A stretch of 64,000 nucleotides of DNA, from assembly GCF_000226975.2 (NCBI RefSeq), contig NZ_CP019286.1:1-64000 (forward strand), read 5' to 3'. Positions 1 through 64,000 of the stretch are shown here, in pieces. Below the pieces are notes generated by a model. The model made no database searches. It saw only the letters and a list, made by a program, of their open reading frames with translations, and was not told where the DNA came from. A program made the position numbers and the translations under genes. Source of the stretch: Halobiforma lacisalsi AJ5. Lineage in GTDB: Archaea > Halobacteriota > Halobacteria > Halobacteriales > Natrialbaceae. How positions within the stretch are numbered: position 1 is the first letter of the stretch; every line of letters begins with the position of its first letter.

Positions 1-1048
1 CCAGCCACGACTGGAGACCGACGAACATCTGCTTGAGATACCGGTAAACGGGTTCTGCCTCCTCGTGGTCACTAGCAGCGTCTTCAGCTTCTCGGAGAAG
101 ATGTGCCCAGCACCGCTGAAGGTTACTGCTGAACGCTGGATACGCCGTCCACCCATCGCAGATGACCGTTCCCGGGAAGTCCTCGCCGAGGACTTCCGCG
201 GGAACATCACTTCCACGACTCTCCCTTACGGCGTATAGCGTGTGCTCGCTCGTCCGAAACGTCCAAATCCACGCCTGCTCACCCTCGCGTTTGATACCGG
301 TTTCGTCAACGTGAACGATCTCTGCTTGCTGAATCTGTCTTCGAATCTGTTCGTATTCGCAGCGACCGGCGCGCGCAGCGCGCTCGGTCGCGTGCCACGC
401 GGACGCGCCCGAGAGTTCTAATCCATGCAGTTGCTCGAACCGGTCAGCGATTTTCCGGTAGGGGAGGCGGTGATCGTACCGAGAAAGTGCTGCTTGAGAG
501 ATGACGTTCACCCCGAACTGCCCCTCATCGGGGCAGTCGGGGTGTGTAGCAACGGTTTCTGTTCCACAAGAGCTGCACTGGTAGTAGTGACGGTTGTACC
601 GGGTGATTTCTGGTGGCTGTGGATCGGGAACCTCCTCGACGAGTCGGGGGCTGACGCCCACCGACTCGTCGAAGTGTTCGCCACACTCGGGACAACAGTC
701 ACAGGTGACATCGATCTCTTTGTCGGGATCTGCTGTTGCACGCCACTCAGGGTCGTGACCGTCCTTCCGTCCGGGAGTACCGCCATCGGTTCGAACATTC
801 TCGTCTTCGTCGTCCTGCGAGGTCGGGGACTCGTCAGTCCCCGACCGTCGCTTACTGGGCGGTGTATGCGGATTTTCGTATTTGCGAAGGCGTGTTTCGA
901 GTTCTTCTATCCGCTCGTCCTTCTGATCGATTTTCTTGTCCTTTCGCTTGTTCTCCCGTTCGAGTTCTTCGACTCGTTGCTCAAGTTGGAGAAGCCGAGA
1001 AAGGAGCTCTTCTTTGGTGAAATCGTCTGCGTTCACAGACTCCACCAA
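1..1048 (-). CDS. IS66 family transposase, partial (copy A)
   Basis: Leftward gene that starts at 1048 and runs off the left edge of the window. Over the shared part it is identical to the copy at 1693-2910. It has an N-terminal leucine-zipper-like coiled coil (residues about 12-57), a CxxC/CxxC zinc finger (about 119-161) and the DDE-type core with HVDETG and CDGW. Beyond base 1 its fate cannot be seen. It may be the intact element or another truncated duplicate. Family assignment rests on the coiled coil, zinc finger and IS66 core order. Confidence 0.85.
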   Translation of the reverse strand, partial: MVESVNADDFTKEELLSRLLQLEQRVEELERENKRKDKKIDQKDERIEELETRLRKYENPHTPPSKRRSGTDESPTSQDDEDENVRTDGGTPGRKDGHDPEWRATADPDKEIDVTCDCCPECGEHFDESVGVSPRLVEEVPDPQPPEITRYNRHYYQCSSCGTETVATHPDCPDEGQFGVNVISQAALSRYDHRLPYRKIADRFEQLHGLELSGASAWHATERAARAGRCEYEQIRRQIQQAEIVHVDETGIKREGEQAWIWTFRTSEHTLYAVRESRGSDVPAEVLGEDFPGTVICDGWTAYPAFSSNLQRCWAHLLREAEDAASDHEEAEPVYRYLKQMFVGLQSWL

Positions 1049-1364
1049 CCAGTAGTGACAGCAGAAGTAACGGGATGGGCTCCGGTGCGGAGCCCATCCC
1101 TGAGAATCGTATCCGAGGTCTGCTGCCTGTTCATATCGCGTCCGTTGAACGCTTCCTACGAGAGAGTACCGAAATCAGCCCGGGCTAAACACATACCAAT
1201 CTAGTTTAGGAACCTACATACGACTGGAGGCGACTGCGAAAGAAGACGGATTCAAAGTCTGGATGACCGACCGAAGGCATCATAAGACTCTCCACAAGGG
1301 GATTGCTCTCGCGCTGAACACCACTAAATAGCTATTCGATCTCAGTCGAACGCAAGTACGTACA
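1049..1364. other. Non-coding spacer between IS66 and hydrolase fragment (also 2911-3226)
   Basis: Contains the hairpin at 1072-1100. It also holds a short rightward reading frame ending at 1331 (copy 2: 3193) with the tail VWMTDRRHHKTLHKGIALAL, which may be the end of an otherwise lost gene. I could not assign that tail to a family. No promoter or RNA gene is obvious. Confidence 0.35.
1072..1100. repeat. 13-bp perfect hairpin upstream of IS66 transposase, copy 1
   Basis: A 13-base arm GGGATGGGCTCCG, a GTG loop and the exact complementary arm. It lies 24-52 bases upstream of the transposase start on the leftward strand. Strong 5' hairpins in IS elements often insulate the transposase from external transcription; that role here is inference. 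Confidence 0.8.
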
Positions 1365-1740
1365 TCACACCACCTCTATGAGATCAACCGCCAGTGACTC
1401 GAGTTCGTCTGTTTCAGCGATGGCGTCAATCCAACGATCCGGAAGCTGTGACGCACCGAACCGCGCACCAGCAACTGCGCCCGCAATCGCTCCGATCGTA
1501 TCAGTGTCCCCGCCACGATTAACTGCGGTCACAATCGCTTCTTCAGCACTGGTGGCGAGTAGTCCGTCGTGGAGGGCCGTTTGTAGCGAGTGGACGACGT
1601 ACCCGGACGTTTCGAGCGTTCCTGGCGAGGTTCCGTCGGCGAGGGGCTCGAGTGCGGTCACGAGCTCGTTCGGAGCATCGTCTGCGACGTAATCAAGGGC
1701 GTCCTGCAGCGGCGTGTCGACGTCTTCGAGCAACCCAGCC
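1365..1740 (-). pseudogene. ADP-ribosylglycohydrolase, 3' fragment
   Basis: Encodes only the last ~125 residues of the hydrolase at 3227-4135, with identical sequence including the GGDTDTIG metal-binding motif. The 5' part has been replaced at the duplication junction by IS66 transposase sequence, so no hydrolase start is left apart from an internal ATG at 1733. The N-terminal metal ligands are missing, so it is presumed non-functional. Confidence 0.9.
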
Positions 1741-2910
1741 TTCGATTTTCCCGAGTAGTGTTGCCACTGGTTCGTCGGTTACTGACCGCCCCACGAGCGA
1801 TCTAAGCCCGTTCTGGCATGAGCGGTGCATCTGTGCTCTCTCACGAAGACTCGGGTCGGTCTCCAGCCACGACTGGAGACCGACGAACATCTGCTTGAGA
1901 TACCGGTAAACGGGTTCTGCCTCCTCGTGGTCACTAGCAGCGTCTTCAGCTTCTCGGAGAAGATGTGCCCAGCACCGCTGAAGGTTACTGCTGAACGCTG
2001 GATACGCCGTCCACCCATCGCAGATGACCGTTCCCGGGAAGTCCTCGCCGAGGACTTCCGCGGGAACATCACTTCCACGACTCTCCCTTACGGCGTATAG
2101 CGTGTGCTCGCTCGTCCGAAACGTCCAAATCCACGCCTGCTCACCCTCGCGTTTGATACCGGTTTCGTCAACGTGAACGATCTCTGCTTGCTGAATCTGT
2201 CTTCGAATCTGTTCGTATTCGCAGCGACCGGCGCGCGCAGCGCGCTCGGTCGCGTGCCACGCGGACGCGCCCGAGAGTTCTAATCCATGCAGTTGCTCGA
2301 ACCGGTCAGCGATTTTCCGGTAGGGGAGGCGGTGATCGTACCGAGAAAGTGCTGCTTGAGAGATGACGTTCACCCCGAACTGCCCCTCATCGGGGCAGTC
2401 GGGGTGTGTAGCAACGGTTTCTGTTCCACAAGAGCTGCACTGGTAGTAGTGACGGTTGTACCGGGTGATTTCTGGTGGCTGTGGATCGGGAACCTCCTCG
2501 ACGAGTCGGGGGCTGACGCCCACCGACTCGTCGAAGTGTTCGCCACACTCGGGACAACAGTCACAGGTGACATCGATCTCTTTGTCGGGATCTGCTGTTG
2601 CACGCCACTCAGGGTCGTGACCGTCCTTCCGTCCGGGAGTACCGCCATCGGTTCGAACATTCTCGTCTTCGTCGTCCTGCGAGGTCGGGGACTCGTCAGT
2701 CCCCGACCGTCGCTTACTGGGCGGTGTATGCGGATTTTCGTATTTGCGAAGGCGTGTTTCGAGTTCTTCTATCCGCTCGTCCTTCTGATCGATTTTCTTG
2801 TCCTTTCGCTTGTTCTCCCGTTCGAGTTCTTCGACTCGTTGCTCAAGTTGGAGAAGCCGAGAAAGGAGCTCTTCTTTGGTGAAATCGTCTGCGTTCACAG
2901 ACTCCACCAA
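1693..2910 (-). pseudogene. IS66 family transposase, C-terminally truncated (copy B)
   Basis: The frame encodes 405 residues: coiled coil (12-57), acidic linker, zinc finger (CPEC near 119-122, CSSC at 158-161), then the IS66 catalytic core with D248 in HVDETG and D298 in CDGW. After residue E390 at the duplication junction the frame runs into out-of-frame hydrolase sequence and ends with an unrelated basic tail. IS66 transposases normally continue for about 100 residues that include the third catalytic acidic residue, so this copy should be inactive. The start at 2910 fits the coiled-coil start. Confidence 0.88.
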
Positions 2911-3602
2911 CCAGTAGTGACAGCAGAAGTAACGGGATGGGCTCCGGTGCGGAGCCCATCCCTGAGAATCGTATCCGAGGTCTGCTGCCTGTTCATATCG
3001 CGTCCGTTGAACGCTTCCTACGAGAGAGTACCGAAATCAGCCCGGGCTAAACACATACCAATCTAGTTTAGGAACCTACATACGACTGGAGGCGACTGCG
3101 AAAGAAGACGGATTCAAAGTCTGGATGACCGACCGAAGGCATCATAAGACTCTCCACAAGGGGATTGCTCTCGCGCTGAACACCACTAAATAGCTATTCG
3201 ATCTCAGTCGAACGCAAGTACGTACATCACACCACCTCTATGAGATCAACCGCCAGTGACTCGAGTTCGTCTGTTTCAGCGATGGCGTCAATCCAACGAT
3301 CCGGAAGCTGTGACGCACCGAACCGCGCACCAGCAACTGCGCCCGCAATCGCTCCGATCGTATCAGTGTCCCCGCCACGATTAACTGCGGTCACAATCGC
3401 TTCTTCAGCACTGGTGGCGAGTAGTCCGTCGTGGAGGGCCGTTTGTAGCGAGTGGACGACGTACCCGGACGTTTCGAGCGTTCCTGGCGAGGTTCCGTCG
3501 GCGAGGGGCTCGAGTGCGGTCACGAGCTCGTTCGGAGCATCGTCTGCGACGTAATCAAGGGCGTCCTGCAGCGGCGTGTCGACGTCTTCGAGCAACCCAG
3601 CC
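1863..3602. repeat. Tandem duplication, copy 2
   Basis: Second copy of the 1,862-bp-period duplication. Its right edge, after base 3602, runs on into the complete ADP-ribosylglycohydrolase gene, so this is the ancestral right junction. The novel junction is at 1740/1741, where hydrolase sequence meets the middle of an IS66 transposase gene. It lies inside both genes, so it does not look like a clean IS end. Confidence 0.95.
2934..2962. repeat. 13-bp perfect hairpin upstream of IS66 transposase, copy 2
   Basis: Same hairpin as at 1072-1100, carried by the second duplication copy. It has the same 24-base distance to the transposase start at 2910. It could act as a terminator for incoming transcripts or as a translational attenuator. 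Confidence 0.8.
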
Positions 3603-4135
3603 ACCGTGAGATTGAGCACGGCACACCCGTACGTACACCGCGGATCCGCATGCGTAATCTGGGAGGACTGGCGGCTCACGTCCACCAGCCGCTCCCAATC
3701 GGTCGCGTAGGGGATAGCAAGCGGCGGACACCGCATTACACTCCCGTTCCCAGCGTTTGACCCTTCCGGACTGTCCTCCCAGACCTGTTGTCCTGCTTCG
3801 TCCCACGCTGCTCCGTTCTCGAGACAACTGAGCGAACGGAGCGTCATCCGCCCAATGTCGAACGGATCGCTCTCGTACCATGCGACGAACCGATCCGCGA
3901 TATCAGCCGGATCAAACTCCTGTTGCTCGACGAGACTCCGCGCAATACGGAGTGCCTGCTCAGTGTCGTCAGTAATCGTTCCTGCCGATTGATTCCACGT
4001 TCCGTACCCGACCATCTCGTCGAGTTCTCCGTGCTCAGCAGTGATCGTAGACGCTGTGTCGAACTCGACCGGTCGTCCAAGCGCATCCCCACACGCTAAC
4101 CCTACCAGAACACCGCGGGCACGATCAAGATCCAT
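3227..4135 (-). CDS. ADP-ribosylglycohydrolase family protein
   Basis: A 302-residue protein of the DraG/ADP-ribosyl-hydrolase fold, which removes ADP-ribose from proteins or other substrates using a binuclear metal site. The motifs GDALGRPVEF (residue ~16), TDDT (~58) and GGDTDTIG (~254) are all present, and the length is normal. I chose the ATG at 4135 because an upstream in-frame extension to 4459 has no family similarity. The last ~125 codons are duplicated at 1365-1740. The substrate is not deducible; roles in reversing ADP-ribosylation or in antitoxin-like defence are possible. Confidence 0.9.
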   Translation of the reverse strand: MDLDRARGVLVGLACGDALGRPVEFDTASTITAEHGELDEMVGYGTWNQSAGTITDDTEQALRIARSLVEQQEFDPADIADRFVAWYESDPFDIGRMTLRSLSCLENGAAWDEAGQQVWEDSPEGSNAGNGSVMRCPPLAIPYATDWERLVDVSRQSSQITHADPRCTYGCAVLNLTVAGLLEDVDTPLQDALDYVADDAPNELVTALEPLADGTSPGTLETSGYVVHSLQTALHDGLLATSAEEAIVTAVNRGGDTDTIGAIAGAVAGARFGASQLPDRWIDAIAETDELESLAVDLIEVV

Positions 4136-4379
4136 GCCCTCCACAACGAACACATTCAAGAAAAGTGTGAGGTCGTAATCACGCATCGGGCTTCGTTCTC
4201 CCGAAGATTCTCCTGACGACCCGTCCCATGCCTCGTGCATCTCCATCTGTGCAGCATTCGTCATCGTCCCTTGGTCATTTTCGTCGTGAGCTGCTCGCGT
4301 TTTTGCGTTGGTTGGCACGCTCTCAACGTGGTCGGCTGCTTGACCGGGTATTATGCACTGGCTGTCCCAATAGATCGAT

Positions 4380-4961
4380 ATGGAACAGCGGTGGGACGAA
4401 TTTGCGGACGACATTCGCTCAGGCGATTCCGAGCAAGTCAACAAGACAATCGACGACATTGAGGAGTTGGATCTCGAGGAACGGATTCAGTTGTACGAGA
4501 CCTGTTTTGACGAGTTGACCGCTATCTATGCCGACAGCGAGGATGGATACGTTCGACAGTCGACCGTCCGTGTTGCAGAGCGACTGACGCCAGGGATCGC
4601 ACTGGTGTTCGCCGTCGCCGAGAGCGACCGATCGATCGAGGCAGATATCGAGACTGTTCGGGAACAGACTGACGCGATTGGCGGCTTCCTGCTGGAGGCA
4701 CTGACAGACGAAGACGGTCGCGTTAGACAATCTGCCAAGCGCGGGCTAAAAGATGTGTTCAGAACCTACGATTCCCTCGAGGACGAGGAGACGATCAAAG
4801 CCCTCGCCGGCGAATTAGACGAGATGGCAGCGGAGTACTCTGACAAACGCCGCAAACACCTCCTCGAGGCGAAAGAAGACGCCGAGTTTTTCCTCCAATC
4901 CGGGTTCGGACGGCTTCTCGAAGGCTTTCAGAACGAATTCGGCGATTCGCTGGAAAGGTAG
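4380..4961 (+). CDS. HEAT-like repeat protein, unknown function
   Basis: A 193-residue, acidic, all-helical, soluble-looking protein. Two similar motifs, SEDGYVRQSTVRVAERL (residues ~52-68) and DEDGRVRQSAKRGLKDV (~112-128), share the VRQS..R core of HEAT/PBS-lyase-type repeats. This suggests a small protein-binding solenoid. It is divergent from the hydrolase gene and is separated from it by 244 bases. No catalytic motif is visible. Confidence 0.65.
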   Translation: MEQRWDEFADDIRSGDSEQVNKTIDDIEELDLEERIQLYETCFDELTAIYADSEDGYVRQSTVRVAERLTPGIALVFAVAESDRSIEADIETVREQTDAIGGFLLEALTDEDGRVRQSAKRGLKDVFRTYDSLEDEETIKALAGELDEMAAEYSDKRRKHLLEAKEDAEFFLQSGFGRLLEGFQNEFGDSLER

Positions 4962-5112
4962 TACTTCCGAATGACATCGTCGAGAGCTGTTTGGATACCT
5001 TCGTTCTGGTCGAGCCGTTCCAGCGATTCGGAGATCACTGTGACAATTGCTTTCCTCCCAAGAGATTGACTTGGCGTTTGATCTCGTCTTCGATCAAAGG
5101 CGGAGAAGGATG

Positions 5113-5586
5113 TCAATCCTCTTGGTCGTTGAGTCGGAATGCTGCCCGGACTGGTTCTGGGAGCAGTGGTCGTGGGGCTGTTTCGTGGCGCTCGATCTTC
5201 TCAGGCTTCCGCGTTTTCTGATGGACAGCTCGCGCCATTGGAACACCCTTGAGGTAGTTAAAATCGCCGAGGATATCGACACCGTACTCGGTAAAGCCGT
5301 AGAATTTCCAGGGCAACCCGCGTTTTTCCTTGTTAGGCGAGTGCTCGTAGATTGCAAGGATCTCTGCGTCGACGAGCACGTCCAGTTGCTCTTGCACAGT
5401 CTTTTTCGATTTACTTGGGGTGAAATGATTGAGTTCGTCCGCTGACGCGAGGAGTTCCGGGTGGCCGAGAAGCGTCTGAATGATACTGTGGCGGGTTTCC
5501 TGCGACAGCAACTCCATCAACTCTCGCTGCCGCTCCAAGGGGTTTTCCTCGTGATCAGGTTTGGAGTGTGGGGAGATATCGGCCAT
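5113..5586 (-). CDS. ArsR-like winged-helix transcriptional regulator
   Basis: A 157-residue protein. The segment ELMELLSQETRHSIIQTLLG followed by a helix-turn-helix (KSKKTVQEQLDVLVDAEIL) and a wing ending in YGFTEYGVDIL is the haloarchaeal ArsR/winged-helix pattern. It contains no metal-binding cysteine motif, so the effector is unknown. It is divergently transcribed from the gene at 5687, with a ~100-base shared promoter region, so it probably regulates that gene or itself. Confidence 0.75.
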   Translation of the reverse strand: MADISPHSKPDHEENPLERQRELMELLSQETRHSIIQTLLGHPELLASADELNHFTPSKSKKTVQEQLDVLVDAEILAIYEHSPNKEKRGLPWKFYGFTEYGVDILGDFNYLKGVPMARAVHQKTRKPEKIERHETAPRPLLPEPVRAAFRLNDQED

Positions 5587-5686
5587 GTTACCCGAACGTA
5601 CGATGCCAGGTCACATAAGCACTCGGGGTTAACTTCCCTAAGTCAGACCAGTATGGTTATCAGGCTATATTTCCTCATTGGTTGGT

Positions 5687-6433
5687 ATGCCGAAGATACC
5701 GGAGAATACTGAAGAACTCACCGACTACATCCTGGACGACGTCCTCTACGGCCTAGAACTCGACCCGGTAGATAGCGAACGACTCCTCTCCTACATGCGA
5801 CACCGACACGAACACCTCTTCGGGCCGCACTCGACGTATTTCGTTCTGGGGAGTTACGAACCACCGTTCAAATACCGTCTCGACGAAGCGCTCGATGTAC
5901 TAAACCATCGGCACGATGCCTACGCGTACCTACTCGCCACGCAGCCCGATCTCGACGTCTCGGACGACATCCCCAACCTCAAAGTGAAGTTTTTCATCCA
6001 CGCCCTCTATGCGGATTCGATCCCACTAATTCTCGAACACGACACTGGTGGGGCAGTCGCAGAGTTTGGACGCATCGAACGTCCAACGCTACTGGACCGC
6101 ACGTATCTCTTCCCTCGGGCGCAGGAGGAACACTACGAAGATGAGTCGCTGCTCACAACAGAAGACGCGATACGTGCTCGAGCAGTAGAGTTAGCGTACC
6201 ATGCTGATGACCTCACCGAGGAACTGAGTACACTCGCTGACCAGGCCCGTGACCACGGTCTAGACATCTCGACGCAGGATCTCGAATCGTACCTGGATAC
6301 CGAACTCGGCGGTCGCACCCCCTCGTATAGCGGCGTGATCACTGACTCACTCGTCCACCTGGAATCACTAGACCAGTGTTTTTCGTGGACGACGACAGCG
6401 GAACTCGAAGAACAACTGTCGAACGTACCGTGA
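5687..6433 (+). CDS. Haloarchaeal protein of unknown function
   Basis: A 248-residue soluble acidic protein starting MPKIPENTEELTDY; an in-frame TTG three codons upstream is less likely. It begins with a segment resembling a short amphipathic helix, then DSERLLSYMRHRHEHLFGPH, and it is helix-rich overall. No recognised motif. Its divergent pairing with the ArsR-like gene suggests co-regulation. Confidence 0.55.
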   Translation: MPKIPENTEELTDYILDDVLYGLELDPVDSERLLSYMRHRHEHLFGPHSTYFVLGSYEPPFKYRLDEALDVLNHRHDAYAYLLATQPDLDVSDDIPNLKVKFFIHALYADSIPLILEHDTGGAVAEFGRIERPTLLDRTYLFPRAQEEHYEDESLLTTEDAIRARAVELAYHADDLTEELSTLADQARDHGLDISTQDLESYLDTELGGRTPSYSGVITDSLVHLESLDQCFSWTTTAELEEQLSNVP

Positions 6434-6759
6434 CCAATCTCGAAAACGCGACACTCCTACCGTGTCTTTGGCACTCCCGTCTCCAATTCTTCGAACGCCA
6501 ATACCAAAGCCCGCTTAAAAAGACCCCCATTACATTCGCGCTGTATCCAGCACAATATTCTGATTCTCTTTAATATCCGACAATATAGTCAGTGTTCAAT
6601 AAGCATACCCACTTATTGACTAGTTCCGAAAGGATGAACGAAAACAACATTAGTAGCATTTCATTCTCCAGGGAGTTTGTAATAGCCGCTCCCGTACAAT
6701 CCAAGCCATCAGTTTGGTTAACAATCAAGTAAGTGGGATGTCTTGGTAGAGAGTGTTCG
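6434..6759. other. Intergenic region upstream of the helicase-nuclease operon
   Basis: About 325 bases, clearly AT-richer than the flanking genes, especially at 6535-6660. It presumably carries the promoter of the nuclease-helicase pair. TATA-like AT stretches are present, but no single box stands out. I see no repeat or RNA gene. Confidence 0.4.
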
Positions 6760-9700
6760 ATGGATCCAACGCTCCTTACCGGTCCACAACACGCTCGTCT
6801 TGAACAACGGGCGTTTCAGCGGGCCGATGATCTCGCCGCCGATTCGCTGGGGAGTATCCTCTACATTACCCGCAACGATGCTCGTCGAAGTGAAATCGAG
6901 GACCGCTGGGCCAGTTCCCACAAACCACTCCGCCTTCGTTCCGAGACGCTCGATTCGGTCGTTCGCAACTGGTACGAAAATCTATACGGTCCCGTCGAAA
7001 CGCTGTCTGGCCAGCTAAACCGCCGACTCACCGAGTACGCGCTCGACGAAACGACAGCGGAGACAGCAGGCGCTCTCGCGGGCGAGCCGGCCTCTGCCGC
7101 GCTTGCGGATTCGTTTAGTAGCCGCTTTTCACTCTTCGATGAGGCGGGCGTCAGAACTGCCGATACACTCGAGACGGAGTTCGAGAACTCATCGCTCGAC
7201 GACCGGATTGCAACGGCCACCGTCGACGCCTATCACTACTACCGCGAACTGTATGCCGATCACGTCGACGACTGGGTCAATACCCGCGGTGAACTGTTCC
7301 ATGGCGTCGCGACGGCAGACCAGTCGCTATCAACACTCTCACCTGAGATCGACGTCGTGATTCTCTCCGGCTATTACGAGTTCCGTCCCGTCGAACGCCA
7401 CATTATCGAGCGTATCGTTCAGGAGTTCCCGACGATTGCACTGCTGCCACTCCATCAGGATGGCCGAACGGGTGTCGATGTCGTCGCGAGTGACGCCCTG
7501 GATGTCTACGAGTCGCTGGATTTCGAGACGGTGAGTCTCGAGCCAAAAGACGAGTCCGGAAGAGCGTTTGGGGCGGTCACCAACGCTCTCTATCGCCCGG
7601 ATCCTGAGACGACCGCAGTTCCGGATGGGCTCAACTGGCGCGAACTGCCGACGCCGGAACGCGAAATTCGCTTCGTCGCCCGCGAACTCCGAACCGAGCT
7701 GGCGAACGGACGGGATCCAGACGACTTCGCGGTCGTTATTCCAGGCACGAATGCGTATTCGAGCACCGTCGAGGACACGTTCGAGACGTTCGATATTCCA
7801 CACGTGACGACTGCCGCATCGCAGCTGACACGGACGTTCACCGGCAGCGTCGTCCACGATCTGCTGCGCCTTGCTGAGCCCGACCCACGGGCTGAAGACC
7901 TCACGTCGCTGCTAGCGAATCCCCTGGTCGATATCGTCGACAATGAGCAAGCCTCGACCATCACTGCTGCTGCTCGTCGGCGCGATACGATTTCGGCAGC
8001 ACCGCTTCTCGAGGCGACCAACGCCGAGACGAACGCATTACTCGAGGATCTGTTAGCGAGCCTGGAAACGCTTCGAACGGGAGACATCGAAGAAGCAACC
8101 GAGACGTTCCGCCGACTGCTGGACGATCAGTTCGACCTCGAGGCAGCTGTCGGGGATTACGCCAGCGGTGCCGAGCAGGCACTCGAACACCGAGCCTACG
8201 AGGTCGTTGACGAGGTGCTCACCTCCTTCGAAACTCTGGAGAAAGTCAGTACCGACCAGTCCCCACTCGCGCTGTTCACTCGGGCCTTCGATGGCATCCC
8301 GATTCAAACATCGCAAACCGCTGCTGGAGGCCACGTCGAAGTGATGGGGCTGCTCGATGCTCGGATGCGATCGTTCGAGAAGGTCTTTCTCGTTGGCCTG
8401 ACGAGCGAACACTTCCCGACAACGCCGGAACGACCGGCCTTTTTCGAGGAGATGACCGAGGCCCATCCCCGGTTCGACACCGCCGACGAGCGCCTCCGTG
8501 GTCGATATCTGTTCGCAACCCTGCTCGCGAACGTCGATGCGCTCACGATCACTACACCGGAGACAGGCGGTGATGAGTCTGCCGTCGTCCGCTCCCCTGT
8601 CCTCGACGAACTACAGCGTGTCACCGGGATCGAACCCGAAACCGGTGTTGACGATCGTATCGGCTCTCGAGAGGACCTCCAGCGTCACGTCGCGACTGCC
8701 TCCGACCGTCGTGTCGCAGTCAGTCATGCCGGCGACCGGGGCGATCTTTCACCCGAGCAAACGAAGCGCACTGACCGTGGCCTCCAGTGCGCGGACAACA
8801 GGGCAACGGCAACCCTTTCCGAACACGACGGCCTGCTGGACCCCGAAACGGTTGACGCGGTTTATCCACCGTCGGAGCGAGAACCCTACAGTGCGAGTCG
8901 AATCGAGCAGTACGTCGAGTGCGGGTTCAAATTCTATGCCGACAACGTTCTCGAGATCGAGGATCCTGACGACGTCGAAGTCGTGCCAACGGCTCTCGAG
9001 ACCGGATCGTACGTTCACGACGTTCTCGAGCGCTTCTACGCAGACCTGCAGGATGACTCCGAAGCGAGCGTCGATCTCACCGACTACGACCGAGATACGC
9101 TTGCCGACCATCTCCACACGGTTGCCGTCGAAGAACTCCGTGAGACCGATTTCGAGTATGATGGGCTCTTCTACGAGCGCTGGAAGGCAGAACTCTTTGC
9201 GGGCCTTGGTGATGAGGAGTCCGTCCCATTCGAAGCCGGCGTACAACCCCACGATGCTCCCGAACAAGGACTATTCGCCACGTTCCTCGACAACGAACTC
9301 TCCAGGGCCGGCGCTGCTGCTCCATACCTGTTCGAGCCACCCTTCGGCGAAGGGCTTCCAGAGTCCGATAGCGAGCCGTTTTCAGTCGAACGGCCAGATG
9401 GATCGACGGTTGCGATTCGGGGCTATATCGACCGTATCGACGTGAATCGTGACGTCGAACAACCGGAGATCACGCTCTACGACTACAAGACCGGGTACGC
9501 ACCATACATGACGAAAACGACTGGCGGAACGACGTTCCAGCTCCCCATCTATCTGCTCGCTGCGAACGAGGTCATCGATGGTGATCTGTTCGACCAGGGC
9601 ACCCTCTCAGCGACGTACTACCAGGTGCGACCGCCGAACGATCTCAAGGTCCCCAGGGGGGTCGAATCGAAGTTCGACTCGCAAACCGAACTCCGGCGCT

Positions 9701-9948
9701 TCCTCGAGGATGTCGTTCCCGAGTGGCTCGGACAGATCGACGACGCAATCGCCAACGGGCGGTTCCACACGACGTTGCACTCTCCCCGAGGTGCGAACTG
9801 CCGCTTCTGTGACTACCGTCGGGCGTGTGACGTTCGCCACCATCGCAAGCGTGAGTTCGTCGACACCGCTCGCGAGGACGAGGTCGCATACGTGCCGCTC
9901 CGTGTTCGAGACGACGAGGATCTGCAGACGGTGATGAGCGATGACTGA
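6760..9948 (+). CDS. AddB-like PD-(D/E)XK exonuclease subunit
   Basis: A 1,062-residue protein resembling the AddB/RecB-nuclease-like partner of a UvrD-type helicase. The C-terminal third holds the nuclease: YSASRIEQYVECGF (~710), GSYVHDVLERFY (~750), GYIDRID (~886) and the catalytic DYKTG (~907). A terminal CRFCDYRRAC cluster (~1014-1023), together with the Cys in ECGF, matches the four-cysteine Fe-S staple of AddB. The N-terminal half looks like the inactivated helicase-like part of AddB. Start ATG 6760 (MDPTLLTGPQ) is preferred over 6733. The gene overlaps the next by 8 bases, implying translational coupling. Expected role: processing of DNA ends in repair or defence. Confidence 0.8.
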   Translation: MDPTLLTGPQHARLEQRAFQRADDLAADSLGSILYITRNDARRSEIEDRWASSHKPLRLRSETLDSVVRNWYENLYGPVETLSGQLNRRLTEYALDETTAETAGALAGEPASAALADSFSSRFSLFDEAGVRTADTLETEFENSSLDDRIATATVDAYHYYRELYADHVDDWVNTRGELFHGVATADQSLSTLSPEIDVVILSGYYEFRPVERHIIERIVQEFPTIALLPLHQDGRTGVDVVASDALDVYESLDFETVSLEPKDESGRAFGAVTNALYRPDPETTAVPDGLNWRELPTPEREIRFVARELRTELANGRDPDDFAVVIPGTNAYSSTVEDTFETFDIPHVTTAASQLTRTFTGSVVHDLLRLAEPDPRAEDLTSLLANPLVDIVDNEQASTITAAARRRDTISAAPLLEATNAETNALLEDLLASLETLRTGDIEEATETFRRLLDDQFDLEAAVGDYASGAEQALEHRAYEVVDEVLTSFETLEKVSTDQSPLALFTRAFDGIPIQTSQTAAGGHVEVMGLLDARMRSFEKVFLVGLTSEHFPTTPERPAFFEEMTEAHPRFDTADERLRGRYLFATLLANVDALTITTPETGGDESAVVRSPVLDELQRVTGIEPETGVDDRIGSREDLQRHVATASDRRVAVSHAGDRGDLSPEQTKRTDRGLQCADNRATATLSEHDGLLDPETVDAVYPPSEREPYSASRIEQYVECGFKFYADNVLEIEDPDDVEVVPTALETGSYVHDVLERFYADLQDDSEASVDLTDYDRDTLADHLHTVAVEELRETDFEYDGLFYERWKAELFAGLGDEESVPFEAGVQPHDAPEQGLFATFLDNELSRAGAAAPYLFEPPFGEGLPESDSEPFSVERPDGSTVAIRGYIDRIDVNRDVEQPEITLYDYKTGYAPYMTKTTGGTTFQLPIYLLAANEVIDGDLFDQGTLSATYYQVRPPNDLKVPRGVESKFDSQTELRRFLEDVVPEWLGQIDDAIANGRFHTTLHSPRGANCRFCDYRRACDVRHHRKREFVDTAREDEVAYVPLRVRDDEDLQTVMSDD

Positions 9949-12900
9949 GGAAACCGAGACCGAGACCGAGACCGAGACCGAACCGATCCAGCTAACGGAG
10001 GAACAGCAGGACGCACTGATTCAGGACCGAAACGTCGCGATCACTGCCGGTGCCGGCACTGGCAAGACGACGACGCTGGCCGAACGGTATGTGACGATAC
10101 TCGATGAGAATCCCGATCTCACACCCGAGAATATCGTCACGATCACGTTCACCCGCAAAGCAGCCGCGGAACTGACCGAGCGCGTCCGAGAGGAGGTGTA
10201 CGAGAAACTCGAACGTGTCGACTCGGCTGACGAGTATCACCGCTGGCGAGACGTGCTTGATGATCTCGAGGACGGGTACGTTCACACGATTCATGCGTTT
10301 TGTACACGCCTGTTGCGAGAACAGGCCGTCGAAGCCCCGGTTCCGCTCGGGTTCGACGTCGTCGATGAAGACGAAGCTGCAACTCTTCAACGAGAGGTCG
10401 TGACCGAGTTCCTCGAACAGAACCAAGACGTCGACGATGTTGCACTCCTCGCCCAACTGTGGAATCGTGACCAACTGATCGACGTTCTCGCGTCGTTGCT
10501 CGATGAGCGCCCACAGAGCGAGGCCGTGCTGGCGGCCTGGCAGGATGCCGATGTCGATGACTACATCGACGTGCTCTGGGAGACCGTCTGTGACCTGGAC
10601 GCTGCAGCCGCTCGCGAAACCCTCTACGATGACGGGCTCTTAGACGAGTTGGAAACGATTGCTGGTCAGGTCGACGACCAGACGACGATCACGGACGAGG
10701 ATGGACTCCAGGCCTACCAGACGCTCGAGAGCGTCGTCGAACAGCTTCCCGCGGATCCAGACGCGAGTGATCCGCATGACTGCCAACGAGTCATCCTCGA
10801 CCTCTACGACGTCTGTGAAAAGCAAAACGGCGGCCTGTACAGCAGCTCCGGCTACGTCGTCGGCGACAGAGACGACTGGGGCCACTACAGCGCCGTCTAC
10901 GATGACCTGAAAGACGTCATCAATACTGTTATCGACGCGGTCGAGCCGCATGCAGAAGCGGTCGAAACCACGCCCGGTGCCCTCGAGGAGAATAGCGCCC
11001 ATTATGCACTCGCGTTGATGCGAGTATTCGAGGATGTTCTGGCGGAGTACACCACGGAAAAGGAGCGTCGAGACACACTCGATTTCCCCGACGTAATCGA
11101 GACCACCTTGGAATTCCTTCGCACCAATGAGAACGTCCGAGAGCGACTCCAAGACCAGTTTGCCGCCGTAATGGTCGACGAGTTTCAGGACACAGATCCT
11201 CGACAGTGGGAGCTGGTGAAACTCCTCAGCGGCGTCGACGACGGAACCGCATCAAACGTCTTCCTCGTCGGCGACGAAAAACAGAGCATCTACGGCTTCC
11301 GCGGGGCAGACGTCACAACCTTCGGTGATGCACGGGCCGATCTCCAGTCGGTCAATGCCTCGCGTGGCGTCGATGACGTGCCCGATAGCGAAGCGGCGCA
11401 ACCGACTGCGCTCGAACTCTCGGGGAACTTCCGGACATTAGACGAGCCGCTGTCGTTCCTCAACGAACTCTTCGACCGTCTCTTCCAGCCGGAAGGCGAC
11501 GATCACGAACCGTTCGAAGCGCCGCCACAGGACCTGACGACGGAGCGTGATCGCGTCGAGGATATCGAGGGGCTGACGGGAAGCGTCGAATATCTCGCCG
11601 TTCCAGACGATGCAGAGACTGCGGAAACGATCTTTGGTCCGGACCATCCCGTTGCAGACGGGGCACTGGATCACACGATCGAAGCCGAAGCGCAGGGGCT
11701 TGCCGCCCGGTTGACGCACCTCTTTGATGACCCACCGGAGATCCAGGATCCTGACACGGGTATCCACCGGGAGGCGACACCTGACGATGTTGCAATCCTC
11801 CTTCGCCGGCGGACGCACCTGGATCGGTATCAACGGGCGCTCGAAGAGTACGATATTCCATACACTGTCATCGGCGGCGTCGGATTCTACGATACGCCCG
11901 AGGTGCAGGCGCTGACGAATCTCTTCCGAGTCCTCGGTGACCCAGCAGACGATGTCTCACTTTACGGTGTGCTTCGATCGCCGTTGTTCGGATTCACTGA
12001 TAACCGCCTTGCCCCTGTGATCGCTGACGCCGACTCGGTCTGGGATGCACTCGCCGAAACGGGCGACCAACAGCTTGCGGATGCGTTCGACTGTCTGTCG
12101 ACGTGGCGGACACTCAGTGGCTGTGCGACGCCGACTGATGACGGCGTGCTCTCGTGGGACCAACTGCTGACTCGTGTGATCGACGACACGGGATATATAG
12201 CCAGCATTAGTGCCGACGAACGCGGTCGGCAGGCCGTTGCGAACGTCGAGAAGTTCCGAGATCAGGTCCGCACTTGGAGCGAGAACGGCGTCCACACGGC
12301 AGCCGGCCTGCTCCACCGGATCGACCGCCAGACCGAATTCGACCCGCGCGAAGGGGAGGCAGATATTCCGGGTGACACCGAAGGCGTGCGGATACTGACG
12401 ATCCACTCCGCTAAGGGCCTCGAGTTCCCAATCGTTGCCGTACCAGACCTGGGTAGCGATCTCAACTTCGGGCGCTCCGTCGACGACCACGGATACGTCC
12501 GGCTCGTCGACGGTACCGACGATGCACCGCCGATTCCAGCAGTTGGTGGTCCCGATCCGAGCGACGCCTTCGCGATCGAAAAGACAGCCGTGCACGAGTA
12601 CGCCGATCGCCAATCACGACCCCAGGAACGAGCCGAGGCAAAGCGACTCCTCTACGTCGCCTGTACGCGGACACGGGACCACCTGCTCCTCTGTGGTACC
12701 CACGATCTCGAAATCGATGAATCAGGGAGTGTCGAACTCGGTGACCCAGCCGACTTTGCTGAGGCCGATCGATGGCGGGACTGGCTCCAGCCGCTCCTCC
12801 TTGAGAACGGTGAGTTACTCGAACAGACGCTCCAAAGTGGGCGGGCACAGAGTCAGATTGGTGACGCGAGCTACACCGTGCGTACTCCACCCCGTCCTGT

Positions 12901-13609
12901 AGACTGGCAACCTGCTGAATCGGACGAGAAAGCGTTGCCAGAGATATCCATTCCGTCACCACCTGCCCACACACCGGGGTCTCGAGTCGCTGCGACAACG
13001 CTCGTGAACGAGGTTGCAGCAGCTTCAGAAACAGACCACAGCTACGGCGACAGCGATAGCGACGAGTCGACAGGCCTGAGCCCGACTACCTTTGGAACGG
13101 TTGTTCACCGTCTTACCGAACTGCGTCCACCGAGAGATGACTGGACGGGGCTAATTCGCCGGCTGAGCCAAATGGCTGGTGAAGAGCCTACGGAAGCGGA
13201 CCTCCAGGATGCCGTCGAACACGCCGCTGATGCAGTCGAATTTGTGGATCGGATCGAAGCTGAGAGCTCACTCGAGGCGACGTACGACGAATACTCGGTC
13301 GTTGCTCGGATCGACGGAACACGGATCGTCGGTGATATTGATCGACTGCTCGTCACCCCCGATGCTTACCATATCATCGACTACAAAACGAACGACCTTT
13401 CGTCGACAACGTCAACCGAACTTGCAGAGCACTATCGTCCCCAGATGCTCGCATACGCATTGGCTCTGTTTCAACATGATCCCGACCGTGATGTTCGGGC
13501 GTCACTCCGGTTCACCGATGCCGGTATCGAAGAACGGTTCGAATGGGATACGGGAGAGTACGCTAAAGTCGAGTCAAAGCTCCGGTCCATGACAGAGCTA
13601 CTGTCCTGA
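9941..13609 (+). CDS. AddA-like UvrD/Rep helicase with RecB nuclease domain
   Basis: A 1,222-residue superfamily 1A helicase. Motif I is AGAGTGKTTT (~35-44), motif II VDEFQDTDP (~410) and motif III GDEKQSIYGFRGAD (~447). Motifs V and VI appear as ILTIHSAKGLEF and LLYVACTRTRDHLLL. The C-terminus carries a second PD-(D/E)XK nuclease (FGTVVHRL, then GDIDRL and IDYKTND), so both subunits have a nuclease as in AddAB rather than RecBCD. The N-terminus has a Thr-Glu repeat encoded by a hexanucleotide microsatellite (9951-9980). The pair should unwind and resect duplex ends. Confidence 0.87.
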   Translation: MTEETETETETETEPIQLTEEQQDALIQDRNVAITAGAGTGKTTTLAERYVTILDENPDLTPENIVTITFTRKAAAELTERVREEVYEKLERVDSADEYHRWRDVLDDLEDGYVHTIHAFCTRLLREQAVEAPVPLGFDVVDEDEAATLQREVVTEFLEQNQDVDDVALLAQLWNRDQLIDVLASLLDERPQSEAVLAAWQDADVDDYIDVLWETVCDLDAAAARETLYDDGLLDELETIAGQVDDQTTITDEDGLQAYQTLESVVEQLPADPDASDPHDCQRVILDLYDVCEKQNGGLYSSSGYVVGDRDDWGHYSAVYDDLKDVINTVIDAVEPHAEAVETTPGALEENSAHYALALMRVFEDVLAEYTTEKERRDTLDFPDVIETTLEFLRTNENVRERLQDQFAAVMVDEFQDTDPRQWELVKLLSGVDDGTASNVFLVGDEKQSIYGFRGADVTTFGDARADLQSVNASRGVDDVPDSEAAQPTALELSGNFRTLDEPLSFLNELFDRLFQPEGDDHEPFEAPPQDLTTERDRVEDIEGLTGSVEYLAVPDDAETAETIFGPDHPVADGALDHTIEAEAQGLAARLTHLFDDPPEIQDPDTGIHREATPDDVAILLRRRTHLDRYQRALEEYDIPYTVIGGVGFYDTPEVQALTNLFRVLGDPADDVSLYGVLRSPLFGFTDNRLAPVIADADSVWDALAETGDQQLADAFDCLSTWRTLSGCATPTDDGVLSWDQLLTRVIDDTGYIASISADERGRQAVANVEKFRDQVRTWSENGVHTAAGLLHRIDRQTEFDPREGEADIPGDTEGVRILTIHSAKGLEFPIVAVPDLGSDLNFGRSVDDHGYVRLVDGTDDAPPIPAVGGPDPSDAFAIEKTAVHEYADRQSRPQERAEAKRLLYVACTRTRDHLLLCGTHDLEIDESGSVELGDPADFAEADRWRDWLQPLLLENGELLEQTLQSGRAQSQIGDASYTVRTPPRPVDWQPAESDEKALPEISIPSPPAHTPGSRVAATTLVNEVAAASETDHSYGDSDSDESTGLSPTTFGTVVHRLTELRPPRDDWTGLIRRLSQMAGEEPTEADLQDAVEHAADAVEFVDRIEAESSLEATYDEYSVVARIDGTRIVGDIDRLLVTPDAYHIIDYKTNDLSSTTSTELAEHYRPQMLAYALALFQHDPDRDVRASLRFTDAGIEERFEWDTGEYAKVESKLRSMTELLS
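9951..9980 (+). repeat. Hexanucleotide microsatellite in helicase gene
   Basis: Five near-perfect tandem copies of a six-base ACCGAG-type unit encode a Thr-Glu run just after the start codon. Slippage would change the length of the acidic tail without altering the frame. Confidence 0.8.
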
Positions 13610-13868
13610 ATCTCTCCACATGAGAGAGCATAGAATGAGAACCACACCAAAGAGCAGGGGTAAAGACTGTGATGAATGAGCCCAGCGATCCTGCCAAAGT
13701 AAGTTGATGTGGCAGAATCTAGGTTAGTGGCTCGGGAAATTATTGGGCGAGGCATCCGAATAGCGTAAAGAAGCTCTGTACGAGTGGTGTGTGAAACAAC
13801 AGTTAGAACGGAGGAGGAGTAGATCCACGAGTTGCCCTAGAAATGACATCTTGTCTAGAAAGTAGAAC

Positions 13869-14090
13869 ATGACGAAGCTTACCGAGAGAGAACACGAAGT
13901 AGCAACAAATGTTTGGGGAGCAGATACACCGACCAATCTTCGTGAAATCGATACAGAGCAACTGGTAGCGATGCACGACCGAGTGTCGAAGGCCGTGCAA
14001 GCCTCATACGAGGATAACGATGTCGATAGCCTTGGGATCTTGTTGCCGTTAGAGCGAAAAATCCTCGATGTACTTTACGAACGGCTGTGA
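13869..14090 (+). CDS. Small hypothetical protein
   Basis: A 73-residue acidic helical protein (MTKLTEREHEVATNVWG...). It follows the helicase gene after 259 bases that show no further gene. No family recognised. Codon use is reasonable, but being short and unassigned it could still be spurious. Confidence 0.45.
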   Translation: MTKLTEREHEVATNVWGADTPTNLREIDTEQLVAMHDRVSKAVQASYEDNDVDSLGILLPLERKILDVLYERL

Positions 14091-14104
14091 GCGATGGAAA
14101 GTTC

Positions 14105-14419
14105 TCAGAATCGGTTGGGATCCGTCCGAGAGACGCCGTAATCGATGTGGACGTCTGGTGTACTCGGAGAATCAGAAGCCGGGATGCCATTCCAATCAAC
14201 GACATGGATATTCGCCATCTCTCCAGAGAACCGAAATCGCATCACACCGGTCTCTACCGCACCTTCAGCGGAGTGGTCTGTCACGACAGTTGCCTCCTCG
14301 AGCGGATCGGCACCGACCAGTTCGATCTCGCCGTCGACAGTGATTTCGTAGTTCGATGGGACGCCGCTACCCACGATAGTCACGAGATGTGGCAGCGTCT
14401 CGTCAGCCTCAGCAGACAT
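14105..14419 (-). CDS. Small hypothetical beta-rich protein
   Basis: A 104-residue acidic protein: LVTIVGSGVPSNYEITVDG, then VGADPLEEATVVTD, and a C-terminal DWNGIPASDSPSTPDVHIDY. It looks like a small beta-sandwich or barrel of the kind frequent as lone haloarchaeal genes. It converges with the 13869 gene with only 14 bases between them. Function unknown. Confidence 0.5.
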   Translation of the reverse strand: MSAEADETLPHLVTIVGSGVPSNYEITVDGEIELVGADPLEEATVVTDHSAEGAVETGVMRFRFSGEMANIHVVDWNGIPASDSPSTPDVHIDYGVSRTDPNRF

Positions 14420-14509
14420 ACTTGGACGAGCCGATTCTGCCGTTATAAGCCTTCTTTTCGATGGTATCGTAGGAACCCGTGAAGGAACGACGATCGAAAC
14501 TATGGGCCT

Positions 14510-14839
14510 TCAAACGTCCACGTACTGGCCTTCCCATTCTTGACGATTCTCGGTCGCGTCCTCTCCAGACTCGGTGATGGCGTAGTAGTTGGTACGTTCT
14601 TCGATGACTTTCTGACTGGATTGTGCGTTCAGGTCTTTCCAGCACGACTGGTTCTTCATGTACGATTTCAGCACACCTTCGTCCGGGATCTCGTCGGTTG
14701 CATCCCAGATACGGTCGGCTGTCCATCGTGCGACGTTCCAGATTTTTGAGGCGGAGTCTCCGAGCGAATTGAGGCCATCGCTGATCTGTCGCTGGTTCTG
14801 GATGGAACCAACGTAGGTGCGCGTGACCTCAATCGCCAT
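14510..14839 (-). pseudogene. Chimera: TnpB N-terminus fused to PadR-regulator C-terminus
   Basis: From ATG 14839, the first ~80 residues (MAIEVTRTYVGSIQNQRQ... NAQSSQKVIEE) match the N-terminal region typical of haloarchaeal IS200/IS605 OrfB/TnpB proteins. The last ~29 residues (RTNYYAITESGEDATENRQE and on to EWEGQYV) instead align with the C-terminus of the PadR-like regulator at 56560-56853 (RTNIYMVTRRGRRELEARRE, EWENQYV). The RuvC and zinc-finger parts of TnpB and the DNA-binding part of PadR are both missing. This is best read as a deletion that joined an inserted tnpB to the end of a padR gene. Confidence 0.7.
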
Positions 14840-14948
14840 ACATAGCCTATGTGAATAAATCAACTTAATGGTGTGGATTAGCGTGGAATATCCGGTCTTC
14901 CATCGAGCAGTGGATTGTGGAGTTGAGTGACGCGATTCTCGCCCGTCC

Positions 14949-15030
14949 CCAGAACGCGAGCGTTCTGGTGTGCGAACGAGAGCTTCGCTCTTGTCAACGC
15001 CGTGAAACGGCGGGATTCTCTCGCTGTAAG
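14949..15030. repeat. Cluster of three hairpins, IS200/IS605-like end
   Basis: Three consecutive short inverted repeats: CCAGAACGC/GCGTTCTGG (14949-14968), a GAGAGC-TTC-GCTCT type hairpin near 14976-14990, and CGCCG/CGGCG near 14998-15015, the last followed by GGGATTCT. Sub-terminal hairpins like these mark IS200/IS605 ends. The cluster lies on the 5' side of the tnpB remnant at 14510-14839, so it is probably the left end of that decayed element. Confidence 0.5.
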
Positions 15031-15082
15031 AAGATAGCAGCCGAATTCAGAACTACTGCTAAGGAGTTGCAGATCATCACGA

Positions 15083-16363
15083 TTACCGATAGTCGTCTAG
15101 CATTTTTGCAAACTCGGCGATTTGGGTTTCATCTGCCGCCAGCGTTTCTAAGGCTAAATCCAGATCAACTACCAGTTCGTAGCTGTTCGTATATCCATCT
15201 CCGCGTCCTCGTCCATACTTATCCTTGGCCAAAATATTACTGTGATAGAGATCGTTGAGTTTCTCACGGAAGACTGGTTGAACAAGTTGATTGAAGTCTC
15301 CTTGAGTGGTGAGGGTTCGGTATATACTGTGGAGTTCTCGAGTTTCGGCGGGGGTCTCATCTTTGAGTTCGGCTTTGATTACGGACAACAGCGCCAGTTT
15401 CCGCTGTTGAGACTCTGACTCGATTGAATTGCGAATTGCATCTTGCTCAATTTTCTGCTTGGCTAGCTCAACATGCTCCTCCGTGATGACCTCCGCTTGT
15501 TCTCTCATCGCGAGCTCGCACGTCCGTTGAAAAATCTCGATAGCGTGTCTGGCGTCCCCAGTCTCGTTTGCCGCGATTGCAGCAACTCGAGGGATGACTT
15601 CCTCTGTCAGAACATCGCTCTCGAAGTAGTGTCGCAACGACTCGTTCTCGGATCGTTCGTCGAGACCAACGAACTCCGTATCTCGAAGCGCCATCACAGC
15701 ACGCCGGGAGAGGATATTGATCAGATGGTGTGCGTTGTATGGGGCAAACTGGATTTTCCGACTGCCGATCCTCGAGCGAACGTCTGCATCCAGGTTCTGC
15801 CGAAACTGAGTGTCATTCGTGATGCAGATCAGCCCCAGCTTCGCATTGGAAGGTGTGGCCTCTGCTAGTTCGTAGAGAACATATTGATCATCCCCAATCG
15901 CGTCAATCTCATCGAGGACGATGATTACGTACCCCCCGATTTCTTCGATCTTCTCCATCGCCATGTCGAACAGATCCTTCTGGTTGTATCCCTTCGGCTT
16001 ATCGACTCCCGGCCCCTCGAGAATGATCTTCAATTCCCGTACCAGTTGCACTAGCACGTGGTAGGACTTATCGCAGCCTTTGCAGCCCACGTGGACGTAG
16101 TGAAAGTCAATCCCCTCTTCTCTGGCATCCCTGGCAACCTCTGAGGTCTTTAGTCGGACCGCTACCGTTTTCCCTTGGCCCGTCGGCCCGTAGACGAAGC
16201 AGTTAAACGGAGCCCCTCCAGTGACTACTGGCTGGTACAAGCTTTCGATCTCAGACAGTTGTTCACGACGCTCAGGAAGGTCCTCCGGCGTATACTCCTC
16301 AATCGAAGGGTTCAGAACGTCAAAATCCTGAACCAGCGGATCCGTATTGTCGAATATCCCCAT
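15083..16363 (-). CDS. orc1/cdc6: Orc1/Cdc6 replication initiator
   Basis: A 426-residue AAA+ initiator. Walker A YGPTGQGKT (~58-66), Walker B VIIVLDEIDAIGDD (~145-158), sensor 1 LICITND (~178) and an R-finger region (DADVRSRIG), followed by a C-terminal winged-helix domain. It should bind the ORB-like repeats directly upstream (16396-17028) and load the MCM helicase. A TATA-like TTTATTATATC on the leftward strand (16385-16395) lies about 27 bases from the start codon, so the transcript is probably leaderless. An initiator gene reading away from its origin is the normal archaeal arrangement. Confidence 0.95.
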   Translation of the reverse strand: MGIFDNTDPLVQDFDVLNPSIEEYTPEDLPERREQLSEIESLYQPVVTGGAPFNCFVYGPTGQGKTVAVRLKTSEVARDAREEGIDFHYVHVGCKGCDKSYHVLVQLVRELKIILEGPGVDKPKGYNQKDLFDMAMEKIEEIGGYVIIVLDEIDAIGDDQYVLYELAEATPSNAKLGLICITNDTQFRQNLDADVRSRIGSRKIQFAPYNAHHLINILSRRAVMALRDTEFVGLDERSENESLRHYFESDVLTEEVIPRVAAIAANETGDARHAIEIFQRTCELAMREQAEVITEEHVELAKQKIEQDAIRNSIESESQQRKLALLSVIKAELKDETPAETRELHSIYRTLTTQGDFNQLVQPVFREKLNDLYHSNILAKDKYGRGRGDGYTNSYELVVDLDLALETLAADETQIAEFAKMLDDYR

Positions 16364-16384
16364 TTGAACTGAACATAGAATTGA

Positions 16385-16395
16385 GATATAATAAA
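16385..16395 (-). promoter_or_regulatory. TATA box of orc1/cdc6
   Basis: On the leftward strand the sequence GTTTATTATATC is centred ~27 bases upstream of the ATG at 16363. This spacing puts transcription start at or next to the start codon. It abuts the first TACAGTG repeat, so the initiator may autoregulate. Confidence 0.65.
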
Positions 16396-17028
16396 CCCCC
16401 CGCTACAGTGTAGGGGGGTGGCTACAGTGTGCGGGGGTGGGTACAGTGTATCCGTCCCCGTCTCGTTTGGCGATAGCGAGAATGAGGGAGTCGACGAGTC
16501 AGACGGACGTCTGACAACCGGGGGTGCTACAGTGTATCCTACGGAAAGTATAGTCGGATGATAAGTATTCGGATCCCAACGGGGGGTGCTACAGTGAAAA
16601 CTCTCAGAAGTGCCGATTAAGTTGAAGACCACCACAACGATCAGAAGTTCAAGGAGAGGGACGGGGGTGGATACAGTGTAAATCCACGACGGTGATACAC
16701 CCTTGACGAACGCCCTTACCAATACTTAAATTAGGATACACAGCTGAAGTGACTAGCAGAAGATATTAAGTTATAATTGTTTGTTTTCCCAGTCACAAAT
16801 GACTCAAACCGCCGAAAATTAGAAGACCAGATTTGTTTCTTCCTACTACTATACTAGTGTATATAGTAAAATATATAATAACACGATTAGATCACTCCTC
16901 TCTCTACCCGAAATCGGCTCATAGACCAGTCCCAGAATCGATCTCCAGAGGGTATACAATCAATCCTAACCTTCGCTGACGTGGAGTCTTCCAACCACTT
17001 TCGTAGGTCTTTCACTGTACCACCCCCC
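16396..17028. other. Replication origin with ORB-like repeats
   Basis: Five copies of a G-rich GGGGGTG(G)nTACAGTG motif read rightward at 16413-16430, 16433-16450, 16520-16536, 16581-16597 and 16663-16680. A partial copy is at 16401-16412. One inverted copy (TTCACTGTACCACCCCCC) lies at 17011-17028. Between them is an AT-rich stretch (16720-16900), the probable unwinding element. Inverted origin-recognition boxes flanking an AT-rich core next to an orc1/cdc6 gene is the established haloarchaeal origin design. No coding sequence is present. Confidence 0.88.
16720..16905. other. AT-rich duplex-unwinding element candidate
   Basis: Strongly AT-rich sequence including TATACTAGTGTATATAGTAA near 16850, in contrast with the G-rich boxes on both sides. 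It is the only long AT tract between the opposed ORB-like repeats. Confidence 0.65.
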
Positions 17029-17227
17029 GTCCCTGTCCCCCCATCAATGTGAACGTTCATCCCGATACATTGCCCTCTATGTCACGAAGAGCTCTTTTTT
17101 GGATATAATCTGAACTGATCATCCTCTTTCCCGACAACGTCCATCACGATTTCGGGTCCACCGTATCATTACATGACAGTGTTCAGCGGTGGACTTTTCT
17201 GACGGATGAGCTTCAAGTCCGTGAGTG

Positions 17228-18196
17228 TCAATCCCCAACTTCTGCGCCAGTTCGGAAGCTCGTGAGTTCGTCGATGCGATCTTCAAGATCTTCGATCTCT
17301 TCGCGAAGTTCCTCGGCCTCGTTACCGTCGGTTGCGGCGAGTTGGTCTTTCAGTCCCTGGAGTCGCGTCTCTTTTACTTCTTCGTCGACGTCGGCCTTCC
17401 GAACGTACTCACTTTCGTCGACCTCGTAGACATCGGACTCGGACAGCTCTGTGACCTCCAGGGCGTCATCGACTTTGCTGCGATCGAGTCCCATCACCCG
17501 CTCGCGATCGATGCCTGCGTCTTCGAGCGTCTTGAGAACCTCGTCGTCGTCTTTGAGTGTCCGATTTCGACGTGTCGTCCGTTGAACGGTGCCGTAGGGA
17601 CCGCTGACAGGCCGATCGTGATGGAGCCGTCCCAGCAGCACATCGGCGACCGTCTGGCGGAGGTCGTTCGCGTTGTGCTGGACGTCTGACAGCAGCGTAT
17701 AAAGGTTGACGAGCGTCTCTGTCTCCAGTTCTTCAGGGGTCGTTACGTCGTAGCGCTCGAGTGCATCAACGAGGAGGAGCGTATCAGCGTAAACATCCAG
17801 ATCCGGTTCGGTACGGTCGTTGGACGCTGGAGTCGAGTCAGCATCAACTCGGGAGCTGGTAGTCGGCTCGGCGGTTTCGATGATCACGCCGGCGTCTTCG
17901 TTGATCTCGAAGCGGGGGTGAAGGCTGAGTACCGCAGGGTATGGATCCCCATCGGGCGGAAGACGGTCGAGATTGAATCGTCCGTCGCTGCCTTTGATCC
18001 GCTGGAACAGTGTCTCGAACTGTTCTCGTTGGAGTGGTCGTTTCTCGTCGGTTTCAGCGAATTCGATGATGACACGGTGCTCTTGGACATCGCCGATCTG
18101 AAACCGCTTGTGTGACAGCGGCGTAACGAGCTCTGCATCGTCGGGGAGGTCTTCGAGTTCCTCGAGAAGCGTGTGCCAGCTGACGGTGAACGGCAT
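17228..18196 (-). CDS. Origin-adjacent coiled-coil protein, unknown function
   Basis: A 322-residue acidic, soluble protein. The N-terminal ~105 residues look like a small mixed alpha/beta domain (VSWHTLLEELEDLPDDAELV, then HKRFQIGDVQEHRVIIEF). The middle is helical, with NDLRQTVADVLLGRLHHDRP. The C-terminus (~245-315) is a predicted coiled coil. It sits on the other side of the origin from orc1/cdc6, the position often held by replicon-specific accessory genes in haloarchaea. A role in origin control or replicon maintenance is inference from position only. Confidence 0.6.
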   Translation of the reverse strand: MPFTVSWHTLLEELEDLPDDAELVTPLSHKRFQIGDVQEHRVIIEFAETDEKRPLQREQFETLFQRIKGSDGRFNLDRLPPDGDPYPAVLSLHPRFEINEDAGVIIETAEPTTSSRVDADSTPASNDRTEPDLDVYADTLLLVDALERYDVTTPEELETETLVNLYTLLSDVQHNANDLRQTVADVLLGRLHHDRPVSGPYGTVQRTTRRNRTLKDDDEVLKTLEDAGIDRERVMGLDRSKVDDALEVTELSESDVYEVDESEYVRKADVDEEVKETRLQGLKDQLAATDGNEAEELREEIEDLEDRIDELTSFRTGAEVGD

Positions 18197-18330
18197 ATCT
18201 GGTGAAATGGAGACCGAGCGTAAAACACTGATCCACGAGACGTAATTGATTCAGAGCCGGATATGAGTAGCGGAAGAACTCTTCTGTGGTGATACTATCA
18301 ATGATCTAGATGTGAATTTAAGCCGTATGA

Positions 18331-18369
18331 AGTTGACTTAATGATGTTTATTTCATCTCTAAGTCAACT
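18331..18369. repeat. 10-bp inverted repeat and related operators
   Basis: AGTTGACTTA (18331-18340) is inverted at 18360-18369. Nearby lie further short symmetric elements, TGACTTAGCCAGTCA (~18384-18398) and CCTCACTTAGTAGTGAGG (~18400-18417). They fill the gap between the coiled-coil gene and the IS end and could be a protein-binding site or a partition-like site. Confidence 0.5.
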
Positions 18370-18417
18370 CAATAGGAATTGAACTGACTTAGCCAGTCAC
18401 CTCACTTAGTAGTGAGG

Positions 18418-20264
18418 GTGACCCAAACGGGGACGCCACCTCTGGGAGTCGTTCAGGGGGTTCTGTGAGATGTTGGTTCGTGCTGCCTGGACAGCCCTCG
18501 GTGTGCGCAGAGTTGTCCCAGCGAATCAATCACTCAATGACCGGTTCTTCTAGTAGCTGTCCCTGAATTGGGGCGGCGGTCAGCCGCCGACAGCGACTGT
18601 CCAACACCAGATTTCATCGTCATCATCGTCCCGAAGGCTATCCCGTCATCACAGACGCGGAGTCAATGCCTACTGGTGAAGATCATGAGTCTCTCGATGT
18701 GATCGACTGAAACTTAGGGAGGGCACGTCTTAGAACTCGCTCTGAGAGACCACTTTCACTTCGGTCGCGGAACCATTAATACCGCTCCACTGATACCATA
18801 CGCTAATGCGGCGCAGCCAAGATGTTGGTCCGGTCCCAAAGCCGTCTAGAGTTTGCCTCTGGTAGCTTCAGTTGACACCTCCATTGTGATGGCTGTTTTG
18901 GCTGAGCGCTCGAGCAGTTCGTCGGCGAACGCCGCGAACTGCTCGGGATCGGCATACTGCACTAGATTCAGCCAGAGAAGCGACTCTAGCCCCGCTTCTG
19001 ACCACCGCATCCATTGATTCTTACACCGCTTCGAGATTTCACCCATGGCTCGTTCAACCACGTTTGACGTCCACGGAACCTGCTGTTGGTCAAGCGCGAG
19101 TTTCGCGAACGTCACGGTTGCGTCCGCCCATTCCCGGAGGTACGCCGCTGCTTTCGGGGAGTCTTGACGCTCTAACCTCCAGGATTCTTTCCGAAGGTTC
19201 TCGAGCGTTTGGTCGATCCGCTCGCGGATCGCCAAACGCTCATTCCTCGGTGCATGAAGTGCGACAGAGTTCTTCAGATGGAACAGATCATTCGTAACGC
19301 CAGAGACGATCGCTTTCCGCTCGGAGAGCGAAAACGCATCGTCTTTCCAGAGCTTGTACCCGAGCGTTCGACCGACGTGAACGAGATCGAGCTGGTGAGA
19401 TCGGTCACCATTCTCGAACGCATCGACGAGCGCATTCTCGGCGTCACTGACGACCGTCGCGTCGTCAGTGATCGCCTCGGTCTCCTCGAGAGTCGCTGCT
19501 GTCTCATCCCAAGAATCGTTGAGATTGACGTCTAGAAGCGTCGTTTCCGTGTCTTCCTCGGTGGTCTGTCCGAGGGTGACGTTGACGTCGTGGTACGTGC
19601 AGTGATCGTCCTGGCTATGACACTTCGTTCCGTCAGGAACGACAGTGTCTGCGTTCGTCCCAGGAAGCCGACCACGAACGAAGTCACCGAGTTTGCTGCC
19701 GTACTCGCGGACTCGCCGGTTGATCGTCGTTTTCGAAGGCATCGGAGTGAAGCCGTCGCCGTGGGCGACGGCATCACGAAAGCTGAGCGACGTAGCGAGG
19801 TCGGTACTCTGGAGCGAAACATCCTCTTGATAGATGCGTTGTCCGTCGAATTCGACGAGGTCCTCGAGTGGCCGGAAGTAGGTTGGATCGTCCTCAGTGG
19901 CAGCGGTATCTTTGACGTGGTGGAGCGTGAATTCGTGTTCTCCAGCAGTTGTAACGGCTGTACGTGTCGTGGTGCCAGCGCGCTGGAAACGGCGGTCGCC
20001 GTTTCCGCGCGCGTGTTTCTCCCCGCAATACGCCTCGACGAGACGCTCGTCGAGGCTTCTGACGATCTCCTCGAGGATAGTGGCCTCAAGCTGAATCTCG
20101 GTAAGAGATTCAGCGAGCGTGGCAAGCGGTAGCGTTTTGTCTGGGTCGAGACTAACTGTGAATTGCGCGTCGATTGTGGCGTGCATGGGTCACTTCGGGG
20201 TAGGTACCAGAGGTGACCCCGTTTCCACAGGAGTCAGTTACGACTCTAGACGAGTTTGGGACAC
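18418..20264. mobile_element. ISH6-type insertion sequence
   Basis: Contains a full-length transposase at 18846-20186. GTGACCCAAAC at 18418-18428 is the reverse complement of GTTTGGGACAC at 20254-20264 with one mismatch. Inside each end an AAACGGGG...ACCTCTGG block is also inverted. These are taken as the terminal repeats. Exact ends and target duplication were not resolved. The ~420 bases between the left end and the transposase stop hold no gene. Confidence 0.65.
18846..20186 (-). CDS. ISH6 family transposase
   Basis: A 446-residue transposase with the features of haloarchaeal ISH6 proteins: N-terminal LPLATLAESLTEIQLEATIL, then the invariant EKHARGNGDRRFQRAG, PDGTKCHSQDD (likely DDE-type catalytic region), VSDAENALVDAF, HLKNSVA, and a C-terminal KRCKNQWMRWSEAGLE. 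It looks complete, starting MHATIDAQFTVSLDPD, and is probably functional. Family named from memory of ISH6 sequences. Confidence 0.85.
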   Translation of the reverse strand: MHATIDAQFTVSLDPDKTLPLATLAESLTEIQLEATILEEIVRSLDERLVEAYCGEKHARGNGDRRFQRAGTTTRTAVTTAGEHEFTLHHVKDTAATEDDPTYFRPLEDLVEFDGQRIYQEDVSLQSTDLATSLSFRDAVAHGDGFTPMPSKTTINRRVREYGSKLGDFVRGRLPGTNADTVVPDGTKCHSQDDHCTYHDVNVTLGQTTEEDTETTLLDVNLNDSWDETAATLEETEAITDDATVVSDAENALVDAFENGDRSHQLDLVHVGRTLGYKLWKDDAFSLSERKAIVSGVTNDLFHLKNSVALHAPRNERLAIRERIDQTLENLRKESWRLERQDSPKAAAYLREWADATVTFAKLALDQQQVPWTSNVVERAMGEISKRCKNQWMRWSEAGLESLLWLNLVQYADPEQFAAFADELLERSAKTAITMEVSTEATRGKL

Positions 20265-20436
20265 GACCATTATTTTTGCTGCCTGAAGCCGGGTCGGTTC
20301 CCTGATAGCGTCTATTACCGGTAGCTCACCCAAATGGCAAATTTTTTACACGGATTCAGCGTAATGAGAATATGGTCCTCCAAACGAAGTCCTCATACTC
20401 GATTGGCGGTATCAGAACTCCACAGGAGGTATCCCG

Positions 20437-21345
20437 ATGACCGCGATTCAGACAACTGGGGTTACGAAACGCTACGGCGGCGAGCCAGCCGTCGTGGACC
20501 TCGACCTCACAGTCGAAGACGGTGTTGTGTACGGCTTTCTCGGGCCGAATGGTGCAGGGAAGTCTACGACCATCGACATGCTAATGAACTATACGCGCCC
20601 GTCGACGGGCAGTATTACCGTACTCGGCTTGGACGCTCAAGAGGACGCTAGTGAGATTCACGCCCGAACTGGTATCCTACCCGACCAGTTTGGCGTCTAC
20701 AGTACTCTCACCGGCCGCGAGCACGTCAGATACGTCCTCGACGCCAACGACGCAACCGGAGACCCCGAAGCGGTCCTCGATCGCGTCGGCCTCGGAGATG
20801 CGATCGATCAGCGTGCCGGCGGCTACTCGAAGGGAATGCAGCAACGGCTGGGACTTGCGATGGCGATCGCTGGCGAGCCGGAGCTTCTCATCCTTGACGA
20901 ACCGTTCTCCGGCCTCGACCCGTACGGCGTCCGTCTCGTGAGAGACGTCGTTGAGGCTGAACGTGACCGGGGCGCGACCGTCTTCTTCTCCAGCCACGTT
21001 CTCGATCAAGTCGAACGAGTCTGTGACCAGGTTGGCTTGCTCGCCAACGGCCACCTAATTTCTGAAGGAACGCCGACAGAACTCCGCGACGTAGCAGGCG
21101 TGCAAACACGCCTCTGCATCGAAACGGCCGACGAGGACCCGGCAGTGGAAGCTATTCGTGATTTCGATGACGTCAAGGACGCCACTTGCGAGGCCGGCGA
21201 GATCGTGGTTACATGTCCACGGACCGCCTGTTACCGAGTCTTACGGAGACTGGAAGGTGCTGGGGTGAGCATTCGGTCGTTCGATGTCGAGCAAGGAACA
21301 ATCGAGGACGCTTTTGTCGAACTGGCCGACGCTCGAGCGGATTAA
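20437..21345 (+). CDS. ABC transporter ATP-binding protein
   Basis: A 302-residue ATPase of the ABC-2 exporter type (CcmA/NatA-like). Walker A GPNGAGKST (~37-45), Q-loop, signature YSKGMQQR (~130), Walker B LLILDEPFSGLDP (~150) and H-loop SSHVLDQV. The start is supported by a strong Shine-Dalgarno AGGAGGT (20424-20430) six bases upstream. It overlaps the convergent permease gene by four bases, an unusual head-to-head arrangement for an exporter. Substrate unknown. Confidence 0.92.
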   Translation: MTAIQTTGVTKRYGGEPAVVDLDLTVEDGVVYGFLGPNGAGKSTTIDMLMNYTRPSTGSITVLGLDAQEDASEIHARTGILPDQFGVYSTLTGREHVRYVLDANDATGDPEAVLDRVGLGDAIDQRAGGYSKGMQQRLGLAMAIAGEPELLILDEPFSGLDPYGVRLVRDVVEAERDRGATVFFSSHVLDQVERVCDQVGLLANGHLISEGTPTELRDVAGVQTRLCIETADEDPAVEAIRDFDDVKDATCEAGEIVVTCPRTACYRVLRRLEGAGVSIRSFDVEQGTIEDAFVELADARAD

Positions 21346-22304
21346 TCGATGCTTCGAGTGCGGTAGAGAGCGAGGGCGATCGCGAACGGAACGAACACCC
21401 ATAGGATTAACTCGACGAGGGCGACAGATGGATGAAGGTACCAGACGGGCACGTCGGAGCTGTAGTGTAACCGTACGACTACCTCATTCGAGAGCTGGTT
21501 TGGCTGAAGGTTACTGATGACGCCGGTGGCGGGGGCTGAGGAATTTGGAACGCCGATGATCGCATTCATCACGACGTTCGAAAGTTGTAGCGGTGGGAGC
21601 CAGCGAATGACCAAGTAGAGTGGATTACTTGGTGGAGTAAACCCGGAGACACTCGCACCTGAGACTACCCCATAGATTGTGTTTGAGATCTGGTACCACA
21701 TGATATGAACGGCGGCGAAGACGAGAACTGCGAATCCGGCGACCGCTTGGCTCCGCAGAATCGTCGACAACGAGACGCCAATTCCAGCAATCACGACGAC
21801 GAACAGAACGGTGTACGAGAGGAAGACAGCAAGCGTGCTAAGGGGAACAATACCATGTTGTGGAACAGCGACGAGGCAGGTGAGGACGACCGCAAGGACG
21901 ATCGGAATAGCGAATGCGACTGCGCGACCAAGGGTGAAGCCAACGAGGGTTTCCGTGCGTGAAACTGCAGTTCCGGCAGTGAAGCGAATCGCACCCGTGT
22001 CCCGCTCGTGAATTACGGACCGGAACGTCCCGAAGAGTACACCAATCCCACCGATGAATCTGAGCGGTTGCTGAAGGGCGGCTAGCGGGACACGTGAGCC
22101 GAGTGCCTGCTGGATGTACGTGGCTGGTGAGAGACTGAGGATGGCGGGGACGAACACGAGCCCGGGAGCCGGGCAGCGAATCGATGCCGCTACCGTGTCC
22201 GGGTAACCAGTCGAATTGTCGCTCGCTGAGCGGAGGCAGCGAAGGCACGACGTCGATGAGTCGGCGGAGTATCTCGGGTTGACTACGCGGGGCGAGGTCG
22301 CCAC
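21342..22304 (-). pseudogene. ABC-2 permease, N-terminus missing or frameshifted
   Basis: From about residue 50 on (GLVFVPAILSLSPATYIQQ) the frame is a typical ABC-2 permease: RSVIHERDTGAIRF is the conserved cytoplasmic motif, and five or six hydrophobic segments follow, ending in a final transmembrane helix. The first ~48 residues are not hydrophobic and are an out-of-frame reading of the 3' end of the upstream permease gene. The usual N-terminal RRE... helix is absent. A frameshift or a small fusion deletion between the two permease genes is the simplest explanation. Confidence 0.7.
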
Positions 22305-23151
22305 GCTGGAATATCGTGATGCCGGTGACGAGTGTGAGCGCCGGCCACGCTAGCAGGAACACCAACGCCCACCACGCGGAAAGCGGTGGGGGTGTTGGGG
22401 CGAACTCGCCAGTTTGACGCATCGCGTCGGCAACCTGTGTGACGGTGCTATCGGGGCCGATGGGTACGCCGAACAGCCAGTTCACGAGGACCTGGAAGGC
22501 GCTTACGGGTGAGAACCAGCCTGCTACCGCGAACGCATCCGGGTACGCGAGTTCGGTTCCGGGAGTGGTGCCGGTCGTGAGTTGCCACACGAATGGGAGC
22601 GTGACGTCGTTCCAGAGTGTGAAGCCGATGGTCGCGATACTCCCGAGGATGATAGCGCGAGTCGTCGACGAGCTGGCGGCCGAGATACCGACGATCAATC
22701 CAGTCCAAGCGAACACGTACGCCGCCGAGAGCGCGAGAAATCCGAGGAGTAACAGCGGGGAGAACTGGCCGTATCGGAAGGTGTCGTATCCGACGACGAG
22801 TATGGTGGCGGCCAGGATTGGAACGAGGAGTGCGGTGGCGCGTCCGAGGACCATTCCCAGAACGAGGCGGGGGCGGGTTGTTTTGGTACCGAGAAGTATT
22901 CGAGCGGTCCCGGATTCGCGTTCTCGAGTAATGGACCGGAAATTGATGACGGCAGCAGCGAAGGGAACGATTAGCACGGTCGGGGGCTGTGCATGTATCA
23001 GCGAAATCGCGTTGCCGATGATTCGAGTGGCTGCTGGTTCCGGTTGGGCTGTTGATCGACTGAGGACGACGAAACACAAGGCGACGATCCACGGAATCTT
23101 CCCGCGAAGATATCGTCGGCATTCAGTTCGTGCGATTGTGGTGGAGGGCAT
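21838..23151 (-). CDS. ABC-2 type permease (3' end reads out of frame)
   Basis: The frame is 437 residues, but only the first ~300 look like a permease. Residues 1-290 give an ARTECRRYLRGK start, NFRSITRERESGTARILLG (the conserved ABC-2 motif), and about six transmembrane helices ending in TGITIFQRGDLAPR, the usual C-terminal signature. The remaining ~130 residues are basic, non-hydrophobic sequence produced by reading the following permease gene in the wrong frame. With the genes at 20437 and 21342 it would form an exporter, possibly inactivated. Confidence 0.7.
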   Translation of the reverse strand: MPSTTIARTECRRYLRGKIPWIVALCFVVLSRSTAQPEPAATRIIGNAISLIHAQPPTVLIVPFAAAVINFRSITRERESGTARILLGTKTTRPRLVLGMVLGRATALLVPILAATILVVGYDTFRYGQFSPLLLLGFLALSAAYVFAWTGLIVGISAASSSTTRAIILGSIATIGFTLWNDVTLPFVWQLTTGTTPGTELAYPDAFAVAGWFSPVSAFQVLVNWLFGVPIGPDSTVTQVADAMRQTGEFAPTPPPLSAWWALVFLLAWPALTLVTGITIFQRGDLAPRSQPEILRRLIDVVPSLPPLSERQFDWLPGHGSGIDSLPGSRARVRPRHPQSLTSHVHPAGTRLTCPASRPSATAQIHRWDWCTLRDVPVRNSRAGHGCDSLHCRNCSFTHGNPRWLHPWSRSRIRYSDRPCGRPHLPRRCSTTWYCSP

Positions 23152-23537
23152 GTTTAGGTATTTATCTCGAATATGTCTAATTGGACTTGTCTAATCTGTG
23201 CCGCTCAAGCGGAGAGTCAGTCTTTTTGACTGGCGGCTGCTTTTTGTAGCGGTGATCTACGTGGGGACACAGAAAGTTCATCACCTGCCCTGAGCGTGTC
23301 TCAGAGTAGATTCTGGCCATATATTCAGGTCCAGTCTATGAGTACAAAAAGTTGCTGGGTTTAGTGTGCTGACAGGTATATAGTTAGACGTGAATTTTTC
23401 CCTCATGGCAGTATTTCATCTATCAAATTAGGGTCCAAGTTCTGGATCAACCTAATATCGTCGATAAGTATTCTTTAGTTGGTGCTTTGTAGAAAACCAA
23501 ACGCAGAATCGGTGGAACAGCGACGTTCAACGCGCTC
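23152..23537. other. Intergenic region
   Basis: Mixed-composition spacer between the permease and the truncated regulator. AT-rich between 23340 and 23480. Its right end (23461-23508) resembles 24990-25038, see the separate repeat entry. No gene or RNA recognised. Confidence 0.4.
23461..23508 (+). repeat. Degenerate direct repeat, left copy
   Basis: The stretch from CGATAAGTATTCTT through TTTGTAGAAAACCAAACGCA to GAATC aligns with 24990-25038 at roughly three matches in four. It lies directly before a 5'-truncated regulator. It may be a decayed IS end or an attachment-like site. Confidence 0.45.
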
Positions 23538-23978
23538 GTGGACGCGGTTTCAATAAGTGGATCAACAGTGTCCTCGCGGCTTTCAGAAGGCGTTGAGCGT
23601 GACGTGTTTACGGTGAGTCACAGGCCAACCGAGCATGGGACAGAGAAGCGGTATGAGCTCACGATCCTCGGGCGGCGCGTGTATGATTGGGCTGTGCAGA
23701 CGGAGTTCGAGCGGAAGGTCCGAGAACTCCGCCGGGTTCGGCAGGAACGTGAGACTGCGTTCGAGCAGCTAGTCGGAAAAATCAATCGGGATATGGAGAT
23801 TCGCAAAATGGTAGTCGACGTAGATTCATCGGTGGATGAAGACGTAGATCTGCCTGAGAGTACGTCTATCGTGCAGAAAGAGCCGTCAGAGGAAGCGCTC
23901 CGTGAAGCTCATTTCGAACGGATGGAAGAATCCCTCGAGCTCATCACAGACGACCTATCCGAAGAGAATAGTGAGTGA
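23538..23978 (+). CDS. Winged-helix regulator, probably 5'-truncated
   Basis: A 146-residue frame from a GTG start. The first ~50 residues, FNALVDAVSISGSTVSSRLS (beginning before the GTG) followed by YELTILGRRVYDWAV, form the recognition helix and wing of a winged-helix domain. An in-frame TAG at 23490 leaves no room for the usual first helix, so the N-terminus appears lost, probably at the degenerate repeat at 23461. A helical, acidic tail follows. It could have been the regulator of the neighbouring exporter. Possibly a pseudogene. Confidence 0.55.
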   Translation: MDAVSISGSTVSSRLSEGVERDVFTVSHRPTEHGTEKRYELTILGRRVYDWAVQTEFERKVRELRRVRQERETAFEQLVGKINRDMEIRKMVVDVDSSVDEDVDLPESTSIVQKEPSEEALREAHFERMEESLELITDDLSEENSE

Positions 23979-24075
23979 AGACAAACTCCTGAACGCTAAC
24001 TACACGCGAGTTTAGCGATAAATTCTCAGCTAGTTCCGTCGAAAGGCTAATACGATTATCACTGTAATTTTGGAT

Positions 24076-24321
24076 ATGGGCGTGTTCTCCGCTTACGGCG
24101 ACCGGATTGCAGCGATTACACTCGGTGCCTGCTTGCTGCTCGTGAATCCATTTGAATTCACATCAGACGTAGTTGCGACCGGCCTGATCGGAATTCCCCT
24201 CACACTGCTCCTTTTTGGTGTGACAGGCATTTCAAGACGCTCTGCCCTCCTCATCGGCGGAAGTAGCACGCTGGGAATGATGGTTGGCACGTACCTCCAA
24301 ACAGCCGGAATTGCTGGCTAA
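24076..24321 (+). CDS. Small membrane protein, two transmembrane helices
   Basis: An 81-residue hydrophobic protein beginning MGVFSAYGDRIAAITLG. Hydrophobic segments cover ~9-24 and ~32-48, with a weaker third near the glycine-rich C-terminus. No family recognised. It is flanked by AT-rich DNA. Confidence 0.5.
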   Translation: MGVFSAYGDRIAAITLGACLLLVNPFEFTSDVVATGLIGIPLTLLLFGVTGISRRSALLIGGSSTLGMMVGTYLQTAGIAG

Positions 24322-24490
24322 CGCTGACTGCTCAGGAGCCAGCAGAGTCGAATCCAGATTGGTAGACTTAGGGCGCGAATGTAGCACGAAAGTCAACATG
24401 ATTTTCGAAGGTGGCGATCGCTCAGTACAGGTGATTTTATAAGCGTTCTACCCTAGAAGAGGATATGATTGAACGACAAAGACTATTACT

Positions 24491-24712
24491 ATGTATGTAA
24501 GATCTTCTAAAGAAACCATGGTACAGCGGAGTACTTTGGACTTCATTACCCTAATCATTTTCTGGTTATTTTTCTCTTGGATGACAGTCATCACCGTCTT
24601 TCTCTTATCACCCATCAATGTTCAAAACTATCTCGTTGAAATGTATATAGGAATGTTATTGGTAGGGCCTGTCTGGTATGTTTTCTACAATAAAATGGGT
24701 GAAAACACTTGA
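24491..24712 (+). CDS. Small membrane protein, two transmembrane helices
   Basis: Up to 73 residues; a second in-frame ATG at 24518 would give 64. The segments LDFITLIIFWLFFSWMTVIT and YIGMLLVGPVWYVFYN are clear membrane helices. Low GC and many aromatic residues set it apart from neighbouring genes. Function unknown. Confidence 0.5.
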   Translation: MYVRSSKETMVQRSTLDFITLIIFWLFFSWMTVITVFLLSPINVQNYLVEMYIGMLLVGPVWYVFYNKMGENT

Positions 24713-24810
24713 TGCATGTCCTTCAATAACAAACGTCGTATAGGGACAGACAATGATCAGTTCGCACACCTACTGATCGGCTGATCCTCCTCCTTCAACG
24801 CTGTAAATAA

Positions 24811-24917
24811 TACTGTCGGACAGAAGTCAATACGAAGCCGATCGTGAATTCGGCGTCGTCGCCACCGGTGACGACTTCAGGGGAACGATCGGCTTCACGT
24901 AGTTCTGTCCAACAGTA
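24811..24917. mobile_element. MITE, 107 bp, with TAA target duplication
   Basis: Terminal inverted repeats TACTGTCGGACAGAA (24811-24825) and TTCTGTCCAACAGTA (24903-24917) differ at one position. The element is flanked by TAA on both sides (24808-24810 and 24918-24920). Internally GAAGCCGATCGT and ACGATCGGCTTC form a second inverted repeat around a near-palindrome centred on CACCGGTG. Too short to encode a transposase. The 3-bp TNA-type duplication points to an IS5-like parent element. Confidence 0.85.
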
Positions 24918-24989
24918 TAAGTTGCACAGCAAATCCATCCTCCAAGGTTGTGCGCCCCTCCTAAGGTGCTGATTCGCTCGACATTGCCG

Positions 24990-25038
24990 ATAAATGTTGT
25001 TGAGTTGTTGGTTTGTAGAGATCCAGACGCAGAATCTG
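24990..25038 (+). repeat. Degenerate direct repeat, right copy
   Basis: Matches 23461-23508, sharing GATAA, AGTTG, TTTGTAGA and the exact ACGCAGAATC block. The two copies bracket ~1.5 kb of AT-rich DNA containing a truncated regulator, two small membrane proteins and the MITE. Confidence 0.45.
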
Positions 25039-25197
25039 TGTGCTAGCTATAGATGTTCGGTTCCATATAGCGTTATACAGTATATTGGGTACGATTCTGC
25101 GAGTAGAAGGCTCGAGATAAGCACGAACGCGCTCGAGAGCCGATCCACAATTTACTTTGTCAAATACCAGTTTGACCAAGTAGATTTACGAGGGTCG

Positions 25198-26340
25198 ATG
25201 CTGTACCCCACAGTGACAACCGTGCCTGAACGAAATTCCGAGGTTACGACTGGTTCTCGAAGCCGCAACCCCACGGATACGACCGTCGAGAACATGGTCG
25301 ACCGCTACCTCACAAAGAAACTCGAGGCCGGCGGCAGCCGGGAGGCCATGCGACGGCCGCTCGAGGACTTCGCCGAGTACTGCGACGACCATGGAATCGA
25401 CAGCGTCGACGAGCTGACGAGCGACGACGTGCGCGACTACGGGCTGGCAGTCCTCCGCGAGAAGTACATCGACGGCGAGATCGGCGGGTCGACGGCGAAT
25501 ACGTACTTCCGGTACGTCCGGGCGTTCCTCTCGTTCTGTGTCCGCGACGGCCGCCTCGATACGAATCCGGCCGACACGGAGGCCGCCGAGGAGTTCTTGC
25601 CCGAAGACACGCCGACTCGAGACACACAGTTCTGGGAGCCTGAACAACGGCAGCGACTCCTCGAGTACGCCGACGAACGCGTTACCATGGCCCGTGAGGA
25701 TCGGATCGACGTGCCGGTCGCCCGTGCCTACCGCGACCGCACGATCGTCGTGCTGCTGGCCGAACTCGGCCTCCGTGGGGCCGAACTCTTTCGCGACCCG
25801 AACGACGACCGACGCGACGGCCTTCGATGGGGCGACGTCGACCTCGAGAACGGCCGCCTGGAAGTCTTCGGGAAGTCCCGTGAGTACGAGACCGTCGGGC
25901 TCACCGACGCCGCTCACAACGCCCTCTCGCGCCTCGAGCACGTCCACGACCCACCGACCGAGGACTGGCCGCTGTTCCCGACCGGCCACGCGGCGTCGAA
26001 GTACCAGGCGGTCGAAGACGCGATCGGCGAGCGTCCCGACTCGGGGACGGATATCGATACACTCTTGCGGGAGCAGGCGATCGCCCCGCCGTCGATCACC
26101 AAGGAAGCGGGCCGACAAGTACTGAAACAACTGACCGAGGAAGCCGGCATCGACGTTGAGGGCGGGTATCTGAAACCCCACGGCGCACGACGGGCGCTGG
26201 GAGCGGAGTTGTACGAACAAGGCCACTCGGAGCTTGCACAGGCAGCGTTGCGGCACCAATCGATCGAAACAACACACGAAGCGTACTCCGATATCAAAGC
26301 CGAAGACGTGGCCGAGTCGATCGACGAGGTGCGAGAGTAG
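25198..26340 (+). CDS. Tyrosine recombinase / integrase
   Basis: A 380-residue XerC/phage-type integrase. N-terminal SAM-like core-binding domain (~25-125, MVDRYLTKKLEAGGSREAMR onward) and a C-terminal catalytic domain with R193 (LGLRGAEL), H328-x-x-R331 (PHGARR), H353 (LRHQS) and nucleophile Y363 (EAYSD). All five visible catalytic residues are present, so it should be active. ATG 25198 has GAGGG close upstream; the longer frame from 24994 reads through non-coding AT-rich DNA. It marks the left side of the accessory element at 25.2-54.2 kb. Confidence 0.9.
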   Translation: MLYPTVTTVPERNSEVTTGSRSRNPTDTTVENMVDRYLTKKLEAGGSREAMRRPLEDFAEYCDDHGIDSVDELTSDDVRDYGLAVLREKYIDGEIGGSTANTYFRYVRAFLSFCVRDGRLDTNPADTEAAEEFLPEDTPTRDTQFWEPEQRQRLLEYADERVTMAREDRIDVPVARAYRDRTIVVLLAELGLRGAELFRDPNDDRRDGLRWGDVDLENGRLEVFGKSREYETVGLTDAAHNALSRLEHVHDPPTEDWPLFPTGHAASKYQAVEDAIGERPDSGTDIDTLLREQAIAPPSITKEAGRQVLKQLTEEAGIDVEGGYLKPHGARRALGAELYEQGHSELAQAALRHQSIETTHEAYSDIKAEDVAESIDEVRE

Positions 26341-26402
26341 CCCTTTAAGTCAAATTCCGTACTGGGCTACCACTTAATACGGATGCCACTCGAGCGGCGC
26401 AT

Positions 26403-26579
26403 ATGGCGTCGTTCATCAACGCTGACGAATCGGAGTATCCGTGCCCCGAATGCGGCTCAAGCAAAACGTACGAAAACGTCCACGACCAAATCAAGTGTAA
26501 GGCCTGCGGCCACGAAACGACTGTCGGTGAAGTGGCGGATCAATCGGACGGCGGAAGCAGGTTCGGAGGGGTTCTATGA
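26403..26579 (+). CDS. Zinc-ribbon microprotein (58 aa)
   Basis: Encodes MASFINADESEYPCPECGSS... with CPECG and CKACG knuckles 18 residues apart, a small zinc ribbon. It lies 62 bases downstream of the integrase and overlaps the next gene by four bases (ATGA), so they should be co-translated. Such proteins can act as adaptors or small regulators; its target is unknown. Confidence 0.7.
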   Translation: MASFINADESEYPCPECGSSKTYENVHDQIKCKACGHETTVGEVADQSDGGSRFGGVL

Positions 26580-26725
26580 GCGATACAGGCGTTGCGTATT
26601 GCCCAGAGTGTGGCTCAAAGTACGATATCAAGTATCCAAAACGAGCGTTCACCCCCGACAAAACCGAAGCGACTGACAGGACGTGTCGACACGGCGACTA
26701 CGTCCACGTCCACAAGGGACAGTAG
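26576..26725 (+). CDS. Zinc-binding microprotein (49 aa)
   Basis: Starts at the ATGA overlap with the preceding gene and encodes MSDTGVAYCPECGSKYD... followed by CRHGDYVHVH, a CPEC knuckle plus a Cys/His-rich end. The coupling to the other zinc-ribbon gene supports it as real. It converges on the 26732 gene. Confidence 0.65.
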   Translation: MSDTGVAYCPECGSKYDIKYPKRAFTPDKTEATDRTCRHGDYVHVHKGQ

Positions 26726-26731
26726 TCAATA

Positions 26732-26968
26732 TTAGCCCGAGTCGACGTACTTGAACCCCTGATACGCGACGGTCTCGCAGGGAAGCGGTTCGTCGACGCG
26801 CTCGAGCGGGTCGAACCCAAGCTCACCCTCGGCGACCTCACGAATCTCGCCACGGGCGTAGACGCGGTCGCCGTCGGTGAATAGCACACTCGCGCCAGGC
26901 CCGGTCTGTCGGGGCATTCCTGAGGCGGTCCAAAAGCAGTAGTAGTCATCGGGGTGGAGACATACCAC
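26732..26968 (-). CDS. Small protein, paralogue of the 30118 gene C-terminal domain
   Basis: A 78-residue protein DDYYCFWTASGMPRQTGPGA... ending AYQGFKYVDSG. It aligns along its whole length with the last ~80 residues of the protein at 29309-30118 (DDHQCYWTVNGTPQQTRFGQ ... NQGYKYVE). The pattern of an aromatic-rich strand followed by a short barrel is reminiscent of PUA/EVE/ASCH-like nucleic-acid-binding folds, but that is only a suggestion. Another overlapping frame (26698-26982) lacks this homology and was not chosen. Confidence 0.65.
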   Translation of the reverse strand: MVCLHPDDYYCFWTASGMPRQTGPGASVLFTDGDRVYARGEIREVAEGELGFDPLERVDEPLPCETVAYQGFKYVDSG

Positions 26969-27023
26969 ACCCTGTCTACCAAAATTATAATGTGTTTGCT
27001 ACGATGAAATCGTGTTACTGAGA

Positions 27024-28016
27024 ATGACTATATCGAAGTTGCAGCGGGTTTATTACTGGCACGTGGGGAATGTTAGAGACCACATATATAATGAAAAAAT
27101 GGCAGCGCATGATATAAAGAAAAAACGATCTGGCGGCTCAAATGTGGTTATTGGAAATGGGCCCGCCATCTTTGGATATTTTTATGGGAGACTACTCGGG
27201 CGTGGCTATGCCCAATCGAAGGAACTAGGCTGGAAAGGAAGATTGATGCGACTATACGGCCCAATTAGCTATATCCTCTTAGTAGGTGTGCTGTTCCTCC
27301 TTCTTTCCCTGGTGTTGGCGTTGTTTGAATTGACGCTCGAAATTACGCTTCCTCCGACCATTGCACTGTCTGTAATGGTCTTGGCAGGAGTTCCAAACCT
27401 CCATGGCCGATATTTAGCCAAGAAAGATGCTAAGGAAGCAAAAAAGCTCGAGGGGTTGATAGCCAACCCTGCCGCTGGAGAAATCGATACTGCGATTGAA
27501 AATCTGGCCCACCGCCAAGAGCGGGTGAATAAAGCCGCTTTGAGGGCTGCCGCAGATATTTTGGAAGACTCCCCGGGAAAAGCGATCAAGTACAGCTCTA
27601 CAAGTGCTGAATCGATATACACTGAACTTGTACGGCAGGTACAGAGTGGCGACGAGGAAACCAAAGAGTTAGCCCTCAAATCACTGCTCTGGATCTCTCG
27701 AGATCACGGTCACCTTCCATACCAACATGCAAAACTATACAGTAATCTCCTTCAAGTAACTCATTCTCCGATCCAGATCTATTCAACGCTGATTCTGGGC
27801 AACATCAAACTAGAAGACCAAAGCCAGTACAAAGCATGTGCTAAGGCCATTAAACCAGTCGTGCAGGATCCAGATGCCGAAGTTCGGAAAGCTGCTGCAA
27901 CCGCACTTGGGAATTTGCCGTGTGACGTATCACTCAAACTCTTGAATCACTTGGCGAAAGACTCAGATCGGAACGTTCGTCACACAGCAAATGAAGCATT
28001 GCAACACATTCGGTGA
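27024..28016 (+). CDS. HEAT-repeat protein with membrane anchor
   Basis: A 330-residue protein. The N-terminal region is basic; two membrane helices (~80-105 and ~112-130, PISYILLVGVLFLLLSLVLA onward) precede a cytosolic helical solenoid. The last ~70 residues contain clear HEAT/PBS-lyase motifs (DPDAEVRKAAATALGNL and DSDRNVRHTANEALQHI). It is the only sizeable rightward gene inside the leftward cluster and is AT-richer than its neighbours (29 G/C of 60 at 27301-27360), which suggests separately acquired cargo. Function unknown. Confidence 0.65.
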   Translation: MTISKLQRVYYWHVGNVRDHIYNEKMAAHDIKKKRSGGSNVVIGNGPAIFGYFYGRLLGRGYAQSKELGWKGRLMRLYGPISYILLVGVLFLLLSLVLALFELTLEITLPPTIALSVMVLAGVPNLHGRYLAKKDAKEAKKLEGLIANPAAGEIDTAIENLAHRQERVNKAALRAAADILEDSPGKAIKYSSTSAESIYTELVRQVQSGDEETKELALKSLLWISRDHGHLPYQHAKLYSNLLQVTHSPIQIYSTLILGNIKLEDQSQYKACAKAIKPVVQDPDAEVRKAAATALGNLPCDVSLKLLNHLAKDSDRNVRHTANEALQHIR

Positions 28017-28024
28017 CTCAATAA

Positions 28025-28387
28025 TTACTCTATTCGCTCGAGCACGGCCTCGGCCCGCTGTGCGCCGACACCGGGCACGCCCTCGAGTCGCTCCCGATCG
28101 CTTTCTCGCAGGTCATCCAGCGAGTCGTACTCGCGGGCGATCGCCTCGCTAATCTCCTCGCCGACGCCGCTGACGTCTTCGACGACGGCCCGAATCCGCT
28201 CGTTGCGGTCGTCCAGGTGGAACTCGAGGCGGCGTTCGTACTCCGCGTGGTCGATCTCACCCGCGGCGTAGGCCTGTCGGGCTTGTGCGACCGGGTCCGG
28301 GTCGGACTCGAAGTAGTCCTTGGCGTAGGACGCGAGGACGACCGCGACGGCGAGGACAAACCACAGCGGCAACGGATCGCCGGACAT
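28025..28387 (-). CDS. Membrane protein with SHOCT-like and helix-hairpin-helix segments
   Basis: 120 residues: an N-terminal membrane helix (LPLWFVLAVAVVLASYA), a short SHOCT-like segment (ARQAYAAGEIDHAEYERRLE) and C-terminal helix-hairpin-helix signatures (VSGVGEEISEAIA and VPGVGAQRAEAVLE). The HhH pair suggests DNA contact at the membrane, fitting a DNA-export or packaging context. Its start is four codons' reach from the end of the preceding gene, implying coupled translation. Confidence 0.7.
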   Translation of the reverse strand: MSGDPLPLWFVLAVAVVLASYAKDYFESDPDPVAQARQAYAAGEIDHAEYERRLEFHLDDRNERIRAVVEDVSGVGEEISEAIAREYDSLDDLRESDRERLEGVPGVGAQRAEAVLERIE

Positions 28388-28389
28388 GG

Positions 28390-28572
28390 CTACTCACTCT
28401 CGAGTCGTTCCCGTTCCCGCCGCACGCTCTCGTATTCGCGGTCGAGCATGATGCTCGCGACCTCGAGTTCGGCGTCGTCCTGGCCTTTCTGGTAGCCTTG
28501 CCGGTAGCCGATCTGGAGGATCAACAGCGTCCAGAGCGACCCGATCGTGAAAATGATCGCCGGTTCGATCAT
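28390..28572 (-). CDS. Small membrane protein with coiled-coil tail
   Basis: 60 residues: membrane helix (~4-22, PAIIFTIGSLWTLLILQIG) then a charged helix (DREYESVRRERERLESE). It overlaps the preceding gene start by four bases and ends two bases before the next gene, so it is part of the leftward operon. Confidence 0.6.
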   Translation of the reverse strand: MIEPAIIFTIGSLWTLLILQIGYRQGYQKGQDDAELEVASIMLDREYESVRRERERLESE

Positions 28573-29069
28573 GCACTCCCAAAGTCCCCGAGACTCGAGT
28601 CGTCGGGATGCTCGCCGCGTTCGTGGTCTTTCGTACTCCGATCGCCGGGCTTGTACGCTCGCGAGTCGGACAGCGTAAAGTGCGACCGGGCGGCTTCAAC
28701 CAGATCCCATGCCTCCGATGGCATCGACCGGCCGTCGACGTCGGGCGACCGACTCGCCATCGTCTCGTTTCGCAGCTCACGAAGCTCCTCGATACACTCC
28801 GATTCGTACCACGTCAGCGCGTCGAAGATCGGCGTGAGCGTCCAGTCTCGTCCTGCTGGCCCACGAAGGAACAGCGCCCCGACAGCGTCGAGAAAATCGT
28901 CCCGGACGGGCTCACGGTCGCCGTTGCCGTCCTCACGATCGAGGCCGAACCACAGTGTTCGGTCACGTGTCCGAACGGCGATCGGTCGCTCTTGGGTCGC
29001 TGTCTGTCGATACAACGCCCAGGACTCGGTGTCGTCGTCGACGCGGAAGGCGAACTCTGGATTTGACAT
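28569..29069 (-). CDS. Cytosolic protein of unknown function
   Basis: A 166-residue acidic protein (MSNPEFAFRVDDDTESWALY...). The N-terminal half has a beta-rich pattern with TRDRTLWFGLD; the C-terminus is polar and probably disordered. No family recognised. It overlaps the next gene by four bases. Confidence 0.6.
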   Translation of the reverse strand: MSNPEFAFRVDDDTESWALYRQTATQERPIAVRTRDRTLWFGLDREDGNGDREPVRDDFLDAVGALFLRGPAGRDWTLTPIFDALTWYESECIEELRELRNETMASRSPDVDGRSMPSEAWDLVEAARSHFTLSDSRAYKPGDRSTKDHERGEHPDDSSLGDFGSA

Positions 29070-29072
29070 AGT

Positions 29073-29312
29073 TTAGGCCTCCCACTCGCGGACCTCCGCG
29101 AGTGCGGTCTCGAGTTTCTGCTGGTTGAACGGGTCTGATTCAGCCTCGATCTCAGCCTCGAGCCGGGATTCGGGCATGAGTCGTGCCCGGCGTTCGTAGT
29201 GTTTCGCGCAGAGGTACCGACCCTCGAGCCGACCGATTGGATTGGTCTGGCACCGTGAGACGGCACAGTGTTTGTCGCGAACGGTTCCGGCGAAGGTCTC
29301 GAGGAGATTCAT
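29073..29312 (-). CDS. Small Cys/His protein
   Basis: 79 residues: MNLLETFAGTVRDKHCAVSR with CAVSRC, then YLCAKHYERRARL, a C-x4-C ... C-x2-H arrangement like a compact zinc finger, followed by a charged helix. The start at 29312 overlaps the upstream gene stop (ATGA). A longer frame from 29549 lies inside the upstream gene and is not supported. Confidence 0.6.
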   Translation of the reverse strand: MNLLETFAGTVRDKHCAVSRCQTNPIGRLEGRYLCAKHYERRARLMPESRLEAEIEAESDPFNQQKLETALAEVREWEA

Positions 29313-30118
29313 GCGCGCGCTCGCTCCGGTGTCCGCTGGCCGGTATCGATCGGCTCGACGTACTTGTACCCCTGATTCGGGACGGTCGTCGGACACTCGA
29401 GGTCGACCTCCCACAGCGGGGAGAACCAGATGCGTCCGCTCTCGGTCCCGCGTATCTGTCCACAGGCAACGAGTTGACCGTCTTGTTCGAACCAAATCCG
29501 CTGGCCGAAGCGTGTCTGTTGAGGCGTTCCGTTGACCGTCCAGTAGCACTGGTGGTCGTCAGGAACGTTTTTCTCGAGTTTGTGTTCGATCTGTTCGTCG
29601 GTCGCGTGTACGAGTACGTCTTTGGGCGTCATATCCGGGTCTGGGAGCTTGTCGGTCGTGTTCGGGCCAAAATCGAGTTGGTCCTCGTAGTCGTCGCCGT
29701 TCCGGGTATCGAGTTTCGTCACGGCGTAGCCGTCGTGACGCTCGACGACCGGGAGTTCGACGACGCGGACGGTGGTCGGCGCAGCGCCGGGCCGGATGAG
29801 TACGAGTTCCTCCCCGTCAAACGCGATATCGGCCAGCGACGGCTCGTTGACCGTATCCTCGAGCCGCTGGTATGCGATCGCGAAGAACCGGGCGTCGGCT
29901 TCGGACTGTGCGGCCACGCGGAAGTACGCCGCGTGAAACGCGCCGTGCATCCCAGCCGAAACCGATGCCACGAGATACACAGTGTGGTCGTTGTCGGGCG
30001 TCTCGTCGTGGTGAACGTCGGGAAATTCGAAACAGTCGGGACAGACTGCGTTCCGTGCGAGGTAGTTCGCTCGCGTGTCGAACGGTTCACCGCAATCTGA
30101 GCAGGTGTGCGTGTCCAT
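29309..30118 (-). CDS. Zinc-finger protein with C-terminal barrel-like domain
   Basis: 269 residues from ATG 30118 (MDTHTCSDCGEPFDTRANYL). An N-terminal zinc ribbon has CSDCG and CPDCF. A central alpha/beta domain follows (YLVASVSAGMHGAFHAAYFR). The C-terminal ~80 residues are homologous to the stand-alone protein at 26732-26968. Domain order suggests a nucleic-acid-binding regulator. A frame extension to 30214 crosses non-conserved intergenic DNA and was not used. Confidence 0.65.
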   Translation of the reverse strand: MDTHTCSDCGEPFDTRANYLARNAVCPDCFEFPDVHHDETPDNDHTVYLVASVSAGMHGAFHAAYFRVAAQSEADARFFAIAYQRLEDTVNEPSLADIAFDGEELVLIRPGAAPTTVRVVELPVVERHDGYAVTKLDTRNGDDYEDQLDFGPNTTDKLPDPDMTPKDVLVHATDEQIEHKLEKNVPDDHQCYWTVNGTPQQTRFGQRIWFEQDGQLVACGQIRGTESGRIWFSPLWEVDLECPTTVPNQGYKYVEPIDTGQRTPERARA

Positions 30119-30504
30119 AGCTGACAGTTGGTGAGTGGTTCCTAGTACGTTTCGCCGACAATCTTGCTCTCGCACGTACGCGGATGTATTCGATATCGAA
30201 AGCCGGCGATCCACTGGTTTCGCTTCCGATACCCATGCCTCGAGCGTGGAGATCCGTCCTTCTCTCTCATAATGACTTAAACGCTTCAGCGAGCGGCCGA
30301 ATCTGCCGTCTGAGGGTTAATTCAACGCAAAAGTGATCGACACCAACTTCCAATTACAAGACCGTACTCTAGATACGTACGCCCGTACCCCTGCAACCCC
30401 AGCAACAGACCCACAGTCATCCTCTCTCCTCTTACAGTTGGAATAGCGTCTCTAAGGCCAGCGATTAGCTGTGGATAGCGTGATTCGTCTTTGTCCACAG
30501 CCGC
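30119..30504. other. Intergenic region splitting the leftward cluster
   Basis: About 386 bases with no convincing gene. GCTGTGGA (30468-30475) and TCCACAGC (30494-30501) form a hairpin just after the stop of the MCM-N-like gene, a plausible terminator or processing site. The left half, rich in short AT tracts, probably holds the promoter for the gene block from 30118 leftward. Confidence 0.5.
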
Positions 30505-31443
30505 TCAACAGTCTGGTTCGAACGTCGGTGTCGAACTCGTTGTGATATGTACCCGACCGTCTCGGTGTTCCGAAATCAGGCTGCCCCCCTCGAGATCGTC
30601 GAGTGCGGCCTGGATCTCCCCCTCGGCGACACCATGTTCGTCACTTACCGTGTCGATCACCTCTCGCGTCGCCGTATCGTAGCTCGAGCCAGCAGTGCTT
30701 AACCGATCGACGGCGTCGAAGGTCCACTTCCGAACTTTCCAATCCGCGACCTCGTCGACCGTCGCGGGCTGTTCGCTCTTGTTGATCGAGACGGCGTCGA
30801 GATACGTCTCGAGAACAGCCTCGTCCTGGTCGGGCAAGATATCGTATGTTCCGACGATCGTCACCACATCACCGGCACTAACGGTCTCACAGAGGTCTTC
30901 CCACAGGAACACGACTTCGACAGGCGGGTCGTCCATCGACGAGTCGGTTCGTTGGAGTTCAATCCGCTGAAAATCGACGACCTCGGACTGCCCGAGATGA
31001 AATCGGAACGCGGAGCTTTGCTCGCAGCCCTGGCACTGCCCTGGCTCGAGGAGGTCGCCTCCCGATTGTGGCACGCGCGTCAGTGTGCCGCACAACTGAC
31101 ATTCGAACGCGGCCTCGCGAGCGCACGGTTTGACCATGCCGACGTCGACCACTTCGCCCGTGACGCCGATCAACTCGCCGAGCGCCGACGAGCCGTACTT
31201 CCCGACGCGATAGGTACGCCGTTCGGGAAGCTCGTACACGCGGACGGGCGTGTTAATGTAGCCAAGCGAGGAGAGTGCGCTCCGAGCGCCTTTCAGCCCG
31301 TTGTCCGGGTCCTCGAGCACGAGATCCGCAAGGTCACGGTCGGCATCCTCGATCGCTGGCCACGGCACCCGGACCGAGTCGGGGCGGCCGTCCGACTCGA
31401 GGTACCGCGACAGTGGTCCCTCGAAGGCCGCTTCCCAGTCCAT
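30505..31443 (-). CDS. MCM N-terminal domain-like protein lacking the helicase motor
   Basis: 312 residues. The central part follows the archaeal MCM N-terminal domain: LGELIGVTGEVVDVGMVKP (OB-fold start), AAFECQLCGTLTRVPQ with a second CQGC knuckle (CxxC...CxxC zinc ribbon), VVDFQRIELQRTDSS, and VSAGDVVTIVGTYDIL. No Walker A/B or AAA+ module follows. Instead the last ~80 residues form a winged-helix-like region (ATREVIDTVSDEHGVAEGEI). It lies two bases from the ATPase gene upstream. It may bind DNA or engage the host MCM, for example in replication hijack or in delivering DNA to the ATPase. Confidence 0.75.
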   Translation of the reverse strand: MDWEAAFEGPLSRYLESDGRPDSVRVPWPAIEDADRDLADLVLEDPDNGLKGARSALSSLGYINTPVRVYELPERRTYRVGKYGSSALGELIGVTGEVVDVGMVKPCAREAAFECQLCGTLTRVPQSGGDLLEPGQCQGCEQSSAFRFHLGQSEVVDFQRIELQRTDSSMDDPPVEVVFLWEDLCETVSAGDVVTIVGTYDILPDQDEAVLETYLDAVSINKSEQPATVDEVADWKVRKWTFDAVDRLSTAGSSYDTATREVIDTVSDEHGVAEGEIQAALDDLEGGSLISEHRDGRVHITTSSTPTFEPDC

Positions 31444-31445
31444 CG

Positions 31446-33926
31446 TTATCGGTCCACCTCCTCGAGTGCGGTTTCGACCGCGCCCCAGTCGACCTCGAGC
31501 ACCTGCTGGCCGACCGGCGTCAACGACCACACGTCGTTCCGGCCGTCTTTCTCGAGACACGGACCAAGCCCGTTGTCCTTCGATGCATGGTCTCGCAACG
31601 TGGCTTCAGCAAAACTCGGGTCGAGTGCGGTGTACAGTTCCCCGTAGCTTCCGTAGTCGTTCGCTTCGACGAGTTCGCACGTCTGGATGAACTCCTGCCG
31701 GAGCGAGGCATCTTTCCGGAGCCACGCCGAGATCGCCCGCGGCACGTCGTACCGCGTTGCGATATCCTCGTAGGTCGTTTCCTGCCCGACCTGCTCGAGC
31801 GTGATATCCTGCTGTCGATCCTGGCCGTCGACGGGCTCGAGGACTAATTCCGACGGGACGGCGTAGTCCCGCCGGTTGCGGAGTACCCACTGCGTGAGCC
31901 GATCCGTCACCGCTGTCTCGGCGTCGTCGTACTCGAGGACGGCCAGTTCGGCGGGGAAATCCTCGTCACGGAGGTACCAGCCACCGATCGCCGGGTATCG
32001 ATCTGGAGACACAACATCGCCGCTGATTACGTCGACCCACCATTCGGGAGCGGTATCCTCCGACCACGGCGGCGTCGGCGACTCGCGGACGCGAGCGCCC
32101 CAGGCTTTCCCGTAGCGGTCGCGCCAGACCTTGTCGCCGAGGCCGAGACCACACGGTGCGCCCCGCCATTCGATCGGCCAGAACGGTTCCCCGTCGGCGT
32201 AGATCATACCGGTTCCGGTTTCGAAGGTTCGCAGTTGCGTGAACTGTTCCGGGGTGAAATCGAACTTCTTGTCGAGTTCACGAACCTGTTCCTGCCCCTG
32301 CCGAAGCAGGATCTTGGTGTCCATGTTGTTCCGCACGGGTCGGAGGACGTCGTTGAACTTCTGGGTCGAGCCAAGCAACAACACTCGTCTCGAGCCCCCC
32401 TGCGTGGCGATAATACGGAACGTCTGCTGGAGGGCTCGAATTTGGTCCTTGTACCGGGCGTGTTGAATCTGTGATGGCGCGACGTTTTTCAGCTCCCGAA
32501 CCTCGAGACAGACCCGCGGCAGGCGCGGCCACTCGTCGCGAGCGTCCATGATCTTCTGAAGCCAAAGGTCCATGATCGTGTACTTGAACCCGTCACTCGC
32601 GTCGATGAAGTTACAACACAGCACCGCCGCCGTCTCGTTATCCGACAGCATCTCGCGGAAATCCAGGTTCGTCGATGCATCCGGCGACGCAATGAACCCC
32701 TCGCCGGCGAGTCGTGCGAGTCGTTGCGCCGCCTTTTCAACGGCCTGTTCGGCCGACAGCGAGAACGAGGCCTCGTAGGTTTCGACCGAGCCGTCGCTTT
32801 TGTGCCGGTCCTGTTTCTCGGTCCATTCGATCGTGGCCTCGAGCCCTTCGGCGAAGTCGAACAGCAGGTTGATGAGTTGATCGACCTGTTTCGACCGGTT
32901 GAGTGTAATCTCCAGGGCTTCTTTGATCCGTAACTCGAGGGATGGATCGGAGTCGGTGACGCCGGCCAGCCGGAGGATATCCTTCGGCGTGAGCATATCG
33001 ATCCCCAGCGTGAACGGCTCGAAGTTCGCCGGGAGGACGTCCGGTGTGCCCTCCATCCGCGGGACGTAGACCGTCGTGTCCATTGCCCGCGGCTGCTGGT
33101 TGAACCGCTCGAGGTTGTTCCGAATCACCTCTTCATCATTCGGAATCGCAAGCATCGGCGTCTCCATGCGGCCGTCATCGTGTAACGAGATGTACTTGTA
33201 GCCGTGCTCTCGCCAGAGGTTCATCCCGATCGACGTGAGTGTCGAGTCTTTCCCCTCGCGGGGCTTGGCGATCGCGAGGATGTGGTCGCAATCGTCGTGG
33301 GGAATCGCGACCTCTTTGTCCTCGAGATCGGCGGCTTCGTCTTTCGAGACACGACGCCGCCCGATCGGCGTCACCTCGTCGATATCCGGCGCGTGCGGAA
33401 CCTCCTCCGGATCGAGTTTTTCGAGGTAGACCGGCGCGTACTGCGAGGGGTCAGTTAACGAGGTGAGGTGGTTGAGTTCCTTCGCGATCTTGGTCAACGT
33501 CTCGAGTTCGCGTTCCGGGCTCGGCGGCGAGTAGCCGTTCGCACGGGCGGCCATGTGGTCCCGAAACCGGGCTTTCGTCCCGCTGTCGACGAACTCGCCG
33601 TCGTAGGCCGGTTGCAGGATCGACTCGAGGTCGTCGTCGCGTTTGAGAATCCAGTGGAGCGTTCGCAACAAATCGTCGGCTGGATACGCGCCGTCACCGG
33701 ACAGTGACCACCGCGTCTCGGCGATCAGTTTCCGGACAAGCGCCTCGTGTTCGGCCCGCGACTGTTTCTCGGTCTGTTCGGCGCTTTGCTGCTGGAGGTT
33801 CTCGAGTGCCGTCCCAACGTCGGTCTCGTCTTTCGCCTGGATTGCCTCGTATTGGACGGCGTCGTCCGTCTCGAGAACCGCTTTCTCATCGTCGTCTGTC
33901 GGTTCAGGTGGGTGGGGCTGGCTCAT
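31446..33926 (-). CDS. HerA/VirD4-like DNA-translocase ATPase
   Basis: 826 residues. The core has a phosphate-binding loop ILAIAKPREGKDST (~215-228), divergent but of HerA/FtsK/VirD4 character. Later come a Walker-B-like strand LPRVCLEVRELKN (~468-480) and a sensor-like VLLLGSTQKFNDVL. RNNMDTKILLR is placed like the end of a HerA core. The N-terminus is helical, the C-terminal ~150 residues look like winged-helix domains. No membrane helix, so it would dock on the neighbouring membrane proteins. Proposed role: pumping DNA across a membrane or into a particle. Gaps to its neighbours are two and five bases. Confidence 0.75.
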   Translation of the reverse strand: MSQPHPPEPTDDDEKAVLETDDAVQYEAIQAKDETDVGTALENLQQQSAEQTEKQSRAEHEALVRKLIAETRWSLSGDGAYPADDLLRTLHWILKRDDDLESILQPAYDGEFVDSGTKARFRDHMAARANGYSPPSPERELETLTKIAKELNHLTSLTDPSQYAPVYLEKLDPEEVPHAPDIDEVTPIGRRRVSKDEAADLEDKEVAIPHDDCDHILAIAKPREGKDSTLTSIGMNLWREHGYKYISLHDDGRMETPMLAIPNDEEVIRNNLERFNQQPRAMDTTVYVPRMEGTPDVLPANFEPFTLGIDMLTPKDILRLAGVTDSDPSLELRIKEALEITLNRSKQVDQLINLLFDFAEGLEATIEWTEKQDRHKSDGSVETYEASFSLSAEQAVEKAAQRLARLAGEGFIASPDASTNLDFREMLSDNETAAVLCCNFIDASDGFKYTIMDLWLQKIMDARDEWPRLPRVCLEVRELKNVAPSQIQHARYKDQIRALQQTFRIIATQGGSRRVLLLGSTQKFNDVLRPVRNNMDTKILLRQGQEQVRELDKKFDFTPEQFTQLRTFETGTGMIYADGEPFWPIEWRGAPCGLGLGDKVWRDRYGKAWGARVRESPTPPWSEDTAPEWWVDVISGDVVSPDRYPAIGGWYLRDEDFPAELAVLEYDDAETAVTDRLTQWVLRNRRDYAVPSELVLEPVDGQDRQQDITLEQVGQETTYEDIATRYDVPRAISAWLRKDASLRQEFIQTCELVEANDYGSYGELYTALDPSFAEATLRDHASKDNGLGPCLEKDGRNDVWSLTPVGQQVLEVDWGAVETALEEVDR

Positions 33927-33931
33927 CGCAA

Positions 33932-35953
33932 TCAGTCACCTCGAGCGGTCGCAACGGCCGGCTGTTCGCCGTCGAACAACTGTGCGGCTTCCGGAGTCGG
34001 GATGAACCCGCGGAGGCTGTCTCGCGGATCGACGGTCGGGAGTTCGTACACCGGCTCGCCCTTCTTGTGCGTGAACCGATCGGAGAACTGCGAATGCCGT
34101 TCGGACACGTCCGGGAGCCGGTTCTTTTCAGCGGGGAAGACGAGCGTCAAGGTCTGAGTCTCGCCGGAGGCGTCCCGGAACTCGACGTCGCGTTCATCGA
34201 GCACGTGGGCGTCCTCGACGAGCCACTGGTACTCCTCGCGGACGAGTTCGGGATCGTGGCCGAGGCGACGTTCGATCTTCGAGGAGGTCGGCTGTTCGAT
34301 CACGAGCCACGCGAGTTCGGCCTTTGGAATGAGATCGTCCTCGGCGGCCTGGACGCGCTGTTTCAGGTCCCGCAGGATCAGGGGCCGAATGACGTTCTCG
34401 CGGTGTCCCTCGAGATTCGGCTTCATTTGGGCGAGACAGCGGGCGTACCGCTGGAGGTCCGATGGAGCGACACACTCGTCGGAGACGTGCTGGTGCATCG
34501 TGCGAGCGGTCTTGCGGACGAACTCCTCGCGGTCGTAGGAAGCGTACCGCCGTCCAGCGATGAAGCCCATGTATGCCGTCACGTCCGCGGTCTCGACGGT
34601 CTTGAACTGGCCGGCACAGTCGAGCCAGTACTCCTCGCCGGACTCGGCACGGTAGCGTCGCAGGCGGCGTTGGCGGCGGCGTTTCACAATCCAGAACCAC
34701 CCGAGGCCGACAGCCGTGCTCGAGGCCAGCATGAGGAGATACATCGGGACCGTTGTCCACAGGCCGACCGCGAACAACTGCAACCCGAAGGTCACGCCGA
34801 AGGGGACGCCGAACTTGACCGCAGCGTCGCCAGTGCGAAAGCCACTCTGGAGGTCGAGCCAGAGGTGTTTGACCTCCTCGAAGAATCGGACGCGCCACGG
34901 GACGGTCGGTTCGCCGATTTCGCCGGTCTCGTCGGGTTCGACCTCCGAATCAGGCCGGGAAAGTCGGTCTATGATCGACTCGAGGGAGGGAGTTCGAGCC
35001 GACACGAAGTCTTTCACACGCTCCCAGTGAGTCGGTTCGAACTCGTCCCGATCGTAGCCGGCCTCGGCGAGTTCGGCCTCGAGTGCGGCCCCGTCTTCGA
35101 TGCCGTCGGCGACCGCGGCGAACGGGTCCTGGTACTCGAGGTCGTCGATCTCGTCGCGGACGGTCTCGAGTTCGGCTTCGATCTGGTCACAGTGCTCAAG
35201 CAGACGGGACGCTTCGTCGACGGATGCCTGCGAGTCGCCGTCCATCAGCTCGTACAGCGACGCGCGGCTGTCACCGAGGAGGTCATTAAACGTCAGGTCG
35301 GCCTCGAGCGCGTTGTCCAGCAGTTCTTCGACACGGTCGGCCCGTTGTATATACTCGGCGACGAGTTCGTCCTCGCGGGCATACAGCGCGTCGAGACGCG
35401 TAATCTCGAGGTCAGGCCAATGCACGCCCTCAGTATCATCACCGTCGTCGGCATCCCAGAACTCGACTGTGTCGTCGTCGTACTCGCCCTCGAGGGCGGC
35501 ATCGATCTTCGCCGCGATTTCCTCGCGACTGTCGCCCGTTGACGCGATAATTCGAGTACAGCCGTCGGTCGTCTTGATCTCGTCACGCAACTGTTCGACC
35601 GTCTCGACGGCCCACCCGGAGACGTCGGCCGCGAGTCCGGCATTACGACCGCGGCGGAAGAACAGCCACCGGCGCGTGAGCCACGCTGCGATAACGACCG
35701 CAATGAACGGGTGCGTAAGGATCGTCAGCAACGGGCCGACGATCGGAGCCGACGAGCCGGAGGTGTCGATTCGAGCGTTCATGAATAGCCACACGCCGAC
35801 ACCGATGAACCCGAACAGGGCAAAGACCAGCAACGTCGCGAGTCGCTTCGGTGCCTTCCGCGGATCGCCGAACACGCGGTGACTGAGTCGCGTCAGCGGT
35901 GACGGTGACGACTCACGTTCGGGATCGCCTTCGTCGATCAAAGACAGCGACAC
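33932..35953 (-). CDS. Large membrane protein with coiled-coil region
   Basis: 673 residues. Two N-terminal membrane helices (~38-58 and ~75-92), a long acidic helical region (~170-300), two further helices (~395-440, FGVPFGVTFGLQLFAVGLW onward), then a ~230-residue cytosolic domain with conserved cysteines. It lies directly upstream of the ATPase gene, so it is a candidate membrane scaffold or coupling protein for it. No family recognised. Confidence 0.7.
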   Translation of the reverse strand: MSLSLIDEGDPERESSPSPLTRLSHRVFGDPRKAPKRLATLLVFALFGFIGVGVWLFMNARIDTSGSSAPIVGPLLTILTHPFIAVVIAAWLTRRWLFFRRGRNAGLAADVSGWAVETVEQLRDEIKTTDGCTRIIASTGDSREEIAAKIDAALEGEYDDDTVEFWDADDGDDTEGVHWPDLEITRLDALYAREDELVAEYIQRADRVEELLDNALEADLTFNDLLGDSRASLYELMDGDSQASVDEASRLLEHCDQIEAELETVRDEIDDLEYQDPFAAVADGIEDGAALEAELAEAGYDRDEFEPTHWERVKDFVSARTPSLESIIDRLSRPDSEVEPDETGEIGEPTVPWRVRFFEEVKHLWLDLQSGFRTGDAAVKFGVPFGVTFGLQLFAVGLWTTVPMYLLMLASSTAVGLGWFWIVKRRRQRRLRRYRAESGEEYWLDCAGQFKTVETADVTAYMGFIAGRRYASYDREEFVRKTARTMHQHVSDECVAPSDLQRYARCLAQMKPNLEGHRENVIRPLILRDLKQRVQAAEDDLIPKAELAWLVIEQPTSSKIERRLGHDPELVREEYQWLVEDAHVLDERDVEFRDASGETQTLTLVFPAEKNRLPDVSERHSQFSDRFTHKKGEPVYELPTVDPRDSLRGFIPTPEAAQLFDGEQPAVATARGD

Positions 35954-35956
35954 GGA

Positions 35957-37303
35957 TTAGTCACCTCCAGCGGGCGACGGCCCGCCAGTCGGTCGGTGAT
36001 CTGTTCGAGCGGCGTTCGAGGACGTTTCTCGTTCTTCGTGGTCTCGGCGGCCGGCGAGTCGGGCGTTCAGTTCTTCGACGGTGCGACGGGCGTCACGCAC
36101 CTCGTTGCCCCGGTTGTACTCTTTCTCCGCGACCAACAGCGCCGCTTCGATGTTCGACAGTGCGGTCGTCGGTGCGAGCCGCCCCTCGAGCACGAGCGGA
36201 GCGAGCCACGTCTGTTCACGGAGTTGGTCTTGCGTCAGCGGATCGACGTCTCGTAGGTCGTCAACGCCGTGGTGAGCAAAGACGGGGTTGCCGTCATCGT
36301 CGTACTCGATTCGCCCGTTCTCGGTCGTCTTGACGACGCCCTTGCAGGCGACTTCGACCATGTCGTCGACGGTTTCGATTCCGAGTTCCTTCCAGTAGCG
36401 GGCCGCGTTTGGCCCGATTTCGGTTACGTCCTCGAGTGGATGCTTCGCCGCGGCGTTGCGCCGGTCCTCGTAGTCCTGGCGGACCGCTTCCCGCATGAGT
36501 TCGGCGCGACTCTCGGCCATCTGCTGGAGACGGAGAATCCAGCCGTGTTTGCGCTCGAGGAAGATCGCAAGGCCGGCAATGATCCCGATGGCAACGACCC
36601 ACGAGACGAAGTTCTGGCTCGCTGCAATCAGCAGCGAGATGAACATGAGGACATGCTCGGTGAACAGTTGGTCGAACAGTTCGGCACGCTCCTCGGTGTG
36701 CTGGAGGTACTCCATCGCTCCGCTGGGCGTTCGCTCGAAGCCTTCAGCCTCGGCCTGGTTCTTCGTGTAGTCGATGAAATCGGCGTAGGCGGCGTACTCC
36801 GCGGCCTCAACCGAGACGTCGGTGTCTGTCGCATACAGGTCGATCGAGTGACTCGAGTCGTCGGCGAAGAACAACTCCGCCGTGAACAGCGTCGGCGATT
36901 CGCCGGCCGCTTCGTCGTCGTACTCGACGCGGATCACGGTGCCGTCGCCCATCACCCGGACGTCGGCGTTTGACTGTTCGATCCGAGCCGATTCCACGGG
37001 ATCGGACAGCGAAAACGTCGCGAACGGGCCGGACGTGTTGTACACTTCATCGGACGACTCGGTGTCGATCTCGAGGTAGTCTTCGTCGGTCGTCTCCGGC
37101 GTGACCCGGACCGAATCGGCGATCGTCGGGCCGTCCGCTGTCGGGTCGACCGCCGTGGTATTCGATTCATCAACGTTCGGCATCGGGGCATCACCGGCGG
37201 CCGCGGCAGGTGCAACGGCCCCGATCACAGCCCCGACGCACAGTAGGGCGATGCACAGCAGAGCGAGCCGAGTTGTTACTCGGCGGTGAGTGTGACTAAG
37301 CAT
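35957..37303 (-). CDS. Secreted/membrane protein with cytosolic HhH-like domain
   Basis: 448 residues: a signal peptide (RLALLCIALLCVGAVIGAVA, cleavage near 36), an extracellular beta-rich domain (~40-200), a hydrophobic block with two helices (~218-255), and a cytosolic part with a helix-hairpin-helix-like segment (DVTEIGPNAARYWKELGIET). This links an outer domain to a possible DNA- or protein-binding inner domain. Three bases separate it from the next gene. Confidence 0.7.
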   Translation of the reverse strand: MLSHTHRRVTTRLALLCIALLCVGAVIGAVAPAAAAGDAPMPNVDESNTTAVDPTADGPTIADSVRVTPETTDEDYLEIDTESSDEVYNTSGPFATFSLSDPVESARIEQSNADVRVMGDGTVIRVEYDDEAAGESPTLFTAELFFADDSSHSIDLYATDTDVSVEAAEYAAYADFIDYTKNQAEAEGFERTPSGAMEYLQHTEERAELFDQLFTEHVLMFISLLIAASQNFVSWVVAIGIIAGLAIFLERKHGWILRLQQMAESRAELMREAVRQDYEDRRNAAAKHPLEDVTEIGPNAARYWKELGIETVDDMVEVACKGVVKTTENGRIEYDDDGNPVFAHHGVDDLRDVDPLTQDQLREQTWLAPLVLEGRLAPTTALSNIEAALLVAEKEYNRGNEVRDARRTVEELNARLAGRRDHEERETSSNAARTDHRPTGGPSPAGGD

Positions 37304-37317
37304 GAGTGGTCTCGTGG

Positions 37318-38313
37318 TCAGTCGCTCGAGGCCGATTGACGGTCGGCCTCACGGTCGTCATGGCGGTACTCCCGGCTTCGGGACGGCCGGTCGGGCTCGA
37401 GAACGTCTTTCGCCTCACGGAGCCGGCGCATCCCCGCGTCTTCCTCGTTCGTAAGGATGTTCTCGATTTCGGCGAGCTGTTCGGAGAGAATCGAGACCTG
37501 AATCCGCTCGGCCCGGAGTTCGTCCTCGAGTTCGCTTTTCTCGTTCTCGAGTGCCTGGAGTTCGGACTTGCTCTTCCGATCCGATGGGACGATCTCGTAA
37601 TCGGCGACGCGGTTCGGGTTATCGATCGTGTTCTTGTCCTTCGCGCGGACCGTAACCTCGCCGCGGCGTTCGTCCCAGACCGCAGAGTCGTCCTCATACG
37701 GGATCTCCCACAGCACGAGGTCGTCCGGGAGACGGTGGTCCGAATCCCGAAGCTCCGGGTCGTCAGCCACGAGCAGCGGCCGCCAGAACAGCCCGAGGAA
37801 CGGGTTGGCTTTCAGTTGGGGGAGGAGTTTCGTCCCATCCTCGGTGATACGGACCTTGCTCCGATCGAATCTGACCGTCTGGCGTTGATTGCCCTTCTCC
37901 GTCTCGAGCATGATCTGTAGCTCCCCGGCCTTGGCGTTCTGTTTTGCTTTGAACCAGACGCCGCCGCCGACACAGACCGCGCCGAAGACTGCGTACTCCA
38001 CGTAGTCGGCGTAGACGGCTTCGCTCGGTGCGCCGGTAGCAGCTACTTGGTACATGGCAATCGCCAGATACAGCACGAGGACGATAACGGCCCCGAGAAA
38101 CGCCTTCGTCATCGGCGTCTGTCTCGAGACACGGTGCCGGAAGCCGACGCGTCGGTGGCGTTCAGTCCCGTCGACGGCCAGCCGATCCCCGGTACTCTCC
38201 GTATCGTGCTCGTCGTCGCCCAGCGACGTCGTGAGCAACACGAGCCGGTAGAGAACGTACAGCCCGAAGAGGAACGCGACACCGCCGATGACCGCTGATT
38301 GCCAGTCGATCAC
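37318..38313 (-). CDS. Membrane protein with C-terminal coiled coil
   Basis: 331 residues. Three membrane helices (~7-26, ~72-92, ~108-125), a mid-protein domain with LGLFWRPLLVADDPELRD, and a coiled coil (~255-300, ALENEKSELEDELRAERIQV). It overlaps the downstream-reading neighbour by four bases. Function unknown; likely a complex component. Confidence 0.65.
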   Translation of the reverse strand: MIDWQSAVIGGVAFLFGLYVLYRLVLLTTSLGDDEHDTESTGDRLAVDGTERHRRVGFRHRVSRQTPMTKAFLGAVIVLVLYLAIAMYQVAATGAPSEAVYADYVEYAVFGAVCVGGGVWFKAKQNAKAGELQIMLETEKGNQRQTVRFDRSKVRITEDGTKLLPQLKANPFLGLFWRPLLVADDPELRDSDHRLPDDLVLWEIPYEDDSAVWDERRGEVTVRAKDKNTIDNPNRVADYEIVPSDRKSKSELQALENEKSELEDELRAERIQVSILSEQLAEIENILTNEEDAGMRRLREAKDVLEPDRPSRSREYRHDDREADRQSASSD

Positions 38314-38978
38314 GGTGCATCACCCTCCTCGTCGCCCATCACAGCGTCGATCGTCTGTTCGATCGCTTCGCGGTCTTCCGGCGACGGCTGTTCGTCGAAC
38401 TGCGTGGTCACGCCGTCGGTGGTCTCCGAGCCAGTTCCCGCCGAGAGGGTGTCGACAGCACGGGCGTTGAGTTCGTACCCGCGTTCGAGGAAGTCGCCGT
38501 AGGAGTCCTGGTAGGCCTCGAGTTCATCGAGGACAACGTGACAGTCCCACTCGATTGCGAGGTCGGTGAGCTTCTCGATAACGTCCTCGTCGGACTCTGC
38601 TGTCCGGAGAATCCGCTCCATCGTTTTCGTCACGGAGTAGCGTTTGACCATCGGGCAGGCGACGCCGTAGTGGGGACAGCCTTCGCAGGCGTCCGGAAAC
38701 GCCTCTTCCGGGTCGTCGATCCGACGGTGGTCACGCATCTTATTCCCGCGTTTCAACTCTCGAAGCCGAGATTTGACCGCACTGCCGACACTGCCGTCGG
38801 GGAGCGAGACTGACTCACGGAGCCACTCGTCTATCTCGCGGTACAGCTCGGGATCGTCATCACGGACGTACTCGTATTTGTTCGCGAGCGTCCGTCGCAG
38901 TTCAGAGAGTTCGGTCCGTTCCTCGTCGGTCGGTGACGCATCACCGTTCCGTCTCGATGTGGTAATGTTCGTGCTCAT
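38310..38978 (-). CDS. Cytosolic Cys-motif protein
   Basis: 222 residues from ATG 38978 (MSTNITTSRRNGDASPTDEE). Helical, with a central CEGCPHYGVACPM cluster (CxxC...C) that could bind zinc or an iron-sulphur cluster. A leucine-rich helix and a disordered acidic C-terminus follow. Translationally coupled to both neighbours by ATGA overlaps. Confidence 0.65.
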   Translation of the reverse strand: MSTNITTSRRNGDASPTDEERTELSELRRTLANKYEYVRDDDPELYREIDEWLRESVSLPDGSVGSAVKSRLRELKRGNKMRDHRRIDDPEEAFPDACEGCPHYGVACPMVKRYSVTKTMERILRTAESDEDVIEKLTDLAIEWDCHVVLDELEAYQDSYGDFLERGYELNARAVDTLSAGTGSETTDGVTTQFDEQPSPEDREAIEQTIDAVMGDEEGDAP

Positions 38979-39214
38979 GGGTTCGGTTGAAGATCGCTGA
39001 GGAGGTCGGTCGGTGGCTGCACCTCGAGCGGGAACTCGGGTGGCTCGTCGGTCGGGAAGACGACCACGACGCCGCGATCGCAAAACGCCGCGTACTCGCG
39101 ACAGCCTCGTAACGGGTTCCGCGACGAGCGCGAAAACAGGACGTCGAAATACAGTTGGATCGCCTCTTTGTTCGTCGTGACTGTGCCGGTCGTGTAGGCT
39201 CTGGATTTCGTCAT
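38975..39214 (-). CDS. Small protein of unknown function
   Basis: 79 residues (MTKSRAYTTGTVTTNKEAIQ...), a compact alpha/beta pattern with CREYAAFCDRGVVVVFPTDE. Start 39214 chosen because the stop overlaps the next start by four bases and the upstream extension crosses the end of the preceding gene. No family recognised. Confidence 0.55.
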   Translation of the reverse strand: MTKSRAYTTGTVTTNKEAIQLYFDVLFSRSSRNPLRGCREYAAFCDRGVVVVFPTDEPPEFPLEVQPPTDLLSDLQPNP

Positions 39215-39260
39215 GTCATCGGTGTGGTTGGAGTTATAACCGCGAGCGAAACGAAAATCG

Positions 39261-39566
39261 TCACTTTGAGCGGTTGTAGGGCGTCCAGTTGGCGACCCGT
39301 CGTCGCCACCCGCCCGGACTGGCGTTGAGATCGCCGTTGCGAACCCGGCGGGTGTTACTGAACAGGAAGTACGACCACAGCGCGAGAATAGCGACACCGG
39401 TCACGTAGTAGCCACCGACGATCGAGAACACGCCTGCAAGAATCCACAGCAAGTTGAACGGAATGCGGGCGATACTCTCGAGCGTGCGGGATTGGTCATG
39501 AAATCGGAGGCTCAAGAAATAGCCCCCGACGACGCCGGCAACGATCAGGACGATTGCAGCAATCAC
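39261..39566 (-). CDS. Small membrane protein
   Basis: 101 residues with two or three hydrophobic helices (IAAIVLIVAGVVGGYFLSL, then IPFNLLWILAGVFSIVGGYY and an adjoining segment) and a basic cytosolic tail. It overlaps the upstream gene by four bases. Part of the membrane set of the cluster. Confidence 0.65.
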   Translation of the reverse strand: MIAAIVLIVAGVVGGYFLSLRFHDQSRTLESIARIPFNLLWILAGVFSIVGGYYVTGVAILALWSYFLFSNTRRVRNGDLNASPGGWRRRVANWTPYNRSK

Positions 39567-39874
39567 TGATTCTCCCCTCCGCTCGAGTTGGACTGGTTGG
39601 TCGTATCACGACTTTGGCCACCGTTCCCGTCGCGTTTCGACGTGCGACTGAAGGGGTTGAGACCACGGGCACGGCGCTTGCGGCGGTTCTGCTTCCGAGC
39701 GTTCTTCCCCTGGTTCGTCACCAAGATGTACTCTGGGACGAACTCGAGGAGGGCGTAAAACACTACCAGCACGGTGATAATCAACAGCGTGAGTGCCCAG
39801 CCGCCCGGATGGAGGAGGTTTGCCAGCAGGAACAGACCGATCAACGACCCGACGACGATCTGCGAGAGGTTCAT
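39563..39874 (-). CDS. Small membrane protein with basic tail
   Basis: 103 residues: two helices in the first ~50 residues (LSQIVVGSLIGLFLLANLLH and LTLLIITVLVVFYALLEFV) and a strongly basic, asparagine/glycine-rich C-terminus. The basic tail is unusual for a haloarchaeal protein and could face DNA or lipid. Overlaps both neighbours by four bases. Confidence 0.65.
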   Translation of the reverse strand: MNLSQIVVGSLIGLFLLANLLHPGGWALTLLIITVLVVFYALLEFVPEYILVTNQGKNARKQNRRKRRARGLNPFSRTSKRDGNGGQSRDTTNQSNSSGGENQ

Positions 39875-41145
39875 GCGATCACCCCCGCTGGACCGGCCAT
39901 GAACAGGTCGAAGTTGAAGTTCACCATATCGGAGAGCCCCGCCCGGATCGACCGCACGTCGTGGCGGATCGTATCGCGTGTGTTCGGGTTCGCCGTAAAC
40001 TCGACTTCGACCTCGCCGGGAGCGTAATCGTCCGTGTCGAAATGCAGTTGCAAGGACTCGCCGTCGTCGACAGTCCGGTAGAACGCTGGGGCCGAGCTAT
40101 CGGTCGAGATCGGCTTCCAGTTCTCGTCGGGACTCGTTCGATAGACGGCGTTCCAGTCGTCGATCGACTTGCCATCGTTCTCGAGTGGCACCGTGACGAT
40201 CGCCCCCTGCGAGGAGTTGATTTCGTAGACTCGTTGCTCGAGGTCGGGCTCGTCGGTCAGTGATGGAAGCCGATCGAGCCACCGGTCGGTGTCCGTCGCC
40301 TCGTCCTTCCAGGCGACACCGAACACGCGCACGCGGTTCGGTGCAAACGTGACCTCGGAATTGGCATCAAGGCGGAACGTGACCTCAGTGTAGCTCATAT
40401 CTCGGTCGAAGTCGTGGGTGTTTCGCCACGTTGATTCGGTGTCCCCGTCGGCCGCCGACACGTCGCCGACGTCGGCCGGCCGCACCATATCGGGATGGAT
40501 CTTGACGGTCATCTCGACGGGGTAGGAGTTGGGATTCTCGGCCTCGAGTCGGACGAAGACGTCCGTCTTTTCGATCTGTGTACGGACGTTGCGATCCGTC
40601 GACTCGACTGCCTGCGTCTCGTTGAACGTCTCTGCGTAGGCGTCGTCGGTGAGGTAGTCGTCGTGAACGACCTCGACAGCGTCGTCCTCGTCATCGCTTT
40701 CGGTCGCCGCAACTGCAAACCCGGTCGCGAATAGGCTTGCAACCAGACAGACGGCAACCGCGAGCACGAGGAGGCGCGCCGGTTCGAGCGTGCCCCGCCC
40801 GTTGCGTCGTTCGTGTTTCGACCGGCCCGGGACCAGCCGAAGATAGATCCCGTACAGCCAGTTGCCGAAGCCGCCGTCGCGGAACCACTTGAGTGCCCCG
40901 CGCATCTCATCGACCGGGAGCATGACCGCGGCCGTGACGAACGCCCCGACCGCTGCGAGCCCGGCGACGATCGCCAGATCGGCCGCGTGCGAGAACGCAG
41001 CGAAAAACACGAACAGCACCGGAACGATCGCCTTCGAGATCGTGAGGAAGACTCCGCGCTCGAGGCGGCGAAGCCCGTTCCAGAAATCCGTGCGACGGCC
41101 ACGACCGCGCGGGCCGTCATCACCTCGTTTCCAGGGCATGGTCAC
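39871..41145 (-). CDS. Membrane protein with large extracellular beta domain
   Basis: 424 residues. A basic N-terminus, two helices (~35-75), a third at ~130-152 (LLVLAVAVCLVASLFATGFA), then a ~270-residue acidic ectodomain of beta-sandwich character (VFVRLEAENPNSYPVEMTVK; FTANPNTRDTIRHDV). The topology of inner helices plus an outer beta domain is like viral or surface-complex envelope proteins. Overlaps both neighbours by four bases. Confidence 0.68.
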   Translation of the reverse strand: MTMPWKRGDDGPRGRGRRTDFWNGLRRLERGVFLTISKAIVPVLFVFFAAFSHAADLAIVAGLAAVGAFVTAAVMLPVDEMRGALKWFRDGGFGNWLYGIYLRLVPGRSKHERRNGRGTLEPARLLVLAVAVCLVASLFATGFAVAATESDDEDDAVEVVHDDYLTDDAYAETFNETQAVESTDRNVRTQIEKTDVFVRLEAENPNSYPVEMTVKIHPDMVRPADVGDVSAADGDTESTWRNTHDFDRDMSYTEVTFRLDANSEVTFAPNRVRVFGVAWKDEATDTDRWLDRLPSLTDEPDLEQRVYEINSSQGAIVTVPLENDGKSIDDWNAVYRTSPDENWKPISTDSSAPAFYRTVDDGESLQLHFDTDDYAPGEVEVEFTANPNTRDTIRHDVRSIRAGLSDMVNFNFDLFMAGPAGVIA

Positions 41146-41405
41146 CTCCGTGGGCCATCGTTACCGCGGTCCCGCACATCGATGAACTCGACGACGTTCT
41201 CGAGTGCGTTTCGAAGAACGTGGGGTGTCGCTTGCCCCGCTGTTCGGACATCCTCTGGGGCTCGGCGGAGTTGGTCGCCGAAATCCCACCGAGCCGGAGT
41301 GAACAGCTTCCGAATTCCCGCTCGGAAGGCCACCCACACGAACAGTACGAAGTTGCCGATCGTACTGACAACGGCCGTAATCGGGTTTGGAATCTCTCGA
41401 GTCAT
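41142..41405 (-). CDS. Small membrane-associated protein
   Basis: 87 residues: one hydrophobic helix near the N-terminus (ITAVVSTIGNFVLFVWVAF) followed by a mixed-charge amphipathic segment. Overlaps the next gene by four bases. Unknown function; part of the operon. Confidence 0.6.
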   Translation of the reverse strand: MTREIPNPITAVVSTIGNFVLFVWVAFRAGIRKLFTPARWDFGDQLRRAPEDVRTAGQATPHVLRNALENVVEFIDVRDRGNDGPRR

Positions 41406-41407
41406 GG

Positions 41408-41665
41408 TTACCTCCGTGGGCCGTCGGCGTTGCGGCCACGGTCGCCGAGACCGAGCAGGTAGGCCCCTGCGACGAGGACCGCAATCAGGATGATCGTCAG
41501 CCGTGCGTTCAGCGCGAAGAAGATCAACAACAGGATCGCCGCGACCGCGATCGCGACGCCCTTGAGGATCGTGTCGAACTTCGTCTCGGTGACCGATGCG
41601 GCTGCTTCGCCGCTCGAGTCAACTGCATTGTCGACCGAATCGAGAAGGCGGCTAATCAGTCCCAT
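41408..41665 (-). CDS. Small membrane protein
   Basis: 85 residues from ATG 41665 (MGLISRLLDSVDNAVDSSGE). A soluble N-terminus, then a long hydrophobic region (~34-76, GVAIAVAAILLLIFFALNAR onward) able to form two helices, ending in a short RGRNADGPRR tail that resembles the tail of the 87-residue neighbour. A frame extension to 41785 covers the end of the gene before it. Confidence 0.6.
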   Translation of the reverse strand: MGLISRLLDSVDNAVDSSGEAAASVTETKFDTILKGVAIAVAAILLLIFFALNARLTIILIAVLVAGAYLLGLGDRGRNADGPRR

Positions 41666-41724
41666 CTGCGGGTCACCTCGAGCAGGTCCGTCGTCGTGTA
41701 TTGGTGTCGTGACATTGTGGATCG

Positions 41725-41916
41725 TTATTTTCGTGGCCCGGAGCGGTTCCGCCCGCGGCCAGGAATGAGTTTCTTGACTGCCCACCAGAGTCGCCGGAAC
41801 TGGGTCTGGAACCAGTTTTCGTGGGCCTGTTTCCCGCGGTCGCGTTGCTTTTCGGAATCGTACTTCGCGAACCGTCCGTTTCGATCGCGTTTGCGGTCGT
41901 CCTTGCGTCGAATCAT
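41725..41916 (-). CDS. Small, highly basic protein
   Basis: 63 residues (MIRRKDDRKRDRNGRFAKYD...), rich in Arg and Lys, with a hydrophobic-aromatic middle (NWFQTQFRRLWWAVKKLIPG). Positive net charge is rare in haloarchaea and points to nucleic-acid or membrane-surface binding. Four bases after the stop of the Tat protein gene. Confidence 0.6.
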   Translation of the reverse strand: MIRRKDDRKRDRNGRFAKYDSEKQRDRGKQAHENWFQTQFRRLWWAVKKLIPGRGRNRSGPRK

Positions 41917-41920
41917 GGGT

Positions 41921-42631
41921 CTATGCTGATTGCTTGCTGTCTAACTCGCCAATCAGGATCTCGAGAACGTGTTTCGACTCCTCGCCGAACCGAAGCGACG
42001 GGAGGTACCGGCCCTTGAGTTCTTCAACGTAATCGGGCTCGGGCAGCTCGTGGGCTTCGTCCTCATCCTCGGCAATGAACCGAGTGCGGAACGTCTGGAG
42101 TTCGTCGGCGGCGTGTTCGGCCGCCTTGTTCCGGATCTCGACCTTGTAATCCGGCTCCTCCGGCTCCTCGAGTCGCCACTCGAGGTCGGTGTACGACTCG
42201 GTCTCGTCATCGTAGACGGCCTCGAGCGTCGTCTCGACGCGATCATCGGCAAATAGCCAGTTCGTTGAAACAACGTCAACACCGAGGGTAACCGTGCCGA
42301 GTGGTGAGACGTCGTCGTACTCGTCGATCAGCCAGTTGCCGTAGCCGAGCCACGCGTCGGTGTTGGCCGTGAACTCGTTTCGCATCCGGTCCGCAAGCGT
42401 CTGTACTGGCGGCGATGCCCCGACGCTATTATATCGGGACAAGAACCCAGCAATGAGTGCGCCACGGTCACCGGGTTCGACCTGAAGTTCGGTCGCGATC
42501 AACCCCTGTGGCGGGGTGTTGTCTTCTGTGGCGCTGGCGCTCGTCGTCAGGCCGACAGTACCGACTGTCGCCGCCGTACCGGTCGCTTTGACGAACCGTC
42601 GTCTCGAGTAGTCGTCTGGTTTGGGTGTCAT
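41921..42631 (-). CDS. Tat-exported protein of unknown function
   Basis: 236 residues from ATG 42631. A twin-arginine signal (YSRRRFVKATGTAATVGTVG) without an obvious lipobox cysteine. The mature protein is acidic, with a beta-rich first half (VTLGVDVVSTNWLFADDRV) and a helical end. It should fold in the cytoplasm and be exported folded. It follows the surface-glycoprotein gene after a 192-base structured spacer. Confidence 0.7.
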   Translation of the reverse strand: MTPKPDDYSRRRFVKATGTAATVGTVGLTTSASATEDNTPPQGLIATELQVEPGDRGALIAGFLSRYNSVGASPPVQTLADRMRNEFTANTDAWLGYGNWLIDEYDDVSPLGTVTLGVDVVSTNWLFADDRVETTLEAVYDDETESYTDLEWRLEEPEEPDYKVEIRNKAAEHAADELQTFRTRFIAEDEDEAHELPEPDYVEELKGRYLPSLRFGEESKHVLEILIGELDSKQSA

Positions 42632-42823
42632 GTGCACAGAAATGGATGGGTGTGGGTGACGGTCGACGACTGGAGCGCGGACTCGAGGAAAGCGAGTCCG
42701 CGTGCCCTCTCCTGTCTCGCTCGTCAGTGCCCGGCATGGCGACCGGGCAAGCCCGCCCGCGGGATCGAACCGCGGTGACGCCGTCGCGGGTGCGCGAAAG
42801 AACGATCGGGGTAGCAGGTCCGC
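42632..42823. terminator. Structured spacer after the surface glycoprotein gene
   Basis: Contains three consecutive hairpins. CGCGGACTCG/CGAGTCCGCG (42676-42685 and 42693-42702) is the strongest, followed by GCCCGG/CCGGGC near 42728-42748 and a CCGCGG/CCGCGG stem near 42758-42776. On the leftward strand they follow the stop of the 473-residue surface gene. They could terminate or process its transcript so that it is made in excess over downstream genes. Confidence 0.5.
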
Positions 42824-44245
42824 TTACTCGCCAATTCGGCGGCGCGAGACGAGCAGTGTCGCTCCGAGCAGCGGGATGCCGTAGGTCAGCACGCCGAACG
42901 ACTGCGTCAGGCTGTAATCGAGGTCCTCACGCAGGTCGCCCGGACTCGGCAGGTCGTTCGCAGCCATCGTCATGTCGACCGTGCTGTCGTCCGCAACCGT
43001 GTCGTCGGCGAGGTTGACGACGTGTGGCCCCTCGTCGTTGAGCACGATGTAGTCGTCCTCGGCGGCGTCGACGCTGTTCCCGTCAATTTTCTCACCGGGC
43101 TCGTCGTAGAAGACGTACGTGATCGACCCGTCGAGGTCACTGTTCATCATGTACGCGAGGCGGTCGCCCGACTCGGCGTCGTCGGGGATCGCCGCGTCGA
43201 TCTCGTCGCTGACGTTCTCGTCGGAACTCGAGACATAGATCTCGTCCGTGTTGCTCGAGACGTCCGGTGCGGGATCGATTTCGGCGTCGGTGCGGTCCCA
43301 AATCGTCCGATCGAAGACGGTGACCGAATTGTTCGTGTAGTCGGCGCGAGCGTCGCTCTCGGCGTCGAAGATGTGGATCTGCGAGACTTCGTCGCCGTTC
43401 TCGAGCGTGCTGGTGAACTCGTTGGCCGGCGCGTCGGCGTCGTTGTTCGCGACGGCGACCTGGAAGTCGGCGTTCTCGTTGATCCCGACGTCGAGTCCGC
43501 GGAGGTCGGCGTGCGAGATGTCGATCTCGTAGGTGCCGGGCGTGTCGGTACTCGAGTCAGCCTGCGAGACGACCGTCACGTCCGAGACCGTGCCGATCTC
43601 GTGGCCGTCAGCGGACATGATCGTGGCCTCGAGATTGTCCGTGTAGGCTTCGACCTCGAGCGTTTCGGCGGCCGTGCTCGAGCCGTTGTAGTTCGACACC
43701 GTCGCGCCTTCACTGAGCGCGGAGTTCGACGTGACCGACGGCGTGTCGCCGACGACGATCGACAGAGCGTCCGTCCCCGCGTCACTGTCGACCGACGTGC
43801 CGGTGTCGTCGAACAGTTCGACGCCGACGTCGTAGCTGCCCGCGTTGTGCGGGTTCTCGACGCCCGAGAGCGTGACCTCGATCGTGTCGGTGTCACTCAG
43901 GGTGACGGTTGCATCGAGCGTCACCGTCAACGTCGTGTCGTCGGCGGCCTCGACCGCGCTAACGGTCTCGTCGGTGCCCGCAATCGAGACCGTCACGTCA
44001 TCGGCCCCCAGGCCCGAGACGTCACCGGCCTCGTAGTCGATCTGGATCTCTTGCAGGCTCGGTGAATCCGTGTTGTCGTAGTCGGTCGAGATCGTATGGT
44101 CAGTCGTCGCGCCGGTACCGTCGTCGGTTGCCGTCACTGTCGGTGCCGTGATCGCTGCCGCGCCGCCCGTGAAGGCCACGCCGACCACCGAAAGGGCCAG
44201 CATGGCCGTCATGAACAGCGTTGCAACTCGTTTGAGGTTCGTCAT
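42824..44245 (-). CDS. Surface glycoprotein-like protein with C-terminal anchor
   Basis: 473 residues: signal peptide (LFMTAMLALSVVGVAFTGGA, cleavage near 30), a very acidic Thr/Ser/Asp-rich ectodomain of repeated beta-sandwich character, several N-glycosylation sequons (NGSS, NNSV, NVSD), and a single C-terminal membrane helix (SFGVLTYGIPLLGATLLV) followed by SRRRIGE. This is the layout of a haloarchaeal S-layer-like or virion envelope glycoprotein. Its own upstream gap (44246-44362) and downstream hairpins suggest separate, strong expression. Candidate main coat protein of the system. Confidence 0.75.
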   Translation of the reverse strand: MTNLKRVATLFMTAMLALSVVGVAFTGGAAAITAPTVTATDDGTGATTDHTISTDYDNTDSPSLQEIQIDYEAGDVSGLGADDVTVSIAGTDETVSAVEAADDTTLTVTLDATVTLSDTDTIEVTLSGVENPHNAGSYDVGVELFDDTGTSVDSDAGTDALSIVVGDTPSVTSNSALSEGATVSNYNGSSTAAETLEVEAYTDNLEATIMSADGHEIGTVSDVTVVSQADSSTDTPGTYEIDISHADLRGLDVGINENADFQVAVANNDADAPANEFTSTLENGDEVSQIHIFDAESDARADYTNNSVTVFDRTIWDRTDAEIDPAPDVSSNTDEIYVSSSDENVSDEIDAAIPDDAESGDRLAYMMNSDLDGSITYVFYDEPGEKIDGNSVDAAEDDYIVLNDEGPHVVNLADDTVADDSTVDMTMAANDLPSPGDLREDLDYSLTQSFGVLTYGIPLLGATLLVSRRRIGE

Positions 44246-44362
44246 TGGAATTGTGTTGTAGGAAGGGGTTAGTTAGCGGGCTGTGCGTCTCGAGAACGGC
44301 TGTCGGCGGGGGAATCCCTCGGATCGGTGGCGGAATGCCTCCAGTGCTGTAGCGAATCATGG

Positions 44363-45175
44363 TTACTCGTAGGCGAGTTCGTCGCGATCGGTTCCCTGCG
44401 AGAGGCCGAGCGGGATCCAGACGTTGCGGGCGAGCCACGCATCACGGGTGTCCTCGCGCCACCAGTGCTCGCGGTCGCCGTCGTAGAACACGAACGGGTT
44501 CTCGACAGCCTCGTAGCTGGTACTCGAGTACCGGCCGTTGTCGTACCACGTCTCGCGTGTCTCGAGCCAACTGCCGTACTCCGCAAAGTCCTGCACGTAC
44601 TCGCCGTCGGCGCTCAACGCCGGGGTAAAGAAGTGGTTGTGCGGCCGGGCAACCGCGAGCACGACGTGGGTCTGTTCACCGGCGACCCGGTCCTCGACGA
44701 AATTCGACGCGTCGCCGTCGATCCGCAGCCCGTAGTGATGCCCGCCCGAACACCACACCTCCTCGATGGTCTTGTCCGGCTGCCGGAACACGATGATCGG
44801 CTCGTGGTCGGTGAAATGAGCGTCCTTGAAGTCGATATCCCACCCCAGATACCAGAGCACGCTTCGCTGCGTGTTGCTCCGGACCCAGTAGTAGTGGGCG
44901 ATTACGTCGTGCTCGGTGCTCTCGGCCGTCCAGCCGTACATGCCGCGGACGTCGCTTTTGGCCTCTCGAGCTTCGTCCCACGGGAGGTGGTCGTAGCTCA
45001 ACTGCGGCTGGAACTCGAGCAGTTCCTCACGATCGTCCCGAACCTCGATGTGGTCCGGTGGGGCAGGGTTGCCGGCGTCGTCGCGCTCGAGGTCGTCCTG
45101 CCGGCCGTCGGACCCACCGAAGGGGCCGAAAAAGGACGGTGTCGCCGCGGTCGCGAGGAATGTACGTCGCTGCAT
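44363..45175 (-). CDS. Tat-exported protein of unknown function
   Basis: 270 residues from ATG 45175 (MQRRTFLATAATPSFFGPFG), a short Tat signal very like that of the next gene upstream. The mature part has aromatic-rich segments (AHYYWVRSNTQRSVLWYLGW, then WCSGGHHYGLRIDGD), histidine clusters and a VARPHNHFF motif. No family recognised. The longer ATG at 45184 overlaps the subtilase stop. Confidence 0.65.
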   Translation of the reverse strand: MQRRTFLATAATPSFFGPFGGSDGRQDDLERDDAGNPAPPDHIEVRDDREELLEFQPQLSYDHLPWDEAREAKSDVRGMYGWTAESTEHDVIAHYYWVRSNTQRSVLWYLGWDIDFKDAHFTDHEPIIVFRQPDKTIEEVWCSGGHHYGLRIDGDASNFVEDRVAGEQTHVVLAVARPHNHFFTPALSADGEYVQDFAEYGSWLETRETWYDNGRYSSTSYEAVENPFVFYDGDREHWWREDTRDAWLARNVWIPLGLSQGTDRDELAYE

Positions 45176-45180
45176 GAGAG

Positions 45181-46758
45181 TCACCCGAGGAACCCGGCGA
45201 TTGTCCGGCCGCGTGTGGCCGCCAGCGCCTCGTTGAACGCGTCGCGAGCCTTTGCGTCGTCGTCGCGGACGGCTTCTTGATCATCCTCGTAGTCGGTGCC
45301 CTCGAGTGCGGCCTGGACGTCCAGCAAGCCGTGTTCGGCCTCGGTCGTCCCGAAATTTGGCACCGGGTAGGCGTACTTGGTCAGCCGCTCGAGGATCGTC
45401 TCGTTGTCGTGCCCGACGCCTGCGAGGACAGCCGCCGCGCCAGTAACCATCGGCGCGGCCATGCTCGTTCCGCTCAGTGTGCCGAACGGATCGGCGGTGA
45501 CGTTCATCCCCGGCGCGGCCAGTTGCGGCCTCGCGCCCTCCGACGCGCCCTCCGAGAGGTCTTGGGTGCCGGGTGCGGGGCCGACGTTACCGAAATAGGC
45601 GATCTGTGTGTCATCACGGTCGCCGCTCTCGGGGACGTTCGTCGCGTTGACGCCGACGGCCTCGTCAACAGATGACGGATGAGCCACGAACGTGGTCGCG
45701 TAGCGGTCATTCCCGACCGCCACGGCGGGGAACACGCCCGCGTCCCAGGCGTCGGCCAGCGCGTCGGCCAGCGGCTCAGACCACTGGGGCGAGCCCAAAG
45801 AGAGGCAGGCCACGTCCGCGCCCGCGTCGACGGCGAGTTCGACCCCGGCGACGATATCGGCTACCGACCCCGAGCCGTCGTCGGCCAGTGATTTGGCGAC
45901 TAGGATCTCGGCGTCCGGCGCGAAGCCCTGGTAGGCCGGATCGTCGTGGTTCGAGGCGATCGCCGCCGCGACCCAGCTCCCGTGACCGTCGCCGTCGGCA
46001 ACCGCCCGCGGGCCGTTCGCATCGACGGTCTCGTCTTCCCCGCCGGTGAAATCAGTCGACTCGGGGTGGAACCGGTTGGTCCCGTCCGCGTCCTCGAACA
46101 GCGCCCGATCGTCCGCTCCGGTGTCGATCACGGCGACCGTGACGCTCGAGGTGTCCACGCCCGCGAGGAAATCGTCGTCGGCGCGGACGAGTCGGCGGGC
46201 CTCCCGGAGCGTCGCTTCCGGCGCGTCCTCGTCGAACGCGAGGCCGTCGTCATCGGGCGTCGGGTCGGTGCCGAGCGCGGTCGTCAGCGACAGGCGATCG
46301 AACAGTCCGAGATCGTGGTCGACGTCGCCTTGCGCCGCGAGGTCGGCAGGCTCGAGCACGTCCGGTCGATCGAGGAACGCGTCGGGCGCGGCGTACTCGA
46401 GGTAGTCGAGATCGGTGAGCCCGCCGCTGTAGCGGTCGATCCCGAACGTCGTCGATCGGCCCGCGTCCGACCACGACATGCTCACGGCGAGCATGTTGAC
46501 TCCCGAGAGGTCCCGGTGGATGCTGGCCGTCTCGGTGGTCTCGAGCCACTCCTCGAGTGACTCGCGGTGGTCGGCGTCCTCGTACCGAAGGACGAACCCG
46601 GGATAGCCGTCACGGAACGTGTCCACGTCGACGTCGCTCTCGAGGGTGGCCGGCGTGAACGCCTCCGGCGACCCCACGGCGAGGCCGCCGAGGACGGCGG
46701 GCGTCGTGGTTGCGGCTGCTGTAGCTCCAACCGTCGTGAGGAATGTGCGTCGTTGCAT
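45181..46758 (-). CDS. Tat-exported subtilisin-like serine protease
   Basis: 525 residues. Tat signal QRRTFLTTVGATAAATTTPA, a propeptide-like region (~40-190), then a peptidase S8 domain with the catalytic triad in standard motifs: Asp in VAVIDTGAD (~210), His in GDGHGSWVAA (~258) and Ser in LSGTSMAAP (~430). Related in design to halolysins. Within the cluster it may mature or remodel the surface proteins, or help penetrate a recipient envelope. A C-terminal helical extension of ~50 residues follows. Confidence 0.88.
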   Translation of the reverse strand: MQRRTFLTTVGATAAATTTPAVLGGLAVGSPEAFTPATLESDVDVDTFRDGYPGFVLRYEDADHRESLEEWLETTETASIHRDLSGVNMLAVSMSWSDAGRSTTFGIDRYSGGLTDLDYLEYAAPDAFLDRPDVLEPADLAAQGDVDHDLGLFDRLSLTTALGTDPTPDDDGLAFDEDAPEATLREARRLVRADDDFLAGVDTSSVTVAVIDTGADDRALFEDADGTNRFHPESTDFTGGEDETVDANGPRAVADGDGHGSWVAAAIASNHDDPAYQGFAPDAEILVAKSLADDGSGSVADIVAGVELAVDAGADVACLSLGSPQWSEPLADALADAWDAGVFPAVAVGNDRYATTFVAHPSSVDEAVGVNATNVPESGDRDDTQIAYFGNVGPAPGTQDLSEGASEGARPQLAAPGMNVTADPFGTLSGTSMAAPMVTGAAAVLAGVGHDNETILERLTKYAYPVPNFGTTEAEHGLLDVQAALEGTDYEDDQEAVRDDDAKARDAFNEALAATRGRTIAGFLG

Positions 46759-46770
46759 GAAGATCACCTC

Positions 46771-49700
46771 TTAGGCGGCCACCCGACGGCGCGTGAACAG
46801 TCCGAGGCCGACAGTCAGTCCGGCCGTCGCGGCATGGATCGCGCCGACCGAGAGAATCGGCAGTGACGGACTCGGGAGCGACATGGCCAGTGAGTGCTGG
46901 AGGCCGGCGACGATTCCGGGATCGGGATCGATGGTCAGATCGATCGTGCCGTCCGAATCCGTGTAGGTCCGAATCACCGTTTTCTCGCCGTCCTCGCCCC
47001 GAAGTTGCACTTCACCGTGGCGGGTCGTGTCGTCGACGGCCAGCGGATTCGCGCCGAACCACGCCGGATCACCGCGCCAGACGGCCGCGTCCGCGTCGAG
47101 CGACCGGTCGAGATGCACGACCGTCTCGATGTTGCTCGAGACCTGGCGTTGATCCGTGCCCTCGAGCACACGGACGGTCAGCCCGTCCGCGCCAGTCATG
47201 GCCTCGCCGGGTTTGACGTGGATCGATCCCGGCACCTCATCGGCCGGCACGACGCCCCGGACCGCGAGGCGGTCGTCCTCGCGCTCGATCGCCGCGTTTC
47301 GCAGGCCCTCGCCCGCGAGTGCGAACGACCCCGACGCGGAGTCGGCAACCCGAATCGTCGGGTCGTCCGAACGGCCGTCCTCAAGGGCACGGACTTTGAA
47401 CGCCTGGACGAACTCGTCACCACTGCCGCTTGCAACGGTCAGTTTGACGTGATGCACGCCCGCGCCGTTCGTGGTGAACGTCGCTCGGTCGTCGGCCCGA
47501 ACCTCGCCGGCGATCGTGTTGCCGTCGGGATCGTAGGCGGTCACGTCGGTGATGCCGTCGATCGATTCGCCGTCCGCGGGCCGCACCGTCATGGCCACCT
47601 GTTCGGACGGGCCGGGCGAATGGGTGTTCAGGCTAATCGCCTGAATGTCGGGGACCAGCCCCTCGAACGCCGGGTTCTGGATAACCTGATCGCTGCGACC
47701 GACCCCCTCATCGTTGGCGACGACGACCTCGAACTGGCCGACAGCGGTGTCTAGCTCCTCGGTCGGGTACTCCACGACGACTTGGTCGCCCGCGAGCACG
47801 CCCGAGGACTCGATGTGCCAGTGTTCATCGGCGACGGCTGTGGGGTCGCCACCGTCGGCCGGGTGTTTGAGCACGGTCACGCCGTCGGGCTCGAGGTCGC
47901 TGGCGAACGGGAACGTCGCTCGAATCGTCTCCTCGCCGATCTCCGTCTCGCCGTCGCCGGCATCGATCCGGTCCTCGAGCGTCCGTAACGTTTCCTCGAG
48001 CGTTTCGATTTCGTCGACCAACTCGTCGTTGTTGAGATCGGGGTCGTCGTAGTCGACGTCGACGTCGACCTCGCGATCGAGCGCATCCTCGAGTTCGTCT
48101 TGGAGGTGATCGTTCTCCTCGAGCAGGTCTGTGTAGTTGTCGTGGATCTCGGTGAGATTCTCGTCGGTCCACTCCTCGGGGAGTTCGTCGAAGCCCTCGA
48201 GGTCGGCGACCGACTCGTTCAGGAGCTCGTCCTCGAGCCAACTTCGCCAGTCGTCGTAGGCCTCCATGTCGTCCCACGGAATCTCATCCGAGCGGATGAC
48301 CTGGACCTCGGCGTCTTGCTGTTCCGGGTAGACCGTGCCCGTCTCGGCGGGCAAGAGCCAGGACTGGTTCGCGCCGTCAAGTGAGTACTCTCGGATATCC
48401 TCGAGTCGAAGGTCGTCGAAGCTCGGATCCTCGAGGTTTTCGTCCCGGAGGTCGTTGAGCGCGGTGATGACCTCTTCGTCGCCCTTGTACGCCTGGATGG
48501 AGTACTCGTCCGGGCCTGCGGGTGCGTTGACTTCGAAGTGGCCGGTCGCGTTCGTCGTCGTGCGTTCGCGAACGACCACGTCGTCGAGAGCGTTCTCGGC
48601 CATGTCGTAGCGTTGCTCGAGGCGATCGGCCCGATCCCAAAGATCCTGGGCGTAGTCGGCGGCGATATCATCCGGATCGCCGACCACGAACGTGTAGGCC
48701 TTTGCCCGCTCCCCCTCTGGGTAGGCCTGATAGATACCGACCGGGAGTCGGGCTTCGGCGACGTGATGCTCGTTCGTCGAGAGCGGATTCGCGCCGGTCG
48801 TCTCGTATTTCGGCGTCGTCTCGAGCGTGCGCGTGTCGATCGTCTCCCCGAGCGGGTCCATCTGCTCGACGACGATCGTGCCCTCGGTGACCGCGCCGGG
48901 GAACGAGTTGTCCACTTGGTTTTCGACCCAGCCACCCTCATCGGGGTCCCACAGCGAGATCGTGACCCGTTCGCCCTCGTCGATCCGGACGCGGGGGTCG
49001 TCGACGCTCGAGGAAATGACGGTCGCGGTGCCGACGCTCCAGTCGTCCGATTGGTGGACAAGCGGGTACGTGCCGTCGATTGCTTGATCCCATTCACGGG
49101 TGTCGAGGCGGCCGTCGTCGGCTTCGAAGTCGTCGGTGAACTCGTCGTAGTCCTCGGGGACCGAGTTCTCGAGTTCGTCGGCGAGGTCGCGGGCCGAGTT
49201 GATGTCGTCCTCGAGCTCGCCGAGGTCAGCCTCGTCGAGTGCGGGTTCGTCAACGCCCCAGGCTTCGACGGTGATGTTGTCTTGCTCGACAGGATCGCCG
49301 TGTTGATCAACGACTTGGCCGGTGATCGAGGAAACGTCAGTGTAGATCGTTCCTAATGTAGTTACATCCCGGATTTGATCGTCATGAGCTTCGATATCCC
49401 AGGTCAAATCACCGCTATCTGTGTTATATGCTCTGAGGATACTATCATCACCACCAGCGAATACCGTCTCGGAATCTACTGAAGTCGCGACACCCCAAAC
49501 ATCGCCAGTGGGCTCGTCGGTAGACCACATCTCGTCTCCACCGCCGGTTTTAATAGATCGAACAGTCGAATCCCTACTGCCCGTAAATATTTTCGTGCCG
49601 TCAACAGACGGTGAAATAGTGAACAGCCGGTCTGTGTGGCCTCCATTCACCCATTCCTGGCTACCAGTGGTCACGTGAAGAGCCCTTACCTGATCATTAC

Positions 49701-50460
49701 TGTCACCAGCATAGACGTAGTCACCGTTTGGTCCCGCCGCTAACGCTCGAACTGAGACAGTTGCGTCACTATTAGTCCAGAGATGGTCGCCTGAATCCGC
49801 ATCATATGCGATTACATCACCAGAACTACTTGATGAGAATACTATGTCACCCTCCGGAGAGAACGACGTTTCATACACGCGGTCCGTATGCTCGTCCCCA
49901 TCGGACCAAATCACGTCACCGGTGTCTGCATCAAGAGCAACGACCTCATTTCCGTGAGTCCCTGCCACGATCATCTCTCCGTCAGGGGATGTGGCAAGGC
50001 CCTCTACCCGACTTGAGCCTGAATCCCACGTCCACCCAGAATCACCTGAGTCCGCACTGAGTTGTGTAACGGTTCCGGAGTCATCACCAACATACACATA
50101 CTGATCATCAGGAGCTGGCGTTAAGGACCGAGGAGCAGAGCCAAACGGATCTGTCGACTTCCATTGTTCTTCCTGGTTTCCTGCGTTAAAAGCCTTTACA
50201 GAGCCATCTGCGGACGCTGTATAAATTGTTTCACCACCAACAGAGTCGAGATTTAATTCCGTGGCGAGTGTGTTTGTGGGATCAGAGGCCGGGTCTAATC
50301 TTTCCAAATTAGAATTCGTGTCAGCAGCACCAACACTGAAAGGAACCGCAACAAGACTAAAGATGAGAATGCACGCGATCAGAACGGATCGGATCTGAAC
50401 ACGGTTGCTTGCTCTTTCCCGCCAGTACGTCAGTCGTGTGGGTTTGATTTCTGGTTTCAT
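46771..50460 (-). CDS. Large surface protein: beta-propeller, coiled coil, C-terminal anchor
   Basis: 1,229 residues from ATG 50460. Signal peptide/anchor (VLIACILIFSLVAVPFSVGA, ~27-46). Residues ~60-375 are PQQ/WD40-like repeats (e.g. TIYTASADGSVKAFNAGNQE, VYVGDDSGTVTQLSADSGDS) forming a beta-propeller. Next come a carboxypeptidase-regulatory-like domain (GQVVDQHGDPV), a long mixed region, a coiled coil (~780-830), Ig-like domains, and a final membrane helix before TRRRVAA. Base composition changes at ~49330, the end of the propeller. A frame extension to 50640 is a shadow of the preceding gene. Likely recognition or coat protein. Confidence 0.78.
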   Translation of the reverse strand: MKPEIKPTRLTYWRERASNRVQIRSVLIACILIFSLVAVPFSVGAADTNSNLERLDPASDPTNTLATELNLDSVGGETIYTASADGSVKAFNAGNQEEQWKSTDPFGSAPRSLTPAPDDQYVYVGDDSGTVTQLSADSGDSGWTWDSGSSRVEGLATSPDGEMIVAGTHGNEVVALDADTGDVIWSDGDEHTDRVYETSFSPEGDIVFSSSSSGDVIAYDADSGDHLWTNSDATVSVRALAAGPNGDYVYAGDSNDQVRALHVTTGSQEWVNGGHTDRLFTISPSVDGTKIFTGSRDSTVRSIKTGGGDEMWSTDEPTGDVWGVATSVDSETVFAGGDDSILRAYNTDSGDLTWDIEAHDDQIRDVTTLGTIYTDVSSITGQVVDQHGDPVEQDNITVEAWGVDEPALDEADLGELEDDINSARDLADELENSVPEDYDEFTDDFEADDGRLDTREWDQAIDGTYPLVHQSDDWSVGTATVISSSVDDPRVRIDEGERVTISLWDPDEGGWVENQVDNSFPGAVTEGTIVVEQMDPLGETIDTRTLETTPKYETTGANPLSTNEHHVAEARLPVGIYQAYPEGERAKAYTFVVGDPDDIAADYAQDLWDRADRLEQRYDMAENALDDVVVRERTTTNATGHFEVNAPAGPDEYSIQAYKGDEEVITALNDLRDENLEDPSFDDLRLEDIREYSLDGANQSWLLPAETGTVYPEQQDAEVQVIRSDEIPWDDMEAYDDWRSWLEDELLNESVADLEGFDELPEEWTDENLTEIHDNYTDLLEENDHLQDELEDALDREVDVDVDYDDPDLNNDELVDEIETLEETLRTLEDRIDAGDGETEIGEETIRATFPFASDLEPDGVTVLKHPADGGDPTAVADEHWHIESSGVLAGDQVVVEYPTEELDTAVGQFEVVVANDEGVGRSDQVIQNPAFEGLVPDIQAISLNTHSPGPSEQVAMTVRPADGESIDGITDVTAYDPDGNTIAGEVRADDRATFTTNGAGVHHVKLTVASGSGDEFVQAFKVRALEDGRSDDPTIRVADSASGSFALAGEGLRNAAIEREDDRLAVRGVVPADEVPGSIHVKPGEAMTGADGLTVRVLEGTDQRQVSSNIETVVHLDRSLDADAAVWRGDPAWFGANPLAVDDTTRHGEVQLRGEDGEKTVIRTYTDSDGTIDLTIDPDPGIVAGLQHSLAMSLPSPSLPILSVGAIHAATAGLTVGLGLFTRRRVAA

Positions 50461-50464
50461 GGAT

Positions 50465-51067
50465 CTAATTATTACCATCTTTATCGTCACTGAACGGCCA
50501 CCAATCAAAATCAAACGAGAACAGACCATCGTCATCGTCGCGATTATCTCCATCATCACCGAACGGCCACCAATCAAAATCAAACGAGAACAGACTATCT
50601 CCACCGCCGAAAATGAAGAACCCGCCTTCTGAAGACTCATCTACTAACTCCGCATCACTCCCATCTTCATCCTTATCGTCGCTGTCAGTCCCTGAACCAT
50701 CAGGGATCGCAAGCTCTAATGAGTCAAGTTCGGGCGTTGATCCATATTCTGACGATGTTAAAGTAATATCAAACCAGTAATCCGCGGCATCGTCGACCGA
50801 ACGTTCCAAATCTGCTAATAGATACGTCTGAGTTCCGTCTTTGACATATATCGTCTCAGAATTCTCGGCCCCATTGACAGACTCATGAACGGTAATCGCA
50901 AGACCAGTATTGGTTGGCACCGTGGCTGTAGCCGAAAGTTCATGATACCCGGTATCCGCAACGGACAATGTCGGAACCGACCCGAGTAATCCGGCAACAC
51001 CTACCGCGGCACCTGCTTGCAGAACGGCACGGCGCTCTATACAGGTGGCTGATTCCGTCGTTGACAT
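50465..51067 (-). CDS. Tat-exported protein with duplicated aromatic motif
   Basis: 200 residues. Tat signal (ERRAVLQAGAAVGVAGLLGS), a beta-rich domain (~40-125), an acidic linker, then two nearly identical motifs, LFSFDFDWWPFGDD and LFSFDFDWWPFSDD, 23 residues apart. The aromatic motifs could bind membrane, sugars or the partner propeller proteins. It sits between the two propeller genes with 2-4 base gaps. No family recognised. Confidence 0.68.
   Translation of the reverse strand: MSTTESATCIERRAVLQAGAAVGVAGLLGSVPTLSVADTGYHELSATATVPTNTGLAITVHESVNGAENSETIYVKDGTQTYLLADLERSVDDAADYWFDITLTSSEYGSTPELDSLELAIPDGSGTDSDDKDEDGSDAELVDESSEGGFFIFGGGDSLFSFDFDWWPFGDDGDNRDDDDGLFSFDFDWWPFSDDKDGNN
50492..50595. 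repeat. 35-bp direct repeat, 69-bp period, inside the 200-residue protein gene
   Basis: A 35-base stretch starting GAACGGCCACCAATCAAAAT at 50492 is repeated exactly at 50561. It encodes the duplicated FSFDFDWWPF motif. Exact nucleotide identity suggests a recent duplication, in frame (69 = 23 codons), able to expand or contract. Confidence 0.9.
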
Positions 51068-51069
51068 GG

Positions 51070-52986
51070 TTACTTCATCCCCTCCGTGATCCGCGCATGA
51101 TCAAAAACGAGACTAGAATCCGAATTTTCTGAGTAAAAGCCAATTCCCGGATCAGTCCCGTCTGTCGGATACGTACTATCTTGGATAGCCTCCGCGAATA
51201 TTTGATCAGCTCTGTTTCCATCCGCGTCAAGTTCGTAGACCGTTATCTCATGGCTACCATCGGACCCCCACGCGATCTCGACGTCATACCAAGTATTGAT
51301 ATTGACAGACGCTGCTGTATCAACGATATCAGTCCGGGCACCAGAATCATACCGAGAGATTCGAATGACGCCATCAGCAGATTTGAAGAAAATTCCGTAA
51401 TGATCGTTGTCGTTGGCATCAACACCGTAGCAAATAGTCGGCCGAGAACTTCCTGTGTAGGTCTTTACGGAATACACGTCGCCCGGAGAGGGATAGTTTT
51501 GAAGACCGTCGCCAGGGCGTGAGATAAGCCGATATTCTGGGGACGATGCAGTGAGAGCTTGGTCGCCTTCGACGACTTCTGAAGTTTCGAGTTCCCAATA
51601 GCTAGTCCCAACAGAGTAGCTATCGAGGTTGGCCGTTTCGAAGTCATCAACTATACCTCCAGTCTCTTCGAATACACGTCTGACAATACCTCCATCAGTG
51701 ATCTCTATTTGATCATCTTTGCTCTCATAGTCCTGCCAATCATCTTGTGAAGACAGCGTTAACGGAGAGGTGGATACCGTAGTAGGAGTCGTCATTAGTG
51801 ACGCCACGTAGCTCGGCTCAGGATACTGGACATCCCACCACGCAACTTCATTTTCGTTCGACTCGCCAGCTGTGACCATCTCGGCGTCGCCATCGCCGTC
51901 AAGATCGACAAACCAGATATTGTCGTCCGCCTTTCCAATTGAACCCTGGAGGGAATCGACCCAAGTCCCAGTATCTTCATCATATTCCCAGAGGTAGAAC
52001 TGATCCTCCGATCCCTCCAGCGTAATTAGCTGATCTCGAGGCGACCCCTTCCAATCGTGAGCGGCTACGTTGCGCCAGTTGCTTCCAGAATCGACTTCAA
52101 CCTCGAGCCATGCATTTGGGTCGGTTACATCCGACGGGCCAGGGTAGCGGTAGAAGCCCATCCCATCGCCAGCATTTTCCCCGGGTTGATCGATCAGGTT
52201 ATCACACAGAATGTCAAGCGGCTCGCCGTGCCCTGACAGATCCGCATTTGTTATCCCTTTCCGTTTTCCAAGCGGACCTATTTGATGGTCAGTCCACGGG
52301 GTGTCATACGGGTCAGATGGTTTTTCGACCCACCACAGCCCACCGTCTGCATCACTGTTCCATCCAGTTCGGGCAGAAAACACGAGATCACCGCGACCAT
52401 TCCTAGATACGTCGAGTTGGTCTCGAACGAGACCATGTGCCCCCTCCTGTTGGACGAGTTCATGCAGCGCCCAATCAGAGGGGTCCATCGGGTCGCTTCC
52501 AGTAAACTCGAGCCATCTGAGAGCCCCCTCATCGGCCTGTGATCCGTCGTGTGTGTAGATTAGGTCGTTTTCTTCACCGTCGCCAGTCAGATCGCAGATA
52601 TACGCATCCTGGAGGTATGGTGCATTATCGTCGAGAATTGTCGATTCCCAACTGGCTTCATCGGTCGGATCACCGCCCGACGGTTTATAGATCGTCAGAA
52701 CCCCATCATTTTGATTAAGAGAAAATACTTCCACAATTTCGTCCCCGTCGATATCACCTGCTTCGGTGCCTTCGATTTCGCCAGTACTCTGATAATCAAT
52801 TTCATACTCGCTCCATGTACCGGACGGATCGCCTGGATTTTCGTACCAGAAAACGTACCCCGACTCGTCGCCACCAACAACAATATCGAGGTTTCCGTCG
52901 TTGGTCATGTCTGCCATGACCATGCCGTCATATGCTTGACCGCTTTGAATCGTGTTTCGAGTGAAATCCCACGTCATCGCGGACAC
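51070..52986 (-). CDS. FG-GAP/VCBS-type beta-propeller protein with lectin-like domain
   Basis: 638 residues. At least six DxDxDG-type calcium loops occur in propeller repeats across ~20-390 (DMTNDGNLDIVVGG, DIDGDEIVEVFS, DLTGDGEENDLIY, DLDGDGDAEMVTAG). The C-terminal ~200 residues resemble a concanavalin/LamG-like jelly roll (DDFETANLDSYSVGTSYWEL ... NINTWYDVEIAWGSDGSHEI). Such proteins usually bind ligands outside the cell, yet no signal peptide is visible; it starts MSAMTWDFTRNTIQSG. It could be exported with the Tat protein next to it. Lower GC than the flanking genes. Confidence 0.75.
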   Translation of the reverse strand: MSAMTWDFTRNTIQSGQAYDGMVMADMTNDGNLDIVVGGDESGYVFWYENPGDPSGTWSEYEIDYQSTGEIEGTEAGDIDGDEIVEVFSLNQNDGVLTIYKPSGGDPTDEASWESTILDDNAPYLQDAYICDLTGDGEENDLIYTHDGSQADEGALRWLEFTGSDPMDPSDWALHELVQQEGAHGLVRDQLDVSRNGRGDLVFSARTGWNSDADGGLWWVEKPSDPYDTPWTDHQIGPLGKRKGITNADLSGHGEPLDILCDNLIDQPGENAGDGMGFYRYPGPSDVTDPNAWLEVEVDSGSNWRNVAAHDWKGSPRDQLITLEGSEDQFYLWEYDEDTGTWVDSLQGSIGKADDNIWFVDLDGDGDAEMVTAGESNENEVAWWDVQYPEPSYVASLMTTPTTVSTSPLTLSSQDDWQDYESKDDQIEITDGGIVRRVFEETGGIVDDFETANLDSYSVGTSYWELETSEVVEGDQALTASSPEYRLISRPGDGLQNYPSPGDVYSVKTYTGSSRPTICYGVDANDNDHYGIFFKSADGVIRISRYDSGARTDIVDTAASVNINTWYDVEIAWGSDGSHEITVYELDADGNRADQIFAEAIQDSTYPTDGTDPGIGFYSENSDSSLVFDHARITEGMK

Positions 52987-53080
52987 CTCCCGGCCAACAG
53001 CACGGATAAGTTGATCACTGCCCGCAGGCCACTGCGGTCGCTATGCGACTTCTCTGAACGTCTTGTTCCTGTCATGAAAA

Positions 53081-53743
53081 TCAGCCCCAGGAGTCGTCGA
53101 ACTCCGACGTCCGGAGTTCCCGCACCAGTTCTTCCATGTTCGATTCGTCCGATTCGCCGGCCGCCTTCCGCTCGAGGGCGTTCTCCCGCAGTCGCCGCCG
53201 CCGGCTCGGGATCACTTCGTCGACGGCCTCGAGCACGAAGTCGACGACCTCGGTGAACTCCTCGCGGCCACGATCGCCGAGGACGCCGCCGAATGAGATC
53301 GTTCCACACTCGGGACAGTGCCGGTGGCGGCGGTGGTCGTGTTTCGTAATCTCGAGTGCCGACTCGAGGCTCGTCGGATCGTACTCGAAGTCGACCTCAA
53401 CCCGCGGGAGGTGATGTTCCGGTTCGGTTAGTTCGCAGGCCGCGTCGTACTCGTACCAACACTCCGGGCAGAACAGCGGCGGGTTGCCGTAGCTCCGGAG
53501 AATTGATCCGGCCACCCATGCGTCCCGATTGACGCCCTGGACCTGCGTGTGGGTGTCCCCGCGGCCAAGCATCTCGTCGATCGACGGGATATCCGGGTCG
53601 TCCTCGGGGTCGCCTTCGGGTTCGTCGTGTGTGGGTTGCGTTTCGTCTTTCGGCGACCGCTCGAGGTCGAACTCGCCGGTTTCGCTGTCGAAAATGTTCG
53701 TGCGTGCGCCGAGCGCGACGGTGTTGTCACTGTTGGAACTCAT
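53081..53743 (-). CDS. Zinc-finger protein, first gene of the leftward cluster
   Basis: 220 residues. A disordered acidic N-terminus, then CPECWYEYDAACE (~92) and HRRHRHCPECGTISFGG (~140), two zinc-knuckle halves, with a basic helix (IPSRRRRLRENALERKA) and an acidic end. It is divergent from the putative repressor at 54049, placing both at the control region of the cluster. A regulatory or DNA-binding role is likely but not proven. Confidence 0.65.
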   Translation of the reverse strand: MSSNSDNTVALGARTNIFDSETGEFDLERSPKDETQPTHDEPEGDPEDDPDIPSIDEMLGRGDTHTQVQGVNRDAWVAGSILRSYGNPPLFCPECWYEYDAACELTEPEHHLPRVEVDFEYDPTSLESALEITKHDHRRHRHCPECGTISFGGVLGDRGREEFTEVVDFVLEAVDEVIPSRRRRLRENALERKAAGESDESNMEELVRELRTSEFDDSWG

Positions 53744-54048
53744 GGGTGTGGATCGGTTGAGGATAGATTCGGCTGTGAGATCGCCGCCGGAATCGGTCGG
53801 CCGCGTGGCCGATTACCTCCGTGACTCGACGAGCCCGGTTGGTTGGTACCTCACCGCTGAGTACCGTATCCCCGTTCGGGGCCGCTCCGACGTACGCAGA
53901 TATCTGAATCAAACAGGCCAAACATAAAGAAACTACCGCTTACTACACTCTCATCGACGTTGATCGACAGCAATCCATTTCGAGATAGATCCGATCCAAT
54001 CGGCGGGAAGCCATAGCTTAACAGTCACGGGTTGTGACACACACGGGT
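53744..54048. promoter_or_regulatory. Divergent control region of the accessory cluster
   Basis: About 305 bases between the leftward cluster and the rightward putative repressor. An AT-rich patch with ACATAAAG near 53925-53932 reads CTTTATGT on the leftward strand and is a possible TATA element. No clear operator repeats were found by eye. No gene in the region is convincing. Confidence 0.4.
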
Positions 54049-54246
54049 ATGGGCGATGAGCCCGTCGGCGATGACGACGAGTCGCTTGATGAAACTGAAT
54101 CGCGAAACGTGACGCTCAAACGGCGGACGCTCCGGGCGCTCGAGGAAGAGTATCCGCACGCGCTCGACGACCCGGAACGAGTTCGAGCAGCGATTCACGA
54201 CGCACTCGAGACTGGCGACTCGTCAGCCGACGAAACCGAGGAGTAA
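54049..54246 (+). CDS. Small ribbon-helix-helix-like DNA-binding protein
   Basis: 65 residues: acidic N-terminus, then RNVTLKRRTLRALEEEYPHA followed by a helix (DDPERVRAAIHDAL), matching the strand-helix-helix of CopG/Arc-like proteins. ATG 54049 is preferred over GTG 54034. Its position, divergent from the long leftward cluster, is that of a typical element repressor. Confidence 0.6.
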   Translation: MGDEPVGDDDESLDETESRNVTLKRRTLRALEEEYPHALDDPERVRAAIHDALETGDSSADETEE

Positions 54247-54529
54247 GCTGGAGCCCCGAAGTCCTTGGCCGGGAGTCGGGGTTCGTGAGTGGCTACGCCG
54301 TCGATCGTGGAAAAGCGTTCGGTCGGTCGTTATGGGTTGAGCAGGCGCAATACCACGCCGTTCACAGCGTGGATACGCGCCGTCACTCTGGGAAACGTAC
54401 CACCATTCTCACATTCTGGTTCCCATAATCAGTCAGACGGGGAAACACCCCATACAACACCAATTGTCTTAGCTCCAAGGTCATTGGAATAGGGGAAAAT
54501 AATAAGCTAACAGGAAGGAATCAAGACCC
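54247..54529. other. Intergenic region, no gene recognised
   Basis: Begins with a short GCCCCGA...TCGGGGTTCG-type inverted repeat (54252-54286), a plausible terminator for the putative repressor. The rest shows no coding pattern. It may contain the right boundary of the accessory element, but no repeat of the integrase-side sequence was found. Confidence 0.35.
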
Positions 54530-54634
54530 ATGAAAAGACGGGACGGGACGGCGGAAACAACGACGCCGGCCGATGCGTTCGACGCAATTCTGACGTTCAT
54601 GGAAAACGAACTCTCATTTGCGACAAGTCATTAC
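54530..54634 (+). pseudogene. N-terminal gene fragment, CheR-like
   Basis: Encodes MKRRDGTAETTTPADAFDAI followed by LTFMENELSFATSHYS before running into the TnpB element. The pattern of a helix ending in ELxFxTSHY resembles the N-terminus of haloarchaeal CheR methyltransferases. The rest of the gene is absent from the window, so this is a remnant. Confidence 0.4.
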
Positions 54635-54767
54635 AGCGGTAGCGAGGCGAAAGCCCACCCCTTCAGGGGTGGGATGAAGCCGACAACTGGGAAGCAAACC
54701 ACGGGCATCAGCCCGCCCGATATTCCCACGTTTTAAGGTCATCCAGGCATACATTACAATTGTAACC

Positions 54768-55826
54768 GTGGTCACGACGACCGTCACCACGACGTTCCAC
54801 AACCCATCCCGCGACCGCCGCAGGGAGTGGCAACGCGCCACCCACTTGTACCGCGACACCAAGCAATTCTGCATCAATGGGTGGGAATCCGACAGGTTTG
54901 GGATGAACGTGACCACGGCCAGCATCGATAATCCACTCTACTCAGCCATCCAGAACCAGGCCATCCGCGAAGCCAAGTCTGACTACAAAAAGGACGGCAT
55001 CGTGGAATACCACGCCAGCCAGCCGTTCGCGGTCAACAACCAGAACTGGGAGATTGACCGCACCGAGAACGGTTCCGTTGTCGTTGGGTTCCCCTGTATC
55101 TCAGGTTGGTGGTACACGCCTATCGACGTGTACGACGACATAGCCGACGACGTAGCCCGGCTCGTGGACGGTGAAGCCGACAAGTCCCGATTGCAGGTGT
55201 ACCGCCGAGGAGACGACTGGTTCTGTACGTTCACCGTCGAGTACGACGCCGAGACAGGCGAGGAGACGGCAATCGGCGTGGACATCGGCCACAACCACCT
55301 GCTCGCCGCCGACGCTGAAACGGGCGAGTCGATGCTGGTGTCCGGTCATGAGGCGAAATACGTCCGCCGCAAATATCGTTCCCTACGCGAGTCGCTTCAA
55401 GAAGCGGGTGCGCTTCGCGCACGGAACCGCGTGGGTAACAAAGAGGAGCGGCGGATTCGCGATCTCAACCACAAAGCCTCCCGTCGCCTCATCGATTGGG
55501 CCAAACAGTTCGAGAATCCCGTGGTGAAAATCGAGGACTTGGAAGGTATCAGAGAGGGAAGCGACTGGCGTGGCGTTCACTCGTGGCACTTCCATCAGTT
55601 GCAGGAGTTCATCGTCTACAAGGCCGAGCAAGCCGGGATTCGCGTCGAACAAGTTGACCCGTTCGAGACGAGTCAACGCTGTTCGGCCTGCGGTGCTGAA
55701 GGGTCGCGTGACGGCGACTACTTCTCGTGTTCCGACTGCGACCGTGGCCGCCACGCCGACCTGAACGCCGCCGAGAACATCCGTCAACGGGAGGGAGAAC
55801 CATGCACGGCGCAGCACTTCGGGTGA
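54768..55826 (+). CDS. tnpB: TnpB RNA-guided nuclease
   Basis: 352 residues with the complete RuvC set: Asp in [10 protein letters not shown] (~171), Glu in [10 protein letters not shown] (~255) and Asp in [11 protein letters not shown] (~330). The zinc finger [20 protein letters not shown] (~305-325) precedes the last Asp. The start is a GTG ([12 protein letters not shown]). The protein is guided by the omega RNA made from its own 3' region and cuts DNA next to a short target-adjacent motif, favouring retention of the element. All key residues appear intact. Confidence 0.88.
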
Positions 55827-56054
55827 CGCGACCCGTGCGGCCTCGTGGACTGAACACTCCACCGTCTGCTTCGCAGACGCCCGGCGTGACCGGGGAGGAA
55901 GGCCGCTTTGACCCGGCTGTACGCGCTGAAAAGTACGTCCGGGGTCGTAACCGGACGGCGACCGCTGACGCGGGACGCGAAAGCGTACTTCACCGCCGAG
56001 GAAACGCACAACCTGAATATCCCCTTCGGGGAATCCCACCCCTTTAGGGGTGGG
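55827..56054 (+). ncRNA. Candidate omega RNA of the tnpB element
   Basis: The non-coding 3' segment after tnpB ends in two hairpins, CCCC-TTC-GGGG (near 56021-56031) and the terminal CCCACCCC-TTTA-GGGGTGGG. In IS200/IS605 elements the RNA covering this end is the TnpB guide, with the guide taken from the flank after ~56056 (AGGAGGTCAATCGTCC...). Inferred from position and structure only. Confidence 0.55.
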
Positions 56055-56056
56055 AG

Positions 56057-56252
56057 GAGGTCAATCGTCCAAGCTGCCCATAACGCAGTCCACAACAGTA
56101 ATGACGAGTATTTGAGTCGGTTTTACGACCGGTTAGCACGGTGGAAGAACTCACAAAAAGCAATCGTGGCGACAGCACGGAAGATGTTGGTGTCTATCTA
56201 TCACATGCTCGACCGAGGCGAAGTGTACGATCCGCCAGGAGTGAGCGCATAG
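56057..56252 (+). pseudogene. IS110 family transposase, C-terminal fragment
   Basis: Encodes SIVQAAHNAVHNSNDEYLSR, FYDRLARWKNSQKAIVATAR and KMLVSIYHMLDRGEVYDPPG, the C-terminal part of the second domain of IS110/IS1111 transposases. It begins at the right end of the TnpB element and ends at a natural stop. The rest of the gene is not in the window, so insertion was accompanied or followed by deletion. Confidence 0.7.
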
Positions 56253-56559
56253 ACGAGGGATCTGAGGGCCGCCGGGCCGGCGGCCCTCAGTGGTCGGCCG
56301 AGGCCCTCCAAGAGCGACTGCTTTCGTCAGACAGCGACCGCACCGCATCACGATGGGGACCGCATATCGGCTGGGAAAGTAGCAGATTCTTGGACGGCGT
56401 AATCATTTTGTCGCCAGCGGTGGTTTGTTCGGACAGCAGCGTTTCCATAGGTGAAACTCCCACCGCTGAGCGGAATCGAAGATTCCGCGATGCTCGGAAA
56501 TCTTTGATTTCCATCCGCTCGGGATTTCTCCGCGTTCACGCGGAGGAGGATGTCAATCC
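56253..56559. other. Spacer after IS110 fragment
   Basis: Apart from the 29-bp palindrome at 56262-56290 and a CCGCGTTCACGCGG-like hairpin near 56529-56542, I see nothing here. No gene is supported. It probably includes the old IS110 right end. Confidence 0.4.
56262..56290. repeat. 29-bp near-perfect palindrome
   Basis: CTGAGGGCCGCCGG, a single G, then its exact complement. A 14-bp stem with a one-base loop, ten bases after the IS110 transposase stop. Either an element-end structure or a strong terminator; cruciform extrusion would be possible in supercoiled DNA. Confidence 0.9.
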
Positions 56560-56853
56560 CTATCCGCCCGAATCGAGCAGTTCACCGACGTACTGGTTTT
56601 CCCACTCTCGGCGTGCCTCGAGTTCTCGGCGACCACGCCGAGTAACCATGTAGATGTTCGTCCGCCGATCGGCTTGCCCCTTTTCGACAAGGCCTTTGTC
56701 GACAAGGGTGTCGAGGTTCGGGTAGAGCCGCCCGTGGTGGATCTCGCCTTCGTAGTAGTCCTCGAGTTCTTCTTTGAGCGCGAGTCCGTGTGGTTCGTCT
56801 TGCCCAGCGATCGTGTACAGCAGGTCGCGCTGAAAGCCAGTGAGATCGTACAT
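56560..56853 (-). CDS. PadR family transcriptional regulator
   Basis: 97 residues: LTGFQRDLLYTIAGQDEPHG (first helices), EIHHGRLYPNLDTLVDKGLV (recognition helix region) and a wing with RRTNIYMVTRRGRRELEARR. This is the compact haloarchaeal PadR-like winged helix. A TTTATC element on the leftward strand near 56875 lies the right distance for a leaderless transcript. Its C-terminus is the template for identifying the PadR tail in the chimera at 14510-14839. Target unknown. Confidence 0.82.
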   Translation of the reverse strand: MYDLTGFQRDLLYTIAGQDEPHGLALKEELEDYYEGEIHHGRLYPNLDTLVDKGLVEKGQADRRTNIYMVTRRGRRELEARREWENQYVGELLDSGG

Positions 56854-57305
56854 ATCTTCCCGTTGTTGTGTTGGATGATAAAAGTGTATTGTATCGAATA
56901 ATCAGATGGGATCATCAACAGTTTAAGTGGCCAATACCCCCTGATAGTAAAAGTTAGTCGGCCAACAAGTATTCAACAAAGAATGTTATAGTATAGCGTG
57001 ACAGGGGATGGGGGGACCAGTCGTTGCCAGATTGGACACAAAAAACCACCCCTGTCCGCCCCACGGCCTGTGACTGACACTCCTTTCGTGGGGTGCTTCT
57101 AATAGACTCGTCGCCAAAACTCGCCGTGGAGCGGTTCCTCTGAGATCGCGCCAGACGACAAGACTCGAGTATCTGAAACAGAAAATCATCTCGCCTTGCC
57201 TCGAATATCTCCCACAGTAAGCACAAGCCGAGTGTCTTCCGACACGGTCACGAGGCAAAGCAGCTGGCCGCTCAGATTATATGAGTATCACGTCTACCAT
57301 TAGCC
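56854..57305. other. Intergenic region upstream of the second orc1/cdc6
   Basis: AT-rich at its left (56860-57000), then GACAGGGGATGGGGGGACC near 57000. The TATA-like ATTATATG at 57276-57283 lies ~27 bases before the Orc1 start, suggesting a leaderless transcript. No repeats like those of the origin at 16.4-17.0 kb were seen, so I do not call a second origin. Confidence 0.5.
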
Positions 57306-58340
57306 ATGATCAGTGACTACGAGGTCCTCCAACCCGACGTCCAACCCGATCGGGAGGTCGTCGTTCATCGGGACACCGAAATTGACTACCTGACCGGCGT
57401 CCTCGAACCGTTGACCCACGGTGTCGCGCCGGGCGGGGCTTTCCTCTCCGGGCCACCAGGTGTGGGGAAGACGCTCGTCACGCAACTCGCTGTCGACGAC
57501 CTTGAGGAGGAAGCGGGTGTCGCGACCGCGTGGGTCAACTGTTTCTCGACACACTCGCGGCGGACCGTCCTGAAGCGTATCCTCGCGACGTTCGAGAATC
57601 GGACCACTCTCGAGTATCGATCGGTCGCAACCGACGATTTCGTGCCACAGATTCGAGCGGCGATCGATAAGCCGACGGTCCTGGTGCTGGACGAGGCAGA
57701 CCAGCTCGATGATATGCAGGTCGTCCAAGAATTGTACGGCACCTCCGATCTGACGCTAATTCTCATTTCGAATGAGCCGTGGGCCGAATGTGGAGCAGAG
57801 AACCCACAACTCAACTCGCGGATGACTTCACTGCAAGAAATTTGCTTCGAGAGCTACACCGACGCCCAGCTCGTCTCGATTCTCGAGCAGCGGCGGCAGG
57901 TCGGCGTCAAACGTGGCGTCGTCAACGATGCGGTTCTCGAATATATCGCTCGCGAGTCCGACAGTGACGCCCGGCAGGCGATCGCCCTGCTGTACCACAC
58001 TGTTCGCAACGCGCAACTGAATAACCGCGACGTGACCCCGACGCTGGTCGATCGATCGAAAGGCGATGCCCGCAGTCACGTCACCCGATCGCGGCTGTCC
58101 GCGCTCTCTCGAGAGCAACGACTGGCACTCGAGGTGCTAGCAGAGAGTGGGCCGGTGACAAGCGGAACGCTGTACGACGCCTATGAGGGCGCTAGTGACG
58201 ATCCGGTCACCGATCGCGCACTGCGAGACTGGCTCTCGAAGTTCGAAAAATACGAACTCGTGACCAATACCGGGCCGGAGCACGTACCCAAGTACGAGGT
58301 CCGGGAAATCGTCCTCGAGGAACTGGGGATATCCGCTTAG
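57306..58340 (+). CDS. orc1/cdc6: Orc1/Cdc6-like AAA+ protein (second copy)
   Basis: 344 residues. Walker A SGPPGVGKT (~46-54), Walker B VLVLDEADQL (~124-133), sensor LILISNEPW (~150), arginine in LNSRMTSL, and a C-terminal winged helix (ALEVLAESGPVTSGTLYDAY onward). It is shorter than the 426-residue protein at 15083 and only distantly similar to it. This belongs to the group of accessory haloarchaeal Orc1 proteins, many of which do not have an adjacent origin. It is followed by repeats and the recombinase-like gene. Confidence 0.9.
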   Translation: MISDYEVLQPDVQPDREVVVHRDTEIDYLTGVLEPLTHGVAPGGAFLSGPPGVGKTLVTQLAVDDLEEEAGVATAWVNCFSTHSRRTVLKRILATFENRTTLEYRSVATDDFVPQIRAAIDKPTVLVLDEADQLDDMQVVQELYGTSDLTLILISNEPWAECGAENPQLNSRMTSLQEICFESYTDAQLVSILEQRRQVGVKRGVVNDAVLEYIARESDSDARQAIALLYHTVRNAQLNNRDVTPTLVDRSKGDARSHVTRSRLSALSREQRLALEVLAESGPVTSGTLYDAYEGASDDPVTDRALRDWLSKFEKYELVTNTGPEHVPKYEVREIVLEELGISA

Positions 58341-58688
58341 CCGACTCGGGGGACACACGCCACTGATTCAACGATTGCAGCTGGATTTTATGTAAACTAT
58401 ACCTGATTATCCTCTTCGGCTGAGAGGGGGGGCATCATCTAAGTCACCAATAGTATTTCGAGCAGCAGCTGACTTCTTTCCCGCGGTTTTGCAAAACTCA
58501 CAGAAACGAAGGACTCCCAAACGACAATGTCGGGGTTGTACTGTCGTCAGGCTATTTGGGAGTCCGTCTCTTCTCCCAAACGACAGAGCATCCGATCTCA
58601 CAGGGGAATTATCAATATATGATATGTTCTTTTGTTGTACACAGCGTCTGACATACTTTCAATAGCGGCGGTTGGCAAATCCTGTGCA
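58341..58688. other. Non-coding region with repeats between orc1 and recombinase-like gene
   Basis: Contains a CCTCTTCGGCTGAGAGG hairpin near 58413-58429, a likely terminator for orc1, and the repeat cluster at 58511-58585 described separately. The last ~100 bases are AT-rich and should hold the promoter of the next gene. Confidence 0.5.
58511..58585. repeat. Inverted and direct repeats upstream of the recombinase-like gene
   Basis: GGACTCCCAAA (58511-58521) is perfectly inverted at 58555-58565 (TTTGGGAGTCC). CTCCCAAACGACA occurs at 58514-58526 and again at 58573-58585, with ACTGTCGT between the arms as a broken inverted partner. Paired inverted sites close to a tyrosine-recombinase-type gene suggest a recombination site or operator; iterons for the Orc protein are an alternative. 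Confidence 0.7.
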
Positions 58689-59855
58689 ATGCGACTGCGC
58701 CCTCTGATAGGCCGTTCACCAGCGGTCTATCTCGATCCAGACGAGTACGAACAGTTCCTCGAGGTGGCAAAAGACCAGGATGAACGAGCCTACCTCGGCT
58801 TCCGCATTGCTGGTGAGTGTTCGCCCCGAGTCGGGCGGATCGTCGAAATCAAACGCGGGGACTTCGTCGAGCCGACTGACCCGGATGTCGAAATCATCCT
58901 GCTGAAACTGACGAACACGAAAGACACCAGCGGCGACACAGAGGACGGGAAAGCGCGGACGACGTGGGTCCCGCGCTCTCTGTACGAGGCCATCGAGCAG
59001 TACTGTGATCGAAATGATATTGGATCGGACGAGCCCCTTTTCGAGATCGGTGCTGAACGACTGCGGGGCCTCATCAAGGCTGCCGGGCAGGAGGCTGCCG
59101 ACCAGTTCGGGATCGAGGCGTACAAACACATCACGCCACAGGATGGACGTCGCTACTACGCCACGACGATGTTGCGGCGGTACGACGTCAAACTCGAGAT
59201 CGTAATGGACCTCGGCGGCTGGGAGAGTCGAAAGGCGATGAAACCCTATCTCGACGTCTACCAACCCCGAGAGATCCAGGACGAACTCGCACGCGCGGGG
59301 ATCCTCGAGGTCGATGCGCCAGCCCCACCTCGGGAAACCGAGCTGCAGCGGCTCCACGAGGAAGTGCGCCGGCTGCGGAAGCTAGTCGAGGCCGACCGGA
59401 AGATCAGCAAGTACGACGTGAACTATCGGGAGGTCGCCGCACTCGATAAAGACGACTGGGGACAGTTCAAACACTGGCAGGAGCAGCTCGATGACAGTGA
59501 TCAAAAACGAGTCACTGACTTTCTTGCGGACACGGGGCTTGGCGCGATCACAACGTGGGCCCGGCTTGGCATCACCCAACTTCGGGATGAGATCAGAGCT
59601 GTTCGATACTATGGGCCCCGTGCGCTCGAACAGGCACGAACGGAAGGCGATCCGGTGATCGCAAGCGCGCTGTTTGTACCCTGGCTACTCGCCTACGGGG
59701 GGTTGTTGAATCACCTGGATGCACTCACCATCGATCCGATTACGGGCAGCGTCTCGGTCGCGCCGGAGCTAGTATTTGTGCTGGTGGTGGGATCATGTTG
59801 GATCGCATACTGCAGTATCGGCGATCTCGAGGTGCCGACTGAATCGTCGCAGTAG
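58689..59855 (+). CDS. Tyrosine-recombinase-like protein with C-terminal membrane segment
   Basis: 388 residues from ATG 58689 (MRLRPLIGRSPAVYLDPDEY). Residues ~1-210 follow the catalytic domain of haloarchaeal phage-type integrases: ECSPRVGRIVEIKRGDF (first Arg), HITPQDGRRYYATTMLRRYD (H...R box), GGWESRKAMKPYLDVYQP (candidate Tyr). No N-terminal core-binding domain. A coiled coil (~220-250) and a C-terminal hydrophobic region (two helices at ~315-375) follow. A membrane-tethered recombinase is unusual; it may be a DNA-binding relative rather than an active enzyme. Confidence 0.65.
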   Translation: MRLRPLIGRSPAVYLDPDEYEQFLEVAKDQDERAYLGFRIAGECSPRVGRIVEIKRGDFVEPTDPDVEIILLKLTNTKDTSGDTEDGKARTTWVPRSLYEAIEQYCDRNDIGSDEPLFEIGAERLRGLIKAAGQEAADQFGIEAYKHITPQDGRRYYATTMLRRYDVKLEIVMDLGGWESRKAMKPYLDVYQPREIQDELARAGILEVDAPAPPRETELQRLHEEVRRLRKLVEADRKISKYDVNYREVAALDKDDWGQFKHWQEQLDDSDQKRVTDFLADTGLGAITTWARLGITQLRDEIRAVRYYGPRALEQARTEGDPVIASALFVPWLLAYGGLLNHLDALTIDPITGSVSVAPELVFVLVVGSCWIAYCSIGDLEVPTESSQ

Positions 59856-59998
59856 TCGGTTACACAAAATCGAGGAGAAAGCTCACGACTTCAGTCGTGG
59901 GATGAATCCGACCACACACGACACAAACCATCCTCGATAGCCGACCGAGAGTTGATGTAGTGGTAGCATCTAATATAGATTGGCGTCTATCTAATCGT

Positions 59999-60388
59999 AT
60001 GCCACGCGGGTACAGTCGAGAGCGAACGTCGGTACACAACCTCCACTACCACTTCGTGTGGTGCCCGAAGTACCGCAAGCCGGTACTCACAGACGAGGTT
60101 GCCGACCGCCTCGAACAACTCATCGAGGAGAAAGCCGACGAACTCAACCTCGACATCCTCCGACTGGCAATCCAGCCCGACCACGTACACCTTTTCATCA
60201 CGGGCGACCCGAAACTCGCCCCGAACAAAATCGTCCAACAGGTCAAGGGCTACACCTCGCGGAACCTCCGTGATGAGTTCGACTTCGGCCTCCCCTCGCT
60301 ATGGACGCGCTCGTACTTCGTCTCCTCAGCAGGCGAGGTGTCGAGTCAGACCATCGAGGAGTACATCGAAGCACAGACTGGACGATAA
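59999..60388 (+). CDS. tnpA: TnpA, Y1 HUH transposase (IS200-like)
   Basis: 129 residues. The HUH motif is HVHLF (His-Val-His at ~62-64), the catalytic tyrosine is probably in IEEYIEAQ near the C-terminus, and NLHYHFVWCPKYRKPVL is the family N-terminus. It cuts and rejoins single-stranded element ends by recognising the terminal hairpins. ATG 59999 fits the family start. Full length. Confidence 0.92.
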   Translation: MPRGYSRERTSVHNLHYHFVWCPKYRKPVLTDEVADRLEQLIEEKADELNLDILRLAIQPDHVHLFITGDPKLAPNKIVQQVKGYTSRNLRDEFDFGLPSLWTRSYFVSSAGEVSSQTIEEYIEAQTGR

Positions 60389-60390
60389 CG

Positions 60391-61563
60391 ATGCGCCGAG
60401 AAGTCACCACCACGGTACGGGTCAAACTCCACTCACTCACCGAGCGGAAAACCCGATTCGTCGAACGCGAATACTCCGCGTTCCAAGACGCCGTTCACGG
60501 TGACGACGACGCGAACCTCTACTCCGCCACCAAGCAACAGGCGGACAAAGTCCGGTCGAACAAGAACCCGCGAGAGGACACCGAACAGCCTGTCGTCCTC
60601 CGCAACGACTGCATCACCATCGAACACGACGAGGACACGGTTCTCTCGTCGTGGTGGTTCAAACTCCCCGTCTACAACCCCGAGAAAGAACGCGGAGATA
60701 GCATCTGGGTTCCCGTCCGCGTCCCCGAGAAGGATACGCACCTGCTCACCGACGAGTACATCCGCGACTCGGAACTCGTCCACCGGGACGGTGAGTGGTA
60801 TATCCATCTCGTCTGCAAGCGGTCTGTGGCCGTCTCAGACGAGTACGACGATGTTCTTGCTGTTGACATGGGTGCGAAGTGGATAGCCGTCAGCACGTTC
60901 CTCTCTGACCGCGACACGCAGTTCCACGGCGCGGAAGTCCGTCGCGTCCGTGAACACTACAAGCAACTCCGCAAGAGCATCGGGAAGGCGAAGGTTCGCT
61001 CGGGAGCGCAGGTCATCGAACGCCTCGGTGACAAGGAATCCCGAACGGTCGAACACGAACTGCACCAAGTGGCGAACGAACTCGTCGCTCGCGCCCGCGA
61101 ACGCAACGCCGTCATCGTGTTCGGTGATATGACCGGGTTGCGCTTCGACAACGACAAGGGACGGTACGTGAATGACAAGACCCACAAGATGCCGTATGCG
61201 AAGATGACGAACATCCTCACGTACAAAGCCCACCTCGACGGACGAGAGTGCGTTCCGGTCAAGGAGTACGACACGTCCGTGACGTGTTGGCGGTGTGGGT
61301 CACAGAACACATCGCGGGAAGTACAGGGGCGTGTTGAATGCCACGACTGTGGACTGGACGACAACGGCGACAAGAATGGCGCGACGAACATCGGCAAACG
61401 AGCCGTCGGTAAGAACATTCAGAGTCCGCTATCGACGGTGGGGGCTGTTGTGGCTCAGCCCGAAACGCAGGTCGTACCCAAAGGAACCAATGGTGAGATG
61501 GAACCTGCGAACTCCCCAGACAACGTGGGCCTAACCCTCCGTGAGGGAAGCCCACGACTGTAG
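60391..61563 (+). CDS. tnpB: TnpB family protein (OrfB) with atypical RuvC-II
   Basis: 390 residues from ATG 60391, two bases after tnpA. RuvC-I Asp in LAVDMGAKW (~158); zinc finger CWRCGSQNTSREVQGRVECH with a second CHDC; the RuvC-III region is NGDKNGATNIG. The RuvC-II segment reads VIVFGDMTGLRF, with Asp rather than the Glu seen in the other TnpB here (KIEDLEG). A long C-terminal tail overlaps the right-end RNA region. Activity cannot be judged by eye; DNA cutting guided by the end-encoded RNA is the expected function. Confidence 0.85.
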   Translation: MRREVTTTVRVKLHSLTERKTRFVEREYSAFQDAVHGDDDANLYSATKQQADKVRSNKNPREDTEQPVVLRNDCITIEHDEDTVLSSWWFKLPVYNPEKERGDSIWVPVRVPEKDTHLLTDEYIRDSELVHRDGEWYIHLVCKRSVAVSDEYDDVLAVDMGAKWIAVSTFLSDRDTQFHGAEVRRVREHYKQLRKSIGKAKVRSGAQVIERLGDKESRTVEHELHQVANELVARARERNAVIVFGDMTGLRFDNDKGRYVNDKTHKMPYAKMTNILTYKAHLDGRECVPVKEYDTSVTCWRCGSQNTSREVQGRVECHDCGLDDNGDKNGATNIGKRAVGKNIQSPLSTVGAVVAQPETQVVPKGTNGEMEPANSPDNVGLTLREGSPRL

Positions 61564-61572
61564 TCGTGGGAG
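61430..61572 (+). ncRNA. Candidate omega RNA of the IS605-type element
   Basis: The 3' end of tnpB and the right element end contain CCCTCC-GTG-AGGG (near 61536-61547) followed by the terminal hairpin 61551-61570. Guide RNAs of TnpB come from this position, with the guide starting in the flank (AGAAGTCACAGTCC...). Inferred from location and folding only. Confidence 0.5.
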
Positions 61573-61575
61573 AAG

Positions 61576-62211
61576 TCACAGTCCAGAATTATTCTTCTCG
61601 GTGGGTTGGCCCTCCTCGGTGTTGGACTCGCTGTGGTTGGAACTGCAGTGGGTGTCTCCACCCCCCTCGCCGATTCTCAGCCGAATTCAACATTCGTTGT
61701 CTCAGAGGAGAACGTCACACTCGAGCACGGTGACGAACGGGCGGCCGTCGTCGAGGATATGAGTCATGTCAACCAGATCGAGATCGAACGCCAAGACGGC
61801 GGTACGTTCCACGTCAATACGACTACAGAGCAGCCTCTGACCGAAAGTGACCGCCGAGACGCACAGGCGATCGCTCGAAACAACGAGACCGTTCAACAAG
61901 CACTGGCGGATGTTGAGCAGTACAAGATGAGCGTCAACCCGATTCAAAAAATCTCAGCTGACGCGATGCAGACAACGACGATCTCCGGCCTCAACGAAAC
62001 GTCGACGAATAACAGCACGGAGACAACAACCTTCTCCGTCTCGACTGAAGGGCAGAACAAGAGTGTGACTATCGACCGTGAACCCACCTACCTCGAGGAT
62101 GAAGTGAGTGTCAGGGTATTAGATCCCAGTAGCGATGAGACGCACTACTCCATCACAGTGAATCTTGAAACAGAGACGGTCACGGGTATCACAGATTGGA
62201 CTGACCTGTAA
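61576..62211 (+). pseudogene. Surface/exported protein gene, 5' end cut by the IS605 element
   Basis: The open frame enters from the element end as SQSRIILLGGLALLGVGLAV, a signal peptide or membrane anchor, then continues as an acidic Thr/Asn-rich ectodomain with sequons (NSTF, NVTL, NETV, NETST). The natural ATG has been lost or separated by the insertion; a TTG at 61606 could still give a 201-residue product. Before insertion it was probably a membrane-anchored surface protein of unknown function. Confidence 0.6.
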
Positions 62212-62215
62212 GCTA

Positions 62216-62430
62216 CCCACCGCTTTAGCGGTGGGATTCAGCGTGGACTCCCGTTCTGGCCAATTTGGTTCGAGAGACCGGGGGTCTCTCGTCATCACGA
62301 GACGGCTTCGCGGTCTCGAACGACCTCGGCAAGAGAATGGCCTCCGTTCACGTTCACGTTCAACGTCCCGCTGTGTAAGCGCACGCTCATCGGAACCGCT
62401 ACCCATCCAGTCGTCGAACGGTGGTCGAAC
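62216..62430. repeat. Solo IS200/IS605-like end and hairpin cluster
   Basis: CCCACCGCT-TT-AGCGGTGGG (62216-62235) followed by GATTCAGC is the same type of hairpin as the ends of the two TnpB elements. Next come CGAGAGACC/GGTCTCTCG (near 62271-62291) and CGAGAC/GTCTCG (near 62298-62320). No tnpA or tnpB is left. Either a decayed element end or a stand-alone guide-like RNA; it also may serve as terminator for the gene ending at 62211. Confidence 0.5.
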
Positions 62431-62433
62431 CGA

Positions 62434-62991
62434 TTAGCCCAGGACGTACCGGAGCCTGGGGAACCGCTCGAGGAGCGGTTGGCCACCGACGTTGATTCCT
62501 TCGATGTAGCGGTCGAGACCGGCGATGCGGCCCGCTGCGAAGGCGCCGAGCGCGAGGAACGCGACGGCGTAGATCAGCGTCGAGTCGAACAGCGCGAGCC
62601 ACTGTCCCTCCCAGCCGCCGAGGTAGAACAGGACCATCTGTATGGCCCCGCCCAGGGCTGCCAGGCGGACGAACGCGCCGGCGAGCAGCGCGACGCCGAT
62701 CAGCACCTGCGTTGCGGGCACGACGACGTTGATGACCTCCATCAGCGCGGGGTTGGCTGCCATCGCGGCGTAGAGACCGCTGACGGGACTTGCCGGGTCG
62801 ACGCCGTGGACCAGAAAGCCGCTGGCGTCGAACGGCCAGTCCAGGACCTTCCCCAGGCCCGCAAACAGGATCATTCCGCCCATTACGAACCGCAGCGCTA
62901 CGACGAACCACGCGCTCAGCGCGTGGGGTCGTCCTTCGAGTGTGATTCCTCCGTACCGGCTTTCGAGCTTATTTCGAGTGGTAGTGGACAT
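62434..62991 (-). CDS. DoxX family membrane protein
   Basis: 185 residues with four membrane helices: ALRFVMGGMILFAGLGKVLD (first helix and the conserved GK), then ~75-100, ~105-125 and ~135-155, with LVHGVDPASPVSGLYAAMAA after the first helix. This is the DoxX/DoxD pattern, linked to quinone-dependent oxidation or redox stress in other organisms; the substrate here is unknown. It is a lone chromosomal-type gene between IS debris and the zinc-ribbon microprotein. Confidence 0.82.
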   Translation of the reverse strand: MSTTTRNKLESRYGGITLEGRPHALSAWFVVALRFVMGGMILFAGLGKVLDWPFDASGFLVHGVDPASPVSGLYAAMAANPALMEVINVVVPATQVLIGVALLAGAFVRLAALGGAIQMVLFYLGGWEGQWLALFDSTLIYAVAFLALGAFAAGRIAGLDRYIEGINVGGQPLLERFPRLRYVLG

Positions 62992-63248
62992 GATCGGGTG
63001 ACCTCTTGTATTTGAAGAGACGAGCTGAACGGAGATGATCGAATACCCTTTATTTGATGGGTTGCCGGAGAGTTCTATCGCCGACCATTTTCGGTGTCGA
63101 GACGGCGGTTTCCAGAGAGGGCGGATCGAGTATCACTGGGTTCGACCTCGAGCCAATTTTTCGGGTCCAAAATCTGGTGAATCTCTCAACCGCTGAATGA
63201 CTTCAAAGACTATATTAGTGAAGGAGAATCGTCTTATAAACAACCAGT

Positions 63249-63356
63249 ATGGGGGAAAGAATTGGGGACAACATACAGAAATGTTTGCATTGTGGCCGGA
63301 TGTACAACGAATTCGTCAACAGCCGTTGTCCCAATTGTGGCTCGGCTGATGACTGA
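63249..63356 (+). CDS. Zinc-ribbon microprotein (35 aa)
   Basis: Encodes MGERIGDNIQKCLHCGRMYN followed by EFVNSRCPNCGSADD, two CxxCG knuckles 12 residues apart. AT-rich sequence upstream (63205-63245) suggests its own promoter. Haloarchaea encode many such small zinc-finger proteins. Too short to predict a target. Confidence 0.65.
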   Translation: MGERIGDNIQKCLHCGRMYNEFVNSRCPNCGSADD

Positions 63357-63438
63357 TTCCGATTTTCTCTCAAAACGGCGTCAGTGCCAACACGTAGGCT
63401 GCTACCGCCGGAAGATCAAGTTGGGTAGCCGTCTCGAG

Positions 63439-64000
63439 TCACTGTTTTGTGTTCGGGATCGCGATCTCAACGACGTTCCCTCGAGGGTCGTTTGCTCCAA
63501 ACGAGAGTTCACCACCGAGTGAATCGACCGACCACTTCATGAGCCAAAGTCCGATTCCGGAGCCGTGAAACGTACTGTGGATATCGGTATTATCCTGCAG
63601 TACCTCGATTTCGATGTCCGGTATCGAAGGCCCGTTATCAGCGATTCGAACCACTCCCTGATCGGTTTCGGTATCCTCGGTGACGGTCACCGCCACCTCC
63701 GGCGTCTCCTGATCGTTGTGGACGATTGCATTTTCGATCGCGTTATCGATCGCGTATTGCAGCCCAGAATCTGCAGTGACCCAGACATCCGACGCTCCCT
63801 CAACAGTAAACGTCACGGATGAGTGGGCTGACTGAAACTCCTGTACACGGTTTGTGACCATCCTGTGGAGATTAATCGCTTCACGTTCTGTCGCATCGGA
63901 TTGGACGATCTGTTCGATCTGATCAAGTGAATCGCTCAACGCTCCGACCTCCGATGCAATATCCAAAATCGTCTCGATCTGGTCCTCGAGTTGCTCGCTT
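63439..64000 (-). CDS. Sensor histidine kinase, C-terminal part (cut by window edge)
   Basis: The leftward frame is open to the right edge. The HATPase_c domain is complete: N box YAIDNAIENAIVHND, G1 VRIADNGPSIPD, G2 HGSGIGLWLMKWSVDSLGG. Upstream are helices of the dimerisation region (EVGALSDSLDQIEQIVQSDA). The phosphorylated histidine and sensor domains lie outside the window. Signal unknown. Confidence 0.85.
   Translation of the reverse strand, partial: SEQLEDQIETILDIASEVGALSDSLDQIEQIVQSDATEREAINLHRMVTNRVQEFQSAHSSVTFTVEGASDVWVTADSGLQYAIDNAIENAIVHNDQETPEVAVTVTEDTETDQGVVRIADNGPSIPDIEIEVLQDNTDIHSTFHGSGIGLWLMKWSVDSLGGELSFGANDPRGNVVEIAIPNTKQ

Follow-up and report, generated by a model that had tools for sequence, protein, structure and literature searches.

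The window, the whole 64,000-nt stretch analysed here, belongs to a 216-kb haloarchaeal plasmid and carries a leftward gene cluster first described as a 27-kb span (26732-53743). The conserved cluster, all on the minus strand, runs from about 30505 to 53743 and is accompanied by a divergent regulator; positions 26732-30504 are accessory and lie outside it, with a short transmembrane (TM), SHOCT-like and helix-hairpin-helix protein (28025-28387, minus strand; HHH_5, E = 1e-10) that has relatives in six elements. The flanks are those given in the initial annotation: a tyrosine recombinase (24994-26340, plus strand; Phage_integrase, E = 6e-14) converges on the cluster and has 39-43% relatives near four other elements, and a 65-aa ribbon-helix-helix-like regulator (54049-54246, plus strand) has same-place relatives in four elements, at 82% in one of them. 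Direct and inverted repeats within 22000-57000 yielded no convincing att pair: the repeat families are codon-biased, GC-rich chance matches. At five junctions neighbouring genes of the cluster overlap by exactly 4 nt in the ATGA manner, and of the remaining junctions most are within 20 nt. Below, homologues of pR1SE genes (Halorubrum lacusprofundi, KX687704) are called by their ORF numbers.

The first gene of the cluster encodes a 220-aa Cys-rich protein (53081-53743), 27-37% to the gene directly before ORF6 in pR1SE and seven other elements. Two variable genes follow: a 638-aa FG-GAP propeller protein with a laminin-G-like part (51070-52986; FG-GAP_3, E = 9e-12), whose only relative among the elements compared is in G285, and a 200-aa twin-arginine-exported protein (50465-51067; TAT_signal) with a duplicated FDFDWWPF repeat and a tandem 64-nt repeat. 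ORF6 (46771-50460; PQQ_2, E = 1e-26) has 1229 aa from its refined start, MKPEIK at 50460. It is syntenic with pR1SE ORF6 (28%) and is laid out as a signal peptide, a PQQ/WD40 propeller, a coiled/beta region and a C-terminal anchor; together with the FG-GAP protein it accounts for the two propeller proteins seen earlier. ORF7 (45181-46767) is a twin-arginine-exported subtilisin-like protease (Peptidase_S8, E = 7e-33; 46% to pR1SE ORF7), ORF8 (44363-45184) is likewise twin-arginine-exported (28% to pR1SE ORF8, 49-55% to three other elements), and ORF9 (42824-44245; DUF2808, E = 4e-8) is a DUF2808-like anchored surface protein, as had been suspected (42% to pR1SE ORF9, 84% to G285). A 238-aa protein of the adjoining variable region (41921-42637; SRRRFV motif, relatives in nine elements) brings the twin-arginine-exported proteins to the four originally counted, the subtilase included.

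Three small or twin-arginine genes lie between ORF9 and ORF17: the one just named and two for small one-TM proteins (41408-41785, 38-56% in two elements; 41142-41405, recognised by hydropathy and overlapping ORF17 by 4 nt). ORF17 (39871-41145) has three N-terminal TM segments and then an ectodomain, 35% to its pR1SE counterpart and 52-57% to four elements of one channel clade. Two small two-TM proteins probably hold the positions of ORF18 (39563-39874; 55-72% in the same clade) and ORF19 (39261-39566; 54-73% in that clade), and a conserved soluble protein of 79 aa (38975-39214; 54-70% in five elements) probably that of ORF20. Soluble ORF21 (38310-38978, its start refined to 38978) has a conserved CxxCxhYGxxCP cluster; ORF22 (37318-38313) joins two TM segments to a coiled coil; ORF23 (35957-37303) consists of a signal peptide, a beta-sandwich ectodomain, a TM segment and a cytoplasmic helical domain with a weak helix-hairpin-helix hint (Pfam, 3 of 24 members, E = 9e-4 at best); and ORF24 (33932-35953) is a polytopic membrane protein with a cytoplasmic C-terminal domain. 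In the first set of loci, ORF21, ORF23 and ORF24 occur in 27/27 and ORF22 in 26/27. The AF2 model of ORF23 is of low confidence (pLDDT 56), and in Foldseek against the PDB its ectodomain gave weak Ig-like matches only, none of them specific. Profile searches of the PDB with ORF23, ORF24 and ORF25 returned no solid match, and for ORF24 no relative. By hydropathy, TM segments are found in ORF6, ORF9, the two small proteins before ORF17, ORF17 itself, the two small ones after it, ORF22, ORF23 and ORF24, so that the earlier count of at least eight membrane proteins stands at about ten.

The HerA/VirD4-like ATPase and the MCM-N-like DNA-binding protein of the initial annotation are both present at the distal end. 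ORF25 (31446-33926) resembles VirD4/TrwB-HerA-type ATPases, with a C-terminal HTH-like part, and carries P-loop, acidic and sensor motifs (PREGKDST at residues 222-229; LPRVCLEVRELK; LGSTQKFND) that are kept in 27 loci. These regions align with VirD4/TrwB and HerA, whereas the P-loop is modified (PRxGKDST). Its profile matched a TrwB-like set in hhalign with 87% probability (E = 4e-6), falling to about 1% with split TrwB-like subsets or HerA alone; controls gave 0.8% (MCM AAA+), 0.3% (subtilase) and at most 0.2% (shuffles). An AF2 model built from three sequences had a pLDDT of 40, too low to be of use. The second protein, MCM-OB (30505-31443, start refined to 31443; MCM_OB, E = 5e-17), has 312 aa, begins 2 nt after the ORF25 stop and matches PDB MCM N-domains with E = 9e-38. 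As in MCM replicative helicases it has N-terminal domain A, a zinc ribbon with four invariant Cys and an OB fold; unlike them it ends in a short tail after the OB fold and is coupled to ORF25 rather than standing alone. The AAA+ module with Walker A that follows the OB fold in an MCM helicase is absent: the MCM_OB domain occurs in 14/14 first-set members and an AAA+ match in 0/14. Five held-out copies measure 313-355 aa. Full MCMs found elsewhere have 713-775 aa, most with GDPxTxKS, and the MCM-OB matches in IMG/VR are full-length MCMs.

The cluster had been called undescribed; its family was in fact described in 2023 as apHPVs, plasmids potentially transferred in self-encoded vesicles, with 41 elements and an ORF25 likened to VirB4/HerA, the published model of which matches VirB4/HerA/STIV2 ATPases (PMC10818511). 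Membership there requires five or more of the marker ORFs 6, 8, 17, 21, 23 and 24, and we detected all six (BLAST E < 1e-3 against pR1SE itself and many others). Two syntenic clusters (ORF6-9; ORF17, 21 and 23-25) flank a variable region, as in the definition, with order and strand kept, and the family's pairing of a subtilisin-like ORF7 with ORF25 is present, ORF25 being assigned by direct homology to the family's own. By the published criterion, the 27-kb cluster thus belongs to the pR1SE-like plasmid-vesicle family. The full core set of pR1SE (ORF6-9, 17, 21-25) is here in unchanged order, an order shared by most of the other genomes and plasmids compared (33 in all). Non-synteny elsewhere had been named as grounds for giving up the first interpretation; synteny was found in many genomes, with at least ten consecutive families in dozens of them, which places the clustering far above chance. 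Of 392 genomes from the order, 26 have ORF25 relatives (E ≤ 0.001), nearly all of them full-length, and full-length ones also occur in pR1SE (39%) and 12 further plasmids.

Compared with pR1SE, ORF6, 7, 8, 9, 17 and 21-25 are collinear at 24-46% identity, and the gene before ORF6 is common to both. However, pR1SE has no MCM-OB behind ORF25, its ORF25 and ORF23 belong to other clades, and the FG-GAP and twin-arginine inserts before ORF6 belong to the present cluster. pR1SE measures 50 kb, against 216 kb here. The published apHPVs range from 44 to 271 kb (PMC10818511); the present replicon lies near the upper end and may be too large for whole packaging.

As a mosaic, the element combines three modules: a coat (ORF6-9), a channel (ORF17-24) and a motor (ORF25 with MCM-OB). 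The apHPV of Natrinema sp. DC36 shares 78% DNA identity across ORF25, MCM-OB and downstream; that of Natronosalvus halobius shares 78% DNA identity within ORF24; and that of Halopiger xanaduensis has an ORF9 protein at 84% and the subtilase in common. Each is close in its own module alone, hence the mosaic. When ORF25 was tested against the channel grouping, the AU test rejected it (p = 2e-7); for ORF23 it rejected the motor groupings (p = 4e-5 and 3e-44).

MCM-OB segregates with the motor. Among 34 loci (27 of the first set and seven held out), it stands directly behind ORF25 in 19/19 of one ORF25 clade and in 0/15 of the others, and its presence or absence was as predicted in all seven held-out loci. 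The distance from the ORF25 stop to the MCM-OB start was measured in 18 loci, and in 17 of them it falls between -8 and +17 nt. A single change of MCM-OB presence occurs on the ORF25 tree, against six or seven on that of ORF23 and seven on that of ORF24. This co-segregation and the three-module mosaic are what is new here; the apHPV family was already known.

The cluster most probably forms the heart of a plasmid of the pR1SE type, which would package its DNA into vesicles. The exported coat module (propeller, subtilisin-like maturation protease, ORF8 and anchored surface protein) would decorate and shape budding vesicles. The small membrane proteins, the ectodomain protein, anchored ORF22 and ORF23 and polytopic ORF24 would form an envelope-spanning port, and cytoplasmic ORF25 would pump plasmid DNA through it or into the budding vesicle. 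MCM-OB, made together with ORF25 in its clade, most likely recognises DNA or feeds it to the ATPase. A particle or channel moving the replicon's DNA, as first proposed, remains the best explanation, the family being that of pR1SE. Contact-free transfer in extracellular vesicles, which contain DNA and proteins of the plasmid, has been shown for pR1SE only (PMC10818511), and it is from pR1SE that we infer DNA export and vesicle production by the 216-kb plasmid.

A decayed or domesticated apHPV, whose core stopped packaging DNA and was kept for another benefit, would suit the large replicon (216 kb) with its surrounding accessory cargo and other replication genes; such genes do decay here, the host chromosome holding an MCM-OB relic that is 72% like the copy in G237, one of the elements compared. 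We nevertheless hold this to be improbable: the core ORFs are all intact, free of stops and in the usual order, their catalytic and P-loop residues are preserved, and GC is even (about 0.59-0.68) over most of the core (28-50 kb). The VirD4/TrwB-like ATPase, the several membrane proteins and an ORF23 ectodomain weakly like envelope beta domains (a T4SS outer-core protein came at rank 12 in Foldseek) could also point to a conjugation-like, T4SS-like system needing cell contact instead of vesicles. Such a system is very unlikely, given that all 14 plasmids with ORF25 matches are typed non-mobilizable in PLSDB and that pR1SE, which has these genes too, needs no cell contact for its transfer (PMC10818511). 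As first noted, a VirB4/VirB6-type set is missing: searches with Pfam and NCBIfam found no relaxase, no VirB4/VirB6/VirB8-type set and no other VirB/Tra match. Least credible of all is a new virus with a so far unrecognised capsid. Its particle-like gene set and protease notwithstanding, neither 50,697 phage records nor IMG/VR contain a relative of ORF25, homologous plasmids cluster apart from viruses (PMC10818511), and the core proteins, in keeping with the lack of a known capsid reported at the outset, gave no significant PHROGs structural (capsid or spike) family, a result that also speaks against a pleolipovirus or another archaeal virus.

MCM-OB could also be a plasmid replication factor and no packaging part, as implied by PMC10818511, where MCM is counted among the replication genes in 20 of the 41 elements. 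It is an MCM relative, and in database records genes of this kind are labelled ATPase, MCM or replication control protein Cdc46. This alternative, a stronger one than those above, still seems rather unlikely: no copy has AAA+, 15 elements have no MCM-OB next to ORF25, and two Orc1/Cdc6 genes in the window serve replication. The missing AAA+ and a presence that follows the ORF25 tree, not the rest of the cluster, make the replication-helicase reading doubtful. Since the helicase-less protein accompanies the ORF25 gene, it is probably a packaging part, and a role in delivering DNA, as partner of the packaging ATPase, is likelier than one as a replication helicase. More tentatively, and on balance short of an even chance, an MCM N-domain without its motor may have been taken over by a VirD4-like packaging ATPase as the subunit that recognises or loads DNA, giving an exchangeable two-gene motor cassette in vesicle-spread plasmids.

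Vesicle-borne plasmids blur the boundary between plasmid and virus. With a motor cassette swappable between coats and channels and a helicase-less MCM constant in one clade, they offer a testable candidate for DNA loading, and it becomes questionable whether plasmid replication is driven by these MCM genes, as has been assumed. The linkage of MCM-OB to ORF25 could be mere adjacency, yet ORF24 is equally close and unlinked.

Reading leftward, the conserved cluster spans positions 53743 to 30505 of a 216,196-bp contig whose first 64 kb form the window; the main contig of this haloarchaeal genome measures 4.16 Mb. In a protein search, its 826-aa ATPase ORF25 (31446-33926, minus strand) found full-length relatives in the Halorubrum lacusprofundi plasmid pR1SE (NZ_KX687704) and 12 other plasmids, none in phages, and matches in 26 of the 392 genomes of the order. 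We compared the surroundings of 25 relatives, some incomplete at contig ends, and of pR1SE gene by gene with the window. The common order is the gene before ORF6, ORF6-9 (ORF7 a subtilisin-like protease, ORF9 a DUF2808 protein), a variable region, ORF17 and ORF21-25; genome G289 holds only ORF21-25, in its main chromosome.

Plasmids of the pR1SE type were named apHPVs by Lucking, Alarcon-Schumacher and Erdmann in 2023, in a set of 41 elements; completeness requires at least five of six marker ORFs (PMC10818511). pR1SE moves from cell to cell in vesicles containing plasmid proteins, where every core product except ORF25 was detected (PMC10818511). With all six marker ORFs and the shared gene order, the window cluster is, judged by its sequence, a member of this described family. 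The initial annotation was right to suspect a vesicle or DNA-export machine: the features it named are all present, and the cluster is real, well conserved and collinear with pR1SE. It is not undescribed, as was claimed, being of a kind already published (PMC10818511).

A divergent 65-aa regulator (54049-54246) lies upstream of the cluster, a position kept in four other elements. Adjoining it is a short reading frame (54532-55826) apparently interrupted by a mobile element of the IS200/IS605 type, whose TnpB-like gene occupies 54768-55826.

ORF25 falls into no Pfam family. Three motifs are kept in the 27 loci, HxxCDHIL-x-x-A-x-P-R-x-G-K-D-S-T, LPRVxLExRELK and GSTQKxNDV; by profile comparison they align with the Walker A, Walker B and sensor region of a TrwB-like set of seven haloarchaeal ATPases (probability 87%, E 4e-6; controls <1%). 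Because smaller sets give no signal, a TrwB-like ATPase is likely, not proven. The published structural matches, to VirB4, HerA and the STIV2 packaging ATPase, point the same way (PMC10818511).

Directly behind ORF25 lies MCM-OB (30505-31443, minus strand), which aligns with the N-terminal half of MCM, comprising a zinc ribbon whose four cysteines are invariant plus an OB fold, and then stops. None of 14 copies has an AAA+ match, whereas full MCMs of viral contigs reach 713-775 aa, most with GDPxTxKS. In 17 of 18 cases the start of MCM-OB lies between -8 and +17 nt relative to the ORF25 stop. Among the first 27 loci it follows ORF25 in 14/14 of one fully supported clade and 0/13 of the others. 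Seven elements added later served as a test on new data: five with MCM-OB fell inside that ORF25 clade, two without it outside. A single change on the ORF25 tree accounts for where MCM-OB is present; the trees of ORF23 and ORF24 call for 6-7. Neighbours may travel together by chance, yet ORF24, equally near to ORF25, does not travel with it.

The strongest alternative for MCM-OB is a replication or regulatory factor. Database records label it ATPase, MCM or replication control protein, which is probably why MCM was counted as a replication gene in 20 elements (PMC10818511). Two Orc1/Cdc6-type genes on the distant flanks (15083-16363, minus; 57306-58340, plus) mean that replication has no obvious need for it. 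For the cluster as a whole, the strongest alternative is a resident element without function. Homology, the anatomy of the cluster and the findings on pR1SE suggest how it probably works: coat proteins (ORF6-9) would leave the cell by way of twin-arginine and Sec signals, undergo maturation by the subtilase and decorate vesicles as they bud; membrane proteins ORF17-24 would form a port into which ORF25 drives DNA selected or fed by MCM-OB.

Beyond family membership, the analysis adds this tie of a helicase-less MCM to the packaging ATPase, and a mosaic structure. The ORF25 and ORF23 trees disagree strongly: the window groups with G184, G294, G226, G249 and G197 for ORF23 and ORF24, and with G249, G046 and G389 for ORF25. 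Imposing the ORF23 grouping on ORF25 is rejected (p 2e-7), as is the reverse (p 4e-5), p-values that are only descriptive since the groups were defined after the trees were viewed. DNA similarity agrees with this conflict: Natrinema sp. DC36 matches in pieces at 78% identity over 28600-33438 (downstream genes, MCM-OB, ORF25), where similarity ends, and Natronosalvus halobius at 78% within ORF24 (33999-34904), its ORF25 protein being only 39% identical. The coat genes have a third history, the subtilase being nearest to G285 and ORF9 84% identical to it.

At one locus (L032, G197:C3:56600-60806) a full ORF25 is followed by a second, truncated copy with two internal TAA codons and then MCM-OB, a pattern that recombination replacing a motor gene might leave. 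Accessory proteins behind MCM-OB (28569-30214, minus strand) are common to Natrinema sp. DC36 (66-83%) and G197, and partly G226. In the main chromosome of the host, a decayed MCM-OB fragment (C1:588368-588763), 72% identical to that of a different apHPV (G237) and with no other core genes within about 15 kb, is a trace of an earlier apHPV. Elsewhere, the window encodes an ADP-ribosylglycohydrolase (3227-4459, minus; Pfam E 3e-74) and an overlapping AddB/AddA-like pair (6733-13609, plus), a PD-(D/E)XK nuclease (1071 aa) and a UvrD helicase-nuclease (1222 aa); the latter also scores against GajB defence models, as expected of UvrD proteins.

Follow-up and report, generated by a model that had tools for sequence, protein, structure and literature searches.

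An exchangeable, GC-poor head and probable recognition cassette in the ORF6 surface-protein gene of a pR1SE-like haloarchaeal plasmid

Genes at the locus

The window analysed here is a stretch of 64,000 nucleotides from Halobiforma lacisalsi AJ5 (NZ_CP019286.1), whose gene order is collinear with pR1SE, and we assign the element to the pR1SE-like plasmid-vesicle plasmids (apHPVs) (Table 1). In apHPV cluster 1, all four genes from ORF6 to ORF9 were matched to pR1SE in order on the minus strand. After a variable stretch comes cluster 2 (ORF17, 21, 23-25), where six pR1SE genes have counterparts in the same order (E 3e-13 to 5e-168), from 39871-41145 down to 31446-33926, individual ORF numbers in this cluster being given by position only. 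Replication genes near the core, which are a usual but not universal trait of apHPVs, were also found. Transfer in self-encoded vesicles has been demonstrated only for pR1SE (PMC10818511, PMC10384203).

Table 1. Features of the window around the ORF6 equivalent and the apHPV core.
Feature	Coordinates	Strand	Remarks
Orc1/Cdc6-like AAA protein	57306-58340		AAA_16, Cdc6_lid
Upstream anchor gene, 220 aa	53081..53743	-	normal composition, GC3 0.80; corresponds to gene directly before ORF6 in pR1SE, E 5e-9
FG-GAP repeat protein, low GC	51070..52986	-	FG-GAP_3 E 9e-12; between anchor gene and ORF6
Tat-signal protein, 200 aa, aromatic repeats, low GC	50465..51067	-	TAT signal weak
ORF6 equivalent, 1229 aa from likely start Met	46771..50460	-	signal peptide, head and conserved C-module; open frame reaches 50640
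Leader and exchangeable head (PQQ/WD40-like beta-propeller)	49333..50460	-	GC3 0.45; PQQ_2 E 1e-26; WD40/BamB structures
Junction motif ITGQVVDQHGDPV	49288..49326	-	first C-module residues and edge of DNA homology
Conserved ORF6 C-module, 853 aa	46771..49332	-	GC3 0.83
ORF7 equivalent, subtilisin-family (S8) protease	45181..46767	-	Peptidase_S8 E 7e-33; pR1SE S8 46%
ORF8 equivalent	44363..45184	-	pR1SE counterpart E 7e-13
ORF9 equivalent (DUF2808)	42824..44245	-	PF10989 E 4e-8; pR1SE counterpart 42%
Second conserved apHPV core cluster	31446..41145	-	collinear with pR1SE 18769-27767
826-aa protein at ORF25 position	31446-33926	-	38-64% identity in 13 haloarchaeal plasmids
MCM_OB protein	30505-31560		

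Judging from its alignments, ORF6 is composed of a predicted leader or signal peptide followed by a head that varies and a C-module that is conserved. A hydrophobic, signal peptide-like N-terminus exists in all 50 ORF6 homologues, of which only 12 have a clear membrane segment at the C-terminus. The window gene carrying the C-module matches pR1SE ORF6 with 28% identity (E 1e-71), most homologues match the window C-module from query residue 2-3 with E values down to 1e-302, and 21 columns of the module are invariant among 15 sequences. In the 50 homologues the module starts with one motif, ITGxVxDQxGxPVxNATV, at which the mean pairwise identity leaps from 0.27 to 0.63 for nucleotides and from 0.07 to 0.63 for amino acids. 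A search with a 7-sequence alignment found three genome loci only, and viral contigs gave no match. The AlphaFold model of the C-module has a mean pLDDT of 54 and its best part resembles Ig-like domains (VIA Z about 9, rmsd 2.4 A over 88 residues), with many unrelated Ig proteins tied, so that no specific structural relative could be named from this model. Solved-structure relatives were also sought by sequence for the C-module, the FG-GAP protein and the heads of class S1 (see below), and none was convincing.

For the window head, the closest relatives are heads of other ORF6 proteins, and at 32-37% identity none of these nearest relatives could be taken as its donor. No phage tail homology was found for ORF6, its sole phage match being to a propeller region in one hypothetical phage protein (25%).

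In about 30 homologous loci a relative of the anchor gene comes immediately before ORF6, as a rule with a gap of 0-20 bp. In the window this spacing is 2,440 bp and holds the two extra genes, FG-GAP and Tat. Strong relatives of the FG-GAP gene were limited to a pair of neighbouring genes on the apHPV pHALXA03, and no phage homologues were found; the C-terminal region of its product is weakly LamG/concanavalin-like (Laminin_G_3 17.5 bits, under the cut-off). The first-pass annotation regarded the propeller, the Tat protein and the FG-GAP protein as plausible outermost ligand binders. This agrees with the lectin-like nature of some alternative heads, but not with the FG-GAP protein, in which no signal peptide was found (low N-terminal hydrophobicity), nor with the Tat protein, a short relative of ORF9-position coat proteins in the apHPVs of G277, G119, G180 and G115; binding is putative for all three.

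Composition break inside the ORF6 gene

Segmentation of 28-56 kb placed a low-GC island at 49272-52968. The GC content is 0.653 at 46771-49326, 0.508 at 49327-52990 and 0.631 at 52991-53743. When 302 segments of 3.66 kb were sampled over the whole window, a single one had GC as low as the island, and the minimum (0.505) is about the island itself. Host composition was gauged from sampled stretches only. The G/C counts that had first drawn attention to the region (45, 27 and 29 of 60) were exact on recount, and the proposed low-GC stretch covering the beta-propeller, the Tat gene and the FG-GAP gene was recovered as this island (49.27-52.97 kb).

Within the open frame 46771-50640 (minus strand), GC3 climbs from 0.45 to 0.83 near residue 450, and the change-point at residue 450 has a log-likelihood gain of 90.6, while the best gain was 8.9 in 1000 codon shuffles and 34.7 in 1000 block shuffles; composition is not smooth across the gene. 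Fourfold-site GC changes likewise (0.43 vs 0.88), and because the break is present at synonymous sites, amino-acid content as its cause was ruled out. GC3 is 0.44 in the Tat gene and 0.51 in the FG-GAP gene, and 0.80-0.85 in the flanking anchor and protease genes. The break position is the end of the propeller, and 49330 lies within 4 bases of 49326, where DNA homology to the nearest relative begins.

Steps of similar size exist elsewhere in the window (25.2, 28.0 and 23.1 kb), so a GC step alone does not set this locus apart. Its unusual features are the position within a single gene, at the edge of a domain, and the recurrence across the ORF6 family. By codon-usage distance the head is clearly set apart in the window's ORF6, and over the family this measure gives no clear pattern, heads being nearer to other heads in 27 of 50 cases.

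A GC3 valley across the ORF6 family

The N-part is GC-poorer than the C-module in 45 of 50 homologues (median +0.19, Wilcoxon p 4e-12). Among 35 genes with a strong GC3 break, the median distance to the junction is 19 residues, and 20 of these change-points fall within 30 residues of it (1.8 expected; maximum 8 in 5000 draws). The valley is closed on both sides, with median GC3 of 0.74 in the anchor, 0.66 in the leader, 0.48 in the head, 0.81 in the C-module and 0.81 in the protease. Since the GC-poor N-part is so widely shared, low GC is a trait of a class of exchanged heads and not the scar of one recent swap. The earlier idea that replacement had produced the low GC is therefore kept for the exchange of heads and given up for a private scar in this plasmid.

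A valley at the 5' end of the gene could also be a translation effect, in which the first part of long exported genes is GC-poor. In the adjacent S8 genes, which served as a control, the effect is absent (38 genes, median difference -0.016), and the valley covers 225-700 codons, stops at the domain junction and in the window spans two whole upstream genes; the explanation was rejected by this control and retains a practically negligible probability. An ordinary insertion of one low-GC foreign segment into this plasmid would fit the window island, which is wider than in any relative, and may be how the two extra genes arrived. As sole account it is refuted by the same valley across the family, and we regard it as very improbable.

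Exchange of heads at a fixed junction

ORF6 heads in the 50 homologues vary in length and fold, including propellers (24 of 50, the window included), lectin-like heads and others without known fold, and they form at least six fold or sequence classes when the shared leader is left out. The L071 head is lectin-like (Laminin_G_3 46.7 bits against a cut-off of 27.6), the L068 head reaches 24.5 for CBM_4_9, slightly under the cut-off of 25.9, and the lectin-like match of the L065 head is weak. A head model of class S1, from one sequence, was too poor to use (pLDDT 36), and profile comparison detected no relation between S1 heads and the lectin-like part of the FG-GAP protein.

DNA homology gives the edges of the exchanged unit. 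On the junction side, homology to L054/L094 and to L064 begins at 49326, and homology to Halobiforma nitratireducens likewise begins at the junction; the C-module of the latter is 58% identical over 858 residues and the window head has no match there at E 1e-4. On the anchor side, homology to L057, L064 and L012, which are not the nearest relatives of the window C-module, stops at 53103-53109. Between pR1SE2 and L083 the flanks are 82% and 83% identical and the interiors (943 vs 619 nt) are without homology. One plasmid (L056) has tandem ORF6 copies with leaders 80% identical, C-modules 72% identical and heads without homology. Heads of unrelated class are found on sister C-modules (the L056 copies; L018 vs L057), and the propeller label switches 13 times along the tree of C-modules, at least eight of these changes being forced by well-supported branches. 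These comparisons show that the head is replaced as a unit between the conserved anchor gene or leader and the motif that starts the C-module, in the window together with the two extra genes upstream of the head. The proposal that recombination replaced a module at a domain boundary has good support, and neither of the two outcomes named as refuting it occurred: composition is not smooth, and the two halves are not equally conserved.

The same data bear on whether heads were exchanged at all, or diverged fast in place and drifted to low GC by escape from codon selection or GC-biased gene conversion. Divergence in place would explain why 45 of 50 heads have a lower GC content than the C-module they belong to, whatever the fold, the intermediate GC3 of the leader, and the S1 heads that track their plasmid. 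However, it does not account for unrelated head classes on sister C-modules, nor for non-homologous interiors of unequal length between flanks of 82-83% DNA identity, and the L056 and L014/L083 mosaics oppose it. Besides, head GC3 is decoupled from the plasmid (rho 0.18 against the protease, n.s.; 0.32 against the anchor, p 0.06), while the short anchor gene is not, and C-module GC3 tracks the plasmid (rho 0.84 against the protease, 0.83 against the anchor). We consider divergence in place improbable as a general account, though very fast divergence could in principle apply to the window and its nearest relative, which both have propeller heads. In composition the heads have a separate history, and most are GC-poor. 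In the 10 genes of class S1, head GC3 tracks the C-module (rho 0.92), and these heads therefore look long-resident. The valley is absent in 7 of 8 ORF6 copies without a protease gene, against 5 of 41 with one.

Possible function of the exchanged head

We think that the island is probably an exchangeable recognition cassette of the apHPV surface protein ORF6, where the exchange is read from alignments and the recognition is inferred. Swaps would take place when homologous recombination acts on the conserved flanks, the partners being apHPVs that share a cell or a pair of ORF6 copies within a single plasmid. The C-module would fix ORF6 to the vesicle with the head facing outward, where the head might bind a host-surface or other ligand, and a head swap could then retarget the vesicle, by analogy with phage tail-fibre tips and the variable spike subdomain of pleolipoviruses. 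The head is a likely site where vesicles choose what to stick to. Mass spectrometry identified the ORF6 product of pR1SE in the particles (PMC10818511), and the same authors proposed ORF17, not ORF6, for host recognition. Since host N-glycosylation is dispensable for infection by pR1SE vesicles (PMC10384203), an N-glycan receptor is argued against.

The head may instead be exchanged for reasons other than host recognition, as a structural or cargo-binding part (coat-like WD40) or as a decoy that varies to evade antagonists acting at the surface, for instance other elements or proteases. Propellers of the WD40/PQQ type serve as general-purpose scaffolds and are present in 131 of 382 haloarchaeal genomes, ORF6 was initially viewed as a coat protein in an early pR1SE proposal (PMC10818511), and the dispensable host N-glycans point the same way (PMC10384203). 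For a coat or cargo part the fold would be expected to stay conserved, yet at least six head classes, some lectin-like, occur while the C-module is kept, and the signal peptide-like N-terminus of every homologue suggests export. We find a role outside recognition rather unlikely.

As a tentative and somewhat doubtful extension of the recognition reading, plasmid vesicles would retarget by ORF6 head swaps from a class-wide pool of GC-poor cassettes, recombining through the conserved leader or anchor and the roughly 40-bp junction motif; second ORF6 copies would be spare heads, and copies stranded without the protease gene would stop exchanging and adopt the composition of the replicon. If the head is the recognition part, the host range of elements at the plasmid/virus border could be predicted from sequence, and receptor-module exchange, known from phages, would also be at work in vesicle-borne plasmids. 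The GC3 valley could be a cheap marker for such cassettes in other surface genes.

Comparison with known systems

Phage tail-fibre and receptor-binding proteins have a conserved anchoring part and an exchangeable distal tip, with mosaic breakpoints at domain boundaries and sometimes alternative copies. ORF6 shares with the tail fibre the conserved base, the exchanged tip, the domain-boundary breakpoint and the alternative copies, and its alignments show a conserved base with a tip exchanged at a fixed boundary, as in receptor-binding proteins with exchangeable tips. ORF6 differs from phage tail fibres in having its head at the N-terminus and its base at the C-terminus, and in being carried by a vesicle-borne archaeal plasmid. 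The tail-fibre-like swap suggested by the first-pass annotation hence stands for the exchange at a domain boundary, with a plasmid-vesicle plasmid rather than a phage as the carrier.

Compared by description, the VP4 spike of pleolipoviruses (HRPV-2, HRPV-6; PMC10599561) belongs to a membrane-enveloped haloarchaeal particle and has conserved and variable subdomains, the variable N2 being the proposed receptor-binding part. Variation of that spike is described as divergence following the host (PMC10599561), whereas in ORF6 unrelated folds are exchanged at one motif.

The ORF6 of pR1SE and other apHPVs (PMC10818511; Erdmann et al. 2017) is the same gene as in the window, found at the equivalent place and beside the same genes (anchor, S8 protease, ORF8 and ORF9). 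In the available part of their text, Lücking et al. 2023 (PMC10818511) describe a variable ORF6 N-terminus, with WD40 in about 56%, and a conserved C-terminus, leave the role of ORF6 unresolved, and say nothing of base composition, of where exactly the exchange starts and ends, of recombinant flanks, of lectin-like heads or of tandem ORF6 genes that differ in their heads. Measured against that part, the variable N-termini were already reported, and the GC valley, the exact cassette edges and the recombinant flanks are new here.

Composition break in the ORF6 region

The 216-kb replicon that carries the window belongs to a haloarchaeal genome of 4.4 Mb, and the window genes at 31446-53743 are collinear with plasmid pR1SE of Halorubrum lacusprofundi. 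The matches run in order through the gene before ORF6 (the anchor gene), ORF6, the S8 (subtilisin-family) protease gene ORF7, ORF8, ORF9 (DUF2808) and then a second core cluster, whose last member, in the position of ORF25, is a protein of 826 aa (39%, E 5e-168 to pR1SE). On this ordered gene match, the element is classified as an apHPV, a pR1SE-like plasmid of a group described as potentially moved in self-encoded plasmid vesicles (PMC10818511), among which transfer in vesicles has been demonstrated for pR1SE only. The propeller gene singled out by the first-pass annotation is ORF6, for which Met61 of the open frame is a plausible start, giving the same 1,229 residues as in that annotation.

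The strong composition break claimed there was confirmed, and its sample G/C counts were reproduced exactly on recount. In the segmentation of 28-56 kb, a low-GC island stands out which, as proposed, takes in the Tat and FG-GAP genes (see table). In ORF6, GC3 (GC at third codon positions) changes with a log-likelihood gain of 90.6; block shuffles reached 34.7 at most. GC at fourfold-degenerate sites is 0.43 vs 0.88 across the break, so the break is a DNA-level feature and amino-acid content is ruled out as its source.

Features of the window (positions in nucleotides)
Feature	Position	Composition	Remark
ORF6	46771-50640 (-)	GC3 0.45 to 0.83 after residue 450	change-point 49290, support interval 49350-49227
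Low-GC island	49272-52968	GC 0.507	flanks 0.671 and 0.601
Tat gene	50465-51067	GC3 0.44	inside island
FG-GAP gene	51070-52986	GC3 0.51	inside island
Anchor gene	53081-53743	GC3 0.80	next upstream of island
ORF6/Tat overlap	50465-50640		repeat-rich 3' end of Tat gene; yields spurious repeat VCSRLILIGGRSV upstream of Met61
Apparent shortened TnpB	54768-55826		IS200/IS605-type; far side of anchor gene
IS200/IS605-type genes	59960-61563		apparent TnpA directly ahead of TnpB
TnpB-like protein	60301-61563		Cas12f1-like_TNB
Other GC steps	23151, 25251, 28051	0.125-0.153 between adjacent 1.5-kb windows	similar in size; edge low-GC stretches near 23-25 kb and 27 kb

Family-wide pattern

Relatives of the conserved ORF6 C-module were found in 40 of 391 Halobacteria genomes; these and plasmid records supplied 50 non-redundant ORF6 genes, complete or nearly so. 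Their N-parts range from 225 to 697 residues; regardless of this length, most of the genes begin to resemble the window at C-module query residue 2-3. GC3 is lower in the N-part in 45 of the 50 (median difference 0.19), and the view that low GC is specific to the window plasmid is therefore wrong. A strong change-point is present in 35 genes, at a median distance of 19 residues from the domain junction, which was defined independently; in 20 of them the two lie within 30 residues of each other, vs an expectation of 1.8 and a maximum of 8 across 5000 random draws. At the 27 loci with both neighbours, median GC3 is 0.74 for the anchor, 0.66 for the leader, 0.48 for the head, 0.81 for the C-module and 0.81 for the S8 gene, and no 5' GC dip was found in the S8 genes. 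C-module composition tracks anchor and S8 (rho 0.83 and 0.84), while that of the head hardly does (0.32 and 0.18). Among 23 genes yielding a motif match, near-duplicates removed, mean ungapped pairwise identity rises across the junction from 0.27 to 0.63 for nucleotides and from 0.07 to 0.63 for residues, coinciding with the motif [IV][TS]GxVxDQxGxPVxNATV.

In locus L089 the entire apHPV core is GC-poor (C-module GC3 0.40, protease 0.43), the only apHPV with both carrier and head GC-poor.

Exchange of heads

The nearest relative, Halobiforma nitratireducens, is 58% identical in the C-module over 858 residues, but its sequence has no match to the window head. DNA homology (76%) starts at 49326, the codon of I439, and upstream of it no DNA match occurs before 54.2 kb. 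The anchor gene has 74-75% DNA homology to L057, L064 and L012, ending at 53103-53109; since these loci are not the closest C-module relatives, the flanks of the island have different histories. pR1SE2 and L083 share 82% across the anchor gene and the first 230 codons, no homology over the interior (943 vs 619 nt), and 83% again from the junction for 5.1 kb. One plasmid of Halosolutus gelatinilyticus (L056) carries ORF6 twice, in adjacent genes that pair as sisters on the C-module tree; their DNA is 80% identical in the leader and 72% in the C-module, and their heads differ in class. On this tree, a quick one under a single model, the propeller label changes 13 times, at least 8 forced by well-supported branches, and all head classes together change 21 times. 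The head is thus a cassette between conserved flanks, repeatedly replaced as a unit, with a composition largely independent of its carrier.

Both L056 genes are complete and lie in tandem upstream of one S8 gene (NZ_CP095494.1, 8695-15555). Two or three ORF6 copies also occur on G295:C3, G046:C3, G119:C3, G009:C2 and Halorussus vallis CP100004. Between L057 and L018, 86% DNA identity begins abruptly about 1 kb into the C-module and extends downstream; recombination edges therefore occur within the C-module too. Natrinema sp. DC36 (L022:8535-9776) has an HNH endonuclease gene between ORF6 and the S8 gene, possibly a homing-type insertion beside the exchanged gene.

In a comparison devised after the data were seen, and omitting L055 (cut at a contig end), the GC valley is present in 36 of 41 ORF6 genes with a protease, and 7 of the 8 without a nearby S8 gene (L065, L067, L069, L075, L076, L088, L011, L079) have a GC3 difference <0.1 (Fisher p 7e-5; 9e-4 with one clade collapsed). 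The pattern agrees with the notion that copies left stranded have stopped gaining new heads.

Heads and extra island genes

PQQ/WD40-type propellers form 24 of the 50 heads, and the others fall into several groups. L071 has a clear lectin-like Laminin_G_3 domain (46.7 bits, cut-off 27.6), the heads of L068, L070 and L065 have weak carbohydrate-binding matches, and several heads gave no known family in the domain search. The window head is closest to other ORF6 heads (36-37% to those of Natronorubrum daqingense and Natrialba aegyptia), with generic haloarchaeal propellers ranking behind. The FG-GAP/lectin-like protein is similar to the products of two genes that lie side by side in Halopiger pHALXA03, after an ORF9-position protein; the Tat protein is similar to proteins found at the ORF9 position in four apHPVs. 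By these resemblances, both extra genes belong to the apHPV pool as well. A surface role of the FG-GAP protein is doubtful because it has no signal peptide.

In public annotation of pR1SE2, L010, L015, L016, L020 and L022, ORF6 starts within or past the head; the deposited proteins therefore miss much of it, which probably conceals head diversity in protein databases.

Mechanism and comparison with known systems

The account of apHPVs in PMC10818511, where it treats ORF6, gives variable N-termini (WD40 ~56%) and conserved C-termini and leaves the role open. To the variable N-terminus already known, the present study adds the composition valley, the exact edges, the recombinant flanks and the multi-head plasmids. 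Replacement would proceed by homologous recombination in the conserved flanks, and the head may face outward and bind a target. Alternatively, the head could serve as coat, cargo or decoy. An N-glycosylation mutant was infected by pR1SE vesicles as well as its parent strain (PMC10384203), which counts against a simple glycan model of target binding. Of the earlier proposal of a swapped receptor-binding module, exchange at a domain boundary is supported, while receptor binding is unproven. As an exchangeable head, the ORF6 N-part has its analogues in phage tail-fibre tips and in the variable N2 subdomain of pleolipovirus spikes (for the latter, PMC10599561).
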